A DNA stretch of 64,000 nt from Chitinophaga sp. 180180018-3. GTDB taxonomy: Bacteria; Bacteroidota; Bacteroidia; Chitinophagales; Chitinophagaceae. The stretch's first letter is position 1, and each line of letters begins with the position of its first letter. The translations under genes were made by a program, and so were the position numbers. The stretch is from contig NZ_CP140772.1 in assembly GCF_037893185.1 (NCBI RefSeq), positions 4,464,001 through 4,528,000 on the forward strand, read 5' to 3'. Shown in pieces: positions 1 through 64,000 of this stretch. Under the pieces are notes generated by a model. It was not told the origin of the DNA. It did not search any database and saw only the letters and a program-made list of their open reading frames with translations.

Positions 1-1
1 T

Positions 2-433
2 ATCGAATGGCGTACGCCGGAAGAAGTAAAGGGGGAGAGCCAGGGCCGCGGCAACAGCGGTATTTTCATGCAGGAATACTACGAGCTGCAGGTACTCGAC
101 AATTACAACAACCGCACCTACTCGAATGGCCAGGCAGGTAGTTTCTATAAACAAAAGATTCCGCTGGTGAATGCCTGCAAAAAACCGGGTGAATGGCAAA
201 CATACGATGTCATATGGACAGCGCCCCGCTTTAACGAAGATGGTTCCCTGAAGTCGCCGGCACGTGCTACCGTCCTGCAAAATGGTGTGCTGGTACAAAA
301 CAATGTGGAGCTCGAAGGGCAGACACAGTATATCGGCAAACCCTTTTATGTAAAACACGGACCGAAATCCATTGCCCTGCAGGATCACGGCAATCCTGTC
401 AGCTACAGAAACATCTGGATACGGACGCTGTAG
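2..433 (+). CDS. DUF1080 (3-keto-disaccharide hydrolase) domain protein, C-terminal part
   Basis: This open frame runs in from the left window edge; the first in-frame ATG (position 68) is internal, because coding sequence upstream reads [20 protein letters not shown]. The visible 143 residues carry the typical end of the DUF1080 (PF06439) jelly-roll fold: [17 protein letters not shown], then a [13 protein letters not shown] strand, and the closing [10 protein letters not shown]. Family members are usually secreted or lipoprotein enzymes acting on 3-keto-glycosides or related sugars in Bacteroidota. The signal peptide and N-terminus are outside the window, so localisation cannot be read here. 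A long palindrome begins two bases after the stop codon and separates it from the convergent GNAT gene. Confidence 0.85.
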
Positions 434-435
434 TG

Positions 436-504
436 TTTAGTCTTTAGTGTTTAGTCTTTAGTTAATCTCATCGGTTAACTAAAGACTAAACACTAAAGGC
501 TAAA
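436..504. repeat. Word-built palindrome between convergent genes (TTTAGTC type)
   Basis: Two 30-nt arms (436-465 and 475-504) are inverted copies with one mismatch around a 9-nt loop. Each arm is built of near-tandem words (TTTAGTC, TTTAGTG). The left arm starts 2 nt after the DUF1080 stop and the right arm includes the GNAT stop codon. By position it is a plausible bidirectional terminator or 3'-end stabiliser. It lacks the GCGAAGAC core of the palindromes further along. Confidence 0.85.
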
Positions 505-970
505 AGCTTAGCGACAAATACACCGCATCACTGATGGGGTTGTCGTAATAAGCAGCTATTGGCTGGAATCCTAATGATGTATACAAATCTATAGCAGGCC
601 GCATACGCGCCAGCGTATCCAGGATGATACGTTTGTATCCGAGCCGGCGGCTCTCTTCTATGGCGGCACTGGCAAGGGCTTTACCAACCCCGGCGCCTTT
701 GAACGCTTCTCTTACAAAAAGACGTTTCATTTCCGCTGTTGTGTTATCAAACGAACGTACTGCCACGCCACCCGCCAGTTGCCCGTCGACCAACGCGATG
801 AACAATGCACCGGTAGGTGTGGCATAAGCGCCTGGCAGCTGGGCCAGTTCCTCATCAAATTGCTGAAAACTGAGATCTTCATCTAACCAGTTGGCATATT
901 CGCGGAAAAGCAGTTTCACCTGTGCAAGGCGTTCCCTATCTTCGGCGGTTACTTTTATTACTTCTGTCAT
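500..970 (-). CDS. GNAT family N-acetyltransferase
   Basis: A 156-residue GNAT-fold acetyltransferase. The acetyl-CoA binding motif A is visible as RLFVREAFKGAGVGKAL (about residues 83-99), followed by the helix ASAAIEESRRLGY and the closing strand region YTSLGFQPIAAYYDNP. Such enzymes move an acetyl group from acetyl-CoA to an amine; the substrate cannot be read from sequence. The start at 970 was chosen over an upstream one at 1015 because GGAGGG lies just before it and the fold begins with MTEVIKVTAEDRERL. A terminator-like hairpin lies about 30 nt upstream, within the leader. The gene converges on the DUF1080 gene and their ends share a palindrome. Confidence 0.88.
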   Translation of the reverse strand: MTEVIKVTAEDRERLAQVKLLFREYANWLDEDLSFQQFDEELAQLPGAYATPTGALFIALVDGQLAGGVAVRSFDNTTAEMKRLFVREAFKGAGVGKALASAAIEESRRLGYKRIILDTLARMRPAIDLYTSLGFQPIAAYYDNPISDAVYLSLSF

Positions 971-1000
971 AACCCTCCATTTTGTTGTATATAAAACGCA

Positions 1001-1028
1001 AAAAGCCTTCCGCAAGCAGAAGGCTTTT
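1001..1028 (-). terminator. Terminator-like hairpin in the GNAT leader
   Basis: AAAAGCCTTC and GAAGGCTTTT form a 10-bp stem with an 8-nt loop. Read on the minus strand it ends in five T residues, as an intrinsic terminator would. Only 30 nt separate it from the GNAT start at 970, too little for a full promoter, so transcripts into the GNAT gene probably cross it. It may act as an attenuator or end a small upstream transcript. Confidence 0.6.
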
Positions 1029-1457
1029 ACCTGGAAAATGTTGGCAGCAGTTTATCGCTGGAAAAATTGCCGCCGCATATCTTATTATCAGTTACATGTT
1101 CCGTTTGATGTAGTAATAGTAAAATATTCAATACTCACCTTCTGTAAATCCTTCCTGCCTCTTGCGGGGTATGCAATATAAGGTTTTGAAGTGATATAAA
1201 CATCAGAATAAGTGTATTTCTTTTCAACACTTTATAAATAATATTTCAAGCTAAAAATTCAACATAAAATATTATAAATCAATATAAAAAGAAATAAATA
1301 CATCTATAATATTAAATAAAAAGAAACATTATACGCTCTACTCCACCGGCATTACAATGATAAATACCCTTATACCACCGCGATTATCGACAGATCAGAT
1401 AAATGAGCCTTTTTTTGCCGGCTTACTTTCGGAGATTATTTTGTCTGGCTGCAAAAA
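1029..1457. other. AT-rich intergenic stretch, no gene recognised
   Basis: No ORF with coding character is visible on either strand apart from a possible nine-codon reading frame on the minus strand (MRRQFFQR and stop, near 1055-1081), which could be chance. The middle, roughly 1200-1330, is very AT-rich. The stretch probably holds the promoter and leader of the GNAT gene, but no TAnnTTTG match stands out. Confidence 0.4.
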
Positions 1458-1958
1458 TTAAATATATATATAAAACACTCTCATACTAAATATCCCGTTT
1501 GAGAGAATAGCATCTGACCAGGCATCTGCCGAATCCCTGGTACTTATCTTTCCGCTAATAGTGCCATCAATTGTACTCTTGTCATATTTGGTAATAACAA
1601 CTGTCAGGTCTGGCTGAGCACCGGTTATAGACACGCCGTTACGCACATACAAAAATTCTTTTGTATCTACTTTATAGGGGGTGTTTAACAATAAACTGTC
1701 AGTATCTATTTTAACAGCTATTCCATCCCGGTCATCCAATGATTTTGCATAGATCCGATAAACAAACTTCTTGGTTTTAGCATCTTTCATCTTCAGGGTC
1801 TCAACAGGTGTCTTCTGATAGGCATTATAAAAATTAAACTCCTTCCCTGATAAATTATAACTCATCGTGCCAGTATACACGATGAGGCTGTCTTTGTCTT
1901 TTTTGCAGGCAAATATTAATGAGGAAAATACCACAATTAATAAAAGATAAATTTTCAT
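1458..1958 (-). CDS. Lipoprotein of unknown function
   Basis: A 166-residue protein with a signal peptide of type II: MKIYLLLIVVFSSLIFAC gives a lipobox IFAC with the lipidated cysteine at residue 18, followed by a charged KKDKD stretch. The rest has alternating hydrophobic and polar residues typical of a small beta-rich outer-membrane or periplasmic lipoprotein. No family is recognised. It stands alone: the tRNA-Cys gene lies about 390 nt upstream on the same strand and the next gene downstream is nearly 500 nt away. Confidence 0.75.
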   Translation of the reverse strand: MKIYLLLIVVFSSLIFACKKDKDSLIVYTGTMSYNLSGKEFNFYNAYQKTPVETLKMKDAKTKKFVYRIYAKSLDDRDGIAVKIDTDSLLLNTPYKVDTKEFLYVRNGVSITGAQPDLTVVITKYDKSTIDGTISGKISTRDSADAWSDAILSNGIFSMRVFYIYI

Positions 1959-2307
1959 ACAGGCGTCTGTTTTATGGTTTTACAAATCACCGGCCAGGCC
2001 CCTTTTCATCATATAACATATATGACAAGGAACCCTCCAGGTAACAGGGGGTTATAGTTGGTATACAATAAATTTCGACCTCTTATTCAGCTGGTGGGAA
2101 AATTTTTAGTTCGCATTATATAAATTTACCCAATCTTAAGGCCATTAAGATACTATTTTATGGAAGAATATTGAAAAAAATAATTTACGGCCAGAGCCTT
2201 TCAGGAGTTGCTGCATTATATATTCGGGTACTGTAACGAAAATACGGGCTGTTCCGGCTACTTAACATACAGCCAACAGGCTACATTTCCATGTTCATTG
2301 GCTATAA
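1959..2307. other. Intergenic stretch between lipoprotein gene and tRNA terminator
   Basis: No convincing gene. It should contain the promoter of the lipoprotein gene on the minus strand; a GTGATTTG string just upstream of the start is only a weak match to the -7 consensus. A small plus-strand ORF at 2208 runs straight through the tRNA and is not credible. Confidence 0.4.
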
Positions 2308-2336
2308 TGAAAAAAGCCGCAATAGATGCGGCTTTA
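2308..2336 (-). terminator. Intrinsic terminator of tRNA-Cys
   Basis: The inverted repeat AAAGCCGC / GCGGCTTT (8-bp stem, 7-nt loop) is followed on the minus strand by a run of six T. It begins 16 nt beyond the 3' end of the tRNA and fits a rho-independent terminator for it. Confidence 0.8.
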
Positions 2337-2351
2337 GAAAAAAAAAAGAAG

Positions 2352-2422
2352 AGGTTCCGAGCGGATTCGAACCGCTGTACGAGGTTTTGCAGACCTCTGC
2401 CTAGCCACTCGGCCACGGAACC
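2352..2422 (-). tRNA. tRNA-Cys (GCA)
   Basis: The minus strand folds into a complete cloverleaf: acceptor stem GGTTCCG/CGGAACC, D arm with GAGTGGCTAGGC, anticodon stem GAGGT/ACCTC with loop CTGCAAA (anticodon GCA at 2388-2390), short variable loop, and T arm with GGTTCGAATCC. The discriminator base is T (U73), the known identity element for cysteine tRNA. CCA is not encoded. It is followed by an intrinsic terminator. Confidence 0.96.
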
Positions 2423-2593
2423 ATCTATTCAATAATGTCCGCCCTAATGCCCCACTGGCGTACATCTCATCGTTTTGTGGGATTGCAAAAGTAGCAAATT
2501 TATGATTACCACCAAATATTATTTAAAAAATATCTAAAAAATATTTTGATAATAAGGCAGAACGAAGGAATATTGGGCAGGAAATTGGATTTG

Positions 2594-2601
2594 TTGATTT
2601 G
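2594..2601 (+). promoter_or_regulatory. Possible -7 element for the nucleoside phosphorylase gene
   Basis: TTGATTTG matches the Bacteroidota -7 consensus TAnnTTTG at all fixed positions but one and lies 21 nt before the ATG at 2623. A weak, position-supported call. Confidence 0.35.
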
Positions 2602-2622
2602 TGAAATATAAAAATTAGCATC

Positions 2623-3501
2623 ATGGATACACGTATCGCTGAATCAGAATTGATTATTAATAATCGTGGCGCCGTTTATCACCTCGACGTAAGACCGGAG
2701 GAACTGGCACACACTATTATCACCGTTGGCGACCCGGATCGTGTTGGCGCCGTTAGTAAGCACTTTGATAAAATTGAAGGAAAATATCAGCACCGGGAAT
2801 TCGTTACCCATACCGGATATATCGGAAATAAACGCTTATCTGTAGTTTCTACCGGCATTGGTACCGATAACATCGATATCGTTTTTAACGAACTGGACGC
2901 ATTGGTGAACATCGATTTCGACACCCGCCAGGTAAAACCCGATCTCACTACCCTGCAGATCATACGCCTCGGCACTTCGGGCGCTTTACAGGAAAGCATT
3001 CCGGTCGACGGATTCGTAGTATCATCCCATGGTCTAGGCCTCGATAACCTGATGAATTACTACGCCTTCGAAAATACACCAGCTGAAAAACAACTACTGC
3101 AGGCATTCCGCGGCCAGGTGCCGCTCCGCCCCGGAGGCGCCAATCCATGCATTTTTGAAGCTTCCTCCAAACTGCACGATCATTTCAGGGATGGTTTTCA
3201 TACAGGCATCACCGTTACCTGCCCCGGCTTCTACGCCCCTCAGGGTCGTAAACTCCGCGGACCGCTCGCCAACCCGAACCTGATCGACGACCTCACCCGC
3301 TTCAATTATGAAACGCATCGCATCACCAACTTCGAAATGGAAACATCCGCTATCTACGGTATGGGCAGGGTACTCAACCACGAAGCCCTCTCCATCAGTG
3401 TGATCGTTGCTAACCGTATCCGGAAAGAGTTCAGTAAAGACGGCGGCGCTGCCGTAGCTGCCCTCATCGAAAAGGGACTCGGCATCATTGCTGCATTGTA
3501 A
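2623..3501 (+). CDS. Nucleoside phosphorylase, uridine phosphorylase-like
   Basis: A 292-residue member of the PNP/UDP phosphorylase superfamily, which splits a nucleoside with phosphate to a free base and (deoxy)ribose-1-phosphate in nucleotide salvage. Visible marks are the N-terminal phosphate loop VGDPDRV (about residue 36), STGIGTDNI, the RLGTSGAL strand-turn, and NFEMETSAIYGM, equivalent to the ribose-binding FEME segment of uridine phosphorylase. Length is slightly above the usual 250-260 residues. Substrate preference (uridine or another nucleoside) is inferred from the closest resemblance only. dapF follows 30 nt downstream but has its own promoter. Confidence 0.85.
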   Translation: MDTRIAESELIINNRGAVYHLDVRPEELAHTIITVGDPDRVGAVSKHFDKIEGKYQHREFVTHTGYIGNKRLSVVSTGIGTDNIDIVFNELDALVNIDFDTRQVKPDLTTLQIIRLGTSGALQESIPVDGFVVSSHGLGLDNLMNYYAFENTPAEKQLLQAFRGQVPLRPGGANPCIFEASSKLHDHFRDGFHTGITVTCPGFYAPQGRKLRGPLANPNLIDDLTRFNYETHRITNFEMETSAIYGMGRVLNHEALSISVIVANRIRKEFSKDGGAAVAALIEKGLGIIAAL

Positions 3502-3519
3502 GACATTCAATATATTTTC

Positions 3520-3527
3520 TATCTTTG
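3520..3527 (+). promoter_or_regulatory. -7 promoter element of dapF (leaderless arrangement)
   Basis: TATCTTTG is an exact TAnnTTTG match. It ends 4 nt before the dapF ATG at 3532, so a transcript starting about 5-8 nt past the element would begin at or next to the start codon. Confidence 0.6.
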
Positions 3528-3531
3528 TTAC

Positions 3532-4317
3532 ATGAACAATATCCACTTCTATAAATACCAGGGAACCGGGAATGACTTCGTTATCCTCGATAACCGGAAC
3601 GGGCAATACGACTGGCTTACAGACGAACATGTGAACGAATTGTGCGACCGCCGTTTTGGCATCGGCGCCGATGGTTTGATGCTGCTGAATAAGAGTGAAG
3701 ACTACGACTTCGCCATGAAATACTACAACGCCGATGGCCGCGAAAGCTCTATGTGCGGCAACGGCGGCAGATGTCTCTCCGCTTTTGCACATAAAATGGG
3801 CGTGGGCGATGGTAACCTGTATTTCATTGCTGTAGATGGTGAACATGAAGCCACCATGGACGGCGATCACTGGGTGAACCTGAAAATGCAGAACGTGGAC
3901 GATGTAGAACATGGTCCGCTCTATTACTACCTCAATACCGGCTCCCCACACTTCGTGAAGTACGTGGACGATGTGCAGGCGGTAGACGTTTTCTCCGAAG
4001 GCCGCACTATCCGTTACAACGACCGCTTTGCAGCCGAAGGTACTAACGTAAACTTCGTACAGCCGTTCGAGTCAGGGATCTTCGTACGTACGTACGAGAG
4101 AGGCGTGGAAGATGAAACCTATTCCTGCGGCACCGGCGTTACCGCTGCTGCCATCACCTTCGCCGGCAAGGAAGACAGGGAATACATCGTACCTGTGCAA
4201 ACCCTGGGTGGCCAGCTGGAAGTGAGATTCACCAAAACCGGCGAACGTACTTTTGAAAATATCTGGTTGTGCGGTCCTGCTACGCTTGTGTTTGAAGGAA
4301 ATATCACCATGAAATAA
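3532..4317 (+). CDS. dapF: Diaminopimelate epimerase
   Basis: A 261-residue cytoplasmic enzyme that interconverts LL- and meso-diaminopimelate for lysine and peptidoglycan synthesis. Both catalytic cysteines are in family context: MCGNGGRC (Cys75) and SCGTGVTAAA (Cys199). The N-terminal signature FYKYQGTGNDFVILDN is also typical. Length is normal. Start at 3532 follows an exact promoter -7 element by only 4 nt, which suggests a leaderless message. The upstream phosphorylase gene is in the same direction. Confidence 0.96.
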   Translation: MNNIHFYKYQGTGNDFVILDNRNGQYDWLTDEHVNELCDRRFGIGADGLMLLNKSEDYDFAMKYYNADGRESSMCGNGGRCLSAFAHKMGVGDGNLYFIAVDGEHEATMDGDHWVNLKMQNVDDVEHGPLYYYLNTGSPHFVKYVDDVQAVDVFSEGRTIRYNDRFAAEGTNVNFVQPFESGIFVRTYERGVEDETYSCGTGVTAAAITFAGKEDREYIVPVQTLGGQLEVRFTKTGERTFENIWLCGPATLVFEGNITMK

Positions 4318-4446
4318 TCATTGACTTAATGCACTGCCTTTTTCCTGTGTAATGATGACTGCTGTTTTGGGCCGTTCCCGTCAACGCCATTACTACCAGC
4401 AGCACACCCGGAAAGACTGCACTTATCAATATCATAACAGGACAGC

Positions 4447-5631
4447 ATGAACTATCACTTAATGGTCGACGACAAGTTTATAAATGATTTTATTACGGAG
4501 GCAGAAAGAGCCGCACCCGGTAATAACATTTATATAATTGATACCTGGAAAAACAAATCAAAATTTGTTAAGTCAGACCAGGTAACCTTTGCGCCATTCT
4601 ATACGTCAGCGTTCAAAACTATCCTGAAAAATATTACTGCGAACGACAAGGTATTTATTCACTGGGCTTCTGAACAAGCCATTCAGGCCGCCCTGTCACT
4701 GCCGCAGGAGGTTCCCGTAGGCCTGTTCTTCTGGGGCGGTGATGTGGTTGAAATCCCCTTCTCGCGTTTTAAAAGAACCGTCTACGGCCCGCTGAGCCTC
4801 AAATATTTTGAGAAAAACGAAGAGCGCCCGCAGGTTAAATGGAATCCGATGCGGCCTAAACGGCTGCTTACCACTTTCGCTCAACGCTACCTGGGCTATA
4901 CAGCGCCTGAGAAGAAGATCGCCCGCAGCCGCGATATTTTCTACGGGCGACTAAACTTTTTTCTCACCTGGGGCTATATTGATTATGAATGGCTGCTGAA
5001 ACATTATAAGACACCGGCGGAGTTCCGGTATTTCTACTATAATTTTAATCCTAAACCCGGACCGGAAGAACTGCAGATAATGGCTGAACGTTCCAAAGTA
5101 CCTTTCACCACCATTCTGCTGGGTAATTCCGATACCTCTACCAATAACCACCTCGAAGCACTGCAGGCTTTATCTGTTTATAAAGATGAGCCCATACGCC
5201 TGCTGATACCGCTAAACTATGGCAACGTACCATATGCCGATCTTGTGGAAAAGGAAGCCATCCGGATATTTGGTAAGGATAAGGTAATCGCCCTCAGAAG
5301 CTTCATGGAACGAAGCGAATATTACAAATTGCTTGGAAGTGTTGATGTAGCCGTCATGTACCATTACCGGGTACAGGCTACGGGAAATACGCTCGCCCTC
5401 CTGTACCGCGGAAAAAAAGTATATGTACACAACAAAAGTACCACCTACGAATTCCTGAAAAGCCATAATATTACAGCATTCGATTCGGCAGAAATCGAAA
5501 CAACCAGTTTCCGGGATTTCATCACACCGCTGAAGGAAGAAACCATCCGGCATAATATAACGGTAATGGATACACTGTTTGATCAGGAGAAAAAAATGAA
5601 AGTACTTTCAGAACTTCTGGGTAAACCATGA
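4447..5631 (+). CDS. GT56 (WecF-like) glycosyltransferase
   Basis: A 394-residue protein resembling WecF, the TDP-Fuc4NAc:lipid II transferase of enterobacterial common antigen synthesis. Shared features are an N-terminal half with FIHW and LFFWGGDVVE, and a C-terminal nucleotide-binding half with TTILLGNSDTSTNNHLEAL (compare ILVGNS in WecF), LLIPLNYG, and ATGNTLALLYRGKKVYVH. It probably adds a deoxyamino-sugar to a lipid-linked surface glycan on the cytoplasmic face of the membrane. No TDP-sugar synthesis genes or other common-antigen genes lie in the window, so the sugar cannot be named. It converges on a flippase gene 36 nt away. Confidence 0.8.
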   Translation: MNYHLMVDDKFINDFITEAERAAPGNNIYIIDTWKNKSKFVKSDQVTFAPFYTSAFKTILKNITANDKVFIHWASEQAIQAALSLPQEVPVGLFFWGGDVVEIPFSRFKRTVYGPLSLKYFEKNEERPQVKWNPMRPKRLLTTFAQRYLGYTAPEKKIARSRDIFYGRLNFFLTWGYIDYEWLLKHYKTPAEFRYFYYNFNPKPGPEELQIMAERSKVPFTTILLGNSDTSTNNHLEALQALSVYKDEPIRLLIPLNYGNVPYADLVEKEAIRIFGKDKVIALRSFMERSEYYKLLGSVDVAVMYHYRVQATGNTLALLYRGKKVYVHNKSTTYEFLKSHNITAFDSAEIETTSFRDFITPLKEETIRHNITVMDTLFDQEKKMKVLSELLGKP

Positions 5632-5666
5632 CATGATGGAGGCTACCGAAGGCCACGCTTACGCTC

Positions 5667-7157
5667 TTAGCTTTTCTTCCTGATGTACTTATTAATAGCC
5701 TCTGACACCGTACTGTTGATATCTCCGGATACCCGCAGGGCCAGTATCAATCCACCGAAAATAATAGCGAATACCGTCCCCTTCACCGCTATATCCACCA
5801 ACGGATGTACATGCAACGGTATCCACGCGCAGGCGAAATAAGCCACCAATGCCACACCGATCGCTTTAATACTGTTAACAGTAAATGGTTGCAGTCCGAA
5901 TTTCCTCCAGATAAATAAAAACCGGATCAGGTTAAACACAAATACAGAAATCAACTCGGCATATCCGGATCCGGTAAGGCCATATTGTTCTATGAGATAA
6001 TAATTCAGCGGCAACGACAACGCCAGGAACACAAGCGAGCTATACAAATCAAACCGCCACAACCGGGAAGTACTCAGCAACTGGCTGTTCAGCCCCGTGC
6101 CCATATCCACCACCCTGGCAACTCCCAGCGCAATCACTACATATTTACCTGCGCTGTAGCTGGGCGGCAGCAACGCAAAAATGCTGTCTATATTTATCAC
6201 TACTGCCAGAAAAATAAATAGGGAATAGATCAGCTGCAACAGAGAAGACTTGGTATACACATCTTCTATCTTATCCATATCCTTGTTCTTCCACGCCTGG
6301 GCCAGCACCGGCAACCCGATGGCAGAAATACTGCGCTGTGGTACCAGGATCAGTTGCGAAATGTAATTGGCAATGGTATGATAAGCTACGTTATTCAGCC
6401 CCTTGGAATGCGATAGTATCAAAGGTGCCACATTTTTGGCCAGCAGTGTCAGCAAAGTAGCCCCCAGCAAGGAAAGGGAGTAGGTAAATATCTTCCCCGA
6501 CAACCGCCTGGTAACATTACTCACTTTGAAAGTAAAATGCAGGAAACGATGCCGCCACAGGTATACCAACAAGGCCAGCAACAACATACCATACAACAGG
6601 GAAAACAACCACAGGAATGCATCGATATCGATCCACTTAAAATAATATATCACTACCAGCACCGTTGTCAGCAATCGCAGTACCAGCTCTTTCAGGAAAT
6701 TCGGGAATACCGTCAGATGCCGCGAACCACTGTAGCTCTCAAAAATTCCGAACAATGAAAACAACAATACATTCGGATAAACAAGGAAAAAATAAGAAAC
6801 GAATAAACGCGAATTCTCTGAAAACTCCCGTATGATCCAGCTCCGGCAAAAGAACGTGGCCAGCACAAACAGGCTGAAACCTATCAACGTGGCCAGCACC
6901 GACCATGTTAACATATCATTATCTTTATCCTTCAAATGGCTGGAGTAGTAAGGAAAAAAACGGCTGATAGTAGGCACGGCACTGATGGTACAAACGGGCA
7001 CCAGAATCACCGCGATATCCTGTAACAGGCGGGTCAGCGCAAACTCATTGTCAGAGAAAATATGAGGAAACAGGAACAGCGTATTGATACCTCCTATCGC
7101 AAATCCGATATATATAAGCACGGCTGACCTGATGCTCTGATGTTTAATAACGCCCAT
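5667..7157 (-). CDS. Polysaccharide flippase (Wzx-like, MOP superfamily)
   Basis: A 496-residue inner-membrane protein with about 12-14 hydrophobic segments, for example AVLIYIGFAIGGINTLFLF near the start, then long helices through TLLTLLAKNVAPLILSH and a terminal GTVFAIIFGGLILALRV. The layout fits polysaccharide export flippases that turn undecaprenyl-linked oligosaccharides to the periplasmic face. It lies tail to tail with the GT56 gene, so the two may serve the same glycan, although they are not co-transcribed. The start MGVIKHQSIRSA at 7157 is standard for the family. Confidence 0.85.
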   Translation of the reverse strand: MGVIKHQSIRSAVLIYIGFAIGGINTLFLFPHIFSDNEFALTRLLQDIAVILVPVCTISAVPTISRFFPYYSSHLKDKDNDMLTWSVLATLIGFSLFVLATFFCRSWIIREFSENSRLFVSYFFLVYPNVLLFSLFGIFESYSGSRHLTVFPNFLKELVLRLLTTVLVVIYYFKWIDIDAFLWLFSLLYGMLLLALLVYLWRHRFLHFTFKVSNVTRRLSGKIFTYSLSLLGATLLTLLAKNVAPLILSHSKGLNNVAYHTIANYISQLILVPQRSISAIGLPVLAQAWKNKDMDKIEDVYTKSSLLQLIYSLFIFLAVVINIDSIFALLPPSYSAGKYVVIALGVARVVDMGTGLNSQLLSTSRLWRFDLYSSLVFLALSLPLNYYLIEQYGLTGSGYAELISVFVFNLIRFLFIWRKFGLQPFTVNSIKAIGVALVAYFACAWIPLHVHPLVDIAVKGTVFAIIFGGLILALRVSGDINSTVSEAINKYIRKKS

Positions 7158-7230
7158 TTATATATAGAAAATTTAACTATCTTTCAGGATACAATATTAC
7201 ACAAAACCTAACAGGATTCAACATTTTAAC

Positions 7231-7238
7231 TACTTTTG
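7231..7238 (+). promoter_or_regulatory. -7 promoter element of the CorA gene (leaderless arrangement)
   Basis: TACTTTTG is an exact TAnnTTTG match and ends 6 nt before the ATG at 7245. Transcription would start at or within a base or two of the start codon. Confidence 0.6.
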
Positions 7239-7244
7239 CGCCCG

Positions 7245-8183
7245 ATGATCCAGTATTTTACCAATATTGATTCCAAGACTGTAGAGATCAAACAACCCGA
7301 AAACGGCGCATGGGTAAACATCACTCCTCCCCTCCGGCAAGCCGAGTTTGAACAGCTGTCCTCCGAACTGGGGATACCGCTCGACTTCCTGACAGACTCG
7401 CTGGATATCGATGAAAGATCGAGGTATGAACTGGAAGATAATGTGAAGCTGATTGTCCTGAAAACGCCCGCAGAAAACAATTCTATCAACGAAAGCGATG
7501 CGTTTTATATCACCATCCCTATCGTTATCATTCTTACGCACCAACAGATTATTACCGTCAATTCCTTTGATAACGCGGCCATCAAACGGTTCCTGAATAC
7601 TTTTCACAACCGTTCTCCTGAAAAGCGGAACATGATGGTGCTGAAAATATTCGAGAAAGTGGTGATCAACTTCCTCGATTATCTGAAAGAGATCAATCAG
7701 CGCAGAAATATCCTTGAAACCAAGCTATACGATTCCAACAGGAACGAAGAACTGCTGGGTATTATGCGGATACAGAAAAGCCTGGTGTACTTCGTCACTG
7801 CACTCCGCAGCAATGAACTGTTGCTGATGAAGCTGGAGCGCACCAACTTCCTCGGGCTGAACGAAGATGAAAAAGAATTCCTGCAGGATCTTATTGTAGA
7901 CACCTCACAGGCGCTGGAAATGGCTAATGTGTATACCAACATCCTGAGTAGTACCATGGATGCCTTTGCCAGCATCATTTCCAATAACCTGAACGTGGTA
8001 ATGAAACGGCTGACTTCCATTACCATCATCCTTACCTTTCCGATGCTGGTGGCCAGTATCTATGGCATGAACGTGGATCTTCCCTACCAGCACACGATAC
8101 ATGCTTTTTACATACCGATCATTCTTTCCATTGCAATTTCGGTGGTGATCAGCTGGTATTTTATGAAGAAAAAGTGGTTTTAA
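7245..8183 (+). CDS. CorA family magnesium/divalent cation transporter
   Basis: A 312-residue inner-membrane transporter. The signature GMN (YGMNVDLP, about residues 273-280) sits at the end of the first of two C-terminal transmembrane helices (VMKRLTSITIILTFPMLVASI and FYIPIILSIAISVVISWYF), after a long helical cytoplasmic domain. CorA proteins form pentamers that pass Mg2+ or other divalent ions. A TTG at 7236 lies inside the promoter motif, so the ATG at 7245 (MIQYFTNID) is the better start. The NUDIX gene follows 10 nt downstream and is probably co-transcribed. Confidence 0.9.
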   Translation: MIQYFTNIDSKTVEIKQPENGAWVNITPPLRQAEFEQLSSELGIPLDFLTDSLDIDERSRYELEDNVKLIVLKTPAENNSINESDAFYITIPIVIILTHQQIITVNSFDNAAIKRFLNTFHNRSPEKRNMMVLKIFEKVVINFLDYLKEINQRRNILETKLYDSNRNEELLGIMRIQKSLVYFVTALRSNELLLMKLERTNFLGLNEDEKEFLQDLIVDTSQALEMANVYTNILSSTMDAFASIISNNLNVVMKRLTSITIILTFPMLVASIYGMNVDLPYQHTIHAFYIPIILSIAISVVISWYFMKKKWF

Positions 8184-8193
8184 AGAGACGACT

Positions 8194-8646
8194 ATGCAAA
8201 CAGGATTCAACGTACGCGTTTACGGTATTATGATCAATGATCAGCGGCAGGTGCTGGTAACGGATGAGTATATCCGTGGGGGTTATTATACCAAATTTCC
8301 CGGTGGCGGACTGGAATTCGGAGAAGGCACGCTGGAGTGCATTGTAAGAGAATGGCAGGAAGAACTGGGGCAGGATGTTAAAGTAGTGGAACATATCTAT
8401 ACTACCGACTTCTTCCAGATATCTGCCTTCGACAATGAAACACAGATCATTTCTATCTATTACCTCGTAACACCTTTGTCGCCTTTCACGGCAAAAACAC
8501 TCAGCAAACCGTTCGACTTCACCGTTCCTGAAGGAGTAGAAGAGGTAGAACACGCCCGCTGGATTAACTGGGACGAGTTCTCCCCTGAATCTGTTTCACT
8601 TCCTATCGACAAAGTCGTAGCAGGGATGGTGAAAAAAAGCTACTAG
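8194..8646 (+). CDS. NUDIX hydrolase
   Basis: A 150-residue NUDIX enzyme hydrolysing nucleoside diphosphate derivatives. The box GGLEFGEGTLECIVREWQEE (about residues 36-55) matches G-x5-E-x7-RE-U-x-EE-x-G apart from the last hydrophobic position, and holds the metal-binding glutamates. The substrate is unknown. It begins 10 nt after the CorA stop in the same direction, suggesting an operon. It converges with the YhhQ-type gene, with one base between the stop codons. Confidence 0.88.
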   Translation: MQTGFNVRVYGIMINDQRQVLVTDEYIRGGYYTKFPGGGLEFGEGTLECIVREWQEELGQDVKVVEHIYTTDFFQISAFDNETQIISIYYLVTPLSPFTAKTLSKPFDFTVPEGVEEVEHARWINWDEFSPESVSLPIDKVVAGMVKKSY

Positions 8647-8647
8647 C

Positions 8648-9454
8648 TTATATCTCCGGTACCGGCTTCTCGAAGGGATGCTCCTTGCCCATAGCGGCTG
8701 CCTTCATTTTTCTGGCGGTTTCATGGCCAAGATATTTTTCTATCCGGTGTTCGAGCAGATAGATGAGCGGAGTAAGTGCAATGGCTATAATAAACTTGTA
8801 GCTGTAGTTCACCATACAAATAGCGAGTACCCGCTGCCAGCTCCAGTTATTCCCAAGCTTGAATGCGATGTAGAGTACAATGAAACTGTCGACCAGCTGA
8901 GACACAATAGTGGAGCCGGTTGCCCGCAGCCACACGTGCTTATCGCCCGTACGCCGTTTAATCCGGTGAAACACGGTCACATCTACAATCTGGCTCACCA
9001 GGAAAGCTGTGAGGCTACCCAGGATGATCCACATACCCTGTCCGAATATACTCGTAAAGGCAGTTTGCATATCTGCCACGCCATCCGCCGCTTTGCTGCC
9101 TTTCCACCAGGTATCGGCAGGCACGCTCATCGCCACCCAAAACATCAGGAAGGCATAGGATATAAGCGCCACGGCGATATAGGAAATTCGCCGCACTGCC
9201 TTAGGTCCGAAATATTCATTTACCACATCCGTCATCACAAATTCAAGAGGCCATAACAGCACCCCGGCTGTAAGCGTATATGCCAGGCCACTTTCCCCGA
9301 AAAGGGTAAAAGTGTGTACCTGCCTGCCCAGCAGCTGTTCCAGGGAAAATAGTTTTCCGCCGATACACTCTGCAATCAGCGCATTGGCTACAAAAAAGCA
9401 GGCGAATATAACAAAGAGCTTGGTAGGCTTATCATTTAACAGGTTCCGTATCAT
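8648..9454 (-). CDS. Queuosine precursor transporter, YhhQ/VUT family
   Basis: A 268-residue multi-spanning membrane protein of the YhhQ (vitamin uptake-like) family that imports queuosine precursors such as preQ0 or preQ1. Typical segments are FVIFACFFVANALIAE near the N-terminus, WPLEFVMTDVVNEYFG, the conserved SQIVDVTVFHRIKRRTG, and RATGSTIVSQLVDSFIV. Its ATG overlaps the upstream stop by one base (TGATG), implying coupled translation with the small membrane protein before it. No riboswitch is seen upstream of the pair. Confidence 0.88.
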   Translation of the reverse strand: MIRNLLNDKPTKLFVIFACFFVANALIAECIGGKLFSLEQLLGRQVHTFTLFGESGLAYTLTAGVLLWPLEFVMTDVVNEYFGPKAVRRISYIAVALISYAFLMFWVAMSVPADTWWKGSKAADGVADMQTAFTSIFGQGMWIILGSLTAFLVSQIVDVTVFHRIKRRTGDKHVWLRATGSTIVSQLVDSFIVLYIAFKLGNNWSWQRVLAICMVNYSYKFIIAIALTPLIYLLEHRIEKYLGHETARKMKAAAMGKEHPFEKPVPEI

Positions 9455-9735
9455 CAGTAATTAACTATAAGTTGAAATATAAAGATGGCTATGTTGAACA
9501 AATATAACCAGGGCGGCAATGTCTTCCATTGTATTTTTTTTAACCCCAGTAATAAGGCGGTCAGCAAACAAACCAGCCCATTCAGGGGAAATGCCAGACC
9601 TACACCTAACACCAATATGTGATTCACAACTGCATCCAGCGAATGATCATAGGTGGTGATACGCAGAATTTCGCTGATCAGAAAACACAGATTACAAATA
9701 AAAGTCACTTTTAAAAGAAAGCGTATCCAGCGCAT
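9454..9735 (-). CDS. Small three-helix membrane protein, unknown
   Basis: A 93-residue protein made almost entirely of hydrophobic segments: FLLKVTFICNLCFLISEIL, ILVLGVGLAFPLNGLVCLL and LYLFNIAIFIFQLIVNY. No family is recognised. Its stop codon overlaps the start of the YhhQ-type transporter by one base, so the two are co-translated and perhaps co-operate; similar small integral proteins are common before transporter genes in Bacteroidota. It is divergent from the YfhO-like gene, and both promoters must lie in the 62-nt gap. Confidence 0.7.
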   Translation of the reverse strand: MRWIRFLLKVTFICNLCFLISEILRITTYDHSLDAVVNHILVLGVGLAFPLNGLVCLLTALLLGLKKIQWKTLPPWLYLFNIAIFIFQLIVNY

Positions 9736-9760
9736 ATTGAAATTTCGGATAAATTACAGT

Positions 9761-9768
9761 TATTTTTG
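9761..9768 (+). promoter_or_regulatory. -7 promoter element of the YfhO-like gene
   Basis: TATTTTTG is an exact TAnnTTTG match, 29 nt before the ATG at 9798. It leaves a short leader of roughly 22-25 nt. Confidence 0.6.
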
Positions 9769-9797
9769 TTTCTTTAAAACTAAATCAAAAATATCCG

Positions 9798-12284
9798 ATG
9801 AAGCAAAACCGGCTAAAAGCCATTCTTCCGCATCTGGCAGCCATAGGTATCTTCCTGTTGCTGGCAATGGTCTACTGCTCTCCCGCCCTTGAAGGCAAGG
9901 TTGTAAACCAGGCTGATATGAAGAATGTTGAGGGAATGGCCAAAGAGGCAAAGGACTACTATCAGAAAACCGGCGAATATGCACTCTGGAGCAACAGTAT
10001 GTTCTCCGGTATGCCTACCTATGTGGTCTATACCGGCGCTAGCGGTATTAATAAGGTAGCCTATATCCCCAAGTACCTGACCCTTTTTACTCCGGTTCCG
10101 GTAAACATGTTGTTCCTGGCGATGCTATGCATGTACCTGTTGCTATGTGTGCTCGACTTTAAATACTGGATCCGTATTATGGGTGCCATCGCGTTTGCAT
10201 TCTGTTCATATAATGTGATCCTTATCGACGTGGGCCACGTTACCAAAATGTACGACATCGCGCTGATGCCTGCCGTGCTGGCCGGTATTATTCTTACCTA
10301 TCGTGGCAACCTGCTTACCGGTGCGGCCCTGACCACACTGGCCGCCGCGCTGCTGATTTACTTCAACCACCTCCAGATGATCTATTACACCGTGATCATG
10401 GTGGCGGTGCTCGCAGTAGGTGCATTCATACACGCCTTCCGCGAAAAACAGCTGGCGCAATTTTTCAAAGCGTCTGTGCTCCTCCTCATCGGCGGCGCCC
10501 TGGCAGTGCTTACGGCAATGGATAACCTCCTGATCTTCCATGAGTATGCCGATTATACCATGAGAGGAAGTAAATCAGAACTGACCCTCGATAAAGACGA
10601 TATTACCCAGAAGAAATCTTCCGGGCTGGAAATAGAATACGCGTACGACTGGAGCTATGGTAAAGCCGAATCCGGCACATTCCTGATCCCCGGCTATGTG
10701 GGCAATTCTTCCGGGCAGCGCCTCAGCGCCGGTTCCAACTTCGGCCAGCAGATGATCAGTATTGGTGTTCCCGCTGCCCAGGTCGATCAGTTCCTTTCCC
10801 AACAAAAACTGCCGCTGTATTACGGCGCACAGTCGAAAGGCACTTCCGGCCCCGTTTATGTTGGTGCCATCATCTGCTTCCTTTTCGTATTGTCGTTGCT
10901 GTTAGTAAAGAGCTGGCACAAATGGTGGCTCATTGCTGTGACCATTATCGGCTTCATACTGGCCTGGGGGAAGAACCTCGGCTTTATCAATGACTTCCTC
11001 TTCTATCACCTGCCCATGTACAACAAGTTCCGTGCACCTGCACAGGCACTGGTACTCCCCTCCCTCACCTTTGTGGTGCTGGCCTGCTGGGGATTGCAGG
11101 AGGTAGCTGCCGGCAATCATACCAAAGAAGAGTTATTGAAAAAACTGAAACAGGCCCTGCTCATCACGGGCGGTTTTATCGTTGGTTTCTTCCTCATCAC
11201 CAATTTCTTCACAGGCTTCAGCAGCGCCAGCGATGCAGGCATGTTGCAGTACTTCTCCCAGATGATGGGCGGTGAAGAAAATGGCAAACTCCTGATACGC
11301 GCGCTGGAAAAGGATCGTAGCAGCCTGTTGCTGAAAGACAGCTTCCGCTCCGTTATATTTATCCTGATTGCTGCCGGCGCCATCTGGGCTTATCTCCAGG
11401 GCAAACTGAAGTGGATGCCTGCTGCATTGATCATCGTTGCTGCCGTAACGATCGACCTGATCGGCGTAGACAGGAACTACCTCAACAACGATAGCTTCGT
11501 GGACGATATCAGCTTCATGCAGGAACTGCAGCCTTCCGCAGCCGACCAGCAGATCAGGCAGGATCCTGATCCTTATTACCGTGTGCTGAACGTAGCCACT
11601 GCTCCGTTCGATGATGCTTCTCCATCTTACTTCCACAAAAACATCGGTGGCTACAGCCCCGCCAAACTGTGGATCTACCAGGATCTCATCACACATCAGA
11701 TCTCCAAAAACAACATGAAGGTGTTGAATATGCTCAACGCCAAATATATCATCGTGCCCGACCAGAAAACCGGTCAACCTGTCGCGCAGCGCAACCCTGA
11801 CGCCTATGGCAATGCCTGGTTCGTGAAGGATATCGTTTGGGCGCCGGACGCCAATACGGAAATGAAAACGCTGGATTACCTGAATACACGCGATTCTGCG
11901 GTCATCGACAAACGCTTCGAAAAACAACTGGGTACCTTCAAACCCGGCGCCGATAGCAGCGCTTCCATCAAACTCACGCAGTATGGCCTGAACAAACTGG
12001 AATATACCTCCCATAACAGCCAGGATGGTTTCGGCGTGTTCTCTGAAATCTACTACCCTGCCGGCTGGGATGCTTTCATCGATGGCAAGCCGGTAGATAT
12101 CATCCGTACCAACTATGCACTTCGCGGTTTCAAAATACCCGCCGGCGATCATAAGATAGAAATGAAATTCTATCCCAAAACCTTCTTCACCGGCCTGAAA
12201 ATAGCCAGCACGTCCTCAACGCTGCTGCTGATACTCGTGTTGCTCGCGTTTGCATGGCAAGCCTATAAAGAATTAAGAATATAG
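9798..12284 (+). CDS. YfhO family membrane protein
   Basis: An 828-residue integral membrane protein of the YfhO family (PF09586). The N-terminal two-thirds carries a dozen or more hydrophobic helices, with an early periplasmic or extracellular segment NQADMKNVEGMAKEAKDYY. The C-terminal third is soluble, ending in one last helix and the tail KELRI. YfhO proteins resemble GT-C type glycosyltransferases and have been linked to glycosylation of teichoic acids in Bacillus; the role in Bacteroidota is not established. The last four codons and the stop lie inside the arm of a long palindrome, so the C-terminal tail is encoded by repeat sequence. Confidence 0.88.
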   Translation: MKQNRLKAILPHLAAIGIFLLLAMVYCSPALEGKVVNQADMKNVEGMAKEAKDYYQKTGEYALWSNSMFSGMPTYVVYTGASGINKVAYIPKYLTLFTPVPVNMLFLAMLCMYLLLCVLDFKYWIRIMGAIAFAFCSYNVILIDVGHVTKMYDIALMPAVLAGIILTYRGNLLTGAALTTLAAALLIYFNHLQMIYYTVIMVAVLAVGAFIHAFREKQLAQFFKASVLLLIGGALAVLTAMDNLLIFHEYADYTMRGSKSELTLDKDDITQKKSSGLEIEYAYDWSYGKAESGTFLIPGYVGNSSGQRLSAGSNFGQQMISIGVPAAQVDQFLSQQKLPLYYGAQSKGTSGPVYVGAIICFLFVLSLLLVKSWHKWWLIAVTIIGFILAWGKNLGFINDFLFYHLPMYNKFRAPAQALVLPSLTFVVLACWGLQEVAAGNHTKEELLKKLKQALLITGGFIVGFFLITNFFTGFSSASDAGMLQYFSQMMGGEENGKLLIRALEKDRSSLLLKDSFRSVIFILIAAGAIWAYLQGKLKWMPAALIIVAAVTIDLIGVDRNYLNNDSFVDDISFMQELQPSAADQQIRQDPDPYYRVLNVATAPFDDASPSYFHKNIGGYSPAKLWIYQDLITHQISKNNMKVLNMLNAKYIIVPDQKTGQPVAQRNPDAYGNAWFVKDIVWAPDANTEMKTLDYLNTRDSAVIDKRFEKQLGTFKPGADSSASIKLTQYGLNKLEYTSHNSQDGFGVFSEIYYPAGWDAFIDGKPVDIIRTNYALRGFKIPAGDHKIEMKFYPKTFFTGLKIASTSSTLLLILVLLAFAWQAYKELRI

Positions 12285-12393
12285 AAAGAAGAATTAAGAA
12301 TGAAGGGCGAAGACCTAAGCGAATGTATAATAACCACACTCGCTTAGGTCTTCGCCCTTCATTCTTAATTCTTCTTTCTATATTCTTAATTCT
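12269..12393. repeat. Core palindrome A (54-nt perfect arms)
   Basis: Arms 12269-12322 and 12340-12393 are perfect inverted copies with a 17-nt loop. The inner end holds the core GCGAAGACCTAAGCG; the outer part is built from GAATTAAGAA-type words. The left arm overlaps the last codons and stop of the YfhO-like gene, and the right arm ends 2 nt before the stop of the convergent glycosyltransferase gene. Confidence 0.95.
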
Positions 12394-12395
12394 CC

Positions 12396-13151
12396 TCAGT
12401 ACCGTTTCCTGAAGAAATACCTCACGCCTATCCACAAATGGTTCGTGAAATTCGGTAAATGCCCGTAATACCTGCTAAGTATCCTGTAGCGTTCCTTCCA
12501 GGCTTTCTGCTGATGCTGTTTGGAAGTACCGCCTACACGAAAGCGGGATATCACCTGATGCGTGTTGCAGATGTTATGAGATGCTTTCAGGGTGCGGATC
12601 ATCCAGTCGATGTCAGCGCAGATCCTGTATTGCAGATCATACAGAGGGCTCAGGCTGCGGCGAACAATATAAGCCTGATGAGATACTACCATGCCGTGTT
12701 TCAGGCTTTTCCAGTTGAGTTGTTCCGGCACTTTGTGCGGCGTTTGTTCAGAGCGTAAGCCGATATCGTTGCCGTTTTCATCCATGAACATAGCTTCTCC
12801 ATAATACACGTCGGCATTGGGGCCGGAGGCAAATACACGGCGGATAACATCATTATCAGCGAGTACATCGTCGGCATTGAGGAACAGCAGGTAATCGCCG
12901 GTGGCGAGTTGCATGCCTTTGTTCATCGCATCGTATAAGCCTTTATCTTTTTCAGAGATCACTTTGGCTATTCCGGAGCGATATTTTCCAATTACGCCCA
13001 TGGTGTTATCCTTAGAGGCGCCATCTATGATAATATATTCAATATGCGGATAGCTTTGCGCTAACACGCTCTGAATGGTATTTTCAATAAATTTTTCGGC
13101 GTTAAAACATACGGTGACAATGCTTAATACCGGTGAAACAGTGTCGTTCAT
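12396..13151 (-). CDS. GT2 family glycosyltransferase
   Basis: A 251-residue GT-A fold transferase. Family features are LSIVTVCFNAEKFIENTIQS at the N-terminus, IIIDGASKDNT, EKDKGLYDAMNKG and the metal/nucleotide-binding FLNADD. It transfers a sugar from a nucleotide donor onto a lipid-linked or other acceptor at the cytoplasmic side. Last gene of a five-gene minus-strand operon; it begins 11 nt after the upstream GT4 gene. The sugar cannot be named. Confidence 0.9.
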   Translation of the reverse strand: MNDTVSPVLSIVTVCFNAEKFIENTIQSVLAQSYPHIEYIIIDGASKDNTMGVIGKYRSGIAKVISEKDKGLYDAMNKGMQLATGDYLLFLNADDVLADNDVIRRVFASGPNADVYYGEAMFMDENGNDIGLRSEQTPHKVPEQLNWKSLKHGMVVSHQAYIVRRSLSPLYDLQYRICADIDWMIRTLKASHNICNTHQVISRFRVGGTSKQHQQKAWKERYRILSRYYGHLPNFTNHLWIGVRYFFRKRY

Positions 13152-13162
13152 GCTGTTGTTGA

Positions 13163-14404
13163 TTACGATGTGCGCTGTATCAGCTGAAACAGGCGATAAT
13201 ACTGATCCGCTACTACCTTCATCCCAAAATGCTGTGTGATATAGGTTCTGGCGGTTTGCCCGAATTGTTGGCAGGTAGATGGCTGCTGCAATAGTTCCAG
13301 CGTGCGGGTAGCAAACAGCTCATGATTTCCCGGGGGGATTACATAACCTGTAGCGCCGTCCAGCACTATTTCCCGGCAGCCACCTACATCAAAAGTAATG
13401 CAGGCTGTTTCGCAGCTGCCTGCTTCTATCAGCACATTGGGCAGGTTATCTGCCTTTGTCGGATAAAAGAAGATATCGCTGGCGCTGTAACATTGCATCA
13501 TTCGCAGGGTGTCTTTCACATAGCCGGTGTATACACACTGCAGATGTTTGAACTCTCCTGGCAACCTGTCGCGGCCTATCATGAGCAGATATACGGTATG
13601 ATCCAGCTGTTCATCGAGCAGCCGGAGGATCTTCATTAATTCAGCCCCGCCTTTGAATTCACTGGCAAACAGGCGCTCGGATACGAAGGTGATCACCGGC
13701 GCGGTAGCTGGTAAGCCCAGCGATGCTCTGGCTGCCGCCTTGTCCTGGGGCCGGAAGTAATCGGTATCGATGGGATTGGGAATGTGATACAGCGGCTTTT
13801 GCCTTGTAAGCGGACTTTCCACCGTCATGTCATACAACCAGCGGGACGGTGATATGATGTGCAGATTGCTTGCCTCATACAGGCGCTGCTTACGCCGCAT
13901 CAGGTAGTTGCCGGTGGGCAGTCCCATCGCCGGCGCATGCCGGTGCTCCGATTTTCCTGCACGTCCGTTTTTCCAGCTCGTATCTCCGAAAGTATGCGCA
14001 GCATTGCCGGTTAGTGCCCACATGTCGTGCAGCGTCCATGCAACCGGCGCCAGGGCCGACAGCCTTGGCAATAAACCGGCATCGAAATAACCGCCGTGAA
14101 TATTGTGCAGGCTGATCACATCGGGCCGGAAGCTTTGCGCGGCGCGCATGATAGCGTTAGTAGAAAACGGAAAATAAAGATATTGCAGCCCTAGCTTGTT
14201 ACTCACCACATTCCATCCACGCTCTGTAACATGCCTGAACGTACCCGGCCGGGTCAGGGTCACATTCGGGGCGGAAGTATGCCGGTCGCCCACCACGAAG
14301 TGATTCTCCGTCTGATGATAAACAGCAAGCCCCTCCGCAATCCGTTGCGCTGCAATGGCTGCTCCGCCACTGTTTTCATACTTATTGATAAATAATACTT
14401 TCAC
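13163..14404 (-). CDS. GT4 family glycosyltransferase
   Basis: A 413-residue GT-B fold transferase. The N-terminal half starts MKVLFINKYENSGGAAIAAQ, a usual glycine-rich opening, and includes DVISLHNIHGGYF. The C-terminal half has the donor-binding motif NVLIEAGSCETACITFDVGG with the paired glutamate region of GT4 enzymes. It begins one codon-length after the deacetylase gene (3-nt gap) and is 11 nt from the following GT2 gene, so all are one transcript. It likely extends a surface polysaccharide. Confidence 0.9.
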   Translation of the reverse strand: MKVLFINKYENSGGAAIAAQRIAEGLAVYHQTENHFVVGDRHTSAPNVTLTRPGTFRHVTERGWNVVSNKLGLQYLYFPFSTNAIMRAAQSFRPDVISLHNIHGGYFDAGLLPRLSALAPVAWTLHDMWALTGNAAHTFGDTSWKNGRAGKSEHRHAPAMGLPTGNYLMRRKQRLYEASNLHIISPSRWLYDMTVESPLTRQKPLYHIPNPIDTDYFRPQDKAAARASLGLPATAPVITFVSERLFASEFKGGAELMKILRLLDEQLDHTVYLLMIGRDRLPGEFKHLQCVYTGYVKDTLRMMQCYSASDIFFYPTKADNLPNVLIEAGSCETACITFDVGGCREIVLDGATGYVIPPGNHELFATRTLELLQQPSTCQQFGQTARTYITQHFGMKVVADQYYRLFQLIQRTS

Positions 14405-14407
14405 CGG

Positions 14408-15406
14408 CTAGTATTTAAAGAACTGTTGCATATTCCGGCTGAACACATCAGGCGCCCAGTCGCGCACCAGTATCCGCGGCAATGCGTAAGGATTACTCCA
14501 CGTATGTACCTGACCGTGATAGTTGGCACATACCAGCTGCAATCCGAGCGCCTTGCAGGCTTTTATACTGTCTGCATTATAATATCGTTTGCTGCCCAGG
14601 AATTTACGTCCGCCGAAAGGATAAGAAAAATGTACCTGCGGCGCATGCAGCACTCCTTCCAGTATTTCCTTCGATTGGCCTATTTCATGATATTGCTCAT
14701 CATAGCTCAGCATGCCCACCGCCGGATGACGGTGTGTATGGCAGCCTATGGTCACCTGTTTCGATCCGCTCATTGCCCTCAGCTCATCCCAGGTCATCAG
14801 CCGGTGCGATACACGCCCCGCGGCATCTGTGCCGGCCCATTGATACAGCTGTTGCATAGTGGCGTCGATCACATCCGGCTTGCAGAAGCGAAGTACCTGC
14901 TGCAGCGCATAATACGTATCTTTTATCGACTGCAGCGTATTGGTAGCATACTGCCACGTTTGCCCGTTAATGCCAATATTCAGCACCGGTGGCAGGCTTT
15001 CAGCGGTGAGCAGCACACGTTCCAGGTCGTCCCACCAAAGCTCGTAACCGGTATTAATTTTAGAAGTGGTAATGTAAAAAAGCGCAGGCGTCTGGTGTTG
15101 CTCCAGCAATGGCAAGGCTTCCAGGTAATTATCTGCATACCCGTCATCAAAGGTGATGAATACCGACCTTTCCGGAAATGGCTTTTTATTTTTTACGTGA
15201 TACAAAAACTGATCGGCATCCAATACATGATAATCTGATGCCAGATGCGCCAGATGGGCGCTGAAATTAGCGGGTGTAACCGACAACTCCTGTGGGTCCT
15301 GCGGCAAGGTGGTAACACGGTGATAAAGCAACACCACTGCCGGCCGCTGCACTTTATTAGCTACATAATGCACTACAGAAAATATCTTATCGCTCAGGTT
15401 GCCCAT
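14408..15406 (-). CDS. Polysaccharide deacetylase (NodB/CE4)
   Basis: A 332-residue protein with the NodB homology domain: FITFDDGYADNYLEALPL (catalytic and metal-binding Asp pair) and IGCHTHRHP, the zinc-binding H-x3-H motif. CE4 enzymes remove N- or O-acetyl groups from glycans. No signal peptide is evident (MGNLSDKIFSVVHYVANK), so it may act on a precursor in the cytoplasm or be exported atypically. It lies between a methyltransferase gene (24 nt) and a GT4 gene (3 nt), pointing to modification of the same polysaccharide. Confidence 0.88.
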   Translation of the reverse strand: MGNLSDKIFSVVHYVANKVQRPAVVLLYHRVTTLPQDPQELSVTPANFSAHLAHLASDYHVLDADQFLYHVKNKKPFPERSVFITFDDGYADNYLEALPLLEQHQTPALFYITTSKINTGYELWWDDLERVLLTAESLPPVLNIGINGQTWQYATNTLQSIKDTYYALQQVLRFCKPDVIDATMQQLYQWAGTDAAGRVSHRLMTWDELRAMSGSKQVTIGCHTHRHPAVGMLSYDEQYHEIGQSKEILEGVLHAPQVHFSYPFGGRKFLGSKRYYNADSIKACKALGLQLVCANYHGQVHTWSNPYALPRILVRDWAPDVFSRNMQQFFKY

Positions 15407-15430
15407 CAGTTCAATTGGCTTTTTATCAGG

Positions 15431-16123
15431 TTACACTTTCGTTGCCCTCACTGCAATGATAACCGGGTATACGGGATCCCGGTAATCTAATTCCTCCTGC
15501 AACAGCTCTTCTGCTGAAATGCCCTGCAGGATGGCAGTACAGGTAAGTACGTTGCCATAGCTGGTCACTTCAACATTGTCTTTTCCAAACACTTCTCCGA
15601 ATACTCTCTCTGCCGATTGTGGCGTGAAGCGCCAGTAGTCGCCCCAGCGCTGCGCATCATAAGCGGAGATCTGTGTGGCGCCGGCCAGTGTGGCCAGCAG
15701 CACCCCTCCCGGTTTCAACAGGTGCCACGCCCCTTCTATGGCGGTTTTGAAATCGTATATAAAGTTAAATGTCTGCGTACAAATGAAACAGTCGATATGA
15801 TTCTCTGGTAAAGATGCCCTGTTCGTCAGGTCTCCCACAATAGTAACCTGGCTGCCCGGCTGCACATGCAGCACTTCAAAGCTGCTGACATTAGCCCCGA
15901 ACTGTTTCGAATAGCTGCTTTCCGCAATCTCCAGTACGTGACCGTGAATATCGGCGGAATGCGAACGCAGGAAATCCGTGATGTAATGCCGGTCTACCGG
16001 TGTGCCCCTGTCGAACCCAAAGGTGGTAGACAATGGCTGCAGACGCCGCAAACTGTCCCAGGCAACAGGTGATATCACCTCCCGCTTCATCTTCCTGAAT
16101 ATTTTCCGGATTACTTTAAGCAT
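15431..16123 (-). CDS. SAM-dependent methyltransferase, class I-like
   Basis: A 230-residue protein whose central part follows the Rossmann methyltransferase order: HVLEIAESSYSKQFG takes the place of the usual glycine-rich SAM loop, then VGDLTNRASLPENHIDCFIC, and LLKPGGVLLATLAG. The SAM loop lacks the common GxGxG spacing, seen also in other glycan-operon methyltransferases of this type. It may methylate a sugar or cap a glycan. Its ATG overlaps the end of the upstream glycosyltransferase gene by 8 nt. Confidence 0.8.
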   Translation of the reverse strand: MLKVIRKIFRKMKREVISPVAWDSLRRLQPLSTTFGFDRGTPVDRHYITDFLRSHSADIHGHVLEIAESSYSKQFGANVSSFEVLHVQPGSQVTIVGDLTNRASLPENHIDCFICTQTFNFIYDFKTAIEGAWHLLKPGGVLLATLAGATQISAYDAQRWGDYWRFTPQSAERVFGEVFGKDNVEVTSYGNVLTCTAILQGISAEELLQEELDYRDPVYPVIIAVRATKV

Positions 16124-17054
16124 GCCCTGTTATTTTCTTCCAGTATTTTTTAAGCCTGTTCTTAATCTTGGCGGAGATGGTCATTCCTGCATTTGCCCGG
16201 AGAAATTTTGCAAACAGTTTTTCCATTTGCAGATTATTCGTCACCGGGATAGCGTCTACCTCCACCGGATGCTGATATATTTCCGTATACAGCCAGTCTT
16301 CTTCTTTGTAATGATGCGTAGCAGCTGCCACATTACCATCATGCCTTACGAGCGATTTCACCGGATACAACGTCAGCATATCGTGTATATAAGCAGTGGC
16401 CCGCCAGCGGATAGCCCAGGAGCTTACTTTCCCCTGTTTATGCTGATGCAGCATACGGAAAAAAGGATAAGCACCCCAGAAATCGAATGCCTGTTTCAGC
16501 CGTTTTGCTTTTATCTCTTCAATTACTTTATCGGTATCTCTTTCAAACTTATCCCAGGCCCTTTGCCAGGTGGCCCAGCCCAGGCTGCCTGGATCATGCA
16601 CCAAAAAGGTAGATGCCTGATAATCTGCCGGCATTTCAAACGGATATAAAAAACCATGTACTGCCATTACATTTTCTGCATTGGCATAGCGGTTAAGTCC
16701 GTCGTTGATAAATTTCAGGAAGAAAGGCGATACGGTAAGATCATCTTCCAATACAATCACCCGGCCGTGCCTGTTGATGACTTCAGTAACCCCATCTATC
16801 ACGGAAGTAGCCAGCCCCTTGTTTTTCACCGCTTCATACACCACCACCTGCCCGCACCACTGACGGCTGTGCACAATATCCCTCACCTGCCTGATCAGCC
16901 CCAGCTGAGCATCAGAAGCGCCGGCCTTCGGCCCGTCACAATAAACATATAGAGTACTTTCCCCCGCTTCCTTATTATCACTCAGATGCTGTAAGGTGCT
17001 TAAAGTCAGCTCTGGCCGGTTATATGCGAATAATACGATGGGAGCAAATTCCAT
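16116..17054 (-). CDS. Glycosyltransferase, GT-A fold (GNT-I/GT2-like)
   Basis: A 312-residue transferase, first gene of the operon. It opens with IVLFAYNRPELTLSTLQHL and carries VIVLEDDLTVSPFFLKFIN, the acidic motif seen in GNT-I-like (GT13-related) and some GT2 enzymes, then GSLGWATWQRAWDKF. Its product probably adds a sugar to the same surface glycan as the rest of the operon. The last 8 nt overlap the methyltransferase start, a sign of coupled translation. Confidence 0.85.
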   Translation of the reverse strand: MEFAPIVLFAYNRPELTLSTLQHLSDNKEAGESTLYVYCDGPKAGASDAQLGLIRQVRDIVHSRQWCGQVVVYEAVKNKGLATSVIDGVTEVINRHGRVIVLEDDLTVSPFFLKFINDGLNRYANAENVMAVHGFLYPFEMPADYQASTFLVHDPGSLGWATWQRAWDKFERDTDKVIEEIKAKRLKQAFDFWGAYPFFRMLHQHKQGKVSSWAIRWRATAYIHDMLTLYPVKSLVRHDGNVAAATHHYKEEDWLYTEIYQHPVEVDAIPVTNNLQMEKLFAKFLRANAGMTISAKIKNRLKKYWKKITGHA

Positions 17055-17133
17055 GTTATGAAAAGATACTGCGCTGAATTAAAAAGGGTAAAAATCGTAT
17101 AAAATTAACAATAAAACAAATATGAGAACCGGG

Positions 17134-17805
17134 CTATAACCGGCCTGCGCCGGCAAAATAGCGCTTCCAGTAAGGTTCGTTCAGATCACTGATCATCACG
17201 CCGGCACTGGTAGAAGCATGCACAAATTTATCGTTCTCAAGGTAAATACCTACGTGAGAAATACGCCGGTGATGGATACGGAAGAAAACCAAATCACCTT
17301 CCCGCAGATCCTTCAGCCCGAGCCGCTTTACCTGCGTGAACAGGTCAGCAGAATTTCCCGACAATGCCATCTGAAATACGGTATTCATCAGCGTATTCAC
17401 AAATCCGGAGCAATCGATGCCGTCTTTCGTTTTTCCCCCCAGCCGGTACGGCGTACCATACCATTCTTCGATGAAGCCATACAATTGCTGATTCAACACA
17501 TCTTCTACAGGAACATCCAGCAGCTGGGCATACTTAAACTGCCAGCCCTGCGCATTTTCCAGGCTGGCGCTCCCCATCGTAATATTTTTGCTGATGCTGA
17601 CGTCTTTTGAAGAGGAAGAATTATTGCGGGAATGACGGCTGGCAGAAATACCGTTAATGAATTCAATACGTCCGTTATTCCTGCTCGCAGTGGGTGTGTT
17701 GACTGTTTTCTTATTCGCGCTGGTTTTCTTCAGGGAGGCGCAGGAACTGAGTGACAATGCACATATCGATAACTTCACAACTAAGTGTCCCTTTACTCTG
17801 ATCAT
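17134..17805 (-). CDS. NlpC/P60 (C40) peptidase lipoprotein
   Basis: A 223-residue lipoprotein hydrolase. The lipobox LSSC puts the lipidated cysteine at residue 22. After a serine- and asparagine-rich linker (about residues 30-75) the NlpC/P60 domain shows the catalytic Cys132 in GIDCSGF, His184 in RISHVGIY and a third polar residue position at FVHAS. Such enzymes cut the peptide side chains of peptidoglycan, usually after D-glutamate. Probably periplasmic, attached to the outer membrane. An exact -7 promoter match lies 30 nt upstream. Confidence 0.9.
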   Translation of the reverse strand: MIRVKGHLVVKLSICALSLSSCASLKKTSANKKTVNTPTASRNNGRIEFINGISASRHSRNNSSSSKDVSISKNITMGSASLENAQGWQFKYAQLLDVPVEDVLNQQLYGFIEEWYGTPYRLGGKTKDGIDCSGFVNTLMNTVFQMALSGNSADLFTQVKRLGLKDLREGDLVFFRIHHRRISHVGIYLENDKFVHASTSAGVMISDLNEPYWKRYFAGAGRL

Positions 17806-17834
17806 AAGCTTCTGGCTAAATTTTCGCTAAAATA

Positions 17835-17842
17835 CAAATATA
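17835..17842 (-). promoter_or_regulatory. -7 promoter element of the NlpC/P60 gene
   Basis: The minus strand reads TATATTTG, an exact TAnnTTTG match, 29 nt before the ATG at 17805. Confidence 0.5.
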
Positions 17843-17937
17843 TAGCGATTTACAAATTGCAGAATTCATGAAATATAATCTCAATAAAGGGTGCATAACT
17901 TCCTGCGTCGTCCGGACCTATAGTTATTTTTTTACCT

Positions 17938-17945
17938 TATTTTTG
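17938..17945 (+). promoter_or_regulatory. -7 promoter element of dnaE
   Basis: TATTTTTG is an exact TAnnTTTG match, 24 nt before the dnaE ATG, giving a leader of about 18 nt. Confidence 0.6.
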
Positions 17946-17969
17946 TCGCTTGACGAAATAGATTAGCAG

Positions 17970-20900
17970 ATGATTTTTTCCCACTTACACGTTCATACCC
18001 AATTCTCTTTACTGGATGGAGCCGCCGACATCAAGTCGTTGTACAAAAAGGCAATGGCTTCTAATCAGCCGGCATTGGCGATTACAGACCACGGTAATAT
18101 GTTTGGCGCATTTCAGTTTGTGGCAGAAGCATATAACAATAAACTCAATCCGGCCGATCCGAAAGATAAAAGACTGAAAGTAAAGCCTATCGTAGGCTGC
18201 GAATTTTACCTCGTGGAAAACCGGCATAAACGTTCGTTTACCAGGGAGGAAAAAGATATACGCTATCACCAGGTGTTGCTCGCTAAAGATGATGAAGGCT
18301 ATCGCAATCTTATCAAACTTTGCTCTCTTGGTTATATGGAAGGGCTGTATGGTAAATACCCCCGTATCGACAAAGAGCTGATCCTTCAATATCACAAGGG
18401 GCTTATTGCCACCACCTGCTGCCTCGGCGCTTCTGTTCCCAAGATCATCCTCCGTAAAGGAGAAGAAGAGGGTGAAAAAGAATTCCGCTGGTGGCTGGAT
18501 ATTTTTGGAGAAGATTATTATGTAGAATTGCAACGCCACGGTATCCCGGAACAGGAGCAGGTAAACGCCGTGCTACTCCGGTTTGCTGAGAAGTATAATG
18601 TAAAGATCATTGCTTCCAACGACTCACACTATGTGGATCAGGCAGATGCCAACGCACACGACATCCTGCTTTGTATCAACACCGGCGAGAAGAAAAGCAC
18701 GCCTACCAATAAAGAATTCTCAGATGATGAATCGGCCGTAAAAAACAGGCGATTCGCGTTCTACAACGATCAGTTCTATTTCAAGACCACGGAAGAAATG
18801 AGCCAGCTGTTTCATGATCTTCCTCAGGCCATCGATAATACGAACGAGATTGTAGACAAGGTGCAACTGCTGGATCTCAAGCGGGATATCCTGTTGCCCA
18901 ACTTCCCTATTCCGAAGGAATTCATTACCCAGGACCAATACCTGCGTCACCTGACGTTTGAAGGAGCACGTACCCGTTATACAGAGATGACGGCCGATGT
19001 AGAAGAACGCATCAACTTTGAGCTGGGCGTTATTGAGAACATGGGCTTTGCCGGATACTTCCTTATCGTGGCCGACTTCATCAAAGCGGGCCGCGACCTC
19101 GGCGTGTTCATCGGCCCGGGCCGTGGCTCTGCCGCCGGTTCGGCAGTAGCCTACTGTATCGGTATCACCAATATAGATCCTATCAAGTACAACCTGCTGT
19201 TTGAGCGTTTCCTGAACCCGGAACGTAAGAGCATGCCCGATATTGATACGGACTTCGATGATGAAGGCCGTCAGAAAGTAATTGACTACGTTGTTCAGAA
19301 ATACGGCCGTAACCAGGTAGCCCAGATCATCACTTATGGTACCATGGCCGCGAAGATGAGTATCAAAGACGTGGCCCGTGTACTGGATCTGCCACTGGTA
19401 GAATCCAACGGCCTCGCCAAGCTGGTACCCGACAAACCCGGTATACAGCTGGATCGTATCTTCAATGCCCCGCTGGAAGGAGAAAAGAGCCTGGGTGATA
19501 AGGAAGGCCTGGCCGGTGAAGATATTGAGAATGTAAAGAAACTGAGAGAGCTGATAAAAGGCGAAGACCTTCAGGGTGAAGTGCTCCGCGAAGCATGCGT
19601 ACTCGAAGGCTCCGTGCGCAACACGGGTATTCACGCTGCCGGTATCATCATTGCTCCGCAGGATCTCTACGACCTGATCCCCGTTTCCACCGCTAAAGAC
19701 TCCGACCTCCTCGTAACCCAGTTTGAAGGTAGCATCATCGAGTCGGCCGGCGTAATCAAAATGGACTTCCTGGGGCTGAAAACCCTCACCATCATCAAGG
19801 GCGCCCTGGAAATGATCCGGCAAAACCACGGACTGGCTATTGAAATCGACTATATCCCGCTGGACGATGCCAAAACCTACGAGCTGTATCAGAAAGGCGA
19901 AACCAACGCCACGTTCCAGTTCGAGTCGCCCGGTATGCAGAAATACCTCCGCGAACTGAAACCCGACCGTTTCGACGATCTCATTGCGATGAACGCCTTG
20001 TATCGTCCGGGCCCGCTGGAGTACATTCCTTCTTTTATCCGTCGTAAACATGGCCTTGAGCCCGTGCAGTACGACCTCGCTGAAATGGAGGAATACCTGA
20101 ACGATACTTACGGTATCACCGTATATCAGGAGCAGGTGATGTTGCTCAGCCAGAAGCTGGCCGGCTTCTCCAAAGGAGATGCCGACGTGTTGCGTAAAGC
20201 GATGGGTAAAAAGCAGATCGCCGTACTGAACAAAATGAAAGCGCAGTTCATGGAAGGTTGTGCCAAAAACGGGCACGACCCCAAGGTTTGCGAAAAAGTA
20301 TGGACCGACTGGGAAGCGTTTGCATCCTACGCGTTCAATAAATCCCACTCCACCTGTTATGCTTTCGTGGCCTATCAGACGGCTTACCTGAAAGCCCACT
20401 ACCCTGCTGAATATATGGCCGGTGTACTGAACTGCGCCAGCAACATTGAAAAGATCACCTTCTTCATGGAAGAGTGTAAGCGTATGGGTATCGACGTGTT
20501 GCCGCCGGATGTGAACGAATCCTTCAAAGGCTTTGCAGTAAACAAACAGGGCCAGATCCGTTTCGGACTCGGTGGCCTCAAAGGCGTGGGTGAAGCAGCG
20601 ATCGAAAACCTGCTGGAAGAAAGACAGAAAGACGGACCTTTCAAGAATATATTCGATTTCATCAAACGCGTGAACCAGCGCGCGGTGAATAAGAAGTCGC
20701 TCGAAGCACTGGTGATGTCCGGCGCATTCGACTGCTTCCCTCAGTTCCACCGTGCCCAGTACTTCCACAAACCGGAAGGCGAACAGCTCTCCGGCCTGGA
20801 TAAAATAGTGAAATTCGGGCAGCAGGTATCAGCAGGCTCTTCTGGTATGGGCAGCCTTTTCGGCGATGAAGATATGCCGGATGTGGAACCGCCTAAGATC

Positions 20901-21611
20901 GCCAACTGCGATCCCTGGCCGCTGATCATGAAGCTGAATAATGAAAAGGAAATCACCGGTATCTATATTTCCGGTCACCCGCTGGACGACTACCGCTTTG
21001 AACTGAAGCACTATCATATGAATACCGTTCAGGAGCTGGTAGAATATCAGACAGAGATAGCCCAACCCGGTAATACCGGAGGCCGCTCCAAAGAGCGCAA
21101 TTTCCGGCTGGCTGTGTACATTACCGGCGCCCAGGAAAGGATTTCCCGGAATAATCGCCAGTTCGGCATTATGACCATCGAAGATTACACCGGCAAATTT
21201 GAGTTCGCTTTATGGAGTGAAGACTTTATCCGTTTTGCGCCCTACCTGAAACCAGGGCTGTGCCTGTTCATCAATGGCGGGTTTAAATCGAAGCGCTTTA
21301 ACGACAACGAATACGAATTCAAGGTGAGTAGTATACAACTGTTGCAGGAAGTGAAGAAAACCCATACCAAACAGGTTTATCTCAATACCCTGCCCCAGCT
21401 CATCAAACGCGAAACCGTTGATTTCCTGGTGGAAAACGTCACCCGTTTCCCTGGCAACAGTGTATTGCACGTACACCTGACCGACCGGGACGATAACACC
21501 CAGGCGAAGCTGCATACCTTTAACCGTAATATTGAAATGAATGACGAGTTGGCGGGTTTCCTGAACAAACAGCCGGATATCGATGTGTTCATAGAGATAA
21601 TCAATAAGTAA
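17970..21611 (+). CDS. dnaE: DNA polymerase III subunit alpha
   Basis: A 1213-residue replicative polymerase. The N-terminal PHP domain opens with SHLHVHTQFSLLDGAADI. The palm carries GPGRGSAAGSAVAY and the catalytic aspartates of PDIDTDF (residues 423-429), followed by fingers with VYQEQVMLLSQ. The C-terminal part has helix-hairpin-helix and OB-fold regions (LAVYITGAQERISRNN). Length fits DnaE1 of Bacteroidota. It synthesises both strands as core of the holoenzyme. trxA follows 104 nt downstream. A 682-residue open frame on the opposite strand is a shadow. Confidence 0.97.
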   Translation: MIFSHLHVHTQFSLLDGAADIKSLYKKAMASNQPALAITDHGNMFGAFQFVAEAYNNKLNPADPKDKRLKVKPIVGCEFYLVENRHKRSFTREEKDIRYHQVLLAKDDEGYRNLIKLCSLGYMEGLYGKYPRIDKELILQYHKGLIATTCCLGASVPKIILRKGEEEGEKEFRWWLDIFGEDYYVELQRHGIPEQEQVNAVLLRFAEKYNVKIIASNDSHYVDQADANAHDILLCINTGEKKSTPTNKEFSDDESAVKNRRFAFYNDQFYFKTTEEMSQLFHDLPQAIDNTNEIVDKVQLLDLKRDILLPNFPIPKEFITQDQYLRHLTFEGARTRYTEMTADVEERINFELGVIENMGFAGYFLIVADFIKAGRDLGVFIGPGRGSAAGSAVAYCIGITNIDPIKYNLLFERFLNPERKSMPDIDTDFDDEGRQKVIDYVVQKYGRNQVAQIITYGTMAAKMSIKDVARVLDLPLVESNGLAKLVPDKPGIQLDRIFNAPLEGEKSLGDKEGLAGEDIENVKKLRELIKGEDLQGEVLREACVLEGSVRNTGIHAAGIIIAPQDLYDLIPVSTAKDSDLLVTQFEGSIIESAGVIKMDFLGLKTLTIIKGALEMIRQNHGLAIEIDYIPLDDAKTYELYQKGETNATFQFESPGMQKYLRELKPDRFDDLIAMNALYRPGPLEYIPSFIRRKHGLEPVQYDLAEMEEYLNDTYGITVYQEQVMLLSQKLAGFSKGDADVLRKAMGKKQIAVLNKMKAQFMEGCAKNGHDPKVCEKVWTDWEAFASYAFNKSHSTCYAFVAYQTAYLKAHYPAEYMAGVLNCASNIEKITFFMEECKRMGIDVLPPDVNESFKGFAVNKQGQIRFGLGGLKGVGEAAIENLLEERQKDGPFKNIFDFIKRVNQRAVNKKSLEALVMSGAFDCFPQFHRAQYFHKPEGEQLSGLDKIVKFGQQVSAGSSGMGSLFGDEDMPDVEPPKIANCDPWPLIMKLNNEKEITGIYISGHPLDDYRFELKHYHMNTVQELVEYQTEIAQPGNTGGRSKERNFRLAVYITGAQERISRNNRQFGIMTIEDYTGKFEFALWSEDFIRFAPYLKPGLCLFINGGFKSKRFNDNEYEFKVSSIQLLQEVKKTHTKQVYLNTLPQLIKRETVDFLVENVTRFPGNSVLHVHLTDRDDNTQAKLHTFNRNIEMNDELAGFLNKQPDIDVFIEIINK

Positions 21612-21715
21612 GATGTCAAAAATGCAGTAATTTGCATTCGGATCAGGATTTGATCCCATATATACCGATCGTAAAAATCAAAACAATCGTTAAATAAAAC
21701 ATTAAATTTAAGAAT

Positions 21716-22033
21716 ATGGCTTTAGAATTCACTGACGCGAACTTTGAAACAGAAGTTCTGAACTCAGATAAATTAACTGTTATCGACTTTTGGGCAGAAT
21801 GGTGTGGCCCATGTCGCGCTATCGGTCCCGTAATTGAAGAGCTGTCTAAAGACTATGCGGGTAAAGTAAACGTTGGTAAAGTGAATGTAGATCAGAATCC
21901 GCAGCTTTCTATCAACTACGGTATTACCAGCATTCCTGCTATCCTTTTCGTGAAAGGTGGCCAGGTGGTAGACAAACAGGTAGGCGCAGTGCCTAAATCT
22001 GTGCTGGATAAAAAGATCCAGGCAAACCTCTAA
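21716..22033 (+). CDS. trxA: Thioredoxin
   Basis: A 105-residue cytoplasmic disulfide reductase with the active site WCGPC (residues 29-33), the cis-proline loop TSIPAILF and the usual length. It reduces protein disulfides using thioredoxin reductase. The start [10 protein letters not shown] is standard. A long core palindrome begins 5 nt after its stop codon. Confidence 0.97.
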
Positions 22034-22038
22034 TGGGG

Positions 22039-22153
22039 GAATGACGAATTAGGAATGTAGAATTAAGAAATAGAGCGAAGACCTTAGCGAATAATTTCAA
22101 ATCGCTAAGGTCTTCGCTCTATTTCTTAATTCTACATTCCTAATTCGTCATTC
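22039..22153. repeat. Core palindrome B (52-nt perfect arms)
   Basis: Arms 22039-22090 and 22102-22153 are perfect inverted copies with an 11-nt loop. The core is GCGAAGACCTTAGCG, differing by one base from copy A, with the matching change in the other arm. It lies between two genes of the same direction, starting 5 nt after the trxA stop, where it would suit a terminator. Confidence 0.95.
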
Positions 22154-22196
22154 AACTATAATCCTCATAATAATCAACTGGCATTGTTGTATCTTG

Positions 22197-24347
22197 ATGC
22201 CAAATTCTACTTTTTTGCGCCAAAATTTACTTACCCTTATCCTAACCTGCATGAGCTTCGCAACAGCTTTTGCGCAACGAAAATGTGGTACCGCCGAAGT
22301 AATACAGCAAAGGATAAAAGACAACCCTCAACTACAGCAGCTGGTCAACCGGAACGAAGCCATGATGCAACAGGGCCAGCAACAGGTTCATGTGGAAGCT
22401 GTTCCGCAGCAGGTAACCATCCCGGTAGTAGTACATATCGTACTCGATAATCCGTCGCTCGTAACAGATGAACAGGTAGCCTCTGAGATAGCAGTATTGA
22501 ACCGCGACTATAACGCCGCCAATCCGGATATCAGCCAGGTGCCACCTGTATGGCAGCCGCTCATTGGTAATACGCGTATCAATTTTTGCATGGCACAACG
22601 CACACCCGACAATGAGCCCACCACTGGCATCATAAGGGTACAAACAGCTGCCGGCCAGAGTTATCCGATCACCAACGGCGCCCCTGACGTGAAATACAGC
22701 AGTGATGGCGGGTCAGATGGCTGGGACCATACCCGTTATCTCAATATATGGGTCACCCGCCTTTCCGGTAACTACCTGGGCGTAGCTGCCCCGCCGGGAC
22801 TCGGTTTTCCGGTGGTAGAAGAAGGTGTGGTGATACACTACACCACCTTTGGCACCACCGGCAGCGTAGGCCCTACCTATAATCTCGGTCGTACCGCTAC
22901 CCACGAAATAGGACACTACTTCGGATTAAAGCATGTTTGGGGAACCAACACCGGTAACTGTACCACCGACGATGGCATCGCCGATACTCCCCCGCAGAGT
23001 AACTACACCACCGGCTGCCCTTCTTTTCCGAAATTGGATGTCTGTACCCCCACATGGCCGGGTATCATGTTCATGAATTACATGGATTATACCGATGATG
23101 CCTGTATGCATTTGTTCACCGCCGGGCAGGTAAACCGGATGCGATATGTGCTGGAAAACATCACCAGTAGCCTGATGACCTCCAACGGCTGCTCCATACC
23201 GCAAATGTTCGATAACGACGCCGCGCTGGTAAACGTACTCTCTCCACAGGGAAAAATCTGCAACAATAACATTCAGCCGGTGGTCACCCTTCGCAACAAG
23301 GGATTACAGCCGCTCAGCAAAGTGAATATCTGGTATAAGGTGAACAACGGCGCGCTCACCTCCTTCAGCTGGACCGGCAACCTGGGTAGCCTGCAGCAAA
23401 CCACCGTTACATTGCCCAACAGCAGTGTAGCGATCGGTAACTATACACTCACTGCCTTCACCCAATCGCCCAATGGGCAGCCGGATGGCAATACCAGCAA
23501 TGATACTGCGAGTACCCGTTTCCGTTACGATGCCGAAGCCACCCTGCCAATGGAACAGGGCTTTGAAGACGACAGCTTCCCACCACCGGGATGGGACATC
23601 TACAACCCCGACCATAGCTTCACCTGGGAACGCGCCCGGAATGTGGGCAAAGGCAGCAGCGCTTCTGCACTCATGCGCAACCTCGGCTATAATGTCAATG
23701 GCCAGGTAGACGACCTGATTACGCCGGTGGTAGATCCCCAGCAGGCCGACTCCGTATTCCTGTTTTTTGATGTGGCCGCTGCCGTTTATTCAGATCCCAC
23801 AACACCCGGTAACCTCTGGGATACCCTGAAAGTGATCGTCACTACCGACTGCCGCCAAACCGGCCAGATACTGTATTCAAAATGGGGCCCTAACCTCATC
23901 ACGCATCCCGGTGCGCTGCATACGGAGTTTGTTCCAACTGCCAGCGAATGGCGGAGAGATTCGGTGGATCTGACCGCTACCATACGTAAAGGGAAGTTTC
24001 AGGTAGCCTTCAGAAACATCTCAAATTCAGAGAATAACATTTACATAGATAATATTAAAATTGTAGGCAAAGCGGTGAATCCCACCCTGAAGGAAAAAGG
24101 GGTATTGGTGAATCCGAACCCAACCGATGGGCAGGTTTGGGTTACTTTTTACCAGTTACCGGAAGACCTGGTGCAGGTATCTGTTTATAATGTTCAGGGG
24201 CAGCTGGTGATGAGTAAACCACCGGCAGATATTGGCGCTGGCAACCGCATGACCTTTAATTTGGTAAATGAGCCAAATGGTGTTTATTTTGTGAAATTAA
24301 TTTACAGGAACAGGGCCAACACCATCAAAATAATGAAAGTAAGATGA
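22197..24347 (+). CDS. Secreted M43 family zinc metalloprotease with type IX sorting domain
   Basis: A 716-residue protein. A signal peptide (LTLILTCMSFATAFAQ) precedes an M43 (pappalysin-like) domain with HEIGHYFGLKH (residues 236-246), the extended zinc motif HExxHxxGxxH, and a Met-turn at FMNYMDYTDD. A middle beta-rich section and a jelly-roll-like region (LPMEQGFEDDSFPPPGW) follow. The last 80 residues form a type A T9SS sorting domain (VLVNPNPTDGQVWVTF to GVYFVKLIYR), so it should be exported through the type IX system and anchored or released at the surface. The ATG at 22197 is preferred to a TTG just before it. mqnE overlaps its end by 4 nt. Confidence 0.92.
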   Translation: MPNSTFLRQNLLTLILTCMSFATAFAQRKCGTAEVIQQRIKDNPQLQQLVNRNEAMMQQGQQQVHVEAVPQQVTIPVVVHIVLDNPSLVTDEQVASEIAVLNRDYNAANPDISQVPPVWQPLIGNTRINFCMAQRTPDNEPTTGIIRVQTAAGQSYPITNGAPDVKYSSDGGSDGWDHTRYLNIWVTRLSGNYLGVAAPPGLGFPVVEEGVVIHYTTFGTTGSVGPTYNLGRTATHEIGHYFGLKHVWGTNTGNCTTDDGIADTPPQSNYTTGCPSFPKLDVCTPTWPGIMFMNYMDYTDDACMHLFTAGQVNRMRYVLENITSSLMTSNGCSIPQMFDNDAALVNVLSPQGKICNNNIQPVVTLRNKGLQPLSKVNIWYKVNNGALTSFSWTGNLGSLQQTTVTLPNSSVAIGNYTLTAFTQSPNGQPDGNTSNDTASTRFRYDAEATLPMEQGFEDDSFPPPGWDIYNPDHSFTWERARNVGKGSSASALMRNLGYNVNGQVDDLITPVVDPQQADSVFLFFDVAAAVYSDPTTPGNLWDTLKVIVTTDCRQTGQILYSKWGPNLITHPGALHTEFVPTASEWRRDSVDLTATIRKGKFQVAFRNISNSENNIYIDNIKIVGKAVNPTLKEKGVLVNPNPTDGQVWVTFYQLPEDLVQVSVYNVQGQLVMSKPPADIGAGNRMTFNLVNEPNGVYFVKLIYRNRANTIKIMKVR

Positions 24348-25525
24348 CGATGAGACAAGATAACACGGCTGTTCAAACGCTCCTTGAGCAACCCAACCTG
24401 GACGCAGCATTAAAAAGCATTGCAGAAAAGATCCTCCGGAAGGAACGCATTACGCCCGCAGAAGGGCTGACCTTATTTGAGAAAGGTGATATAGGCCTGC
24501 TGGGCGCATTGGCTAATCATGTAAGAGAACGAATGCATGGTGATAAAACCTACTTCAACCGCAACTTTCATATCGAGCCAACTAACGTTTGTGTATTCAC
24601 CTGTCACTTTTGTTCTTATTCCCGCCTGTACAAAAACAGGGAAGATGGATGGGAACTGAGCATCGATCAGATGATGGACATCGTTAAAAAATACGATAAC
24701 CAGCCGGTTACCGAAGTACATATCGTAGGCGGCGTACATCCCAAAATGCAGCTCGATTTCTTCGTGGAACTGATCCGCCAGATCAGGGCTCACCGGCCCG
24801 ACCTGCATATTAAAGGCTTCACGGCAGTGGAACTGGATTATATGTTCCGTAAGGCGAAAGTAAGCGTGGAGGAAGGAATGCGCATCCTGAATGAAGCAGG
24901 ACTGCAATCTCTGCCCGGTGGGGGCGCTGAAATATTTGCGCCTGAAGTACGTGCTAAAATATGTCATGATAAGGTAGATGCAGACGGCTGGCTGGCCATT
25001 CACAAGGCGGCGCACCAACGCGGTATGCATACCAATGCGACGATGTTGTATGGTCATATAGAATCCTATGCCGACCGTATCGATCATATGGAACGCCTGC
25101 GGCAACTGCAGGATGAAACCGGTGGTTTCAACACCTTCATCCCGCTGAAATTCCGCAATAAAGGCAACGATATGGCGGATATCCCGGAAAGCTCCATCGT
25201 GGAAGATCTGAAGCTTTATGCGGTAGCCCGCCTGTACATGGATAATTTCCCGCACCTGAAGGCATACTGGCCTATGCTGGGCAGAAACAGTGCGCAGCTG
25301 ACCCTTGCTTTCGGCGTGAACGACCTGGATGGTACGATCGACGATACCACGAAGATCTATTCCATGGCCGGTGCAGAAGAGCAAACGCCCTCTATGAGTA
25401 CCGCCCAGCTGGCGATACTGATCAGGCAGGCTGGCAGAAGGCCTGTGGAAAGGGATACCGTGTATAACGAAATAAAGGATTACACCGACGTTGTTTTTTC
25501 TGATGAAGAACTGCTGACCAAATAG
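24344..25525 (+). CDS. mqnE: Aminofutalosine synthase (radical SAM)
   Basis: A 393-residue radical SAM enzyme of the MqnE/CofH group. The cluster motif is C-x3-C-x2-C at Cys83, Cys87 and Cys90 (NVCVFTCHFCSYS). Further matches to MqnE are EVHIVGGVHPKMQ, KGFTAVELDYMF, SLPGGGAEIF and HTNATMLYGHIE. The enzyme makes aminofutalosine from a chorismate-derived enolpyruvyl compound in the futalosine route to menaquinone. Its ATG overlaps the stop of the protease gene (ATGA), and an ATG two codons later is an alternative. No other mqn genes lie in the window, so the pathway is dispersed. Confidence 0.9.
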   Translation: MTMRQDNTAVQTLLEQPNLDAALKSIAEKILRKERITPAEGLTLFEKGDIGLLGALANHVRERMHGDKTYFNRNFHIEPTNVCVFTCHFCSYSRLYKNREDGWELSIDQMMDIVKKYDNQPVTEVHIVGGVHPKMQLDFFVELIRQIRAHRPDLHIKGFTAVELDYMFRKAKVSVEEGMRILNEAGLQSLPGGGAEIFAPEVRAKICHDKVDADGWLAIHKAAHQRGMHTNATMLYGHIESYADRIDHMERLRQLQDETGGFNTFIPLKFRNKGNDMADIPESSIVEDLKLYAVARLYMDNFPHLKAYWPMLGRNSAQLTLAFGVNDLDGTIDDTTKIYSMAGAEEQTPSMSTAQLAILIRQAGRRPVERDTVYNEIKDYTDVVFSDEELLTK

Positions 25526-25538
25526 TACCGTGTATCTT

Positions 25539-26078
25539 ATGCAATTACATCTGAAATGTATACTGATCGCCAGCCTGTATATCGCAGGTTGTCATCAGAA
25601 CAATGCCGGCAATACCAATGCTGGTACCGATAACAATTCCGGTGCGGCTGCCACTTCCGGTACGGATGCTACCGGGGAAAGTTCCAACGGCCTTACGTTT
25701 AAGAAACAAGGCGCGCTGACATTCATTTCCAAAGCGGGTGCCGATACCCTTCGCAAAATTGATATCCAGCTGGCGCAAACCGATGAGCAGCGCGCCGATG
25801 GACTGATGTATCGTAAGTCGATGACAGACGACCAGGGTATGTTGTTCATCTTCCCGGACCTTGAAGAAAGGGCCTTCTGGATGAAGAACACTTATATCTC
25901 GCTGGATATTGTTTATATAGATGACAAGATGGAAATCGTATCTATCCAGAAGTACGCCACTCCCCTTTCAGAACAAAGTCTTCCTTCCTATAAGAAAGCG
26001 AAGTATGTATTGGAAGTAAATGGCGGTTTCTGTGATAAGTATCATATTGGTTATGGAGATAAGATCAGCTACCAGTAG
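25539..26078 (+). CDS. DUF192 lipoprotein
   Basis: A 179-residue lipoprotein: signal peptide ending in the lipobox YIAGC (Cys18), then a low-complexity linker of Asn, Gly, Thr, Ala and Ser, and a DUF192 domain with ERADGLMYRKSM-like helix start, MLFIFPDLEERAFWMKNTYI and the closing GDKISYQ. DUF192 proteins are small beta folds of unknown function on the cell surface. The ATG at 25539 gives a better signal peptide than a GTG three codons earlier. It follows mqnE by 13 nt and ends before a strong terminator. Confidence 0.88.
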   Translation: MQLHLKCILIASLYIAGCHQNNAGNTNAGTDNNSGAAATSGTDATGESSNGLTFKKQGALTFISKAGADTLRKIDIQLAQTDEQRADGLMYRKSMTDDQGMLFIFPDLEERAFWMKNTYISLDIVYIDDKMEIVSIQKYATPLSEQSLPSYKKAKYVLEVNGGFCDKYHIGYGDKISYQ

Positions 26079-26100
26079 ATCTTAGATAAAATAAAAAGAG

Positions 26101-26128
26101 AAGCCCTGGCAGACGCCAGGGCTTTTTT
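26101..26128 (+). terminator. Intrinsic terminator after the DUF192 gene
   Basis: AAGCCCTGGC and GCCAGGGCTT form a 10-bp GC-rich stem with a 4-nt loop, followed by a run of six T. It ends the transcript that includes mqnE and the DUF192 gene. Confidence 0.88.
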
Positions 26129-26177
26129 CGCTCCTATTGATACATATTTGATCGCTAACATGATAGCCTTGCGTATG

Positions 26178-26546
26178 CTATCCTTCCGCATTCGCAACAT
26201 TCAGGATGTGCAGCTGCGTTTTACCGGCAGGCACTTCCCAGTCCACCACGTCACCGGCACTATATCCCAGCAAAGCAGTGCCTATCGGCGAAAGGATAGA
26301 TAATTTTCCCAGCTGAATATTGCTGGCAGCCGGTAATACCAGCTGTACATTGCGGACAGCGCCGCTGCGCTCGTCTCTGAATTGCAGGGTAGAATTCACC
26401 TGCACCACATCTTCGGGTACTTTTCCCTTTCTGATTACTGCCCTTTCGAGCTCCTCTTTCAGTTTCTCAGAACCCGGCGAATGATAACACAGCGTTTTGA
26501 GAATTTCGTAATCATGTTGGGATACAATAATCTGTTTCTTTTTCAT
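26178..26546 (-). CDS. GreA/GreB family factor (Rnk-like)
   Basis: A 122-residue protein with a short helical N-terminus (QHDYEILKTLCYH) and a C-terminal GreA/GreB FKBP-like domain: VQLVLPAASNIQLGKLSILSPIGTALLG, then AGDVVDWEVPAG. The long coiled coil of true Gre factors is absent, as in Rnk, which binds RNA polymerase without cleavage stimulation. Role is inferred from the fold. It stands alone on the minus strand. Confidence 0.85.
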   Translation of the reverse strand: MKKKQIIVSQHDYEILKTLCYHSPGSEKLKEELERAVIRKGKVPEDVVQVNSTLQFRDERSGAVRNVQLVLPAASNIQLGKLSILSPIGTALLGYSAGDVVDWEVPAGKTQLHILNVANAEG

Positions 26547-26652
26547 GATATCGGATTTAAGAATAAGTAATAGATCTGCCTGTGGTGCAGGTGCTGATTT
26601 TCAACCGGCACCGCAAGCATTTGTTAAAATGTTCCGCTGCCGGCCTGGAATG

Positions 26653-28188
26653 TTAAGCGCTAACAGCTAAAGGTTTCTTTTTGTGATAAATCTCTTCATA
26701 GCTTCGTATATCCGTTCTGGTTACACGTCTGAATACAGCGGATGGATTTACCTGATCGGCCGAGGCGAATCCGCAGGCGCCCATCAGTTCGGCCAGTGCG
26801 GCGATGGTATTGCGGTGATAATTCGCGACGCGCACCCGTTTGTCTGCTACGTTCACGCCCTGATACAAATGGGGATCCTGCGTAGCCACACCTACAGGGC
26901 AACTGCCGCTATCGCACTGCAAGGCCTGAATACAGCCCAGCGCCAGCATCATGCCTCTTGCACTGTAGCAGGCATCTGCACCCAATGCCAGTACTTTCAT
27001 GATATCGAATCCGGTAATGATTTTGCCGCTTGCGAGGATACGGATATGTTCCTTAAGGTGATATTGCCTCAACAGGCCGGTCACCAGTGCAAGCGCATCA
27101 AACAATGGCATCCCGATAGAGTCGGTAAACTCCAGCGGCGCCGCGCCCGTACCGCCTTCCGCACCATCCACGGTGATAAAGTCGGGATAGATCCCTGTAT
27201 TCACCATGGCGGTGCAGATCCGCTCAAACTCATCAGCCCGGCCTACGCACAGCTTGAACCCTACGGGCTTGCCACCGGAAAGTTTCCTTAACTGCTGCAG
27301 GAAGGCGAGCATTTCATACTCATCATGGAAGGCGGTATGTGCTGCGGGCGATAATACGCTGACACCCGGTTTTACTTTACGGATACCGGCAATCTCCGGT
27401 GTGTTCTTTGCTGCCGGCAATACGCCTCCTTTGCCAGGTTTGGCTCCCTGGCTCAGTTTCAATTCGATCATCTTCACCGCCGGCTCGGCAGCAGATGCAG
27501 CAAATATCTCTGATGAAAAATTGCCCTGTTCATCGCGGCAACCGAAGTAGCCGGTGCCTATCTGCCAGATCAGGTGACCGCCATGCTGTAAATGGTAAGG
27601 ACTGATACCTCCTTCCCCGGTATTATGCGCGAAGCCACCCATCTGGGCGCCACCGTTCAAAGAAGCAATGGCTGTTTTGCTCAATGCGCCGTAACTCATC
27701 GCACTGATATTGAGCAGGCTGGCATCATAAGGCTTGTGGCACTGTCCGTTGCCGATCACCACCCTCAGCGATTCAGCTTTTACCCTGATCGGAAACGCTG
27801 TATGCGAGGCCCATTCATAGCCTGGTTCATACATATTCTCCAAAGCGCCGAAGGCAACGGTTTGCTTCACATCTTTCGCGCGCTGATATACCACTGCGCG
27901 CTGGCGACGGTTAAACGGCCGCCCGTCGGTATCTGATTCAAAAAAGTACTGGCGCATCTCCGGCCGGATCTGTTCCAGCAGATAACGCAGTCGTCCTAAT
28001 AAGGGATAATTACGTAACAGTGCATGTTTTCCCTGGAACCGGTCGTAGATTGTCAGCAGAGAAAGCCCCACTGCTACCGGCAACAGGAACCATCCACTTA
28101 AATATCCGCGATAAAGGCTTGCTGCCACACTCACATCAAGCAACAGGCATGAAAAATAAACCGCCCATCGTGCTATCCGATGATTCAT
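26653..28188 (-). CDS. FMN-binding glutamate synthase family protein
   Basis: A 511-residue protein equivalent to the central and FMN domains of the glutamate synthase large subunit, without the amidotransferase domain. Two hydrophobic segments near the N-terminus (AVYFSCLLLDVSVAASLY and WFLLPVAVGLSLLTIY) suggest membrane attachment. FMN-domain marks are GEGGISPYH, GAKPGKGGVLPA and TVDGAEGGTGAAP; the 3Fe-4S cysteines appear as GCIQALQCDSGSCPVG. The physiological reaction of these stand-alone proteins is not settled. Two hairpins and a core palindrome occupy the upstream region. Confidence 0.87.
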   Translation of the reverse strand: MNHRIARWAVYFSCLLLDVSVAASLYRGYLSGWFLLPVAVGLSLLTIYDRFQGKHALLRNYPLLGRLRYLLEQIRPEMRQYFFESDTDGRPFNRRQRAVVYQRAKDVKQTVAFGALENMYEPGYEWASHTAFPIRVKAESLRVVIGNGQCHKPYDASLLNISAMSYGALSKTAIASLNGGAQMGGFAHNTGEGGISPYHLQHGGHLIWQIGTGYFGCRDEQGNFSSEIFAASAAEPAVKMIELKLSQGAKPGKGGVLPAAKNTPEIAGIRKVKPGVSVLSPAAHTAFHDEYEMLAFLQQLRKLSGGKPVGFKLCVGRADEFERICTAMVNTGIYPDFITVDGAEGGTGAAPLEFTDSIGMPLFDALALVTGLLRQYHLKEHIRILASGKIITGFDIMKVLALGADACYSARGMMLALGCIQALQCDSGSCPVGVATQDPHLYQGVNVADKRVRVANYHRNTIAALAELMGACGFASADQVNPSAVFRRVTRTDIRSYEEIYHKKKPLAVSA

Positions 28189-28447
28189 AAAACTGATTTT
28201 ATAAGATTGTTTTGGAAATACTAATGGAATAAAGCTAGGCTACAGTATAAAGCAGTTATTCCCCCGGGTACAACATTTTACCAGATAAAAGTTGCCCGGG
28301 ATTACTTGTTGAAGTCTTTAGGACAGGATAAGAACGGCAACAGAAACCCGCTCGTGCATTTGGCTGCACAAGGAGTTTGATATGTGGGTAATATGAAAAT
28401 TGCCGGATTCAATTATTACTAATTGTATCCGGCAAATATAAGAAATT
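28189..28447. other. Upstream region of the glutamate-synthase-like gene, two hairpins
   Basis: No gene seen. At 28264-28301 CCCGGGTACAAC pairs with GTTGCCCGGG around an A/T-rich inner stem. At 28400-28435 two 16-nt arms (TTGCCGGAT...CAATTA) pair with a single mismatch around TTAC. They could form RNA structures in the leader of the minus-strand gene or end upstream transcripts. The core palindrome C follows directly. Confidence 0.55.
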
Positions 28448-28561
28448 AATTAAGAATAGGGAATGAAGAATTAAGAAACAGAGCGAAGACATTAGCGAAT
28501 AACGTTTCAATCGCTAATGTCTTCGCTCTGTTTCTTAATTCTTCATTCCCTATTCTTAATT
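28448..28561. repeat. Core palindrome C (51-nt perfect arms)
   Basis: Arms 28448-28498 and 28511-28561 are perfect inverted copies with a 12-nt loop. The core is GCGAAGACATTAGCG, two bases different from copy A with matching changes in the other arm. The right arm contains the last codon and the stop of the haem lipoprotein gene. Confidence 0.95.
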
Positions 28562-30841
28562 CTTCGGCAATTCCGGCGCTGTGAAAGGCTTCTGGCGCCC
28601 TGCGTTTTGTTTGCGTACCTGTTGTATATCGGCTGCTGTTATTTTATCAGCCTTATTTTTCCAGGCGCTGCGCAGGAAAGTAAGCAGTTGTGCAATATCT
28701 GCATCATTGAACTCATCGCTGGCGCCGATTCCCGGCATATCGCCGTTGATTTCAGGCGCCTTGTAGGTTTTGCCGTGCACGTCTACCGGTCCGGTAAGAC
28801 CATAAAGCACAATAGAGATGAATGCATTTTTATTGCCGTTCACCCAGTTGCTTTCATTAAGTGGCGGCGCCATGGAGGCGATGCCATCTCCGTTTTTACC
28901 ATGACAGGTCTGACAAACGGTATTAAATATCTTATAACCCCGTGGCAGCGATTTCTTTAACACCTCCATCTTCTTAGCGTTGGCCATATCATCCATTCCT
29001 CTCAGCACTGTTTCGAGCTGACGGCGCAATACCAGCGCAGTATCGGGGTTCCAGGCTGTTACCTGTTTCAGGAATGCCGCTTCACGACGGGCGGCATTAT
29101 TCACCAACGCTGCCGATACATAACGGTTACGGGCATACGCTTTCATCAGTTTATCTTCCAGGCGGGAAGCAGCTGCTTTATCTGCTTTGGCAACTGCGGG
29201 CAATATGAATGCCACCGCGGGGGCCAGGTACGGATTATCGGACAATGAGTCGAGTGCTTTGATGCCCGGCGCACTGACGATGGATGGTAACGCTGCCAGG
29301 CCCTGTATTTTGAGTGCTGCATCGGATTGCTGCCAGATTGTTTCCAGATCAGCATTATTCAGCTGGTGCAGGCCTTCCAGTGTCCAGAGCGCATGTATGC
29401 GGGTGAGTGGCGCATGGCTGTCTTTCAGCATATTCCGCAGCTCCGGCGCCATATCCTTCAATTGATGGTCAATGATCAGTTGTTGGGCTTTATCTCTCAG
29501 CGCACCATTGGGGCTATGCAGCAGCGCGGCCAGCGCAGCGGGCGTAAGCTCGATCTTTGCCGGCTGCGGATGGCTGCCGGCCGGAACGATCCTGTAAATG
29601 CGGCCGCAGTTCAGCGGCAGCGTGAGTTTACGCATCTTTATTTCATTCTTCAGATATTCGGTCAGGTAGGTTTTATGTTGCAGTATACCACGATACATAT
29701 CCACGATATACAGTGCTCCATCTAACCCGGTAATCAGGTTCACCGGACGAAAACGCTCATCGGTGCTGGCCAGGAACTCCTTGTGCTGATAAGCCTGTAC
29801 CCCGCTCACCACGAAGCTACTGTCTTTCAGCAGATTTCTTTTAATCAGGTTAGCGGAAGGCTCGGCCACGAAGGCGTTGCCCGCGTAAGGGGCCGGCAAC
29901 AGTGCACCACGATAGATCAACGGCCCACAGGCAGCAGTGAAATTCACGAGGCGCAGACTATCGTCCAGCGAGCCTTTCTGATAGCCACGGTTCACCCCCG
30001 GCGTAGGCCGTATCGGGTAAGTGCGGTTATCCGGTACGATCTTCTGGTTAAAGCCGGCAGTGTTCTGCTGCTCCGGATTGGTACCTCCGAGTCCTGGTGG
30101 AAAGTAATCGCCCAGAAGGTTTTCGGAGTTATTATTATAAAAAAGACGTCCCTGATCATCCTGGGTAATACCCCACTGGCCCCTGAAATGAGTGGACTCC
30201 TTCAACCATTTGTTGCCCACCTTACGGTAACGCCTATCTGATTTGGCATTATAAATCCAGTTATCCATGGCACGGAACAGGCCATTTGGCTGATGTTCCA
30301 CGTTACCTCCGGCTGCGTACTGGTCGTCGACCAACGTCTTCTTCCCTGCTTTATCGTGATTGTTTTCAATAAACCACAGCTGGGGCGGCGTAGCTACCAG
30401 CACGCCATTCTCCACCAAACAAACGGCCCTGGGCAGTACGAGAGAGTCCAGGAATACGGTCCGTTTATCCATGATACCGTCGCCGGTGGTATCTTCCAGT
30501 ATAACAATCTTCCCATTGGGCTTATCTTCTCCGGTACCGGCCGTATCCGGCATAAAGCCGGTCATTTCCACTGCCCACAGCCTGCCTCTTTCATCGAAGG
30601 TCATGGCCACGGGAGCAACTATCATTGGCTCCGCCGCTACCAGCTGCACTTCCAGGCCCTTATCCACCTCCATATGGGTAATGGCTGTTTTGGCGTCCAG
30701 CACCGGCGACTCCGCAAATTGTTGACGCATGGCCAGCGAATCTTTTTCGCGGCTGTTTGATTGTTGTTGTGTCGTGTTCCCCCCACAGGCATAAAGGCCT
30801 AACGACAATGTGGTAATAAACAGATAATGAATACGTTGCAT
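28556..30841 (-). CDS. PVC-type haem-binding lipoprotein (membrane-bound dehydrogenase-like, cytochrome c domain)
   Basis: A 761-residue lipoprotein (lipobox LYAC, Cys19). An N-terminal beta-propeller-like region starts with VQLVAAEPMIVAPVAMTF and RLWAVEMTGF, a middle alpha-helical part has HEAT-like repeats (residues about 440-620), and a C-terminal cytochrome c domain carries CQTCH (residues 643-647) with a likely Met ligand in GDMPGIG. This layout is common in Planctomycetes and Bacteroidota and is assigned to periplasmic sugar or alcohol dehydrogenation, though substrates are mostly unproven. Its last codon and stop lie within a palindrome. It is divergent from the nucleoside transporter gene. 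Confidence 0.88.
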   Translation of the reverse strand: MQRIHYLFITTLSLGLYACGGNTTQQQSNSREKDSLAMRQQFAESPVLDAKTAITHMEVDKGLEVQLVAAEPMIVAPVAMTFDERGRLWAVEMTGFMPDTAGTGEDKPNGKIVILEDTTGDGIMDKRTVFLDSLVLPRAVCLVENGVLVATPPQLWFIENNHDKAGKKTLVDDQYAAGGNVEHQPNGLFRAMDNWIYNAKSDRRYRKVGNKWLKESTHFRGQWGITQDDQGRLFYNNNSENLLGDYFPPGLGGTNPEQQNTAGFNQKIVPDNRTYPIRPTPGVNRGYQKGSLDDSLRLVNFTAACGPLIYRGALLPAPYAGNAFVAEPSANLIKRNLLKDSSFVVSGVQAYQHKEFLASTDERFRPVNLITGLDGALYIVDMYRGILQHKTYLTEYLKNEIKMRKLTLPLNCGRIYRIVPAGSHPQPAKIELTPAALAALLHSPNGALRDKAQQLIIDHQLKDMAPELRNMLKDSHAPLTRIHALWTLEGLHQLNNADLETIWQQSDAALKIQGLAALPSIVSAPGIKALDSLSDNPYLAPAVAFILPAVAKADKAAASRLEDKLMKAYARNRYVSAALVNNAARREAAFLKQVTAWNPDTALVLRRQLETVLRGMDDMANAKKMEVLKKSLPRGYKIFNTVCQTCHGKNGDGIASMAPPLNESNWVNGNKNAFISIVLYGLTGPVDVHGKTYKAPEINGDMPGIGASDEFNDADIAQLLTFLRSAWKNKADKITAADIQQVRKQNAGRQKPFTAPELPKN

Positions 30842-30978
30842 TTTTTTAATTCGATTGCAAAAAGTAAAAATACTGTTCTGAAAATATTTTTTCCGAAAAA
30901 TTATATGAGCTGCTTTTTACGTAACTGTACGAAGGCAAAAAAACTTATCTTCGTCGCTTTATTGCTTACATTTTACGA

Positions 30979-30986
30979 TTTATTTG
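30979..30986 (+). promoter_or_regulatory. Possible -7 element of the nucleoside transporter gene
   Basis: TTTATTTG differs from TAnnTTTG at one fixed position and ends 5 nt before the ATG at 30992, another near-leaderless spacing. Confidence 0.35.
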
Positions 30987-30991
30987 CATTT

Positions 30992-32254
30992 ATGGAACGC
31001 TTACAGGGCATCATAGGCATTGTACTTATTCTCGGCATTGCTTTTCTATTCTCCAATAACAAAAAGAGGATCAATTACAGGCTGGTGTTTAGTGGTTTAG
31101 GATTACAGGCGTTGATTGGTATCCTGGTATTCAAGGTGCCCGTTATCACGAAGTTCTTTCAGTTGGTAGGCGATGCGATGGGTAAGCTGGAATCCTTTGC
31201 CCGTCAGGGTGCAGCGTTTGTATATGGAGGCATCGGCGTTTCGCAGCCCGACGGTTTATTTAAGGACTATGCGGGTGGAGGTTTTGTATTTGCATTTAAT
31301 GTAACAGCCACCATCATCCTGGTGTGTGTGCTGGTGGCGGTATTATACCACTATGGCATCATGCAGCGTGTAGTGGCGGTTATTGCCAGGGCCATGAATT
31401 TTGTGATGCGGGTAAGCGGCGCTGAAGCGCTGAGCAACGTAGCCAGTGCATTTGTGGGCCAGGTGGAAGCACAGGTAATGATACGCCCTTATTTATCCAG
31501 CATGACTAAAAGTGAGATACTGGCTTCCATGAGCGGCAGCCTTGCCTGTATTGCAGGTGGTATCCTGGTGGTATACGTAAACATGGGTGCGCAGGCAGGT
31601 ATGCATATTGCCCCATTCCTGATCACGGCCAGCCTGATGGCGGCTCCGGGCGCGCTGGTTATCTCCAAGATTGTATTTCCGGAAACAGAGGAAAGTGTTA
31701 CGATGGGTCGTGTTAAGATGGAAGTAAAAAGTAACTATACCAACGTCATCGACGCTATTTCACATGGCGCCGGCGATGGTTTTAAGATAGCCATGAACGT
31801 TATAGCGATGCTGATTGGTTTCATCGCGTTCATTGCGCTGATCGACTGGATACTGATTCACATCGGCCACTTATTCAATCCTAACTTCAACCTGAGCCTG
31901 GATTGGATCTTCGGACAAATATTTACGCCGATGGCCTGGGCAATGGGTGTTCCTTCAACGGATGTACAGAGCGTGGCCACCCTGCTGGGACAAAAACTGA
32001 CTATCAACGAATTCGTGGCATTTAAAAGTCTTACCAGCCACAATGTACCCGTACTATCTCAAAAAGGCATTGCCATTGTTACCATTGCCATAGCGGGTTT
32101 CGCCAACTTCAGCAGTGTGGGCATGCAGATCGGTGGTATCGGAGAACTGGCTCCCGACCGCAGATCCGACCTCGCCAGGCTTGGCCTGAAAGCCCTGCTT
32201 TGCGGAACATTGGCGTCTTATATGTCTGCAACGATAGCGGGAATACTGCTTTAA
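30992..32254 (+). CDS. NupC/CNT family nucleoside transporter
   Basis: A 420-residue inner-membrane protein of the concentrative nucleoside transporter family, which imports nucleosides with H+ or Na+. Family marks are SNKKRINYR-type loop after the first helix, FVGQVEAQVMIRPYL, the conserved SMSGSLACIAGGILVVY, and GFANFSSVGMQIGGIG. The start was moved from an upstream in-frame codon at 30827, which overlaps the divergent lipoprotein gene, to MERLQGIIGIVLIL at 30992. Palindrome D starts at the base after its stop codon. Confidence 0.92.
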   Translation: MERLQGIIGIVLILGIAFLFSNNKKRINYRLVFSGLGLQALIGILVFKVPVITKFFQLVGDAMGKLESFARQGAAFVYGGIGVSQPDGLFKDYAGGGFVFAFNVTATIILVCVLVAVLYHYGIMQRVVAVIARAMNFVMRVSGAEALSNVASAFVGQVEAQVMIRPYLSSMTKSEILASMSGSLACIAGGILVVYVNMGAQAGMHIAPFLITASLMAAPGALVISKIVFPETEESVTMGRVKMEVKSNYTNVIDAISHGAGDGFKIAMNVIAMLIGFIAFIALIDWILIHIGHLFNPNFNLSLDWIFGQIFTPMAWAMGVPSTDVQSVATLLGQKLTINEFVAFKSLTSHNVPVLSQKGIAIVTIAIAGFANFSSVGMQIGGIGELAPDRRSDLARLGLKALLCGTLASYMSATIAGILL

Positions 32255-32372
32255 GAATTAAGAATAGAGAAAGAAGAATTAAGAAACAGAGCGAAGACCT
32301 AAGCGGATAGTTTTAAACATTTGCTTAGGTCTTCGCTCTGTTTCTTAATTCTTCTTTCTCTATTCTTAATTC
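32255..32372. repeat. Core palindrome D (50-nt perfect arms)
   Basis: Arms 32255-32304 and 32323-32372 are perfect inverted copies with an 18-nt loop. The inner end shares GCGAAGACCTAAGC with copy A, the outer arm words differ. It exactly fills the gap between two convergent genes: no base separates it from the nupC-type stop and one from the stop of the other gene. Confidence 0.95.
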
Positions 32373-32373
32373 C

Positions 32374-35300
32374 TTACTCCGGTTCCGTAAACTGATGTAA
32401 CGCGTCCGCTACTGCATTGGATTGGTTCACGAAGAAAAGGGCAAAGCTTATCAATGCCTGCTGGTCCGTGGCAGTAAACTGGATAGTCCAGTTCAGGTTA
32501 GCGGTATTGGAGGTGGTATCTGCAGCCATTTCAACAGTCTGGGTACAGCTGGTGATACCAGGATATCCGGCCAGTGCGTAGGAATAGCCTGCTGATGTGG
32601 TGTTATCCAATGTTTCGGTAATGGTGACGTCTTTACTGACTTTCAATGTGCGGGTGTTGCCCTGTACTGCATAATCGTTGTTCCAGAACGGATGCTGAAA
32701 CTGGCAGGCAAAGCCCTGCAGGGGTTGCAACAGCGCGATATTGTATTTCCAGGTGCGCTTAAAGGAAATGTTTCCATTGACATTGGAAATAGTCAACGGT
32801 ATGTACAATTCTCCGAAAACGAAATCAGATAAAGCGTCGGTATCCATGATACCTTTTGTGTAATTCACCAGCCAGCGGGCATTGGCGTCACTTCTGTTCT
32901 TAGGTGCGGCCACACTGCATACGAGGCCGGTATTTTTTGTGATGAAGTCGAGAATGGGGTTACTGCTGCCGTTTTGCAGGTTGCCACTAACAGTATGGCC
33001 GTAGTGAAGCGTGTAATTGAGCCAGGCTACCGTGGTGCCACGGGGTATTGCTACCAGCGACATCCTTTCAGCAAGGGAAACCACTTCACTTACTTTTTGT
33101 GCAGTCAGCGACTCATTATTCAGCAGGCTTTGCTGCAGGGCATCTTCCAATTGCTGCGACCTGTTGCGCAGATAGCTCATCGGATAACCATTGCCGCCGA
33201 TCATCTTTTTTTCCGGGGCAGAAAACCCTTTCCTGGCCCAGGCGGGGATATTATTCACCGAATCGAAACCTACCGGAGCACGGTTGGTATAGATCCTTTC
33301 CAATGGCGTCATATCTATCATCCGTTTGCCTTCGTTATAGATCTCCCGCTGCGTAAGTAATACAGGTGCATCTGCGCCGGTGTCCATCTTCACTGCCAAA
33401 ATAAAGGGATCTATGGGTTCCCCATCCTGCCATACCAGGTGGTTTTCTCCCAGCAGCAACGGATTCAGACCGTTCTTCGGCAACAGGTCCATCCGGATCT
33501 TTTTCTGATCGCTGCCGGTGATCTGACCCGGCGCGATATTAAACAGCGACTGCACTCCAGTAACAGCCAATTTCTGTTGCACGCCGCTGGTTTGCACGGC
33601 GCCAACAGATTGCATTACCTGCAGGGGAACGAAGCCCACACTAGTGTTTTTGCCCGCTGCCATTAAGGAAATGTCCACGCAGTTGACGCCCAGCTCCGGC
33701 AGTTTATCGAGCGGTTCCCGTAGTATCTGGGAGTCGTTCGTATGCTGCCATACCAGGGCACGGTTCAACTTCCTGTTACCATCAGCGGAATGCAGCATAT
33801 GCGTGCCTGTGCAACCGGATTCGTCTGTTGGAGGATCGGGATCTGTAGACAGCTGCACCTTGCCCCAACCCGCAAAACGAAGTCTTAGTAAAAAGGCATC
33901 CTGAAAAGTCTTGCCGCCATTGTCCCCTACCGGCGCTTCTTCATATACATCACTCTCCGGGTGATCCTGCTGATAGGTCAGGTCGGGCATTTTACCGGAA
34001 TATCCGCCATGCTCTCTGAATGGAAACTGCTTCTTGAATTCGCCTACAACCGACAAGGCATCCAACCTTGTCAGTATCATCGACCGCAGGTGCTCATCAG
34101 CGATGGCAGCAGTTTTGATGGGTTCTATCTGCGCAGCAGCCCATTTCGCTACTTCTTCCAAAGCATTAATGGCATAATAATCCATCTCATCATTAATGGC
34201 CTCGCTTCTCGCATCAGCTGTGTAAAGTTCCAGCAGTTGCCGTGCATATAACGGCAACACTGGCAGATCGGCCGGGTCGAAGGAAAATAGTTGTTGCTTA
34301 TTGATATTAAACATCGAGGCCAGTTCCAGGAACGGCCTGATGGCAATTGACATAATAGGCCAGGAAGCCAGCATTTCAATGGCTTCACGTCGCGATTCAT
34401 CAGCATTCCAGTCGTAGGTTTCATACATACGGGAAAGCCACATGATCATCACCAGGTAGCAAACATTGAACTGTTGCGGGATCTGGGCCGTTATTTTCTG
34501 GAGGTAAGCATTGTTGCCGGCATCCAGTGGTTTCCGGAATGCTTCAAATGTAAGGTTGCTTTGTTTGGCGAGGTCGTTTTCGTTCCGCAGGCCCATCATG
34601 ATCATGGCAAAACGGTAAAGGTGCGACTGGCGTATATTCTCGCAATCCTGCATCCATTGAGGGGTTGTATTTCCCCTGGAATTGTAATTGGCCTGATAGG
34701 CAAGCAGGTAAGCCCGGGGACCTCCCAATTCCGCTACCTTGGCCAGCAGGGCTGCTGCGCCTTCTTCGAAATGGGTAGCTCCCTCTCCTTCTTCCACGAT
34801 CTCTTTGATGATATCGTCCACTGTTTTTACATCTCTGTAAGAGCTGCCTGTATTTTTCTTGTTGAAGGTGGTAAAGTTTTTACTGCGATATACAGGGCCT
34901 ATGGGAAGAAAGCCTTCGCCGGCATATTCAGGGTTCAGTAACTCATTGACGAGATTTCTGTTATTATTCACTACCCATTGATTATGGAAGGCTTCCGCAT
35001 ACAGGGGTTGTATTCCCTGCTGATAAAAATCTGCGATCGACTGGAAATGCAGTTCTTCCAGCGAAGGCAGTCCTACGGCTGCTTCTGCCATTTCCCTGGC
35101 AACAGCAGCGGGTTGCTCCAGTGGCGGCAGTTTCATGTAGATATCGTATAGCCGGTCCGACAGGTTTTTACGTTTTTCATCGTCTGCTACATTGAACAAC
35201 ATGCTCTCGATCCGGAAGTTCATTTCCAGCTCAAACAGCTGTTTGAAAAGGGCCAGCGATGCCGGTCCGAAAGGATCCTGGTCTTGCAGCGCGTCAGTGG

Positions 35301-35742
35301 ATTCATACAGCACAAAGTTCTGTATATTCTCCAGGGTAAGCTTATTCACCGGGATTTGTACGCCCTTTCCATCATCTACCGGCACTTCTCCGATGGTGGC
35401 TTTCCAGTTACTGATGATCCAGTTGCCGGAAGTTTTGTCGCGTGGTGGCAGGGTAAAACAGGGCCTTTCTCCTATTCCTCTCAGCATACATTGCACATAG
35501 TGGAGATGCAACATTTCTTCGTGACCAACGAACAAAATGGATTGCTTCCACGATCGGGCCAGTTCAAACTGAACGGCGGCACGCCGGTTGTCTTGTCCAT
35601 CTTTTGTTTTCTCGAATTCCTGGGGAGTACTCTTGATACTGCACGCCGTGTAAAGGTAGGCGTTCAGCAGACAGTGTTCCAGCTGGGCAGCTTCCTGTAG
35701 AAGGGCCACTAGTAGCCGGTAAGCATCGTTTTTGGGCTTCAT
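32374..35742 (-). CDS. 1122-residue protein with N-terminal VioB-type ferritin-like domain
   Basis: The first 230 residues resemble the ferritin-like domain (PF12902) of VioB, the iminophenyl-pyruvate dimer synthase of violacein synthesis: LLQEAAQLEHCLLNAYLY (Glu17, Glu22, His23) and VGHEEMLHLHYVQ (Glu75, Glu76, His79) supply the usual metal ligands. A second helical section follows (about 330-560), and the last 550 residues are not recognised; they look beta-rich and end without a sorting domain. No signal peptide is visible. VioB itself carries this domain near its C-terminus and needs an amino-acid oxidase partner; none is nearby. Function unknown, perhaps a metal-dependent oxidative enzyme. 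Palindromes lie at both ends of the gene. Confidence 0.75.
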   Translation of the reverse strand: MKPKNDAYRLLVALLQEAAQLEHCLLNAYLYTACSIKSTPQEFEKTKDGQDNRRAAVQFELARSWKQSILFVGHEEMLHLHYVQCMLRGIGERPCFTLPPRDKTSGNWIISNWKATIGEVPVDDGKGVQIPVNKLTLENIQNFVLYESTDALQDQDPFGPASLALFKQLFELEMNFRIESMLFNVADDEKRKNLSDRLYDIYMKLPPLEQPAAVAREMAEAAVGLPSLEELHFQSIADFYQQGIQPLYAEAFHNQWVVNNNRNLVNELLNPEYAGEGFLPIGPVYRSKNFTTFNKKNTGSSYRDVKTVDDIIKEIVEEGEGATHFEEGAAALLAKVAELGGPRAYLLAYQANYNSRGNTTPQWMQDCENIRQSHLYRFAMIMMGLRNENDLAKQSNLTFEAFRKPLDAGNNAYLQKITAQIPQQFNVCYLVMIMWLSRMYETYDWNADESRREAIEMLASWPIMSIAIRPFLELASMFNINKQQLFSFDPADLPVLPLYARQLLELYTADARSEAINDEMDYYAINALEEVAKWAAAQIEPIKTAAIADEHLRSMILTRLDALSVVGEFKKQFPFREHGGYSGKMPDLTYQQDHPESDVYEEAPVGDNGGKTFQDAFLLRLRFAGWGKVQLSTDPDPPTDESGCTGTHMLHSADGNRKLNRALVWQHTNDSQILREPLDKLPELGVNCVDISLMAAGKNTSVGFVPLQVMQSVGAVQTSGVQQKLAVTGVQSLFNIAPGQITGSDQKKIRMDLLPKNGLNPLLLGENHLVWQDGEPIDPFILAVKMDTGADAPVLLTQREIYNEGKRMIDMTPLERIYTNRAPVGFDSVNNIPAWARKGFSAPEKKMIGGNGYPMSYLRNRSQQLEDALQQSLLNNESLTAQKVSEVVSLAERMSLVAIPRGTTVAWLNYTLHYGHTVSGNLQNGSSNPILDFITKNTGLVCSVAAPKNRSDANARWLVNYTKGIMDTDALSDFVFGELYIPLTISNVNGNISFKRTWKYNIALLQPLQGFACQFQHPFWNNDYAVQGNTRTLKVSKDVTITETLDNTTSAGYSYALAGYPGITSCTQTVEMAADTTSNTANLNWTIQFTATDQQALISFALFFVNQSNAVADALHQFTEPE

Positions 35743-35830
35743 GGTTATTTTTGGTTTAAGACAGTGCTATTGAGGGATACACTTCATGAACGGGGAATCA
35801 CACGGGGCTAAAGCTAAGGATTTATTTTAA

Positions 35831-35964
35831 AGAATTACGAATTAGGAATTACGAATTACGAAATAACGCGAAGACCTAAGCGGGTGATAACTATTATATA
35901 ATTATAGTCACTCGCTTAGGTCTTCGCGTTATTTCGTAATTCGTAATTCCTAATTCGTAATTCT
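35831..35964. repeat. Core palindrome E (52-nt perfect arms)
   Basis: Arms 35831-35882 and 35913-35964 are perfect inverted copies. The core is GCGAAGACCTAAGCG and the outer arm repeats GAATTACGAA and GAATTAGGAA words. The 30-nt loop is itself weakly palindromic. The right arm ends on the base next to the stop codon of the DUF4259 gene. Confidence 0.95.
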
Positions 35965-36360
35965 CTAGTCTAATCTCTTCAGCAAATCATTCTGCACATT
36001 CATCCAGGAATCGGTTTGTCCTTCGGTATCCCAGTAATTTTTCATTTCTGAAGCTGCCAGTATTTTATTAACAGCAGCGATAGCCTGGTTTCTGAGGGCA
36101 CGTGTACCGATCAGGTTCAGGACATCCAGCCGGTCAAGCGGATCTTCCGGGAAATCCTCGCTTGGCTTGCTTACGAGGGCAGCAACTACTTCTGCTGCCG
36201 CCAGCCCTTCTTCACAGTCCGGTATTTCAAGTTTTTCATTATTGTTGACGATACGTGCCAGTGTGTCTGTCACAAGACCCCCGTCTTTATTATCAATCAG
36301 ATCAAAAACCCAGTCCTGTGATCCATCATTTTCAAAATTCCTGGTGCCCCATGCGCCCAT
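35965..36360 (-). CDS. DUF4259 domain protein
   Basis: A 131-residue small acidic protein beginning MGAWGTRNFENDGSQDWVFD, the defining start of DUF4259, with further helices rich in Ala, Glu and Leu. No signal peptide or membrane segment; presumably cytoplasmic. The function of the family is not known. It sits between smc and the ferritin-like gene on the same strand, with palindrome E directly after its stop codon. Confidence 0.88.
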   Translation of the reverse strand: MGAWGTRNFENDGSQDWVFDLIDNKDGGLVTDTLARIVNNNEKLEIPDCEEGLAAAEVVAALVSKPSEDFPEDPLDRLDVLNLIGTRALRNQAIAAVNKILAASEMKNYWDTEGQTDSWMNVQNDLLKRLD

Positions 36361-36437
36361 AATTAGTACTTTTTTTATTTTATCAGAATATTGAATAAAA
36401 ATAATAAACTCTTTTTAACAACAACCAAAACAGGTTA

Positions 36438-39400
36438 CTAGTTCAGACTCCGGAAATCGACCGGTACCAGTTTACTGACCCCCGGTTCCTGCATAGTTAC
36501 GCCATAGATCACGTCTACAGCGGCCATGGTCTGTTTATTATGCGTTACAATAATAAATTGTGAATTATCTGAGAATTTGCGGATCATATTGGTAAACTTG
36601 CCCACGTTGGCATCATCCAGTGGCGCATCCACCTCATCGAGGATACAGAATGGCGCCGGTTTGATGAGGTAAATAGCAAACAGCAATGCAGTAGCCGTCA
36701 GGGTTTTCTCCCCACCAGACAGCTGTGTAATGGCTGCCGGGCGTTTCCCTTTCGGTTTGGCGATGATCTCAATACCGGTATCCGCCAGGTTTTCCGGATC
36801 GCTCAGTATCATATCGCACTGATCTTCTTCGGTAAACAGGGCTTTAAATACCCGGATGAAGTTCTCTTTCACCTGGTTAAAAGTATCCAGGAATTTCTGG
36901 TTGGCGGTCGACTCTACCTCCTGAATAGTAGCCAGCAGCGAGTCTTTCGCATTCACCAGGTCAGTTTTCTGTTCCAGGATGAACTCGTAGCGTTTTTTCA
37001 TCTCCTGAAAAGCTTCGATAGCCGTGGGGTTGATTTCTCCCATATTCTCCATACGCTTCTTCAGTCGCTCGGCACCGGCCTGCAGTTCATCGACCGACTG
37101 ATCGGAGCTGCGCTGTTCATCAATAATTTCATCAAGGTTTACTTTGAATTCCACGCTGAGCCTTTCTTTCATAGAAGTCAGCTGCAGCTTCAGTTCATTC
37201 ACTTTATCCTTGATGGTATTCAGCTGCTGTTCGAGCTGTTCTTTAGCGCGCTGTTTGGTTCTCAGCGTGCTTTCCAGCTCCTGCAGATGGTTACGGAAGT
37301 TGTAATATTCCTGGTCTTTTTCATTGAGGGCTTTTTCTTCCTCTTCGCGCTGGCGGAACAACTCCACCAGGCCATCGTCGGCATGACTCAGCTTTTCCTG
37401 TGCAGCAGCGATGTTGGCCACCGCATCTTCGAGCTGGGTTTTATTGCTGGTGATCTGCACATGCAGATCCGCCAGTTGCTTGCGTTTGAATTCCAGTTCC
37501 TGCTTCAGCGCCTGCACCTTACTTTGCTGGCGGGTATGCTGCAGGTTCTGGTTGTTGAATTGAACGGTGGCCATATTGAACTGTTGTTCGGCTTCCTGGG
37601 CCAGCCTGTCGGCCTCCGTGATGCCATCCTGCAGCTCATTTACACGATCGTTCAGGTTTTCCAGTTCTTCCCTGACACCGGAAATGCTGGCCTGGTTGTT
37701 ATCCAGCGACTGTTGCATTTCCTCGAGTCTTTTATCCCCTGCTTCGATGAGGTGGTGGAAGTTCTCGATCCTGTTTTGCAGGCCGAATAACTGGTTATTC
37801 AACTGATTAACCCTTTCACGGGCAGCGTTGATATTATTTTCATTCAGCTGGCTGTTGTAGCCCAGCACTTCGTTGTGTTTCTCCTGGAGAGCAGTTCTGA
37901 GGCCACTTACCACGGCTTCGAGATCTTTGATTTCGATTTCTAATTTCTCGAGATTTTTAGCACGCCCCAGTTTTTTCCCTTCAAAAAGTCCTACCGAACC
38001 ACCGCTGATATTGTATTTTCCGCGATGCATGCGGCCGGATTTTTCTACCAGCAGTATCCGCTCATCCGCGAGCTGACTGAATTCCAGGCGGGTAAGATCT
38101 TCCCCTATGAATACTTTTCCCAGCAGATATTGGCCGAGGCCTTTGTATTTTTCGTCGATTTCCACCACTTCCAGCGCAGGGATGGTTCCCGGCGGCGCCA
38201 ATAAAGGCGTGGCATCGGTGCGGAACTGATCGAGTATGAAGAAATTAGCTTTCCCTTTTTTGTTGGCGTCGAGCAGCTGGATGGCCTGTACTGCTTCCTG
38301 TACGTTATTGACCACGTAGTAGCTCAGGTATGGCTCCAGCAGATTTTCCACACAGGTGCGGTATTCTTCCTTACAGAAGAAGATGTCGCTCAGTATGGGC
38401 GCGTTATTATTCCAATCCGGATTTTTCTTGAGGAACTTGATACTTTCGGGATAGCCTTCCAGGCTGTCGACCAGCGATTTGAGCAGGTCGAATTCATTCT
38501 TTTTGGCATCCAGGGTACGGTTTTCATCCACGAGGCGATCGCGTAGTCCTTCGATATCCGACTGGGTAGCGAGGATTTTGCTTTTTGTTTCCTCCTGGAA
38601 GCGGACCATATTTTCCAGCTCTGTTTTGGCAGTGTCGAGGGTTTGCTGATGGGTACCTTTTTCCGATTCCAGCTGGGTGATCTGTTGCTGGCGGCCGGTT
38701 TTCTCTTCCTGCAATTGCTGAATGCTGCGTTGGAGGTTGAGTACGGAGGTATCCGCAACGGCTACTTTCTTTTCAGCTTCAAACTGTTGGCGTTGCCAGC
38801 GTTGCTGGTCGTTGCGCAGGGTTTCGAGGCCCTGTTTCTTTTGCTGGAAGCGTTCTTTCTTTTCTTCCACCATATCGCGCAGCGTATCCAGCTCATCGGC
38901 CATGGTTTCAAACACCTCTCCTTCTTCTTCTACCTGTTTCTCTGTAAACTCAATGGAGGTGGTTAATCCCTGTAACTGTCCTTCTGCATTGCCGAGGAAG
39001 TCGCTGATATTTTTTTCCCGTTCGCGTAGATATGTCAGTTGCTGCGAGGCGAGGTTTTTGTCGTTTTCTTTGGTGCGGATCGTTGAAACCAGTTCATTGA
39101 ACGATTTCTGGAGGGTCTGCAGCTCTCTTTCCTTGGCTACAAAATGCAGCTTATCCTGCTCCACGGCGGCTTCTGCTGCAGTTATTTCTGTTTCCAGGGC
39201 CAGTTTCCGGTCGCTTTCCGTTTGTTGGGTATCTGACAGCTCTTTAAAGGTGATATTAAAGCCTTCCAGGGCGGCTTTAGCGAGTTCGATGCTGATTTCC
39301 CGGTACTCCTTTTTCACTTCATAGAAGCGTTCGGCTTTACGGGCCTGGCTTTCCAGCGTTTTGAGGTTATTATTGATTTCAAACAACAGATCCTCAATAC

Positions 39401-39968
39401 GGTTCAGATCGCCTTCAGTAGCATCCAGCTTGGTTTTCGCTTCTTTTTTACGGGTTTTGTAGATGGAAATCCCGGCGGCCTGTTCCAACATGCGCCGGCG
39501 GCTGTTTTCCTTGTCTTTGATGATATCGTCTACCATCCCCAGTTCAATGATGGCGTAGGAGTCGGTACTCACGCCGGTATCCATGAACAGGTTATGAATA
39601 TCTTTCAAACGGCAGGCAACATCATTCAGCCGGTATTCACTATCGCCGTTTTTGTAGAATTTACGTGTAATCGTCACCGTGGTAAATTCGGTGGGCAGTA
39701 CGTTCTTGGTATTCTCGAAAGTAAGGCTAACTTCCGCCATACCGCTGGCGGAGCGGCTTTTGGAGCCATTGAATACAAGTCCGGCCTGGTTTTCCGATCT
39801 GAGGTTGCTGATCTTATGCTCCCCGATTACCCAGCGAATGGAGTCGATGATATTACTTTTACCGCAACCGTTAGGTCCAATTACGCCCGTGATCCCTTCA
39901 TCAAACTGTAAAACGGTTTTATCAGCAAAACTTTTAAAGCCTTTAATTTCTAGTGTTTTTAAGCGCAC
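36438..39968 (-). CDS. smc: Chromosome segregation protein SMC
   Basis: A 1176-residue condensin ATPase. Walker A is GPNGCGKS (residues 31-38), followed by two long coiled coils (about 170-500 and 670-1000), a hinge (about 520-660, starting LEGYPESIKFLKKN), and the C-terminal ATPase half with the signature TQLSGGEKTLTATALL and Walker B FCILDEVDAPLDD. It organises and segregates the chromosome with ScpA and ScpB. The start codon is GTG (MRLKTLEIKGFKSF), chosen because it gives the family N-terminus. An exact -7 promoter match lies 27 nt upstream. Confidence 0.96.
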   Translation of the reverse strand: MRLKTLEIKGFKSFADKTVLQFDEGITGVIGPNGCGKSNIIDSIRWVIGEHKISNLRSENQAGLVFNGSKSRSASGMAEVSLTFENTKNVLPTEFTTVTITRKFYKNGDSEYRLNDVACRLKDIHNLFMDTGVSTDSYAIIELGMVDDIIKDKENSRRRMLEQAAGISIYKTRKKEAKTKLDATEGDLNRIEDLLFEINNNLKTLESQARKAERFYEVKKEYREISIELAKAALEGFNITFKELSDTQQTESDRKLALETEITAAEAAVEQDKLHFVAKERELQTLQKSFNELVSTIRTKENDKNLASQQLTYLREREKNISDFLGNAEGQLQGLTTSIEFTEKQVEEEGEVFETMADELDTLRDMVEEKKERFQQKKQGLETLRNDQQRWQRQQFEAEKKVAVADTSVLNLQRSIQQLQEEKTGRQQQITQLESEKGTHQQTLDTAKTELENMVRFQEETKSKILATQSDIEGLRDRLVDENRTLDAKKNEFDLLKSLVDSLEGYPESIKFLKKNPDWNNNAPILSDIFFCKEEYRTCVENLLEPYLSYYVVNNVQEAVQAIQLLDANKKGKANFFILDQFRTDATPLLAPPGTIPALEVVEIDEKYKGLGQYLLGKVFIGEDLTRLEFSQLADERILLVEKSGRMHRGKYNISGGSVGLFEGKKLGRAKNLEKLEIEIKDLEAVVSGLRTALQEKHNEVLGYNSQLNENNINAARERVNQLNNQLFGLQNRIENFHHLIEAGDKRLEEMQQSLDNNQASISGVREELENLNDRVNELQDGITEADRLAQEAEQQFNMATVQFNNQNLQHTRQQSKVQALKQELEFKRKQLADLHVQITSNKTQLEDAVANIAAAQEKLSHADDGLVELFRQREEEEKALNEKDQEYYNFRNHLQELESTLRTKQRAKEQLEQQLNTIKDKVNELKLQLTSMKERLSVEFKVNLDEIIDEQRSSDQSVDELQAGAERLKKRMENMGEINPTAIEAFQEMKKRYEFILEQKTDLVNAKDSLLATIQEVESTANQKFLDTFNQVKENFIRVFKALFTEEDQCDMILSDPENLADTGIEIIAKPKGKRPAAITQLSGGEKTLTATALLFAIYLIKPAPFCILDEVDAPLDDANVGKFTNMIRKFSDNSQFIIVTHNKQTMAAVDVIYGVTMQEPGVSKLVPVDFRSLN

Positions 39969-39995
39969 GTCGTACTCCGGAGTTTTTTAAGGCGT

Positions 39996-40003
39996 CAAAG
40001 ATA
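39996..40003 (-). promoter_or_regulatory. -7 promoter element of smc
   Basis: The minus strand reads TATCTTTG, an exact TAnnTTTG match, 27 nt before the GTG start at 39968. Confidence 0.55.
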
Positions 40004-40168
40004 TAATTTTACCCGAATCAAAAGTAATTTAAGCGAGATGCCAGAATGTATCGCAATTTTTTATACACAGTTCCCGCCTGATCGCCTCTTTTCCGGAAAA
40101 ACATTCACCATTTAAGAGACTGATTATAAATATAGTAAAAAGAACAATTGGAATTTAACAGGATGGGG

Positions 40169-40236
40169 GAAAATAGCTGTTAGCTGTCAGCTGTCAGTTG
40201 CCAGCCGCCGGCAACTGACAGCTAACAGCTATTTTC
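40169..40236. repeat. Word-built palindrome between divergent genes (AGCTGT type)
   Basis: Left arm 40169-40202 and right arm 40210-40236 match perfectly (27 nt) except that the left arm has one extra 7-nt word, CTGTCAG. The arms are built of TAGCTGT and CAGCTGT words. It lacks the GCGAAGAC core. It ends one base before the -7 promoter element of the FUSC gene. Confidence 0.88.
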
Positions 40237-40237
40237 T

Positions 40238-40245
40238 TATCTTTG
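40238..40245 (+). promoter_or_regulatory. -7 promoter element of the FUSC gene
   Basis: TATCTTTG is an exact TAnnTTTG match. It overlaps the first possible (TTG) start of the reading frame at 40243, so translation must begin downstream. Confidence 0.55.
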
Positions 40246-40266
40246 CCGCTCAAAACCCGGAATCGC

Positions 40267-42489
40267 TTGCGTAGAGAACAGCAGATCAACGAAATCAAAA
40301 ATTTCCTTTACAGTTATCATTTCAGCAACGGTATGCGTACTACCATCAGCGTGGTAGTTCCTTCGCTGGTATTTGCCTGGTTTGGGCAGCTGGGATTGGG
40401 TATTGCCGCATCGATGGGAGGTTTGTGTACGGCGCTCTGCGATGTGCCGGGCACGATCATTCACAAGCGGAATGGTCTTATCATCAGTACCATCCTCATT
40501 TTCCTGACAGCGCTGGGCACCGGTCTGCTGATGCCTTATCATGCGCTGATGACGATCTGGATAGCGGTTTGCTGTTTCGTATATGCGATGATGCTGGTTT
40601 ATGGCAACCGGGGAGGCAACATAGGCACTGGCTGTTTGCTTGTGATGGTATCTATACTGGGTGAGCCTCAATTGACGCCCCAGCTGACACTGCTGCATTC
40701 CTCGATGGTACTGCTGGGAAGCATCTGGTATGCGACGCTGGCGCTGATTCTATGGCAGATACGGCCTTACCTCAACGTACAGCAGGCCCTGGGCGATTGC
40801 ATCCTGCAAACAGCCCGCTACCTGGAGCTGAGGGCTAATTTCTATACTCCCGGTGTGGATGTCACCGAAAATTATAAACAGGTGCTGGCCCAGCAGGTGG
40901 TCGTGAATGAGAAACAGGAGAATGTAAGGGAACAGCTGCTGAAAAGAAGGGCTGCCCAGCAGGGCACTACCAGCATCAATAAAAGCATGGTGCTTATTTT
41001 CCTGGATATGGTAGACCTCCAGGAACAGATCATGGCCTCCCAAACCGATTATAACGCGTTGCAGGCCGATTTTAAGGAGCAGGATATCCTTGAAAAGTTC
41101 CATGCCCTGATCATGGAATTTGCCCAGGAGCTGCGGAACATCGGTATGGCCGTGGCATCCGGACAACGTTCGCTGCCCCGTGCCAACCTGAAGTTTGAGA
41201 TGGAAAAGGTAAAGCAGGCCATCGCCGATATCACCCTGCAACTGCCCACCCTCAAGGAAAGAACCCGTACCATTCCGCTTACCAACATCCTGCAAAACCT
41301 GCAGGATATGGCGCAACGTATTTATAACCTCCACCGTCTGACCCGGCTGGAGCGACTGAAAGACGAATCCATAGATCCCAGGCTGGAGCTGTCGAAGTTT
41401 ACAACACGCCAGAAATACGACTTCGAAACCTTCCGCGATAACCTGACGTTTAAATCGCATATCTTCCGCCATGCCCTGCGGGTGAGCATTGCCACGGTAA
41501 CGGGCTATACCCTGGGCCTGGTGTTTCAGCTGGACCGGGTTTACTGGATACTGCTGACAATTGTAGTGATCCTGAAACCGGGATTCGGCCTCACCAAATC
41601 CAGGAGCATACAGCGGCTTATCGGAACCGTTACCGGTGCGCTCTTTGCCGCCGGCGTGCTGTATCTTACCCAGAACAACACCGTGATCTTTGTGATGATG
41701 CTGCTCTGTATTCTGGGCGCCTATAGTTTCATGAGCTTCAAATACACGCTGAGTGTATTTTTTGTGACGCCTTTCGTCATCTTCCTGTTGCATCTGCTGC
41801 ACCCTGCCGATCTGCTGAACGTGACGCAGCGGGTGCTGGATACCTTCATCGGCGGAGGTATTGCCTTCGTGGCTAATATGCTGCTGTGGCCAGCCTGGGA
41901 GCGCAGCTTCCTGCCAGATTACATGAAGAAAATGATGGAAACCAACCGCCGGTATTTTGAGCTGGTGATGCGGGCCTATTCCAATGAACAGGTATCTGTT
42001 ACGGATTTTAAGCTCGCACGTAAAGATAATTACGTGGCGACGGCCAATATGATGTCGGCTTTCCAGCGGATGCTGTCGGAGCCCAAGAGCAAACAAAAGA
42101 ATGCCTCACAGATATATCACTACGTGGTGCTGAGTCATACGCTTACCTCGCACACCGCCACCCTGGCGGCTTACAACCTGCATCACGGCGTGCAGTTTCC
42201 CCGGCCTGAATACCGGGAGATCACTGATTATCTGCTCCATTACATGGATCAGCTGGCGCTGATGACCAATCCGGCGAATGCAACTGATGTTACCATTTCT
42301 CCGCAGGTACATGCCTTCGACCGGCTGGATGCGCATCTTGAAAACCTGGTACAGCTGCGGCAGCAGGAGATTAATGAAGGCAAGGGAGCTACTGCGACAA
42401 GAGATGAGATGCTGGAGACGAAGCAGGTGCATGATCAGCTGGTGACGATATTGAATTTGCTGAGGGAGATGAAGAAGGCGTTTAGTTGA
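40267..42489 (+). CDS. FUSC family membrane protein (YccS/YhfK-like)
   Basis: About 740 residues, an inner-membrane protein of the FUSC superfamily related to aromatic acid and fusaric acid exporters. Two blocks of hydrophobic helices (about 30-170 and 410-540) each precede a soluble helical domain; LDRVYWILLTIVVILKPGFG is the typical second-block motif. Likely an efflux component, substrate unknown. The frame is open from 40243, but that TTG lies in the promoter element; the TTG at 40267 (then RREQQINEIKNFLYS) or the ATG at 40333 is the probable start. Divergent from smc. Confidence 0.85.
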   Translation: MRREQQINEIKNFLYSYHFSNGMRTTISVVVPSLVFAWFGQLGLGIAASMGGLCTALCDVPGTIIHKRNGLIISTILIFLTALGTGLLMPYHALMTIWIAVCCFVYAMMLVYGNRGGNIGTGCLLVMVSILGEPQLTPQLTLLHSSMVLLGSIWYATLALILWQIRPYLNVQQALGDCILQTARYLELRANFYTPGVDVTENYKQVLAQQVVVNEKQENVREQLLKRRAAQQGTTSINKSMVLIFLDMVDLQEQIMASQTDYNALQADFKEQDILEKFHALIMEFAQELRNIGMAVASGQRSLPRANLKFEMEKVKQAIADITLQLPTLKERTRTIPLTNILQNLQDMAQRIYNLHRLTRLERLKDESIDPRLELSKFTTRQKYDFETFRDNLTFKSHIFRHALRVSIATVTGYTLGLVFQLDRVYWILLTIVVILKPGFGLTKSRSIQRLIGTVTGALFAAGVLYLTQNNTVIFVMMLLCILGAYSFMSFKYTLSVFFVTPFVIFLLHLLHPADLLNVTQRVLDTFIGGGIAFVANMLLWPAWERSFLPDYMKKMMETNRRYFELVMRAYSNEQVSVTDFKLARKDNYVATANMMSAFQRMLSEPKSKQKNASQIYHYVVLSHTLTSHTATLAAYNLHHGVQFPRPEYREITDYLLHYMDQLALMTNPANATDVTISPQVHAFDRLDAHLENLVQLRQQEINEGKGATATRDEMLETKQVHDQLVTILNLLREMKKAFS

Positions 42490-42713
42490 TGGGGGGATAG
42501 TTTGGTTAAAAATCCGGGGGACCAGGAAAGACAACAATCAGTTTTGCAGGATTTTTTTAAAGACAGTTAAAATACTATCAAAATTGTTGTAGCAACGATA
42601 ATATGATATATTTTCATATACTTACAACTATTTGATCTGCAAATCATTGCAGGGGTATACTTCGGTTCTCATTCGGTCTTCCTCAGACCATCCTCAGAGT
42701 ATGCTCAGAATAT

Positions 42714-42754
42714 CCTTGTCTCGTCCGTGTCTCGTCCTTGTCTCGTCCTTGTCC
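42714..42754. repeat. Tandem 11-nt repeat
   Basis: CCTTGTCTCGT is repeated three and a half times with one substitution (second unit CCGTG). Directly before it, CTCAGA occurs three times about every 12-13 nt (42680-42710). No gene covers the stretch, which lies about 30 nt after the stop of the neighbouring minus-strand gene and 225 nt after the FUSC stop. Confidence 0.75.
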
Positions 42755-42783
42755 AAAACCAGTACTTTTTTCGCAATTGAACA

Positions 42784-43368
42784 CTAATCTTTTATCAAAT
42801 GAACTATTGATTTTATAACTATGTGCTTCATTTTATTGCGTTCATATTTGGTAATAGCGGTTGCCCCCAAAGATTGCAACGCTGCAGGAGATATTGTTAC
42901 ATTACCATAAGAAAGACTGGTGTCTTTTTTCCAATGATAGGAGTATCCACCTCCAATACCGGTAAATTTTAAATCGAAGGCGCCATATTGGCCTGTTAAT
43001 GCTGGCAATATGCTATCGGAATCCAAAAGTAGCAGATGAACTGCAGCGATCTTTTTTTCAAAAACCGAAAATGCGATAAGCTTTATTGTTCCTGATGTAT
43101 CCGTCTTAAGAATGTAATTGATCTTAAAGGGAATGAAATACATTTCAATGCTAAATGGATCTTTTAGTGAATCAATGGGAGTTAGCCCCCTGATCGTACT
43201 AACACTATCACCGAGATGATAGTTATTCAGTATTTTGATACCTAAGGGCATTGATGATTGCTGAGCTTTTACCGACACTGCAAAAAGCAGGAACGGTAAT
43301 ATAAAAAGTACCCCAGGTGCATATCCATTCCAGTATAAGCGTCTAATATCGCAGATAAACTCGATCAT
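42784..43368 (-). CDS. Secreted protein of unknown function
   Basis: A 194-residue protein with a hydrophobic stretch VLFILPFLLFAVSVKAQQ that fits a signal peptide cleaved after AQA-like SVKA, preceded by an unusually long N-region (MIEFICDIRRLYWNGYAPG). A later internal start could give a more normal signal peptide, but none with ATG is evident. The mature part is beta-rich, with ILNNYHLGD, FSIEMYFIPFKINYIL and GYSYHWKKDTSLSYG. No family recognised. Probably periplasmic or exported. Confidence 0.65.
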   Translation of the reverse strand: MIEFICDIRRLYWNGYAPGVLFILPFLLFAVSVKAQQSSMPLGIKILNNYHLGDSVSTIRGLTPIDSLKDPFSIEMYFIPFKINYILKTDTSGTIKLIAFSVFEKKIAAVHLLLLDSDSILPALTGQYGAFDLKFTGIGGGYSYHWKKDTSLSYGNVTISPAALQSLGATAITKYERNKMKHIVIKSIVHLIKD

Positions 43369-43537
43369 GGACTTAATCCGGTTTAATACCTGTGATAGAA
43401 ATTACAAATTTCCGAGGATATTGATATAAGACGATGTTTTAAAAAGTGTCATCGTCTATTAACAATAGACTTACCTCCCTGAAGATAAACATCCAATAAC
43501 GCTGAGTCGCTCCATTTAGTTTTTTAGTCTATTTACG

Positions 43538-45142
43538 CTAAACACTCAAAACCTCCTTCCCCTTCTCCAAAATCAACAACATATCACTCACCGGGTTCAT
43601 CGCAGCCAGCAGCCGATCAAAGAAAGCCGGCCCCTCCTGCGCATACCACGGCAGAAAATTCTCTTTCCGCTCCTGCAGCGAACCAGCAGGGAATAATTTA
43701 CTACGTATCTGACGAATCTGGTCCGTTTGCCAGGTGAATTTCTTCTTTTCTGCACGCAGAAATTTATGCTCCAGCTTACCAATAGATTTCAGCGCTTTTT
43801 TTCGCTCAGACGCCGTAGTGGCTACCAGCGTTACATCTATGCTGCGGGCCTTTTCTTCCAATGCATCGAAGAGATGATCGATGGCGGCGTATTCATCTTT
43901 TAGCACCAGCGCTGCATTCGTATGCTGCTTCACATAGTCGTTCACGATATCTTCCGCTGGCTGGAACAAAGTAACAACCGGAACCCCCAACTTACGTAAA
44001 CGGGTACACGACATTTCGTCTGTCAGCAACAAGGAGTTTCTAAGCAACAATATTGGATATGGTACTTTGTAGTGGGCAAACAGCTGTTTCAGCTCCAGCC
44101 AGTAAGCGATTTCACCGCCCCCGCCGATGAAGGCGATATTCGGCAGAATCGTTTCCTGGAACATGCCCCTCAGGATAACGTTCGGGCTGAAGCGCTCAGG
44201 GTGAGCTTCCAGCTCTGCCATCAACTCAGCGGCGTTGGAGCTCAATGAGGTGTGTAATACTTTCCACTGGTCTCCTTCCCGGACGATCCGCTCCCGGGAT
44301 CCATCCTGCAAATAAAAAAGATTAATCTCCCGGGGGTTGGCCTGTACTTTATAATGTTGGGAAAGTTTTTCCAGGGTATTATTTACAATGCCAAAAGATG
44401 CCTGATTAAACAATTCATCCTTTATAACAGGAACGTATAAACGTTTCAGCGCGGAGTTATCCGGAACCAGGGTCACAAGGCCGAAACGCCCGAACAGCTG
44501 GTGTACGAGGTAAAGGGTTGCATCCTGTATGTTGGGGTGCTCCAGATAGGCTTTGCTCAGCAGTTCTATCAACTCAGCGCCATGCACAGCATATCCCAGC
44601 ATCCGTTTTATTTCTTCAATCAGCAGCTCCAGACCCTCCGGGTTCATACGGCCCACGGCTCCCTGCTGATTGGTTTTCCAGGTAAGCGTTTGCCCTTCCA
44701 GGTAGATGCTGCCCAGTTCATCAAGGTCCGCATCTTCGCTGCCCATATAATACACCGGTACAAAATCGAATTGCGGGTATTGCTGTTTGAGGGAAGTGCT
44801 CAGCTTAATGGTTTGCAGAATTTTATAAACGAAATAAAGATAACCGGTGAAAATATTAGGCTGATGGGCCGTACATACCGTAAAGGTGCCTGGCTTCAGC
44901 AATGCGGTAATATTATCCTGAACTGCCTTCTCTGGAGGCAACGGTTGGTATTGTTGTTCTAATGCGGCTACCAGCGCGGCCCTGGGTGTATCGAACTGCT
45001 GCCGGGCGTTGATGGCTGCAGCAAAATCAGGATGTACAGGGGAATAAGTGTAAAATGATTTGATTTGCGGATGTTCAGCTAAAAAATCTGTGACCAGCTG
45101 GTTGAAATAACCAGTTTTCCCATAAGGAATATACTCCAGCAT
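43538..45142 (-). CDS. bshC: Bacillithiol synthase, cysteine-adding enzyme
   Basis: A 534-residue BshC, which joins cysteine to glucosaminyl-malate in the last step of bacillithiol synthesis. Family segments are LEYIPYGKTGYFNQLV at the N-terminus, TVCTAHQPNIFTGYLYFVYK (substrate pocket), VYYMGSEDADLDELGSI, and AFIGGGGEIAYWLELK. The C-terminal coiled coil (about 440-510) is present. The ATG at 45142 was chosen over a TTG nine codons earlier since the family starts at MLEYIPYG. Bacillithiol is known from Bacteroidota. bshA and bshB are not in the window. Confidence 0.95.
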   Translation of the reverse strand: MLEYIPYGKTGYFNQLVTDFLAEHPQIKSFYTYSPVHPDFAAAINARQQFDTPRAALVAALEQQYQPLPPEKAVQDNITALLKPGTFTVCTAHQPNIFTGYLYFVYKILQTIKLSTSLKQQYPQFDFVPVYYMGSEDADLDELGSIYLEGQTLTWKTNQQGAVGRMNPEGLELLIEEIKRMLGYAVHGAELIELLSKAYLEHPNIQDATLYLVHQLFGRFGLVTLVPDNSALKRLYVPVIKDELFNQASFGIVNNTLEKLSQHYKVQANPREINLFYLQDGSRERIVREGDQWKVLHTSLSSNAAELMAELEAHPERFSPNVILRGMFQETILPNIAFIGGGGEIAYWLELKQLFAHYKVPYPILLLRNSLLLTDEMSCTRLRKLGVPVVTLFQPAEDIVNDYVKQHTNAALVLKDEYAAIDHLFDALEEKARSIDVTLVATTASERKKALKSIGKLEHKFLRAEKKKFTWQTDQIRQIRSKLFPAGSLQERKENFLPWYAQEGPAFFDRLLAAMNPVSDMLLILEKGKEVLSV

Positions 45143-45425
45143 ATTATGTTCCGAATTACAAATGATCAATGTTTAAACGATGCAGTGCCAATACATCGAA
45201 ATTTTTGAATGTACGAAGTTAGGTAAATACTTAATTGGTTGAACAGAATATTGGTTGATTGGTAGATATAATGTAGATTTATCGCCTATTGAAAAACCGC
45301 ACCTCTGAAAAGTTGTTGTTTTGTATGACCCAACGTGATGGCCAAAATGCCTGGTAACCCTATGTCATCATGCTTCTTTACAGCAGCCGGAGTGTGTATA
45401 ATATCTATCTCTAAATACGTCACTA

Positions 45426-48400
45426 ATGGCATATATTAGAATTAAGAATAAACCATTACAGCCACACCCCTCTGTTGATCCTAAGCCCGTGGCTAAACAC
45501 TTTGATATTGTTCTTGGGCTCGATTTTCACATGCTGAAAGTACCCTGGCCATTCACGCCCTGCCCCATCACTCCCTTTGCTGCGCTGATCTTTGATCCCA
45601 TGGATTATATCCATATCACCCTGCCTGCTATTCCGGTGTACGATCCGGAAAAAGGGTTTCAGATTGCCCGGAATGTGCCCATGGGCGGAACCGTATACTT
45701 CAACGGCATGCACAAAGGCGTTGCTCAGGGCGCCCTCTGGGGGATGCCCTCCGTGCCTCCTTTCATGGGGAAATTCAAAGGGCTGGGTAAGATCGTCAGC
45801 AAACTCAACCTGCTGCATTCCGTGATACCACATCCTTTGTTCCTGTTGCCAAAATTCTTTCACCCGCATGAAGGCCAGCTGTCGCATGGCAGCAAAACGG
45901 TGATCAGTCAGGGTATGTACCAGAGCACCTGGTTATGCCGCGCTTATTCCTGCCAGGATATAGGAAAGATACTGATGAATAATCCTACCGGCGGCTTCTA
46001 TCTTAATTTCCTGACAGCCGTGATGGTAGTACTCCCCATCGGCAAACCGGTGCTGATCGGAGGTGTCAAAGAAGAGCAGCAGTTAAAACTCTCTGATCTG
46101 CTCAATGCCCTGTTTTTTATGGGGCTGATGCACGGATTGAAGTTTGCGCTGAAAATGCTGGGTAAGTTACTCACCAAAGTATTAGCAAAAATAGAAGCCC
46201 GTTCCCCTAAGTTCAGCAAGTTCAGGGCAGCTGTTCAGCCATCTATCTGTAAGTTTTTGGGAGAACCGGTAGACGCCGCCAGTGGCCATATGGCCAGTTA
46301 CCTGGAGGGATTCAGCCTCCCTGGTCCGATTCCTTTTACCTGGGAAGCTAATTATTACAGCGATAGCCATTACGACGGCCCGCTGGGAAAGAATATCTAT
46401 CATAGTTACGATATCTCGCTGCTGGTAAGCGATGAAGATGGCGTGGTAGTGATGAACGATACGGCCGGCAGACCGGTGGTGTTTCCACTGCTGGAGCCGG
46501 GAGCCAGCTTTTACAACCCGAAGGAAAAATATGAACTGCATCGCACCACAGCAGGCGAGTATTATGTAAGCGACAGAGGCGGCCTGCAATATCATTTTGA
46601 TCGCCCGCGGTACGCCGATCAGGGGCATGGTAAACTGCGCAGTATTACCGACCGCAATGGGTTTGCTATCCGTTTTTATTACAGCGATGGCGGACTGCTG
46701 GAAAAGATCAACGACAGCGCTCACCGCGATATTTATATCCGGTATAATGAAGACCGCCTGATTACCGCCGTACAGGCGCCGCATCCGGAATTGGGCGACC
46801 GGGGCATACTGGTGGAAATGGTGCGTTATACCTACCATGCCGGCGGTACGCTCAAAGAAATGTATAATGCCGAAGGGCATCACAATAGCTTTGAGTGGGA
46901 GAACCGGTATATCATTGCCCGTCGTTTTAACAACGGCACTACGTTTACCTTCCATTACGACCGGCAGGGCCGTTGTACAGCGGCTTTAGGGCCGGATGGT
47001 TTATTCAGTTACACTTTTGATTATTTAGAAGGCTTTACGGTAGCTACCAATAGCCTGGGGCATAAAAAGACATACTATCATACTGATGGCATCGTCACCA
47101 AAATAGTGAACGGCTACGGCGCCGCGCAGCTATTTAGCTATGATGAAGCAGATAACCTGGTAGCTGAAACCAATGAATTGGGGACGGCTACCACGTATGA
47201 ATACGACGAGAGAAGCAACCTGACCAGTCTGCAATTACCCGGGCAGGGAGCAACCGGTATCACTTATAACCAGCAGCAACAGCCGGTTGCCGTTACTCAG
47301 CCTAATGGTGGAGTGTGGCAGTATATCTATGATGAGACAGGCAACCTGGTACAGCGTACTAATCCTTTAGGAGCAGCCACAAAGTTTGAGTATACGGAAG
47401 GCCGGCTCAGCAGGATCATCAACCCGCTCGGAGCGGTGACCCGCCTGCAACACAACGCGCAGCACCTGCTCAGTGAGGTCATTTTGCCCAATGGCAGCAG
47501 CATCAAATATAACTACGACCTGCAAGGGCGGATGACAACCATTACAGACCCCGCCGGCGCTGTTTTACGGCGGCAGTATAATCTGCTGGGCAACCCCGTT
47601 CAGATAAAAGACAGTACCGGTAATACCGTGAAGCTGCAATACGACAGCATGGGCAATGCCATTGCCGTGAGCGACCGGCATCAGTCGGTCGCCCTGCGTT
47701 ATAACTTCTTCGGCGATGTGGTGGAGCGGAAACAGGGCAATACAGGTATTCAATTCGTTTATGATAAAGAAGGACAGCTGCGTCATATCATCAATGAACA
47801 CCGGGAAACTTACAGTTTCGAACTGGATGAGGAAGGTAATGTAATTACCGAAAAAGGATTTGACGGACTAACGCGGCAGTATACACGCAATGCAGGTGGG
47901 CAGGTGATGCGTACCACCCTGCCCGATGGCAGCCAGCAGGCATATGAATACACTGCCGCCGGACAGGTAGCTACCATATACTATGAGAAAGACGGCAGCT
48001 CCGAAACCTTTGGTTATAACGCCATGGGGCAGCTCATCAGCGCACAGAACAGTCATGCCTCTGTGCAATTGCAGCGGGATCTGCTGGGGTTGATTACACA
48101 GGAAAAAAGTAATGAACATATACTAAGCAGCGAATACAATCAGCTGGGGCAACGCACCGCGCTTAAAAGCAGTCTGGGTGCCGACCTTAGCATGCAGTAC
48201 AACAACGCCATGAGCTGGCTGGAGCAGATGAGCGCTAACGGCTGGAGCGCACAATTAAAGTACAACAACCTCGGTCAGGTAACGGAGCGCAGCATGACAG
48301 GCCGCGTGACCCAGCAGAATCAGTACGATATTTCCGGCCGGCAGGTAGAGCAATTCACTACTAAAGGCAACAAGCGGCTGCAGCGGCGCTACACCTGGGA

Positions 48401-49640
48401 TGGCGACCGGCTCTCGGGTATCCACGATAGTACTACCGGTACTAAGCAATTCAGGCATGATACTTATGGTAACCTGGCGGAAGTGATCTATGGCGACGGC
48501 AGCGTGGAATATCGTATGCCCGATGCCGTGGGGAACCTGTTTGAAACTCCGCAGCAAAAAGACCGGACTTATGATAAAGGCGGAAGACTGCTGAGAAGCA
48601 GGAAAGCCAGTTATAAATACGATCAGCTGGGTAACCTCATACGTAAGGAAGAAAGTGGTGGCCGGGTGTGGCAATATGAATGGAACCCTGCCGGGATGCT
48701 GGAAGGCGTGCTACGACCGGACGGCGAAAGGGTGAGTTTTAAATACGATGCCCTGGGGAGGCGGATAGAGAAACGGTATAAGCATACGATCACCCGCTGG
48801 GTGTGGGATGGGAATAAGCCGTTGCATGAATGGAAGGAGTTTGATGCAAAGGAAAGTAGTGCGGATGACCTAATCACATGGGTGTTCAATGAGAATAATT
48901 TCTCGCCAACTGCTAAAATAAAAGGTGATAAGAAATATAGTATTATTGCCGATCATTTAGGTACGCCTATACAGGGATATGATGAGACGGGAGATTTAAT
49001 CTGGCAGCGGGAAATAGACAGCTACGGGAATGCGAGGATGTTGCATGGAGATGCGGGATTTTGTGGGTATCTTTATCAGGGGCAGGTGGTGGATGTAGAA
49101 ACGGGGTTGGCGTATAACCGATTCCGTTATTACTCGTCGGAAGAAGGGATGTATGTTAGTCAGGATCCAATCGGGTTGAAGGGTGAAAATCCTACATTAT
49201 ATGGATACGTAAAAGACCCGAATAGTTGGATAGATGTGTTTGGGCTGGAGGCAGCATGTGGCAAGTCTAAGAGTTTCAAAAAGAAACAAGCAATAACTGA
49301 GCGATGGGTTGGCATTTTAACCGGGAAAAAACCAGGCGATGTTGAGGCCCTATTAGATAAAAAGGGATGGGCAAAATCATATCCACAAGCGGGGGATCCC
49401 AATAAAATACAACACACCGTGTTTACAAGAACGACAAAAGCTGGTGACACTTATATTTTAGATTACCATCCCGGTGGGAGTTCTACGCAACCTAATATTC
49501 ACGGAAATGATTATTGGAAAGTATATAAAGTTGTAGACGGAGAAAAAGTTGTTTATGGTCGGATTGGCCATGAAGGTTTCTCTAATTATGATTTGATAAC
49601 CGACTCTCCAGTTTATGTTAATGGAGGAATAGTCAATTAA
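45426..49640 (+). CDS. Rhs/YD-repeat polymorphic toxin with PAAR-like N-terminus
   Basis: A 1404-residue protein. Residues 1-215 carry two PAAR-like segments (GTVYFNGMHKGVAQGALWG and VISQGMYQSTWLCRAYSC) and a hydrophobic helix pair (191-203, 226-240). A DUF6531-type module begins near 276 (LGEPVDAASGHMASYLEGF). YD repeats run to about 1200. The Rhs core ends with RFRYYSSEEGMYVSQDPIGL and WIDVFGL; the remaining 130 residues (nt 49248-49637) are the variable toxin tip. The tip is unassigned, with His in LDYHPGG, NIHGNDYWKVY and RIGHEGF. PAAR-like heads suggest delivery by a type VI or contractile injection system. GC falls sharply from about 48.85 kb on. Confidence 0.9.
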   Translation: MAYIRIKNKPLQPHPSVDPKPVAKHFDIVLGLDFHMLKVPWPFTPCPITPFAALIFDPMDYIHITLPAIPVYDPEKGFQIARNVPMGGTVYFNGMHKGVAQGALWGMPSVPPFMGKFKGLGKIVSKLNLLHSVIPHPLFLLPKFFHPHEGQLSHGSKTVISQGMYQSTWLCRAYSCQDIGKILMNNPTGGFYLNFLTAVMVVLPIGKPVLIGGVKEEQQLKLSDLLNALFFMGLMHGLKFALKMLGKLLTKVLAKIEARSPKFSKFRAAVQPSICKFLGEPVDAASGHMASYLEGFSLPGPIPFTWEANYYSDSHYDGPLGKNIYHSYDISLLVSDEDGVVVMNDTAGRPVVFPLLEPGASFYNPKEKYELHRTTAGEYYVSDRGGLQYHFDRPRYADQGHGKLRSITDRNGFAIRFYYSDGGLLEKINDSAHRDIYIRYNEDRLITAVQAPHPELGDRGILVEMVRYTYHAGGTLKEMYNAEGHHNSFEWENRYIIARRFNNGTTFTFHYDRQGRCTAALGPDGLFSYTFDYLEGFTVATNSLGHKKTYYHTDGIVTKIVNGYGAAQLFSYDEADNLVAETNELGTATTYEYDERSNLTSLQLPGQGATGITYNQQQQPVAVTQPNGGVWQYIYDETGNLVQRTNPLGAATKFEYTEGRLSRIINPLGAVTRLQHNAQHLLSEVILPNGSSIKYNYDLQGRMTTITDPAGAVLRRQYNLLGNPVQIKDSTGNTVKLQYDSMGNAIAVSDRHQSVALRYNFFGDVVERKQGNTGIQFVYDKEGQLRHIINEHRETYSFELDEEGNVITEKGFDGLTRQYTRNAGGQVMRTTLPDGSQQAYEYTAAGQVATIYYEKDGSSETFGYNAMGQLISAQNSHASVQLQRDLLGLITQEKSNEHILSSEYNQLGQRTALKSSLGADLSMQYNNAMSWLEQMSANGWSAQLKYNNLGQVTERSMTGRVTQQNQYDISGRQVEQFTTKGNKRLQRRYTWDGDRLSGIHDSTTGTKQFRHDTYGNLAEVIYGDGSVEYRMPDAVGNLFETPQQKDRTYDKGGRLLRSRKASYKYDQLGNLIRKEESGGRVWQYEWNPAGMLEGVLRPDGERVSFKYDALGRRIEKRYKHTITRWVWDGNKPLHEWKEFDAKESSADDLITWVFNENNFSPTAKIKGDKKYSIIADHLGTPIQGYDETGDLIWQREIDSYGNARMLHGDAGFCGYLYQGQVVDVETGLAYNRFRYYSSEEGMYVSQDPIGLKGENPTLYGYVKDPNSWIDVFGLEAACGKSKSFKKKQAITERWVGILTGKKPGDVEALLDKKGWAKSYPQAGDPNKIQHTVFTRTTKAGDTYILDYHPGGSSTQPNIHGNDYWKVYKVVDGEKVVYGRIGHEGFSNYDLITDSPVYVNGGIVN

Positions 49641-49650
49641 AAAAAAGCGA

Positions 49651-50109
49651 ATGAATATAAATGCAGAAATAATCTCAGGAAAATCAATTGGCGATATTGA
49701 AATAGGAAGATCTATTGATCTTTATTTACCGTCCATTTATCAGGAAAACAGAAAGGTTGAATTAAACGTATATGATAATCCAGGTACAAAACTACATAGT
49801 TATAAAATCGACGGCGGTTTGATTACGATTAATGCAGATCAAGATGGAATTATATTAAATCTATCGTGTAGAAGTCCGTACAAAGGAAAATATAAAGGGG
49901 TATTATATCCATCAATGTCAATTGCTCAAATTATTGCAGCAACTCAAAAACAATTACTAATACATGGTTATTTGGTTGTTGATAATGATTTTGGCTTTTG
50001 CTTTAATTTACCTTATCCTTATGACGACGATTATGATTTTATTTCTCAGCTGCCAAATAATTTAGTTTTGGAAGAGGTATGTGTAAAAAACAAAGAATGG
50101 TGGAGATAA
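49651..50109 (+). CDS. Probable cognate immunity protein of the Rhs toxin
   Basis: A 152-residue protein starting 10 nt after the Rhs stop codon. It is acidic overall, AT-rich in base use, and has no signal peptide or membrane helix. Visible features are SGKSIGDIEIGRSIDLYLP, a YNVYDNPG-type turn and the C-terminal FNLPYPYDDDYDFISQLP. No named immunity family is recognised. Calling it immunity rests on position: in Rhs loci the gene directly after the toxin tip encodes its inhibitor. Confidence 0.65.
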   Translation: MNINAEIISGKSIGDIEIGRSIDLYLPSIYQENRKVELNVYDNPGTKLHSYKIDGGLITINADQDGIILNLSCRSPYKGKYKGVLYPSMSIAQIIAATQKQLLIHGYLVVDNDFGFCFNLPYPYDDDYDFISQLPNNLVLEEVCVKNKEWWR

Positions 50110-50186
50110 GTATCATTATAAACCTGAGTCCCATCTGGAGAGTGGAAGAAAATAAAAACAGAGAATCTATATGATGAGGTTTTAAA

Positions 50187-50422
50187 CCAAGACAACTAAG
50201 ATCTTTTTTAAGAGATATGCTGTTAAAATGACTGCAATCGGTGATAAAACAAAAATTAGTTCAAGTACTACTGTTAGAGGAAATGGAATATTAGCTAAAT
50301 CACTGATGGTATTTATGAGCGGTTCTCTTAAAAAGCAAGAGGAAACGAATTTGATTAAGCTGAAAAATACAATCGAAGCAAACACAAAGAAATATTTTTC
50401 TGAACCGACAACAACAAAGTAA
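50187..50422 (+). pseudogene. SRPBCC-like protein fragment
   Basis: An open frame without its own start until the ATG at 50228 reads KIFFKRYAVKMTAIGDKTKI followed by SSSTTVRGNG, AKSLMVFMSGSLKKQEE and LKNTIEANTKKYF. The last part resembles the closing strand and C-terminal helix of START/SRPBCC (polyketide cyclase-like) proteins. A stop precedes it in frame, so the N-terminal two-thirds are missing. Possibly a remnant brought in with the immunity array. Identification is tentative. Confidence 0.35.
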
Positions 50423-50480
50423 GCGGACGATTATTCAACGTCAGAATTTATTTATTTGTCTCGAAAAACAAAAGATTGAT

Positions 50481-51137
50481 ATGGAACGCTCTTCACAAGC
50501 AGAAAACATCCTGACTCAAATCAATGCTGAAACTAAGCTGGGAGACCTACGAAAAATTGCGGGTGAGATTAAAAAAGACCACGAATTGGCTTTGGAACTT
50601 TGGTCAACAGGTCAATTTTTACCCAGACAGTTGGCAATTTTGATTATGGACAAAAAGCAACTTTCGCAAAAGGTCATTGACAATTTAGATAGCGACATTA
50701 GGCGACATAATGAAGATGAAAAACTTCAATTAATTGACTGGTTAATGGCAAACCAACTTTCCAAAGACAAAAAGACAATTTCATTAATGGAAACTTGGGA
50801 AAACAGCCAGTCTTCACTACAAAGAAGAGTTTTTTGGTATTATCAAGCTCGTTTACGTTGGGTTGGGCAAACACCGCCGCCAAACAGTGAAGAATTACTT
50901 TCTAAAATTGAAACACGTATTGAAAAGGAAGTGCCGGAAGTACAATGGGCAATGAATTTTACTGCGGCTCAAATTGGAATTTTTGAAGAAAAATATCGTT
51001 CAAGATGCGTTGCACTTGGAGAACGTACAGGGCTGTATAAAGATGAAATGGTTGCTAAAAATTGCACACCTAATTATTTGCCCAAATTAATAGCCATTCA
51101 AGTAGATAAGCTGAAAAATAAAAAGACTAACGCATAA
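50481..51137 (+). CDS. DNA alkylation repair protein, AlkD-like HEAT family
   Basis: A 218-residue all-helical protein of the AlkD family, DNA glycosylases that remove alkylated bases. The opening KLGDLRKIAGEIKKDHELAL and LWSTGQFLPRQLAILIMD are characteristic, followed by helical pairs to the C-terminus with TGLYKDEMVAKNCTPNYLP. The catalytic Asp of AlkD cannot be pointed to with certainty. Base composition is AT-rich like the surrounding array, and unlike the flanking chromosome, so it looks like cargo transferred with the region. Confidence 0.78.
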   Translation: MERSSQAENILTQINAETKLGDLRKIAGEIKKDHELALELWSTGQFLPRQLAILIMDKKQLSQKVIDNLDSDIRRHNEDEKLQLIDWLMANQLSKDKKTISLMETWENSQSSLQRRVFWYYQARLRWVGQTPPPNSEELLSKIETRIEKEVPEVQWAMNFTAAQIGIFEEKYRSRCVALGERTGLYKDEMVAKNCTPNYLPKLIAIQVDKLKNKKTNA

Positions 51138-51179
51138 AAAATAACAGATCAAGCCCGAAGTCGGAGCTTGATTTGAAGA

Positions 51180-51428
51180 ATGGAAGCCAAAGGGGTACAA
51201 AATAAGGTGGAAGGTAATACCGCTTCAATGGAGGAATTATCCTTTTCTAGCAATGAATTTGCTTTGTTTTGGACACAGGGTTCTGTTTATACCATGGGCT
51301 TTAGACGAGGGCTATTAGAATGGAAAAAGTTCATTAAAAATGGCGGCCGTATTGCGGTAATAGAATGTTCATGGCTGACAGACAAACGCCCATATAATAT
51401 TGACTTTATCAAAGAAAAATTTTATTAG
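51180..51428 (+). pseudogene. Methyltransferase fragment
   Basis: An 82-codon frame whose residues NEFALFWTQGSVYTMGFRRG, LLEWKKFIKNGGRIAVIECS and WLTDKRP match the central part of class I SAM methyltransferases of the type found beside chemotaxis-unrelated small-molecule methylases. The SAM-binding N-terminal half and the C-terminal part are missing, so it cannot be functional as such. The first residues (MEAKGVQNKVEGNTASM) overlap the fold only partly. Confidence 0.5.
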
Positions 51429-51456
51429 AAATAGCTTTTAAATAGCACAACACGTT

Positions 51457-51585
51457 ATGTTTAAAAAAATGGAATTGGATTTCTCAAATATCAATGAGCT
51501 AGCGCAAATGCACCAACTTCTAAAGGAAAAATTTGGGTTCCCTGATTTTTATGGTAAAAACGTAAATGCCTTAATTGATTGTTGA
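51457..51585 (+). pseudogene. Truncated barstar-family immunity gene
   Basis: A 42-codon frame reads MFKKMELDFSNINELAQMHQ then LLKEKFGFPDFYGKNVNALIDC and stop. The FPDFYGKN-x-ALIDC stretch is the hallmark of barstar-type ribonuclease inhibitors, whose normal length is about 90 residues. Here the second half is missing. A short inverted repeat follows 10 nt later. It is a remnant of an immunity gene of the Rhs array. Confidence 0.6.
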
Positions 51586-51595
51586 GATAAAAGAA

Positions 51596-51646
51596 AAATC
51601 GTAACCTGCTATGCCTGATGATCATGAAGGTTCCTGATTACGATTT
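51596..51646. repeat. Small inverted repeat after the barstar fragment
   Basis: AAATCGTAA (51596-51604) and TTACGATTT (51638-51646) are perfect 9-nt inverted copies, with AACCT/AGGTT pairing inside. It may be a hairpin at the end of the fragment or a recombination scar. Confidence 0.5.
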
Positions 51647-51715
51647 GACACGTCAGATATGCAATTCCTTAAAACATATAGCCAGCAAGGATCAAAAATC
51701 ATTGTCAATAAGCTT

Positions 51716-52054
51716 ATGAAAAATACAAAATTAATAGCGTTAAAAGAGAACATAGAAAGAGGAGCAATATTGAGATGCAAAGGAAAATATCCTTACGAGG
51801 ACTATGTTGATTTTATGGTAATTGAATCCTCTGATGAAGGTAAGCTTGTTTATTCGTTGCTGGTAGTTTCAGGGTACAAGGCCGGACTAACATTCGTTAT
51901 GCTGCCTCAGGAGTCTATTCCCGAAAGGAATGAGGGCTACGCTATAAACACCGCATGGCTATGCGCCAACTGGAACAAGTGGGGCTATTTCGAATGCCTG
52001 GTTGAAGATGTTCATGTTGTTTACAAAGATCCTCCAGTTGATTTTTACGATTGA
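51716..52054 (+). CDS. Imm45-like immunity protein
   Basis: A 112-residue protein with the layout of immunity family Imm45: ERGAILRCKGKYPYEDYVDF, MVIESSDEGKLVYSLLVVSG, YKAGLTFVMLPQES, then INTAWLCANWNKWGYFEC and the closing DVHVVYKDPP. The ATG at 51716 gives the family start; an upstream ATG at 51659 would add 19 residues of no resemblance. No matching toxin tip lies beside it, so it is an orphan immunity gene protecting against a toxin form not encoded here. Confidence 0.68.
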   Translation: MKNTKLIALKENIERGAILRCKGKYPYEDYVDFMVIESSDEGKLVYSLLVVSGYKAGLTFVMLPQESIPERNEGYAINTAWLCANWNKWGYFECLVEDVHVVYKDPPVDFYD

Positions 52055-52117
52055 ACAGTCTGGTATCCCAATCTATATAACCAAACCGCCAATTAGGGAT
52101 AACCTAAAAAGAAAAAC

Positions 52118-52471
52118 ATGCAAGAACAAATTGATAAGATAAATGAATTTTTACGGAGTCACCAATGGTGCGACTTTGAAATCATAGACTTAAAAGGCAA
52201 TCTGCGTATAGGAGGAAAAACAGGCTTTAGCAATGACTACGATATTGTCATAACATTCTCTAATGTATTCTTTATGCAGATGCTCTATGAGTGGAAAACT
52301 AATACAAAAACAACTGCGTTTGAAATACCCGATATACAGGAAGAAAGAACAATAAATATCAATTTTGGTATAGAGCAGGGATTTCAATTGTTCAAAATTT
52401 ATGCTGAAGATGTAGATGGCTCCTTGTACGTAAGTTCCAAAGGAATCTCGGTAGAGTTCCCTACCAAATGA
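52118..52471 (+). CDS. Small protein of unknown function, possible immunity protein
   Basis: A 117-residue protein without signal peptide, with a helical start (QEQIDKINEFLRSHQWCDFE) and a beta-rich rest (NLRIGGKTGFSNDYDIVITF and FKIYAEDVDGSLYVSSKG). No family is recognised. It is AT-rich, lies between an Imm45-like gene and another small gene in the same direction, and has the size of typical immunity proteins; the role is inferred only from place. Confidence 0.55.
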   Translation: MQEQIDKINEFLRSHQWCDFEIIDLKGNLRIGGKTGFSNDYDIVITFSNVFFMQMLYEWKTNTKTTAFEIPDIQEERTININFGIEQGFQLFKIYAEDVDGSLYVSSKGISVEFPTK

Positions 52472-52522
52472 AGGATAGCGCACACTTTCCACTAGGTAAC
52501 TCACCATTTTAACATTCAGACA

Positions 52523-52840
52523 ATGACAATTGAATCTTTAGTAAAAAAGGTAGACCTGTTGCCAACTATTATGTCTATTGAACAAGAATATGAAATTATA
52601 GCTGATGTAATGTCTATTTCTGCGAATGAAATATTGCAGAATAAAAGTGCTTTTATTTCTATATTAGATTCACTACAAACTTCGCATATGGATAATATCT
52701 ATGGGGTTACAGTAGAAAATTATCCAGAGTTTATTAATTTTTCAAAATGGCTTTTATCTCTAAAAGAAAATTCGGATGACCCTAAACTACTTGCATGGTT
52801 AAATAATGTTCTAGACACTATGGAGGCCAAATTGTGGTAG
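52523..52840 (+). CDS. Small helical protein of unknown function, possible immunity protein
   Basis: A 105-residue, mainly helical acidic protein (LVKKVDLLPTIMSIEQEYEI and SKWLLSLKENSDDPKLLAWL). No family is recognised. Directly after it comes a detached Rhs tip fragment that begins a few codons before its stop. Position and size suggest immunity; there is no sequence proof. Confidence 0.5.
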   Translation: MTIESLVKKVDLLPTIMSIEQEYEIIADVMSISANEILQNKSAFISILDSLQTSHMDNIYGVTVENYPEFINFSKWLLSLKENSDDPKLLAWLNNVLDTMEAKLW

Positions 52841-52848
52841 AAATCATT

Positions 52849-53117
52849 GTACTACGGCTGCAGCACCTCCAACAGGGCGGGTTGGGCAGTTACCCCTTCC
52901 GCTACCAGGACCAGTACGAAGATGCGGAGAGGGGCTTGTACTACAACCGGCTCCTATACTACGACCTTAATACTGCCACGGGCATCTATACTTCAAACTG
53001 CCCCATGAATTGTGAGACCTCAGGCCTCAATTAGCCTGTTGGATACTATGATAACAAAACAAGGTTATTTACGGCAACAACCCCAAAAGGGAAGATTCCT
53101 ATGACGACGAGGAATTA
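52849..53117 (+). pseudogene. Detached Rhs core end (orphan tip remnant)
   Basis: The frame around 52849-53034 reads LQHLQQGGLGSYPFRYQDQY, EDAERGLYYNRLLYYDLNTA and TGIYTSNC, which is the end of an Rhs core (normally FRYQGQYEDEETGLYYNRFR...). After a stop at 53034, a shifted frame gives VIYGNNPKREDSY, the remains of the following YGYVxNNP motif. The toxin tip itself is gone. This is debris of an older or alternative Rhs C-terminus. Confidence 0.7.
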
Positions 53118-53345
53118 TACCTGCATTGGTAGCCAACCCAAAACCTCAAAATGTTTCTCAAGCTCCAGGCAAACTTCGAGATCGGCTTCCGAAACATCAT
53201 ACAGGTTGCCATCTTTTGTTCCCGAAACAGAAATTTCAATATGGTATTCACTTACCCACATGAATACCTTGTGGCCAAAGATTTCAGTATGCCCTGGCTA
53301 CTCGAGATCACTGTTACCTGTTATGTCCATTTTGAATTGCTGCAT
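53115..53345 (-). pseudogene. Small gene interrupted by one amber codon
   Basis: Read on the minus strand from the ATG at 53345: MQQFKMDITGNSDLE, then a TAG at 53300-53298, then in the same frame PGHTEIFGHKVFMWVSEYHI, EISVSGTKDGNLYDVSEADL and EVCLELEKHFEVLGWLPMQV before a TAA ending at 53115. The frame continues open upstream to about 53420 without a start. Residue use on both sides is protein-like, so this is probably a gene recently broken by a nonsense change. No family recognised; plausible immunity gene on the opposite strand. Confidence 0.45.
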
Positions 53346-53447
53346 TTCCGCTGAAGTGTACGGCTTCCCGATCACTGTATTGTTGAAGATAATAATTGTT
53401 GAGAGAGGGCTGACTAAAAAGTAAAATGAAGCCTCTTACAAAATACC

Positions 53448-54917
53448 CTACACCCCATCCGTCCTGATCTGCGCCAGCAAACTCTCCAGATTAACCGTAG
53501 CAAACCCGGAAGCATAATCAGACAACCCATAGGGGATCACCAATTCATTATTATGTATCATAGATCCACAGGAGTACAATACATTAGGTACATACCCTTC
53601 CCGTTCGTCTTTATTAGGCATTAGCAACGGTTCCCGGAGCCGCCCTATTTCCCGGGTAGGATTATCGAGGTCCAGCAGACTGGCGCCGATGCAATAGGTA
53701 CGCATAGGCCCCACACCATGCGTAATCACCAGCCACCCATCCGCTGTTTCAATGGGTGAGCCGCAGTTGCCCACCTGCACGAATTCCCAGGCATATTTCG
53801 GGGTATGCAGGATCTGGGGATTCTCCCAGATATTGATCCTGTCGGAATACATGATATAGCCGTTGATGCCATCAATGCGGGAGATCATGGCATAGCGCCC
53901 GTTGATCTTCCTGGGAAACAGCGCCAGGTTCTTATTCTGGGCGCCTTCTCCGTATAATGGCATGATCCGGAAGGAGTAAAAGTCTTTTGTTTCGAGGAGT
54001 TTGGGCTGTATGGTCATCCCATCGTAAGCGGTGTAGGTGGCGTAATAAGTTACCGTACCGTCTTCACTGGTATATTTTACAAAACGTGCATCCTCAATAC
54101 CCCGGCTTTCTGCTTCTGAGTAGGGGAATATCACACGGTCCGACAGATCCGTATCCAGTGAAAAATTCAGTTCATAATAAGAATCAGCCAGCCACAGCAC
54201 CCTTTCCAGGCTTTTTTTCAGGAGATGATCCACCTGGAATCGTTGCTGCATTTCGCGGATCACTTTCTTCAGTGCCATATATTCGAACTGATCCGGCAGG
54301 CTGGTTTGTATTTCCTGTATCAATGAGTCCGGAAGATGGATGGACACGGCGTTTTGAAAGAAAGATTGTTTGTGGTAGATAGAATTGCGTATGACCTCTG
54401 CTTCATCTACATAGTTGCCGGCATCTGTGAGGGTAATCTCATTTTGTTTGTTGATAACACCGGAACGGAAAGCGATGGAGGACACATGGCCTTCGCCCAC
54501 TGCGCGGAAACTGAGGATCACTCTCTTCTCTCCCAGCTCCAGCCCGCTCTGGTCTACATCTTCAATCAGTGAAGGATTAAAAAAAGCGGCTGATTCGATG
54601 GAATATTCATTGGTGAAGTAAGAGCCTGTCAACAGCTTACGTTTCAGCGACAGGTTCTCGTAATCGATTTGCAGACCGGGGAACAAATGTCGCAACCGGT
54701 CTGCATGTCGTTCAAAAATACGCGTGATATTTCTATGACGGCGTGAAAATTCTCTCAGTATAGGCATTATCGTTATGTCCACTTCGGAATCACTCATGGC
54801 GGCCACCTGCTGAATGATTGATTTAGCTCTGGCTTCGCCATTGAAGAAAAACCTTGCTACCACCCTTTTCAGGTCAGGGTATACTTTCGTCGTTTTCCGT
54901 TCGATAGACAAACGCAT
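53448..54917 (-). CDS. GH130 family glycoside phosphorylase or hydrolase
   Basis: A 489-residue five-bladed beta-propeller enzyme of family GH130, which phosphorolyses or hydrolyses beta-mannosides. The motif SRGIEDARFVKYTSEDG (around residue 270) holds the catalytic Asp, and GNCGSPIETADGWLVITHGV gives phosphate- and sugar-binding residues. The N-terminal 150 residues are an additional helical module, as in the longer GH130 members. It begins 15 nt after glgC in the same direction, so it belongs to the glycogen operon; its link to glycogen is not explained by known family activity. Confidence 0.88.
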   Translation of the reverse strand: MRLSIERKTTKVYPDLKRVVARFFFNGEARAKSIIQQVAAMSDSEVDITIMPILREFSRRHRNITRIFERHADRLRHLFPGLQIDYENLSLKRKLLTGSYFTNEYSIESAAFFNPSLIEDVDQSGLELGEKRVILSFRAVGEGHVSSIAFRSGVINKQNEITLTDAGNYVDEAEVIRNSIYHKQSFFQNAVSIHLPDSLIQEIQTSLPDQFEYMALKKVIREMQQRFQVDHLLKKSLERVLWLADSYYELNFSLDTDLSDRVIFPYSEAESRGIEDARFVKYTSEDGTVTYYATYTAYDGMTIQPKLLETKDFYSFRIMPLYGEGAQNKNLALFPRKINGRYAMISRIDGINGYIMYSDRINIWENPQILHTPKYAWEFVQVGNCGSPIETADGWLVITHGVGPMRTYCIGASLLDLDNPTREIGRLREPLLMPNKDEREGYVPNVLYSCGSMIHNNELVIPYGLSDYASGFATVNLESLLAQIRTDGV

Positions 54918-54932
54918 GTGTATCGGTATTAG

Positions 54933-56237
54933 TTAAATACTGAATCCATCTTCGAGGACTACGCCTTTTTTCACAACAACGATGCCGTCTTTCACTGTAT
55001 ATTTTTCAAAATCCCCGTCGGCCAGGTGTTTACCGCCATTGATATGTACACCGTTGCCTATGCGGCAGTTTTTATCGATGATCGCGTTGTTGATCACACA
55101 GTTTTCGCCAATTCCCATGAGGGGATTGCCGGAAGCCCTGGATTCTTCAATTTCTTCGAGGGTCTGGTAATAGTCGCTACCCATGATATAGGCATTGCTG
55201 ATCACCGAGCCTTTACCGATACGCGTACGGATACCTACTACTACCCTTTCCAGCTTCTCTGCCATTATAATACAACCATCGGCGATCATTGTTTGGGCAG
55301 CGGTACCGGAAATTTTGGTAGGCGGCAGCATACGGGCACGGGAATAGATGACCTGCGATTTATCGAAGAGGTTAAACAGGGGGATATCGTCGGTCAGGCC
55401 GATGTTCGCTTCAAAAAATGACTGGATATTACCGATATCTGTCCAGTATCCTTCATACTGGTAGCTGAAGATCCGGCGTTTACTTTCGATGGCATGAGGA
55501 ATCAGCTGCTTGCCGAAGTCCGCGGCTTCCGGCTGTGCATTGAGCATGTCGAAAAGCACCTGCCTGTTGAAGATGTAGATACCCATACTGGCCAGGTATA
55601 TACGTCCTTCCCGCTGCATCTCCTCGCTTACTTCCGAAGCCCAGGGCGGCAAAGCAGCCTGGGAAGGCTTCTCTGTAAAGGAAACGATAGCGCCATTATC
55701 ATCTTCCTTTAAAATACCAAAATCGGAAGCATCCTTTCCACTAACAGGAATAGTGGCAATAGAGATCTCGGCATTGTTCTCAATGTGGTGCTTAATCATC
55801 TTCGCGAAATCCATCTGGTACAACTGGTCGCCGGAGAGAATCAGCACATACTTAAACTCGAAGTTCTCCATGTGATGGATACACTGCCTAACCGCATCCG
55901 CTGTACCCTGGTACCAGGTGGGGTTATCGGGGGTTTGTTCTGCTGCAAGAATATCCACAAAACCCTTATCAAAATTGCTGAAGTGATAAGTGTTTTTGAT
56001 ATGCTTGTTCAGGGAAGCGGAGTTGAACTGCGTGAGTACAAAAATGCGGTTCAGATCAGCATTCAAACAATTGGAGATGGGAATATCCACCAATCTGTAT
56101 TTACCGGCCAAGGGCACCGCGGGTTTCGAACGACGGCGGGTAAGCGGATACAGGCGGGTGCCGGCCCCCCCTCCGAGAATAATGGACATTACATCGTTTG
56201 TCATAAATGGAATTGGTTTTAGATGATCATCATTCAA
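54933..56237 (-). CDS. glgC: Glucose-1-phosphate adenylyltransferase
   Basis: A 434-residue enzyme making ADP-glucose from ATP and glucose-1-phosphate, the committed step of glycogen synthesis. The nucleotide-binding start is IILGGGAGTRLYPLTRRRSK (about residues 18-37) with KPAVPLAGKYRLVDIPISN; the substrate motif is SMGIYIFNRQVL, and a left-handed beta-helix closes the protein. The start could also be 11 codons later (MTNDVMSI). It lies 9 nt after glgA. Confidence 0.95.
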   Translation of the reverse strand: MNDDHLKPIPFMTNDVMSIILGGGAGTRLYPLTRRRSKPAVPLAGKYRLVDIPISNCLNADLNRIFVLTQFNSASLNKHIKNTYHFSNFDKGFVDILAAEQTPDNPTWYQGTADAVRQCIHHMENFEFKYVLILSGDQLYQMDFAKMIKHHIENNAEISIATIPVSGKDASDFGILKEDDNGAIVSFTEKPSQAALPPWASEVSEEMQREGRIYLASMGIYIFNRQVLFDMLNAQPEAADFGKQLIPHAIESKRRIFSYQYEGYWTDIGNIQSFFEANIGLTDDIPLFNLFDKSQVIYSRARMLPPTKISGTAAQTMIADGCIIMAEKLERVVVGIRTRIGKGSVISNAYIMGSDYYQTLEEIEESRASGNPLMGIGENCVINNAIIDKNCRIGNGVHINGGKHLADGDFEKYTVKDGIVVVKKGVVLEDGFSI

Positions 56238-56246
56238 AATTCTAAA

Positions 56247-57662
56247 CTATTTCAGGCTATTGTACATTTCCTGGTAATGCTGTGCGGAGCTTACCCAGGA
56301 GTGGTCAATACTCATGCCTCTCAGCCGGATCTCTTTCAGATGACTGGTGTCATGATACAACTCTATGGCTCTTTTAACGGAATAACAAACGTCCCAGGCC
56401 GAGGCCTGGTTGAAGCGGATACCCACTCCGTCTTTATCTCCAAAGTCGACTACAGTATCCTTCAATCCTCCGGTGCTACGCACCATTGGCACAGCGCCAT
56501 AACGCAGGGCATACATCTGATTGAGCCCGCATGGCTCTACTCTCGAAGGCATCAGGAGAAAATCGGTACCGGCATAGATCTGGTGCGACAGGGTTTCGTC
56601 GTACCCCAGGTGGATATTGAAGCCATAGCTGACCACCTGGCGGGTTTGCTGCAACGACCATTCGATATGCGGATCGCCGCTCCCCAGCACCAGGAAGTTC
56701 ACTTCCCCCGGCAATTCGTGCAGGGAACGGCCTATTATTTCAGGGAGCAGATCGGCGCCTTTATCGCCTACCAGTCGCCCGATGAACGACACCAGCGGCA
56801 GGGAAGCATCCAGGCCGAAACGCTCGCATAGTTGTAATTTATTGGCATGTTTGCCTTCCGTTACCGAACCCAGGTCATAGTTCTGCGGCAACATATGATC
56901 CGCCGCAGGGTCCCATACCACCGAGTCGATACCGTTGAGGATACCCATCATTTTCCCCCGTTCCGCGCTGATCAGGCTTTCCAGCCCGTTGGCGTTACTA
57001 TAAAGCTCTTCCAGGTATCCCGGGGAAACGGTGGTCACCCTCCAGGCACATTTGATGGCCGACGCCAGCGGGTTGATCGCCCCGTTCCAGTCGAGCATAC
57101 CCGACTTCCACAGGTCGAACGCAGGAAGCAGGTACTGCTGATCCCATCCAAACTGGCCCTGGTATTGGGCATTATGGATAGTCAATACCGTAGGAATATG
57201 CGACAGCCGCGCATATTTATATCCGTAATTGAGCAGGAAAGGCAATATTCCTGCCTGATGATCATGGCAATGAATCACATCAGGAGCATGATTCCATTCA
57301 TTGAGCCAGTCGAGCACCGCCACCTGGAAGCCCAGAAAACGCTCGGTATCATTCTGATAACCGTACACGCCCGTTGTATCCAGCAGGCCGGGAATATCGA
57401 GCAGATACAGGTCGAACTCCAGCTCGTTGCTGCGTTCCTTCAAAACATTAAAATGGTACCAGTTATGGCCCAGCCACATTCCGCCCTGATGCACGACATC
57501 AAATTCATGCGTATCATAATAACGGGTCCTGTAAGCAGGCACCACAACTTTGGCAAAATTACCTGCCTGATGCTGATACTTGGGGAGTGCTCCCACTACA
57601 TCCCCCAGGCCACCCACTTTGGCTACCGGGTAACATTCCGCGCTGACGTGTAAAATCTCCAT
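56247..57662 (-). CDS. glgA: Glycogen synthase
   Basis: A 471-residue GT5 enzyme adding ADP-glucose to the growing alpha-1,4-glucan. The donor-binding KVGGLGDVVG (residues 15-24) and the C-terminal SRVEPCGLNQMYALRYGAVP with RSTGGLKDTV are typical. First gene of the operon glgA-glgC-GH130. It diverges from the DUF72 gene; palindrome F fills part of the gap. Confidence 0.95.
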   Translation of the reverse strand: MEILHVSAECYPVAKVGGLGDVVGALPKYQHQAGNFAKVVVPAYRTRYYDTHEFDVVHQGGMWLGHNWYHFNVLKERSNELEFDLYLLDIPGLLDTTGVYGYQNDTERFLGFQVAVLDWLNEWNHAPDVIHCHDHQAGILPFLLNYGYKYARLSHIPTVLTIHNAQYQGQFGWDQQYLLPAFDLWKSGMLDWNGAINPLASAIKCAWRVTTVSPGYLEELYSNANGLESLISAERGKMMGILNGIDSVVWDPAADHMLPQNYDLGSVTEGKHANKLQLCERFGLDASLPLVSFIGRLVGDKGADLLPEIIGRSLHELPGEVNFLVLGSGDPHIEWSLQQTRQVVSYGFNIHLGYDETLSHQIYAGTDFLLMPSRVEPCGLNQMYALRYGAVPMVRSTGGLKDTVVDFGDKDGVGIRFNQASAWDVCYSVKRAIELYHDTSHLKEIRLRGMSIDHSWVSSAQHYQEMYNSLK

Positions 57663-57720
57663 GCTAATTAGTTGGTTGTCTTTATTAAGTTAAAATGTAA
57701 AAACTAGAAAACAAAGAAAA

Positions 57721-57832
57721 AATTAAGAATTGGGAAAGAAGAATTAAGAAACAGCGCGAAGACCCAGGCAAATAATACTATCCGCTTAGGTCTTCTCGCT
57801 GTTTCTTAATTCTTCCTTCCCAATTCTTAATT
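57721..57832. repeat. Core palindrome F (49-nt arms, imperfect)
   Basis: Arms 57721-57769 and 57784-57832 are inverted copies with four mismatches, three of them in the core (GCGAAGACCCAGGC against GAGAAGACCTAAGC). It lies between divergent genes, where no message should end. It is the only copy whose core no longer pairs perfectly. Confidence 0.9.
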
Positions 57833-57841
57833 GTTATTTTC

Positions 57842-57849
57842 TATCTTTG
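57842..57849 (+). promoter_or_regulatory. -7 promoter element of the DUF72 gene
   Basis: TATCTTTG is an exact TAnnTTTG match, 23 nt before the ATG at 57873 and 9 nt after palindrome F. Confidence 0.55.
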
Positions 57850-57872
57850 ATAGAACTCTAACACAGAAGCTT

Positions 57873-58763
57873 ATGGATTTCGGCGCCGTTCCTACCTCCA
57901 TGCTGATGGACATCGATTTTAAACTACCTGCTGAGCCGGTGTTCAACAAGAAAGTACTTAAAGGGAAACCAGTGAAAAAACCGGAGATCTGGCTTGGATG
58001 TGCCAAGTGGGGTCGTAAGGAATGGTTGGGTAAAATATATCCCAAAGGCACTAAAGAGGCCGATTTCCTGGGGGAATATGTACATCACTTCAACAGTATT
58101 GAGCTGAATGCCACGCATTACCAGATCTATGGTCCGGAAACCATTGCCAAATGGGATGCAAAGGCCAGGGGGCTGTCGTTTAAGTTTTGCCCTAAGGTGC
58201 CACAAAGCATTAGCCATTTCAGCACGCTGGTGAATGCCGGCGATAAAACCAGCGCTTTTCTGGAAGGCGTGTTTGCCTTCGGACAGCACCTGGGACCGAT
58301 CTTCCTGCAGCTGAGCGATAAATTCGGGCCGGTGAAACGGGAAAACCTGTACCAATATCTGGCCTCGTTACCGAAAGACCTCCAGTTTTTTGTGGAATTA
58401 AGACATAAACAGTGGTATGAAGATGAGGCCATCCGCCTGGAGCTGTTCGAAAAACTGCGCCAGCTGAATGTGGGCGCCATTATCACCGATACTTCCGGCA
58501 GAAGAGACGTGTGCCATATGCACCTGACCGTACCGAAGATCTTTATACGTTTCGTGGGAAACAGTCTGCATCCAACGGATTATACCCGGATCGACGACTG
58601 GGCCAACCGTATCAAATACTGGCTGGATCAGGGCCTGAAAGAAGTGTATTTCTTCATGCATATGCACGATGAGGCACAGTCGCCCGAACTGGCGGCCTAC
58701 CTGGCCGACAAGATCGAAGCCGTATGCGGGGTACCGGTAAAAAAGCCCAAATTCGTGGAATAA
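57873..58763 (+). CDS. DUF72 (YecE-like) protein
   Basis: A 296-residue TIM-barrel protein of the DUF72 family. Visible family marks are IWLGCAKWGRKEWLGKIYP, HFNSIELNATHYQIYG, SFKFCPKVPQSISHF and FVELRHKQWYEDE. The biochemical role is not established. The ATG at 57873 was chosen since an upstream TTG at 57831 lies inside the palindrome and ahead of the promoter element. It is followed 98 nt later by the FAD/Fe-S gene. Confidence 0.88.
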   Translation: MDFGAVPTSMLMDIDFKLPAEPVFNKKVLKGKPVKKPEIWLGCAKWGRKEWLGKIYPKGTKEADFLGEYVHHFNSIELNATHYQIYGPETIAKWDAKARGLSFKFCPKVPQSISHFSTLVNAGDKTSAFLEGVFAFGQHLGPIFLQLSDKFGPVKRENLYQYLASLPKDLQFFVELRHKQWYEDEAIRLELFEKLRQLNVGAIITDTSGRRDVCHMHLTVPKIFIRFVGNSLHPTDYTRIDDWANRIKYWLDQGLKEVYFFMHMHDEAQSPELAAYLADKIEAVCGVPVKKPKFVE

Positions 58764-58830
58764 AGCGCCAGTCGGCCACATTTTCAATACTACCCGGGGA
58801 ATTTTGCTAAAAAAAGCCGGACTGAAATAT

Positions 58831-58838
58831 TATTTTCG
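58831..58838 (+). promoter_or_regulatory. Possible -7 element of the FAD/Fe-S oxidoreductase gene
   Basis: TATTTTCG differs from TAnnTTTG at one base and lies 23 nt before the ATG at 58862. Confidence 0.35.
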
Positions 58839-58861
58839 CCCTCTCAAAACCGGTACATATC

Positions 58862-61789
58862 ATGATGCGCGATAAGCTAGAGCAATTGGCCCAGAAAATG
58901 GATGGCACGCTTTATACAGACGATACCATGCGAACCCTCTATGCCACCGACGCGTCGGCATACCGTGAAATGCCACTGGCAGTAGCTATTCCACAGCATG
59001 TGGAAGATCTCAAAACGCTGATCGCCTTTGCGCGTGAAAATAAAACCTCCCTGATTCCCCGTACAGCAGGAACCTCGCTGGCCGGACAGGTAGTAGGCAA
59101 CGGGATCATTACCGATGTTTCCCGCACATTTACCAATATACTGGAACTAAATAAGGAAGAAGGATGGGTACGCGTTCAACCGGGCGTTATCCGCGATGAG
59201 CTGAATATGTACCTGAAACCGCATGGTTTCTACTTCGGACCCGAAACCTCCACCGCTAATCGCGCCATGATCGGCGGTATGGTGGGCAACAACTCCTGTG
59301 GCTCCAACTCCGTGGTGTATGGCAGCACCCGCGAACACCTCCTCGAGGTAAAGGCCCTGCTGAGCGACGGTACAGCAGCTACTTTCGGCATCCTGGACAC
59401 AGAAGCTTTCCATCAGAAATGCGAAGGACCGGATACACTGGAAACCAGGATCTATAAGCAGATCCGTACGGCGCTCGGCAACCACAACTACCAGGAAGAG
59501 ATCAGGCGGCAGTTTCCCAAGAAAAGCATTCCGCGCCGGAATACCGGTTATGCGGTAGACCTCCTGCTGGAAACCAACCCGTTCACCGCCGGTACGGAAA
59601 ATTTCAACTTCTGTAAACTGATCGCCGGCTCAGAAGGGACCCTGGCCTTCATTACCGAAATAAAGCTGCATATAGATCCCCTGCCTCCAAAGGAAACAGG
59701 GCTGCTCTGTATTCACTTCAACACGATCGATGAATCGCTGCGTGCCAACATTACCGCCATGGAATTCAAACCCAGCGCCAGCGAACTGATAGATCACTAT
59801 ATCCTGGAATGTACAAAAGATAACATCGAACAAAGCAAGAACCGTTTCTTCGTACAGGGCGATCCCGGTGCCATACTGGTAATAGAATTCTGCCGTAACA
59901 CCCGGGAAGAGATCACTGAAATTGCCGGCCAGCTCGAAGCCAGGCTGCGGGCAGCAGGACTGGGTTACCACTTCCCTCTCCTGTTCGGCGCCGATACCAA
60001 AAAGATCTGGACCCTGCGCAAAGCCGGTCTGGGCCTGCTCAGTAACCTGCCGGGCGACGAAAAAGCCGTGCCGGTAATCGAAGATACCGCCGTGGCCGTG
60101 GAAGACCTCCCCGATTTCATACGCGACTTCAACGATATTCTGAAACGATACGACCTTTACGCCGTACACTACGCCCATGCGGGTAGCGGCGAAATACACC
60201 TGCGCCCTATCATCAACCTGAAAACACCCGAAGGCAACCTGCTGTTCCGTAAGATTGCCGAAGAAATTGCCACCCTCGTAAAAAAATATCATGGCTCCCT
60301 CAGTGGCGAACATGGCGATGGCAGGCTGCGCGGCGAATTCATCAAACAGATGGTGGGCGAAAAAAACTACGAATTACTGCGCCAGATCAAGTATACCTGG
60401 GATCCAGAGAATATCTTCAATCCGAATAAGATCGTGGATACACCGTCCATGAACAGTATGCTGCGCTATGAGCCCGGACAAAAAACGCCGGCGTTCAATA
60501 CCATCTTCCATTTCCCGGAACAAACCATCCTGCAACATGCAGAGCAGTGCAACGGTTCAGGCGATTGCCGCAAAACCCAGCTGAGTGGCGGTACCATGTG
60601 CCCCAGCTATATGGCCACCCGGAATGAAAAAGATACTACCCGCGCCAGGGCCAATATCCTGCGCGAATTCCTGACGCACAGTACCAAAGAAAACCGTTTC
60701 GATCATAAAGAAATCTACGAAGTACTGGACCTCTGCCTCGCCTGTAAAGGCTGTAAGTCGGAATGCCCATCGAATGTAGACATGGCCAAACTGAAGATGG
60801 AATTCCTGCAGCATTACTACGATGCCAACGGCGTACCGATGCGGGCCAATATGATCGGCAACTATTCCAAACTCTCTGCCCTGGCTGCGATAGCACCAGG
60901 CATCTACAATGCCCTGATCAATAATCCGTTCACCGGAGGTATCATCCGCCAGTTCTCCGGGTTCGCTGCCAAACGTTCCCTGCCGGAACTGTACCGCACC
61001 ACCCTGCGTAAATGGTTCTTTGAAAAATGGCCTCAGGAGAAGAAAGGCGCTACCGGCCAACGCAAGGTATACCTGTTCTGCGACGAATTCACGAACTATA
61101 ACGATACGGAAATCGGCATAAAAGCCGTACAGCTGCTGCATCGCCTCGGTTACGATGTGCAGATGACCGACCACCCGGAAAGTGCACGCGCGTATATGTC
61201 GAAAGGCCTGCTGCGCAAAGCACGCGTATACGCAGATAAGAATGTTCGTATATTCAGCGACGTTATTAACGAAAATACGCCGCTGTTAGGTATAGAACCC
61301 TCTGCTATCCTGAGTTTCCGCGATGAGTATCCGGATCTTGTCAGCGAAGGGCTCCGGGCACAGGCCAAAACACTGGCTAAGCATGTATTCCTCGTGGATG
61401 AATTTCTTGCCGCAGAAGCGGAAAAAGGGCATATCACCGCTGCACAGTTTACCACGCAGCCTCAACACATAAAACTGCATGGCCATTGCCAGCAGAAAGC
61501 TTTATCATCTGCAGCGTACAGCCAGCAAATACTGTCGTTGCCAAAGAATTACACCGTGGAGGTGATCCCCTCCGGGTGCTGCGGTATGGCGGGCTCCTTT
61601 GGATATGAAAAAGAGCATTATGATCTGAGTATGCAAATTGGAGAACTGGTGCTGTTCCCGGCAGTACGTAACGCCACTGCAGGTACTATTATAGCAGCGC
61701 CGGGCACCAGCTGCCGTCACCAGGTAAAAGATGGTACCGGAGTGAAAGCATTACACCCGGTGGAGATATTGTACAACAGCCTGGCCTGA
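58862..61789 (+). CDS. FAD-binding and iron-sulfur oxidoreductase (GlcD-GlpC-like fusion)
   Basis: A 975-residue fusion. Residues 1-540 are a FAD-linked oxidase of the VAO type, with RTAGTSLAGQVVGNG and NSCGSNSVVYGSTREHLLEV; GEHGDGRLRG closes this half. Then come two 4Fe-4S motifs (CNGSGDC at 563 with MCPS, and LCLACKGCKSECP with cysteines 625, 628, 631, 635) and a CCG-domain end with GHCQQKAL and SGCCGMAGSFG. Such proteins oxidise D-2-hydroxy acids (lactate, glycolate or similar) and pass electrons to the quinone pool. Substrate not readable. Confidence 0.9.
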   Translation: MMRDKLEQLAQKMDGTLYTDDTMRTLYATDASAYREMPLAVAIPQHVEDLKTLIAFARENKTSLIPRTAGTSLAGQVVGNGIITDVSRTFTNILELNKEEGWVRVQPGVIRDELNMYLKPHGFYFGPETSTANRAMIGGMVGNNSCGSNSVVYGSTREHLLEVKALLSDGTAATFGILDTEAFHQKCEGPDTLETRIYKQIRTALGNHNYQEEIRRQFPKKSIPRRNTGYAVDLLLETNPFTAGTENFNFCKLIAGSEGTLAFITEIKLHIDPLPPKETGLLCIHFNTIDESLRANITAMEFKPSASELIDHYILECTKDNIEQSKNRFFVQGDPGAILVIEFCRNTREEITEIAGQLEARLRAAGLGYHFPLLFGADTKKIWTLRKAGLGLLSNLPGDEKAVPVIEDTAVAVEDLPDFIRDFNDILKRYDLYAVHYAHAGSGEIHLRPIINLKTPEGNLLFRKIAEEIATLVKKYHGSLSGEHGDGRLRGEFIKQMVGEKNYELLRQIKYTWDPENIFNPNKIVDTPSMNSMLRYEPGQKTPAFNTIFHFPEQTILQHAEQCNGSGDCRKTQLSGGTMCPSYMATRNEKDTTRARANILREFLTHSTKENRFDHKEIYEVLDLCLACKGCKSECPSNVDMAKLKMEFLQHYYDANGVPMRANMIGNYSKLSALAAIAPGIYNALINNPFTGGIIRQFSGFAAKRSLPELYRTTLRKWFFEKWPQEKKGATGQRKVYLFCDEFTNYNDTEIGIKAVQLLHRLGYDVQMTDHPESARAYMSKGLLRKARVYADKNVRIFSDVINENTPLLGIEPSAILSFRDEYPDLVSEGLRAQAKTLAKHVFLVDEFLAAEAEKGHITAAQFTTQPQHIKLHGHCQQKALSSAAYSQQILSLPKNYTVEVIPSGCCGMAGSFGYEKEHYDLSMQIGELVLFPAVRNATAGTIIAAPGTSCRHQVKDGTGVKALHPVEILYNSLA

Positions 61790-61832
61790 ACCAGCTGAAA
61801 CAGCCGGGCGTAGCATTACCTGCGCCTGGCGT

Positions 61833-62588
61833 TTATACGTTCCCGATATATAACATTGTTTCGTAGTGGAACTTTACCATTCCCTGCTCCTGGTGTTTTT
61901 CGAACAGGTCTTCCAGCGCACTGATCATAGGCTCATAAGCCGGTTCACCTTTTTCAGGTGTATAGGAAGATGACAACAATCTACCTTTCAGCGCCGCAAA
62001 ATCAAATACCTGTGCATTCTGAAAAGATTTTTCCCTCATAGTACCAGGGGAAAAGAAAGCAGAGAGCTCAGCAGGGCCAACATTACGGTGGGTCATGTCT
62101 TTATAATCATTGGCATACTGGTGCAACAGTTTTTCATACCCTTTTTCGAAAGGCAATGCTGCCTGCCGTACATTCCACATCAGCACCGTTTGCGCACCCT
62201 TTCGGGCAATGCGGCGGAACTCCGGTGCAGCCGCCTGCTGATCGAACCAGTGAAAAGCCGTACCGGCCACAATCAGATCCATGGATGCATCCGGTAATGT
62301 GGTATGTTCAGCCGTGCCGTTTACGGCGCTAAAGCCCGGATAACGCTGCAGTAGCGCGATACAGGCTTCTCTCATTTCCGGATTAGGCTCTACAGCGTAT
62401 ACCTTATTGCCGTTATCCAAAAAAGGCTGGGCGGAAATACCGGTACCAGCGCCGATATCCGCCACTACCCACTCACGGGTAAGACCAGCTTCGGCCTCCA
62501 GAAAAGGAATAACGGCCGCAGGGTAATGCGGCCGGTATTTCACGTAATTATCTACGCGGGAACTAAATCGTTCAGTGTTCTTTTTCAT
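61833..62588 (-). CDS. Class I SAM-dependent methyltransferase
   Basis: A 251-residue methyltransferase. The SAM loop is VVADIGAGTGISAQPFLDNG (about residues 40-59), followed by VYAVEPNPEMREAC, and DLIVAGTAFHWFD. The closest feel is the UbiE/Trm-like Methyltransf_11 group with an unknown small-molecule acceptor. It begins 17 nt after the RND pump gene in the same direction, so it is probably transcribed with it. Confidence 0.85.
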   Translation of the reverse strand: MKKNTERFSSRVDNYVKYRPHYPAAVIPFLEAEAGLTREWVVADIGAGTGISAQPFLDNGNKVYAVEPNPEMREACIALLQRYPGFSAVNGTAEHTTLPDASMDLIVAGTAFHWFDQQAAAPEFRRIARKGAQTVLMWNVRQAALPFEKGYEKLLHQYANDYKDMTHRNVGPAELSAFFSPGTMREKSFQNAQVFDFAALKGRLLSSSYTPEKGEPAYEPMISALEDLFEKHQEQGMVKFHYETMLYIGNV

Positions 62589-62605
62589 GCGTAATGAAGT
62601 TAGGG

Positions 62606-64000
62606 CTATTCTCCCAAACCCTTAGGCTTTTTCTCTTCATTACCATGTGCTTCAAGATCAGCCAGCTTCTTCTTACCATAAGAGAGCTTCGTGATCAATA
62701 CATATAGTACAGGTACGGTAAATATTCCCAGCATTGTGGCTGCCAGCATCCCTCCTACTACGGTAAACCCAATATTCACGCGGGAAGCAGCACCGGCGCC
62801 TTTCGCCGTACAAAGCGGCAGCACCCCAAGGATGAAGGCGAAGGAAGTCATCAGAATAGGACGGAGACGGAGTTTCACCGCTTCCAGCGTAGCATCGAGC
62901 AAAGGCATCCCCCTGTCGACCCGCTCCTTACAGAATTCCACGATCAGGATGGCGTTTTTAGCGGCCAACCCGATCAGGGTAATCAAACCAATCTGTGAGT
63001 ATACGCTGTTTGCCTGCCGGGTCAGCGACAGGGCAAGGATAGATCCGAACAAGGCAATAGGCACCGCCAGCAATACAGAGAACGGTACTGACCAGCTTTC
63101 GTACAAAGCAGTGAGGAGCAGGAATACGAACAGGATCGACAATGCAAATATCAGTACACTACTATTACCGGCTTCAATTTCCTGCAATGAGATATTAGCC
63201 CACTCGAAGGAGAAGTTTTCGGGCAGTACTTTTGCGGCTACCTCCTTCAGGGCCTCGATAGCATCACCGCTACTGTAGCCGGTTTTAGCATCCCCGTCTA
63301 TTTCCACGGAACGGTACAGGTTGAAGTGGTTGATTACCGGCGCGCCGGTGGCGTTTTTCGTAGTAATCAGTGCACTGAGCGGCACCATCTGCCCCACATT
63401 ATTCCGCACATAGTAGGTGCTCAGATTATTGATGCTGGTACGGTAAAGTGAATCGGCCTGCAGCACCACGCGGAAGCTGCGACTGAATTTGGTAAAGTCG
63501 TTCACATACAGCCCGCCGAGGAAAGTTTGCAGGGCATTGAACACATCACTTACGGCTACCCCCAGTTGTTTACATTTATCGCGGTCCACATCCACATTGA
63601 ATTGTGGCGTATTGGCACTAAAGAAAGCGTACGCCCTGGCGATCTCCGGCCGTTGGTTGGCGGCCATGAGAAACTGGTACATCACCTGCAGAAACTGATT
63701 GATATCCGGGTTGCTGCGTTGTTCCAGCATAAACGAAAAACCACCGGAGTTACCCAATCCTCTCAGGGTAGGCGCCGGAATACAGATAATGGTAGCGCCC
63801 ACAATCCGGCTGGTAGCGCCCTGTATCCTGCCAAGCACGGTTCCGATATCGTCGCCATGCTTATACCTTACATCCCAGGGTTTCAGGCTCACGAAAAAGG
63901 TACCGGCATTAGGTTTGGCAGCATTGGCCACGAAGTTCATACCGCTGATGCCGAAGAAGTGCGCCACAGCACTGTCGGACAGCAGAATATTATTGATTTC
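62606..64000 (-). CDS. RND efflux pump inner-membrane permease (HAE1/AcrB type), C-terminal part
   Basis: The frame is open to the right window edge (EINNILLSDSAVAHFFG precedes the first in-frame GTG), so only the last 464 residues are seen, out of about 1050. They include the second porter half (ALQTFLGGLYVNDFTKFSRS) and the last six transmembrane helices, with TLIGLAAKNAILIVEFCKER and RPILMTSFAFILGVLPL, typical of the hydrophobic-amphiphilic efflux branch. It exports drugs or other hydrophobic compounds with an adaptor and an outer-membrane channel, which would lie outside the window. Confidence 0.93.
   Translation of the reverse strand, partial: EINNILLSDSAVAHFFGISGMNFVANAAKPNAGTFFVSLKPWDVRYKHGDDIGTVLGRIQGATSRIVGATIICIPAPTLRGLGNSGGFSFMLEQRSNPDINQFLQVMYQFLMAANQRPEIARAYAFFSANTPQFNVDVDRDKCKQLGVAVSDVFNALQTFLGGLYVNDFTKFSRSFRVVLQADSLYRTSINNLSTYYVRNNVGQMVPLSALITTKNATGAPVINHFNLYRSVEIDGDAKTGYSSGDAIEALKEVAAKVLPENFSFEWANISLQEIEAGNSSVLIFALSILFVFLLLTALYESWSVPFSVLLAVPIALFGSILALSLTRQANSVYSQIGLITLIGLAAKNAILIVEFCKERVDRGMPLLDATLEAVKLRLRPILMTSFAFILGVLPLCTAKGAGAASRVNIGFTVVGGMLAATMLGIFTVPVLYVLITKLSYGKKKLADLEAHGNEEKKPKGLGE

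What the first reader, a model, noticed from the sequence alone, without database searches (positions are those of the whole stretch)
12269..57832. Family of six long palindromes sharing the core GCGAAGACCTAAGCG
At 12269-12393, 22039-22153, 28448-28561, 32255-32372, 35831-35964 and 57721-57832 lie inverted repeats with arms of 49-54 nt, five of them perfect. All carry the same inner core of about 15 nt, next to the loop, inside AATTAAGAA-type outer arms. No reading frame fills them and loops (11-30 nt) are unrelated. One copy per about 10 kb in a core-gene region would mean several hundred in a genome. This does not fit ordinary terminators, REP elements (short, GC-rich) or a known riboswitch.
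Basis: seen in the sequence. Interest (0 to 1): 0.85.

Follow-up and report, generated by a model that had tools for sequence, protein, structure and literature searches.

The report
Copied perfect hairpins at gene ends
A Chitinophaga bacterium carries an estimated few hundred long mirror-image DNA sequences sitting right behind stop codons; the evidence suggests they are two-way stop signals for reading genes, and that their two halves are kept identical by copying one from the other.

Summary
The palindromes are real. The window lies in an 8.13-Mb Chitinophaga genome. A survey of 2.06 Mb found 87 long inverted repeats (about 340 per genome if even). None lies inside a called gene. Of 84 placed, 41 are convergent, 40 codirectional, 3 divergent; 37 of the 40 codirectional start within 25 nt of the upstream stop codon. 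In relatives the same slot mostly holds an ordinary hairpin: 24 of 24 relatives read behind trxA, 22 with a T run. One convergent gap holds a palindrome with different arms in another species. One site shows a palindrome added between the stop codon and an older hairpin. Among 40 convergent gaps with a palindrome only 1 has a separate ordinary terminator, against 29 of 65 without. My reading: a dispersed family of bidirectional 3'-end terminators. Arms differ between copies at 10.6 of 36 positions but within a copy at 0.2, and 61 of 108 double changes have no G-U path, so arms are probably copied from each other in DNA. No RAYT transposase or target duplications were found; solitary cores are rare. 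Termination itself is untested (no RNA data). A DDE-transposase insertion sequence targets the arms. New variant of a known kind.

The parts
12269..12393 (.). Family palindrome (GAATTAA-type heptad arms, core GCGAAGACCTAAGCG) filling the gap between the convergent genes 9798-12284 (+, YfhO-like) and 12396-13151 (-, glycosyltransferase 2)
   Evidence: G086 has a palindrome with other arms in the same gap
22039..22153 (.). Family palindrome 5 nt behind the stop of the thioredoxin gene 21716-22033 (+)
   Evidence: 24 of 24 relatives read have an ordinary hairpin there
28448..28561 (.). Family palindrome over the stop codon of 28556-30841 (-, DUF7133/cytochrome c)
   Evidence: site without palindrome in G002 and G004
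28403..28432 (-). Older hairpin kept beyond the palindrome, matching the hairpin that G002 and G004 have behind this gene
32255..32372 (.). Family palindrome from stop to stop between 30992-32254 (+, nucleoside transporter) and 32374-35742 (-, ferritin-like domain)
35831..35964 (.). Family palindrome (GAATTAC-type arms) abutting the stop of 35965-36360 (-, DUF4259)
57721..57832 (.). Degenerate family member between divergently called genes 56247-57662 (-) and 57873-58763 (+)
436..504 (.). Second heptad type (TTTAGTC arms), convergent gap between 68-433 (+) and 500-970 (-)
40169..40236 (.). Inverted repeat with other heptad arms (TAGCTGT/CAGCTGT), called divergent; not of the GAATTAA family

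Best explanation
The palindromes are a dispersed family of long, strand-symmetric 3'-end hairpins that occupy the terminator position of genes. Inferred action: when RNA polymerase leaves a gene on either side, the GC-rich core (GCGAAGAYNTNAGCG and variants) folds as a hairpin and the T-rich 3' arm follows it, so one element ends transcription from both directions and leaves a very stable mRNA 3' end. Inferred upkeep: the two arms are kept complementary by copying one from the other in DNA (template switching inside the hairpin during replication), and cores and arms are exchanged between copies. Shown: position, exclusivity with ordinary terminators, hairpins in the same slot of relatives, arm statistics. 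Not shown: termination, RNA 3' ends, single copying events, and how copies reach new sites.
For: Position: 41 convergent, 40 codirectional, 3 divergent, 3 at stretch ends, 0 in genes; 37 of 40 codirectional within 25 nt of the upstream stop, random placement mean 16.6, maximum 25 in 5000; 33 of 35 with stricter gene calls. Exclusivity: a separate ordinary terminator in 1 of 40 convergent gaps of 40-300 nt with a palindrome, in 29 of 65 without, p=1e-6. Same slot in relatives: trxA, 24 of 24 with a hairpin; YfhO/GT2 gap with a different-arm palindrome in G086, L159:14610 with an ordinary terminator in G074; reverse case, C. solisilvae palindrome L076:4765 against an ordinary terminator in G000; 28448 inserted before an older hairpin. 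Some members are themselves canonical terminators, e.g. L156:9457. Arms: 0.22 differences of 36 within, 10.6 of 36 between elements; 30 of 55 pairs changed on both sides, 0 of 500 shuffles as high; 61 of 108 double changes have no G-U path. Predicted RNA energy of the five strong window copies -82 to -97 kcal/mol on either strand.
Against: T-rich but not a clean T run: mean 7.9 T in the 15 nt after the core in 46 elements, and the strict terminator test is not met by most members. 3 of 84 are divergent, 6 with stricter gene calls, 3 of 16 in G086, and window 57721 is one of them. A gap filled by a palindrome leaves little room for a second terminator, which weakens the exclusivity test. 87 of 206 convergent gaps are shorter than 40 nt and have neither signal but one. 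Wobble test for RNA selection not decisive: codirectional 21 G-U to 13 A-C, convergent 12 to 8. No RNA data were available.
Confidence: 0.68

Rival explanations
1. Selfish palindromic repeats (REP/MITE-like) that survive just behind stop codons because they do no harm there; any effect on transcription is incidental.
For: Copy number, dispersal and patchy occurrence in the genus (25 of 79 genomes with the heptad-arm pattern); two copies share an identical inner hairpin at unrelated sites; the 28448 site looks like a gain.
Against: No PF01797 transposase; 0 of 53 elements have an abutting direct repeat of 4 nt or more; ordinary terminators are missing where the palindrome is; avoidance of genes alone would not bring 37 of 40 codirectional copies to the upstream stop.
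Confidence: 0.17
2. They act after transcription: the hairpin protects mRNA 3' ends or is cut by RNase III, while termination is done by Rho or another signal.
For: Very stable stems; T runs are weak in many copies; protection by repeated stem-loops is proposed for Ype and Efa elements (PMC1590033, passages read).
Against: Strand symmetry and stop-to-stop filling of convergent gaps, and replacement of hairpin-plus-T terminators, fit termination more directly.
Confidence: 0.12
3. The core is a DNA uptake signal; paired cores are used as terminators in passing, as in Neisseria and Pasteurellaceae.
For: Inverted pairs of a repeated word forming terminator hairpins are known for uptake signals (PMC1852404, passages read).
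Against: 31 of 34 core words in the sample lie inside inverted repeats, so solitary copies are almost absent; the core varies, and the strict pair occurs 22 times, against generally 1,000 or more highly conserved copies for uptake signals.
Confidence: 0.03

Closest known systems
Intrinsic (Rho-independent) terminators, bidirectional form with A tract and T tract (passages in PMC1590033 and PMC1852404)
   Same: Hairpin behind the stop codon, strongest in convergent gaps, A-rich 5' and T-rich 3' side
   Different: Arms of about 50 bp, repeated family, heptad arms, and a mixed T-rich arm rather than a clean T run in most copies
Repeated stem-loop families near gene ends, Ype of Yersinia and Efa of Enterococcus (PMC1590033, passages read; same group's catalogue PMC2267715, passages read, no Bacteroidetes name found in it)
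   Same: Long dispersed stem-loops preferring the 3' side of genes
   Different: No sequence comparison was made here; core/arm exchange and near-perfect diverged arms are not mentioned in the passages seen
REP/REPIN elements with RAYT (PMC3733652, passages read; PMC12306157, passages read; PMC3116915, listing only)
   Same: Hundreds of extragenic palindromes, downstream of genes, IS targets
   Different: REPs are 20-40 bp with GTAG or CGTC tags; here 100-135 nt, no tag, no RAYT
Uptake-signal terminators of Neisseria and Pasteurellaceae (PMC1852404, passages read)
   Same: A repeated word in inverted pairs forms terminators
   Different: Core almost never solitary here
Template-switch origin and upkeep of RNA stems (PMC8794818, passages read)
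   Same: Perfect stems with simultaneous two-sided changes
   Different: Described there for RNA genes from reconstructed histories; here inferred from copies within one genome
TAACTGA heptamer repeats in Beggiatoaceae, Cyanobacteria and five Bacteroidetes (PMC4679880, passages read)
   Same: Intergenic 7-nt repeats, also in Bacteroidetes
   Different: Direct repeats mostly just upstream of start codons in the main species studied; here paired arms behind stop codons

Membership tests
Intrinsic terminator | Hairpin immediately downstream of the gene | tested here: met
   37 of 40 codirectional copies within 25 nt; stop-to-stop in most convergent gaps
Intrinsic terminator | GC-rich stem followed at once by a T run | tested here: inconclusive
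   Mean 7.9 T of 15 after the core (46 elements); strict test met by 5 of 40 convergent and 2 of 40 codirectional palindromes (the two codirectional read by eye)
Intrinsic terminator | RNA 3' ends at the hairpin | not testable with these tools
   No RNA data
REP/REPIN | RAYT (Y1 transposase) in the genome | tested here: not met
   0 matches of PF01797; rings in 5 of 14 controls
REP/REPIN | Unit of 20-40 bp with GTAG or CGTC tag | tested here: not met
   Units 100-135 nt, ends GAATTAA/GAATTAC, read by eye in alignment of 16
MITE / IS-derived element | Target-site duplication | tested here: not met
   0 of 53 elements (score >=35) with an abutting direct repeat of >=4 nt
DNA uptake signal | Many solitary copies | tested here: not met
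   31 of 34 core words inside inverted repeats
DNA uptake signal | Bias in DNA uptake | not testable with these tools
   Needs an experiment
Known structured RNA (Rfam 15) | Covariance-model match at gathering score | tested here: not met
   Window: only a tRNA at 2352-2422; 0 in seven other stretches

The most novel reading that the evidence does not exclude
Terminators that multiply without a transposase: gene-end hairpins are extended outward in heptad steps and repaired by DNA template switching, exchange cores and arms with other copies, and replace native terminators across a genome, perhaps permitted by loss of the hairpin nuclease SbcCD.
Probability: 0.25. Interest if true: 0.85.

Novelty: new variant of a known kind. 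Interest (0 to 1): 0.62.

Why it matters
If true, a sizeable part of a genome's terminators can be replaced by one repeat family that does the terminator's job. The family is also a natural experiment on how perfect stems evolve: hundreds of stems in one genome, strongly diverged between copies and nearly perfect within each, which separates DNA copying from slow compensatory mutation. It bears on how genomes tolerate long palindromes, since no SbcD was found in this genome.

Tried and rejected
1. RAYT/REP origin: no PF01797.
2. Transposon with target duplications: 0 of 53.
3. Uptake signal: solitary cores almost absent.
4. Heptads as a three-frame stop cassette: 10 of 54 arms have a stop in all three frames, shuffles give a mean of 13.8; rejected.
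5. RNA-strand test by G-U against A-C mismatches: not decisive.
6. SbcD (TIGR00619) loss as permissive condition: not found in G000; over the cut-off in 2 of 15 genomes with 9 or more heptad-arm hits and in 22 of the other 64; p=0.13, kinship not corrected. G075 has SbcD and 90 hits. G002 and G004 lack SbcD and have almost no long palindromes in the parts read. SbcC (TIGR00618) gives two sub-cut-off hits in G000. Not established.
7. Orientation of the asymmetric inner core (AGTAAACGCGAAG type) to transcription: 6 against 4 in codirectional copies, no bias.
8. In print: searches listed no paper that by title or abstract start describes such palindromes in Chitinophaga; the library holds open PMC papers only and the lists are capped.

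Rows dropped: 3 of 87 elements at stretch ends from context counts; inverted repeats with N; 2 of 25 elements without a second measurable core from the arm comparison; 5 of 29 relatives' loci were not read, which took L085-L109. The covariation alignment holds 16 chosen full-length members of the 25 listed. The counts include three window elements twice.
Full report
WHAT WAS CHECKED. The six palindromes are present at the given places. Four have perfect arms of 50-54 bp; 35831 has one mismatch in 57, 57721 two in 44. The window is G000:C1:4464001-4528000 of an 8.13-Mb single contig. I read the genus as Chitinophaga because all 9 loci found by a scan of genome contigs for the exact core palindrome are of Chitinophaga solisilvae (the tool says that records of the own genome or one very near it may be left out). 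C. solisilvae is not this genome: one locus matches G000 at 81% and 73% DNA identity.

SURVEY. I searched for inverted repeats de novo in the window and 100 stretches of 20 kb spread over the genome (2.064 Mb, of which 15 kb in L183 is masked). There are 87 of score >=25, none with N, or about 340 per genome if the sample is representative. The stretches have a mean of 0.8 each, variance 1, so the spread is close to even and the window is richer than average. Of 111 repeats of score >=20, a motif script puts 67 in the GAATTAA/GAATTAC-arm class, 14 in a TTTAGYC-arm class, 8 with a related core only, and 22 unclassified; some of the 22 are visibly family members, others are unique sequences such as the 34-bp stem L027:12502. 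Heptad arms have a 7-nt period: identity 0.67-0.68 at lags 7, 14 and 21, and 0.21-0.41 at other lags (35 arms). Arm length before the core clusters at 35-39 nt, with smaller groups near 14-15 and 22-24.

POSITION. Genes were called with a codon-usage script of my own, so context counts rest on it. Of the 87, 41 lie in convergent gaps, 40 codirectional, 3 divergent, 3 at stretch ends, 0 in genes; the sample has 206 convergent, 1053 codirectional and 205 divergent gaps. In convergent gaps the element usually runs from stop to stop. In codirectional gaps 37 of 40 begin within 25 nt of the upstream stop; random placement in the same gaps gives a mean of 16.6 and at most 25. Stricter gene calls give 33 of 35, but raise the divergent ones to 6. 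In G086, G074 and C. solisilvae 6 of 6, 3 of 3 and 7 of 7 codirectional copies are within 25 nt; divergent are 3 of 16, 0 of 7 and 1 of 15 placed (the C. solisilvae loci were picked by the core). In 34 of 81 junctions of the GAATTAM class (loose script class) the palindrome reaches into the reading frame and the stop codon lies inside the palindrome.

ORDINARY TERMINATORS. In convergent gaps of 40-300 nt a strict hairpin-plus-T test finds a terminator in 29 of 65 gaps without and 6 of 40 with a palindrome (p=0.0025). Of the 6, 5 are the palindrome itself and 1 is separate; counting the separate one alone gives p=1e-6. A filled gap has little room for a second signal, so this test is not free of that effect. 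In codirectional gaps of 100 nt or more the figures are 55 of 391 without and 2 of 40 with. Some members are canonical terminators themselves: in L156:9457 the core is followed directly by TTTATTTC.

SAME SLOT IN RELATIVES. Behind trxA (window 22039) I read 24 of the 29 relatives' loci fetched: by eye all have a GC-rich hairpin there, 22 with an immediate run of at least 5 T. In G022 the hairpin is a 33-bp perfect unrelated palindrome; in G086 the stem is AGCGGAGATG, close to the core word. Another comparison used 116 genes with a palindrome at their end and gave 14 matches in held stretches of four relatives, two of them trxA again: the script scored 6 terminators, 2 palindromes, 6 neither. 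Several 'neither' show a hairpin without a T run when read by eye; one scored terminator (G002, DUF4259) overlaps the gene end and is doubtful. The two palindromes are one gap, YfhO/GT2 (window 12269), where G086 has GATTTTT-type arms around an ATGCAGCGGAGAT core. At L159:14610 G074 has an ordinary terminator whose stem is AAAGCGGAGATC. The reverse case is L076:4765 in C. solisilvae, where G000 has an 18-bp hairpin (one mismatch) followed by T7 on the sense strand. At 28448 G002 and G004 show the site without palindrome: in G000 it lies between the stop codon and an older hairpin that is still present at 28403-28432, and about 21 nt of the relatives' sequence are missing.

ARMS. The two arms of one element differ at a mean of 0.22 of 36 positions (5 differences in 23 elements); different elements differ at a mean of 10.6 of 36 (253 pairs). 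On an alignment of 16 chosen full-length members 99.3% of cells pair, 30 of 55 pairs changed on both sides, and no shuffle or slid control comes near. Of 108 double changes 61 cannot pass through G-U; only 10 cells are not Watson-Crick. L012 and window 22039 share 43 identical inner bases, loop included, with different arms, each perfectly paired. C. solisilvae carries the core GCGAAGACCTGAGCG both in GAATTAC-type and in ATTTTATTATTT-type arms. These patterns fit copying of one arm from the other, as proposed for RNA genes in PMC8794818 (passages read). No single event was observed.

GENUS. A heptad-arm pattern matches in 25 of 79 genomes including G000, with 0 hits of the reversed control; hits overlap, so they are not element counts, and the pattern does not demand a palindromic inside. 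G002 and G004, nearest by the dnaE-trxA query, have 1 and 3 repeats of score >=20 in 96 and 115 kb, none with heptad arms. A looser core pattern matches in 4 of 59 genomes including G000. The family has expanded in some lineages, with partly different cores and arms. G086 may be close to C. solisilvae, judged only by its similar arms.

VERDICT. The best-supported account is a repeat family of bidirectional 3'-end terminators whose arms are homogenised in DNA. Repeated stem-loop families near gene ends, terminators made of repeated words, and template-switch hairpins are each known. New, as far as the named searches show, is their combination: heptad arms, core and arm exchange, and occupation of the slot of native terminators.

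Noticed in passing
G000:C1, five full copies: 3191039-3192522, 3223824-3225306, 3305452-3306934, 3446912-3448394, 4153257-4154740; L040:2658, L041:8585, L069:16188: An insertion sequence with a DDE transposase (PF01609; the name IS4-like is recalled) sits in the heptad arms: 14 of 17 exact copies of its end (TTTTCCCCGGACAC) are followed within 12 nt by GAATTA/TAATTC-like words, and both ends of all five full copies are. REP-targeting insertion sequences, one of the IS4 family included, are described in PMC1525189 (passages read).
   Followed up: partly
L022:10290-11890: A second insertion sequence with an integrase-core transposase (rve) lies in the loop of a family palindrome, splitting it into two halves about 1.5 kb apart.
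   Followed up: partly
window 32255-35964: The ferritin-like gene 32374-35742 is bracketed by two family palindromes; in G002 and G004 its neighbours (nucleoside transporter and DUF4259 gene) face each other directly without it, so the gene was gained here or lost there.
   Followed up: partly
L027:12502, L074:604, L158:9553, L163:15705, L165:12157: Unique, non-family stems of 20-34 bp without mismatch also sit in convergent gaps, so long perfect 3'-end hairpins are not limited to the repeat family.
   Followed up: partly
G000 and genus: SbcD (TIGR00619) is over the cut-off in only 24 of 79 Chitinophaga genomes and not found in G000.
   Followed up: partly
L157, L160, L176, L177, L189, L034, L159; G034 hits: A second inner core, asymmetric (AGATAGTAAACGCGAAGATC..TTCGCTACTATCT), recurs within G000 and, similarly, in G034 with other arms; orientation to transcription is mixed.
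   Followed up: partly
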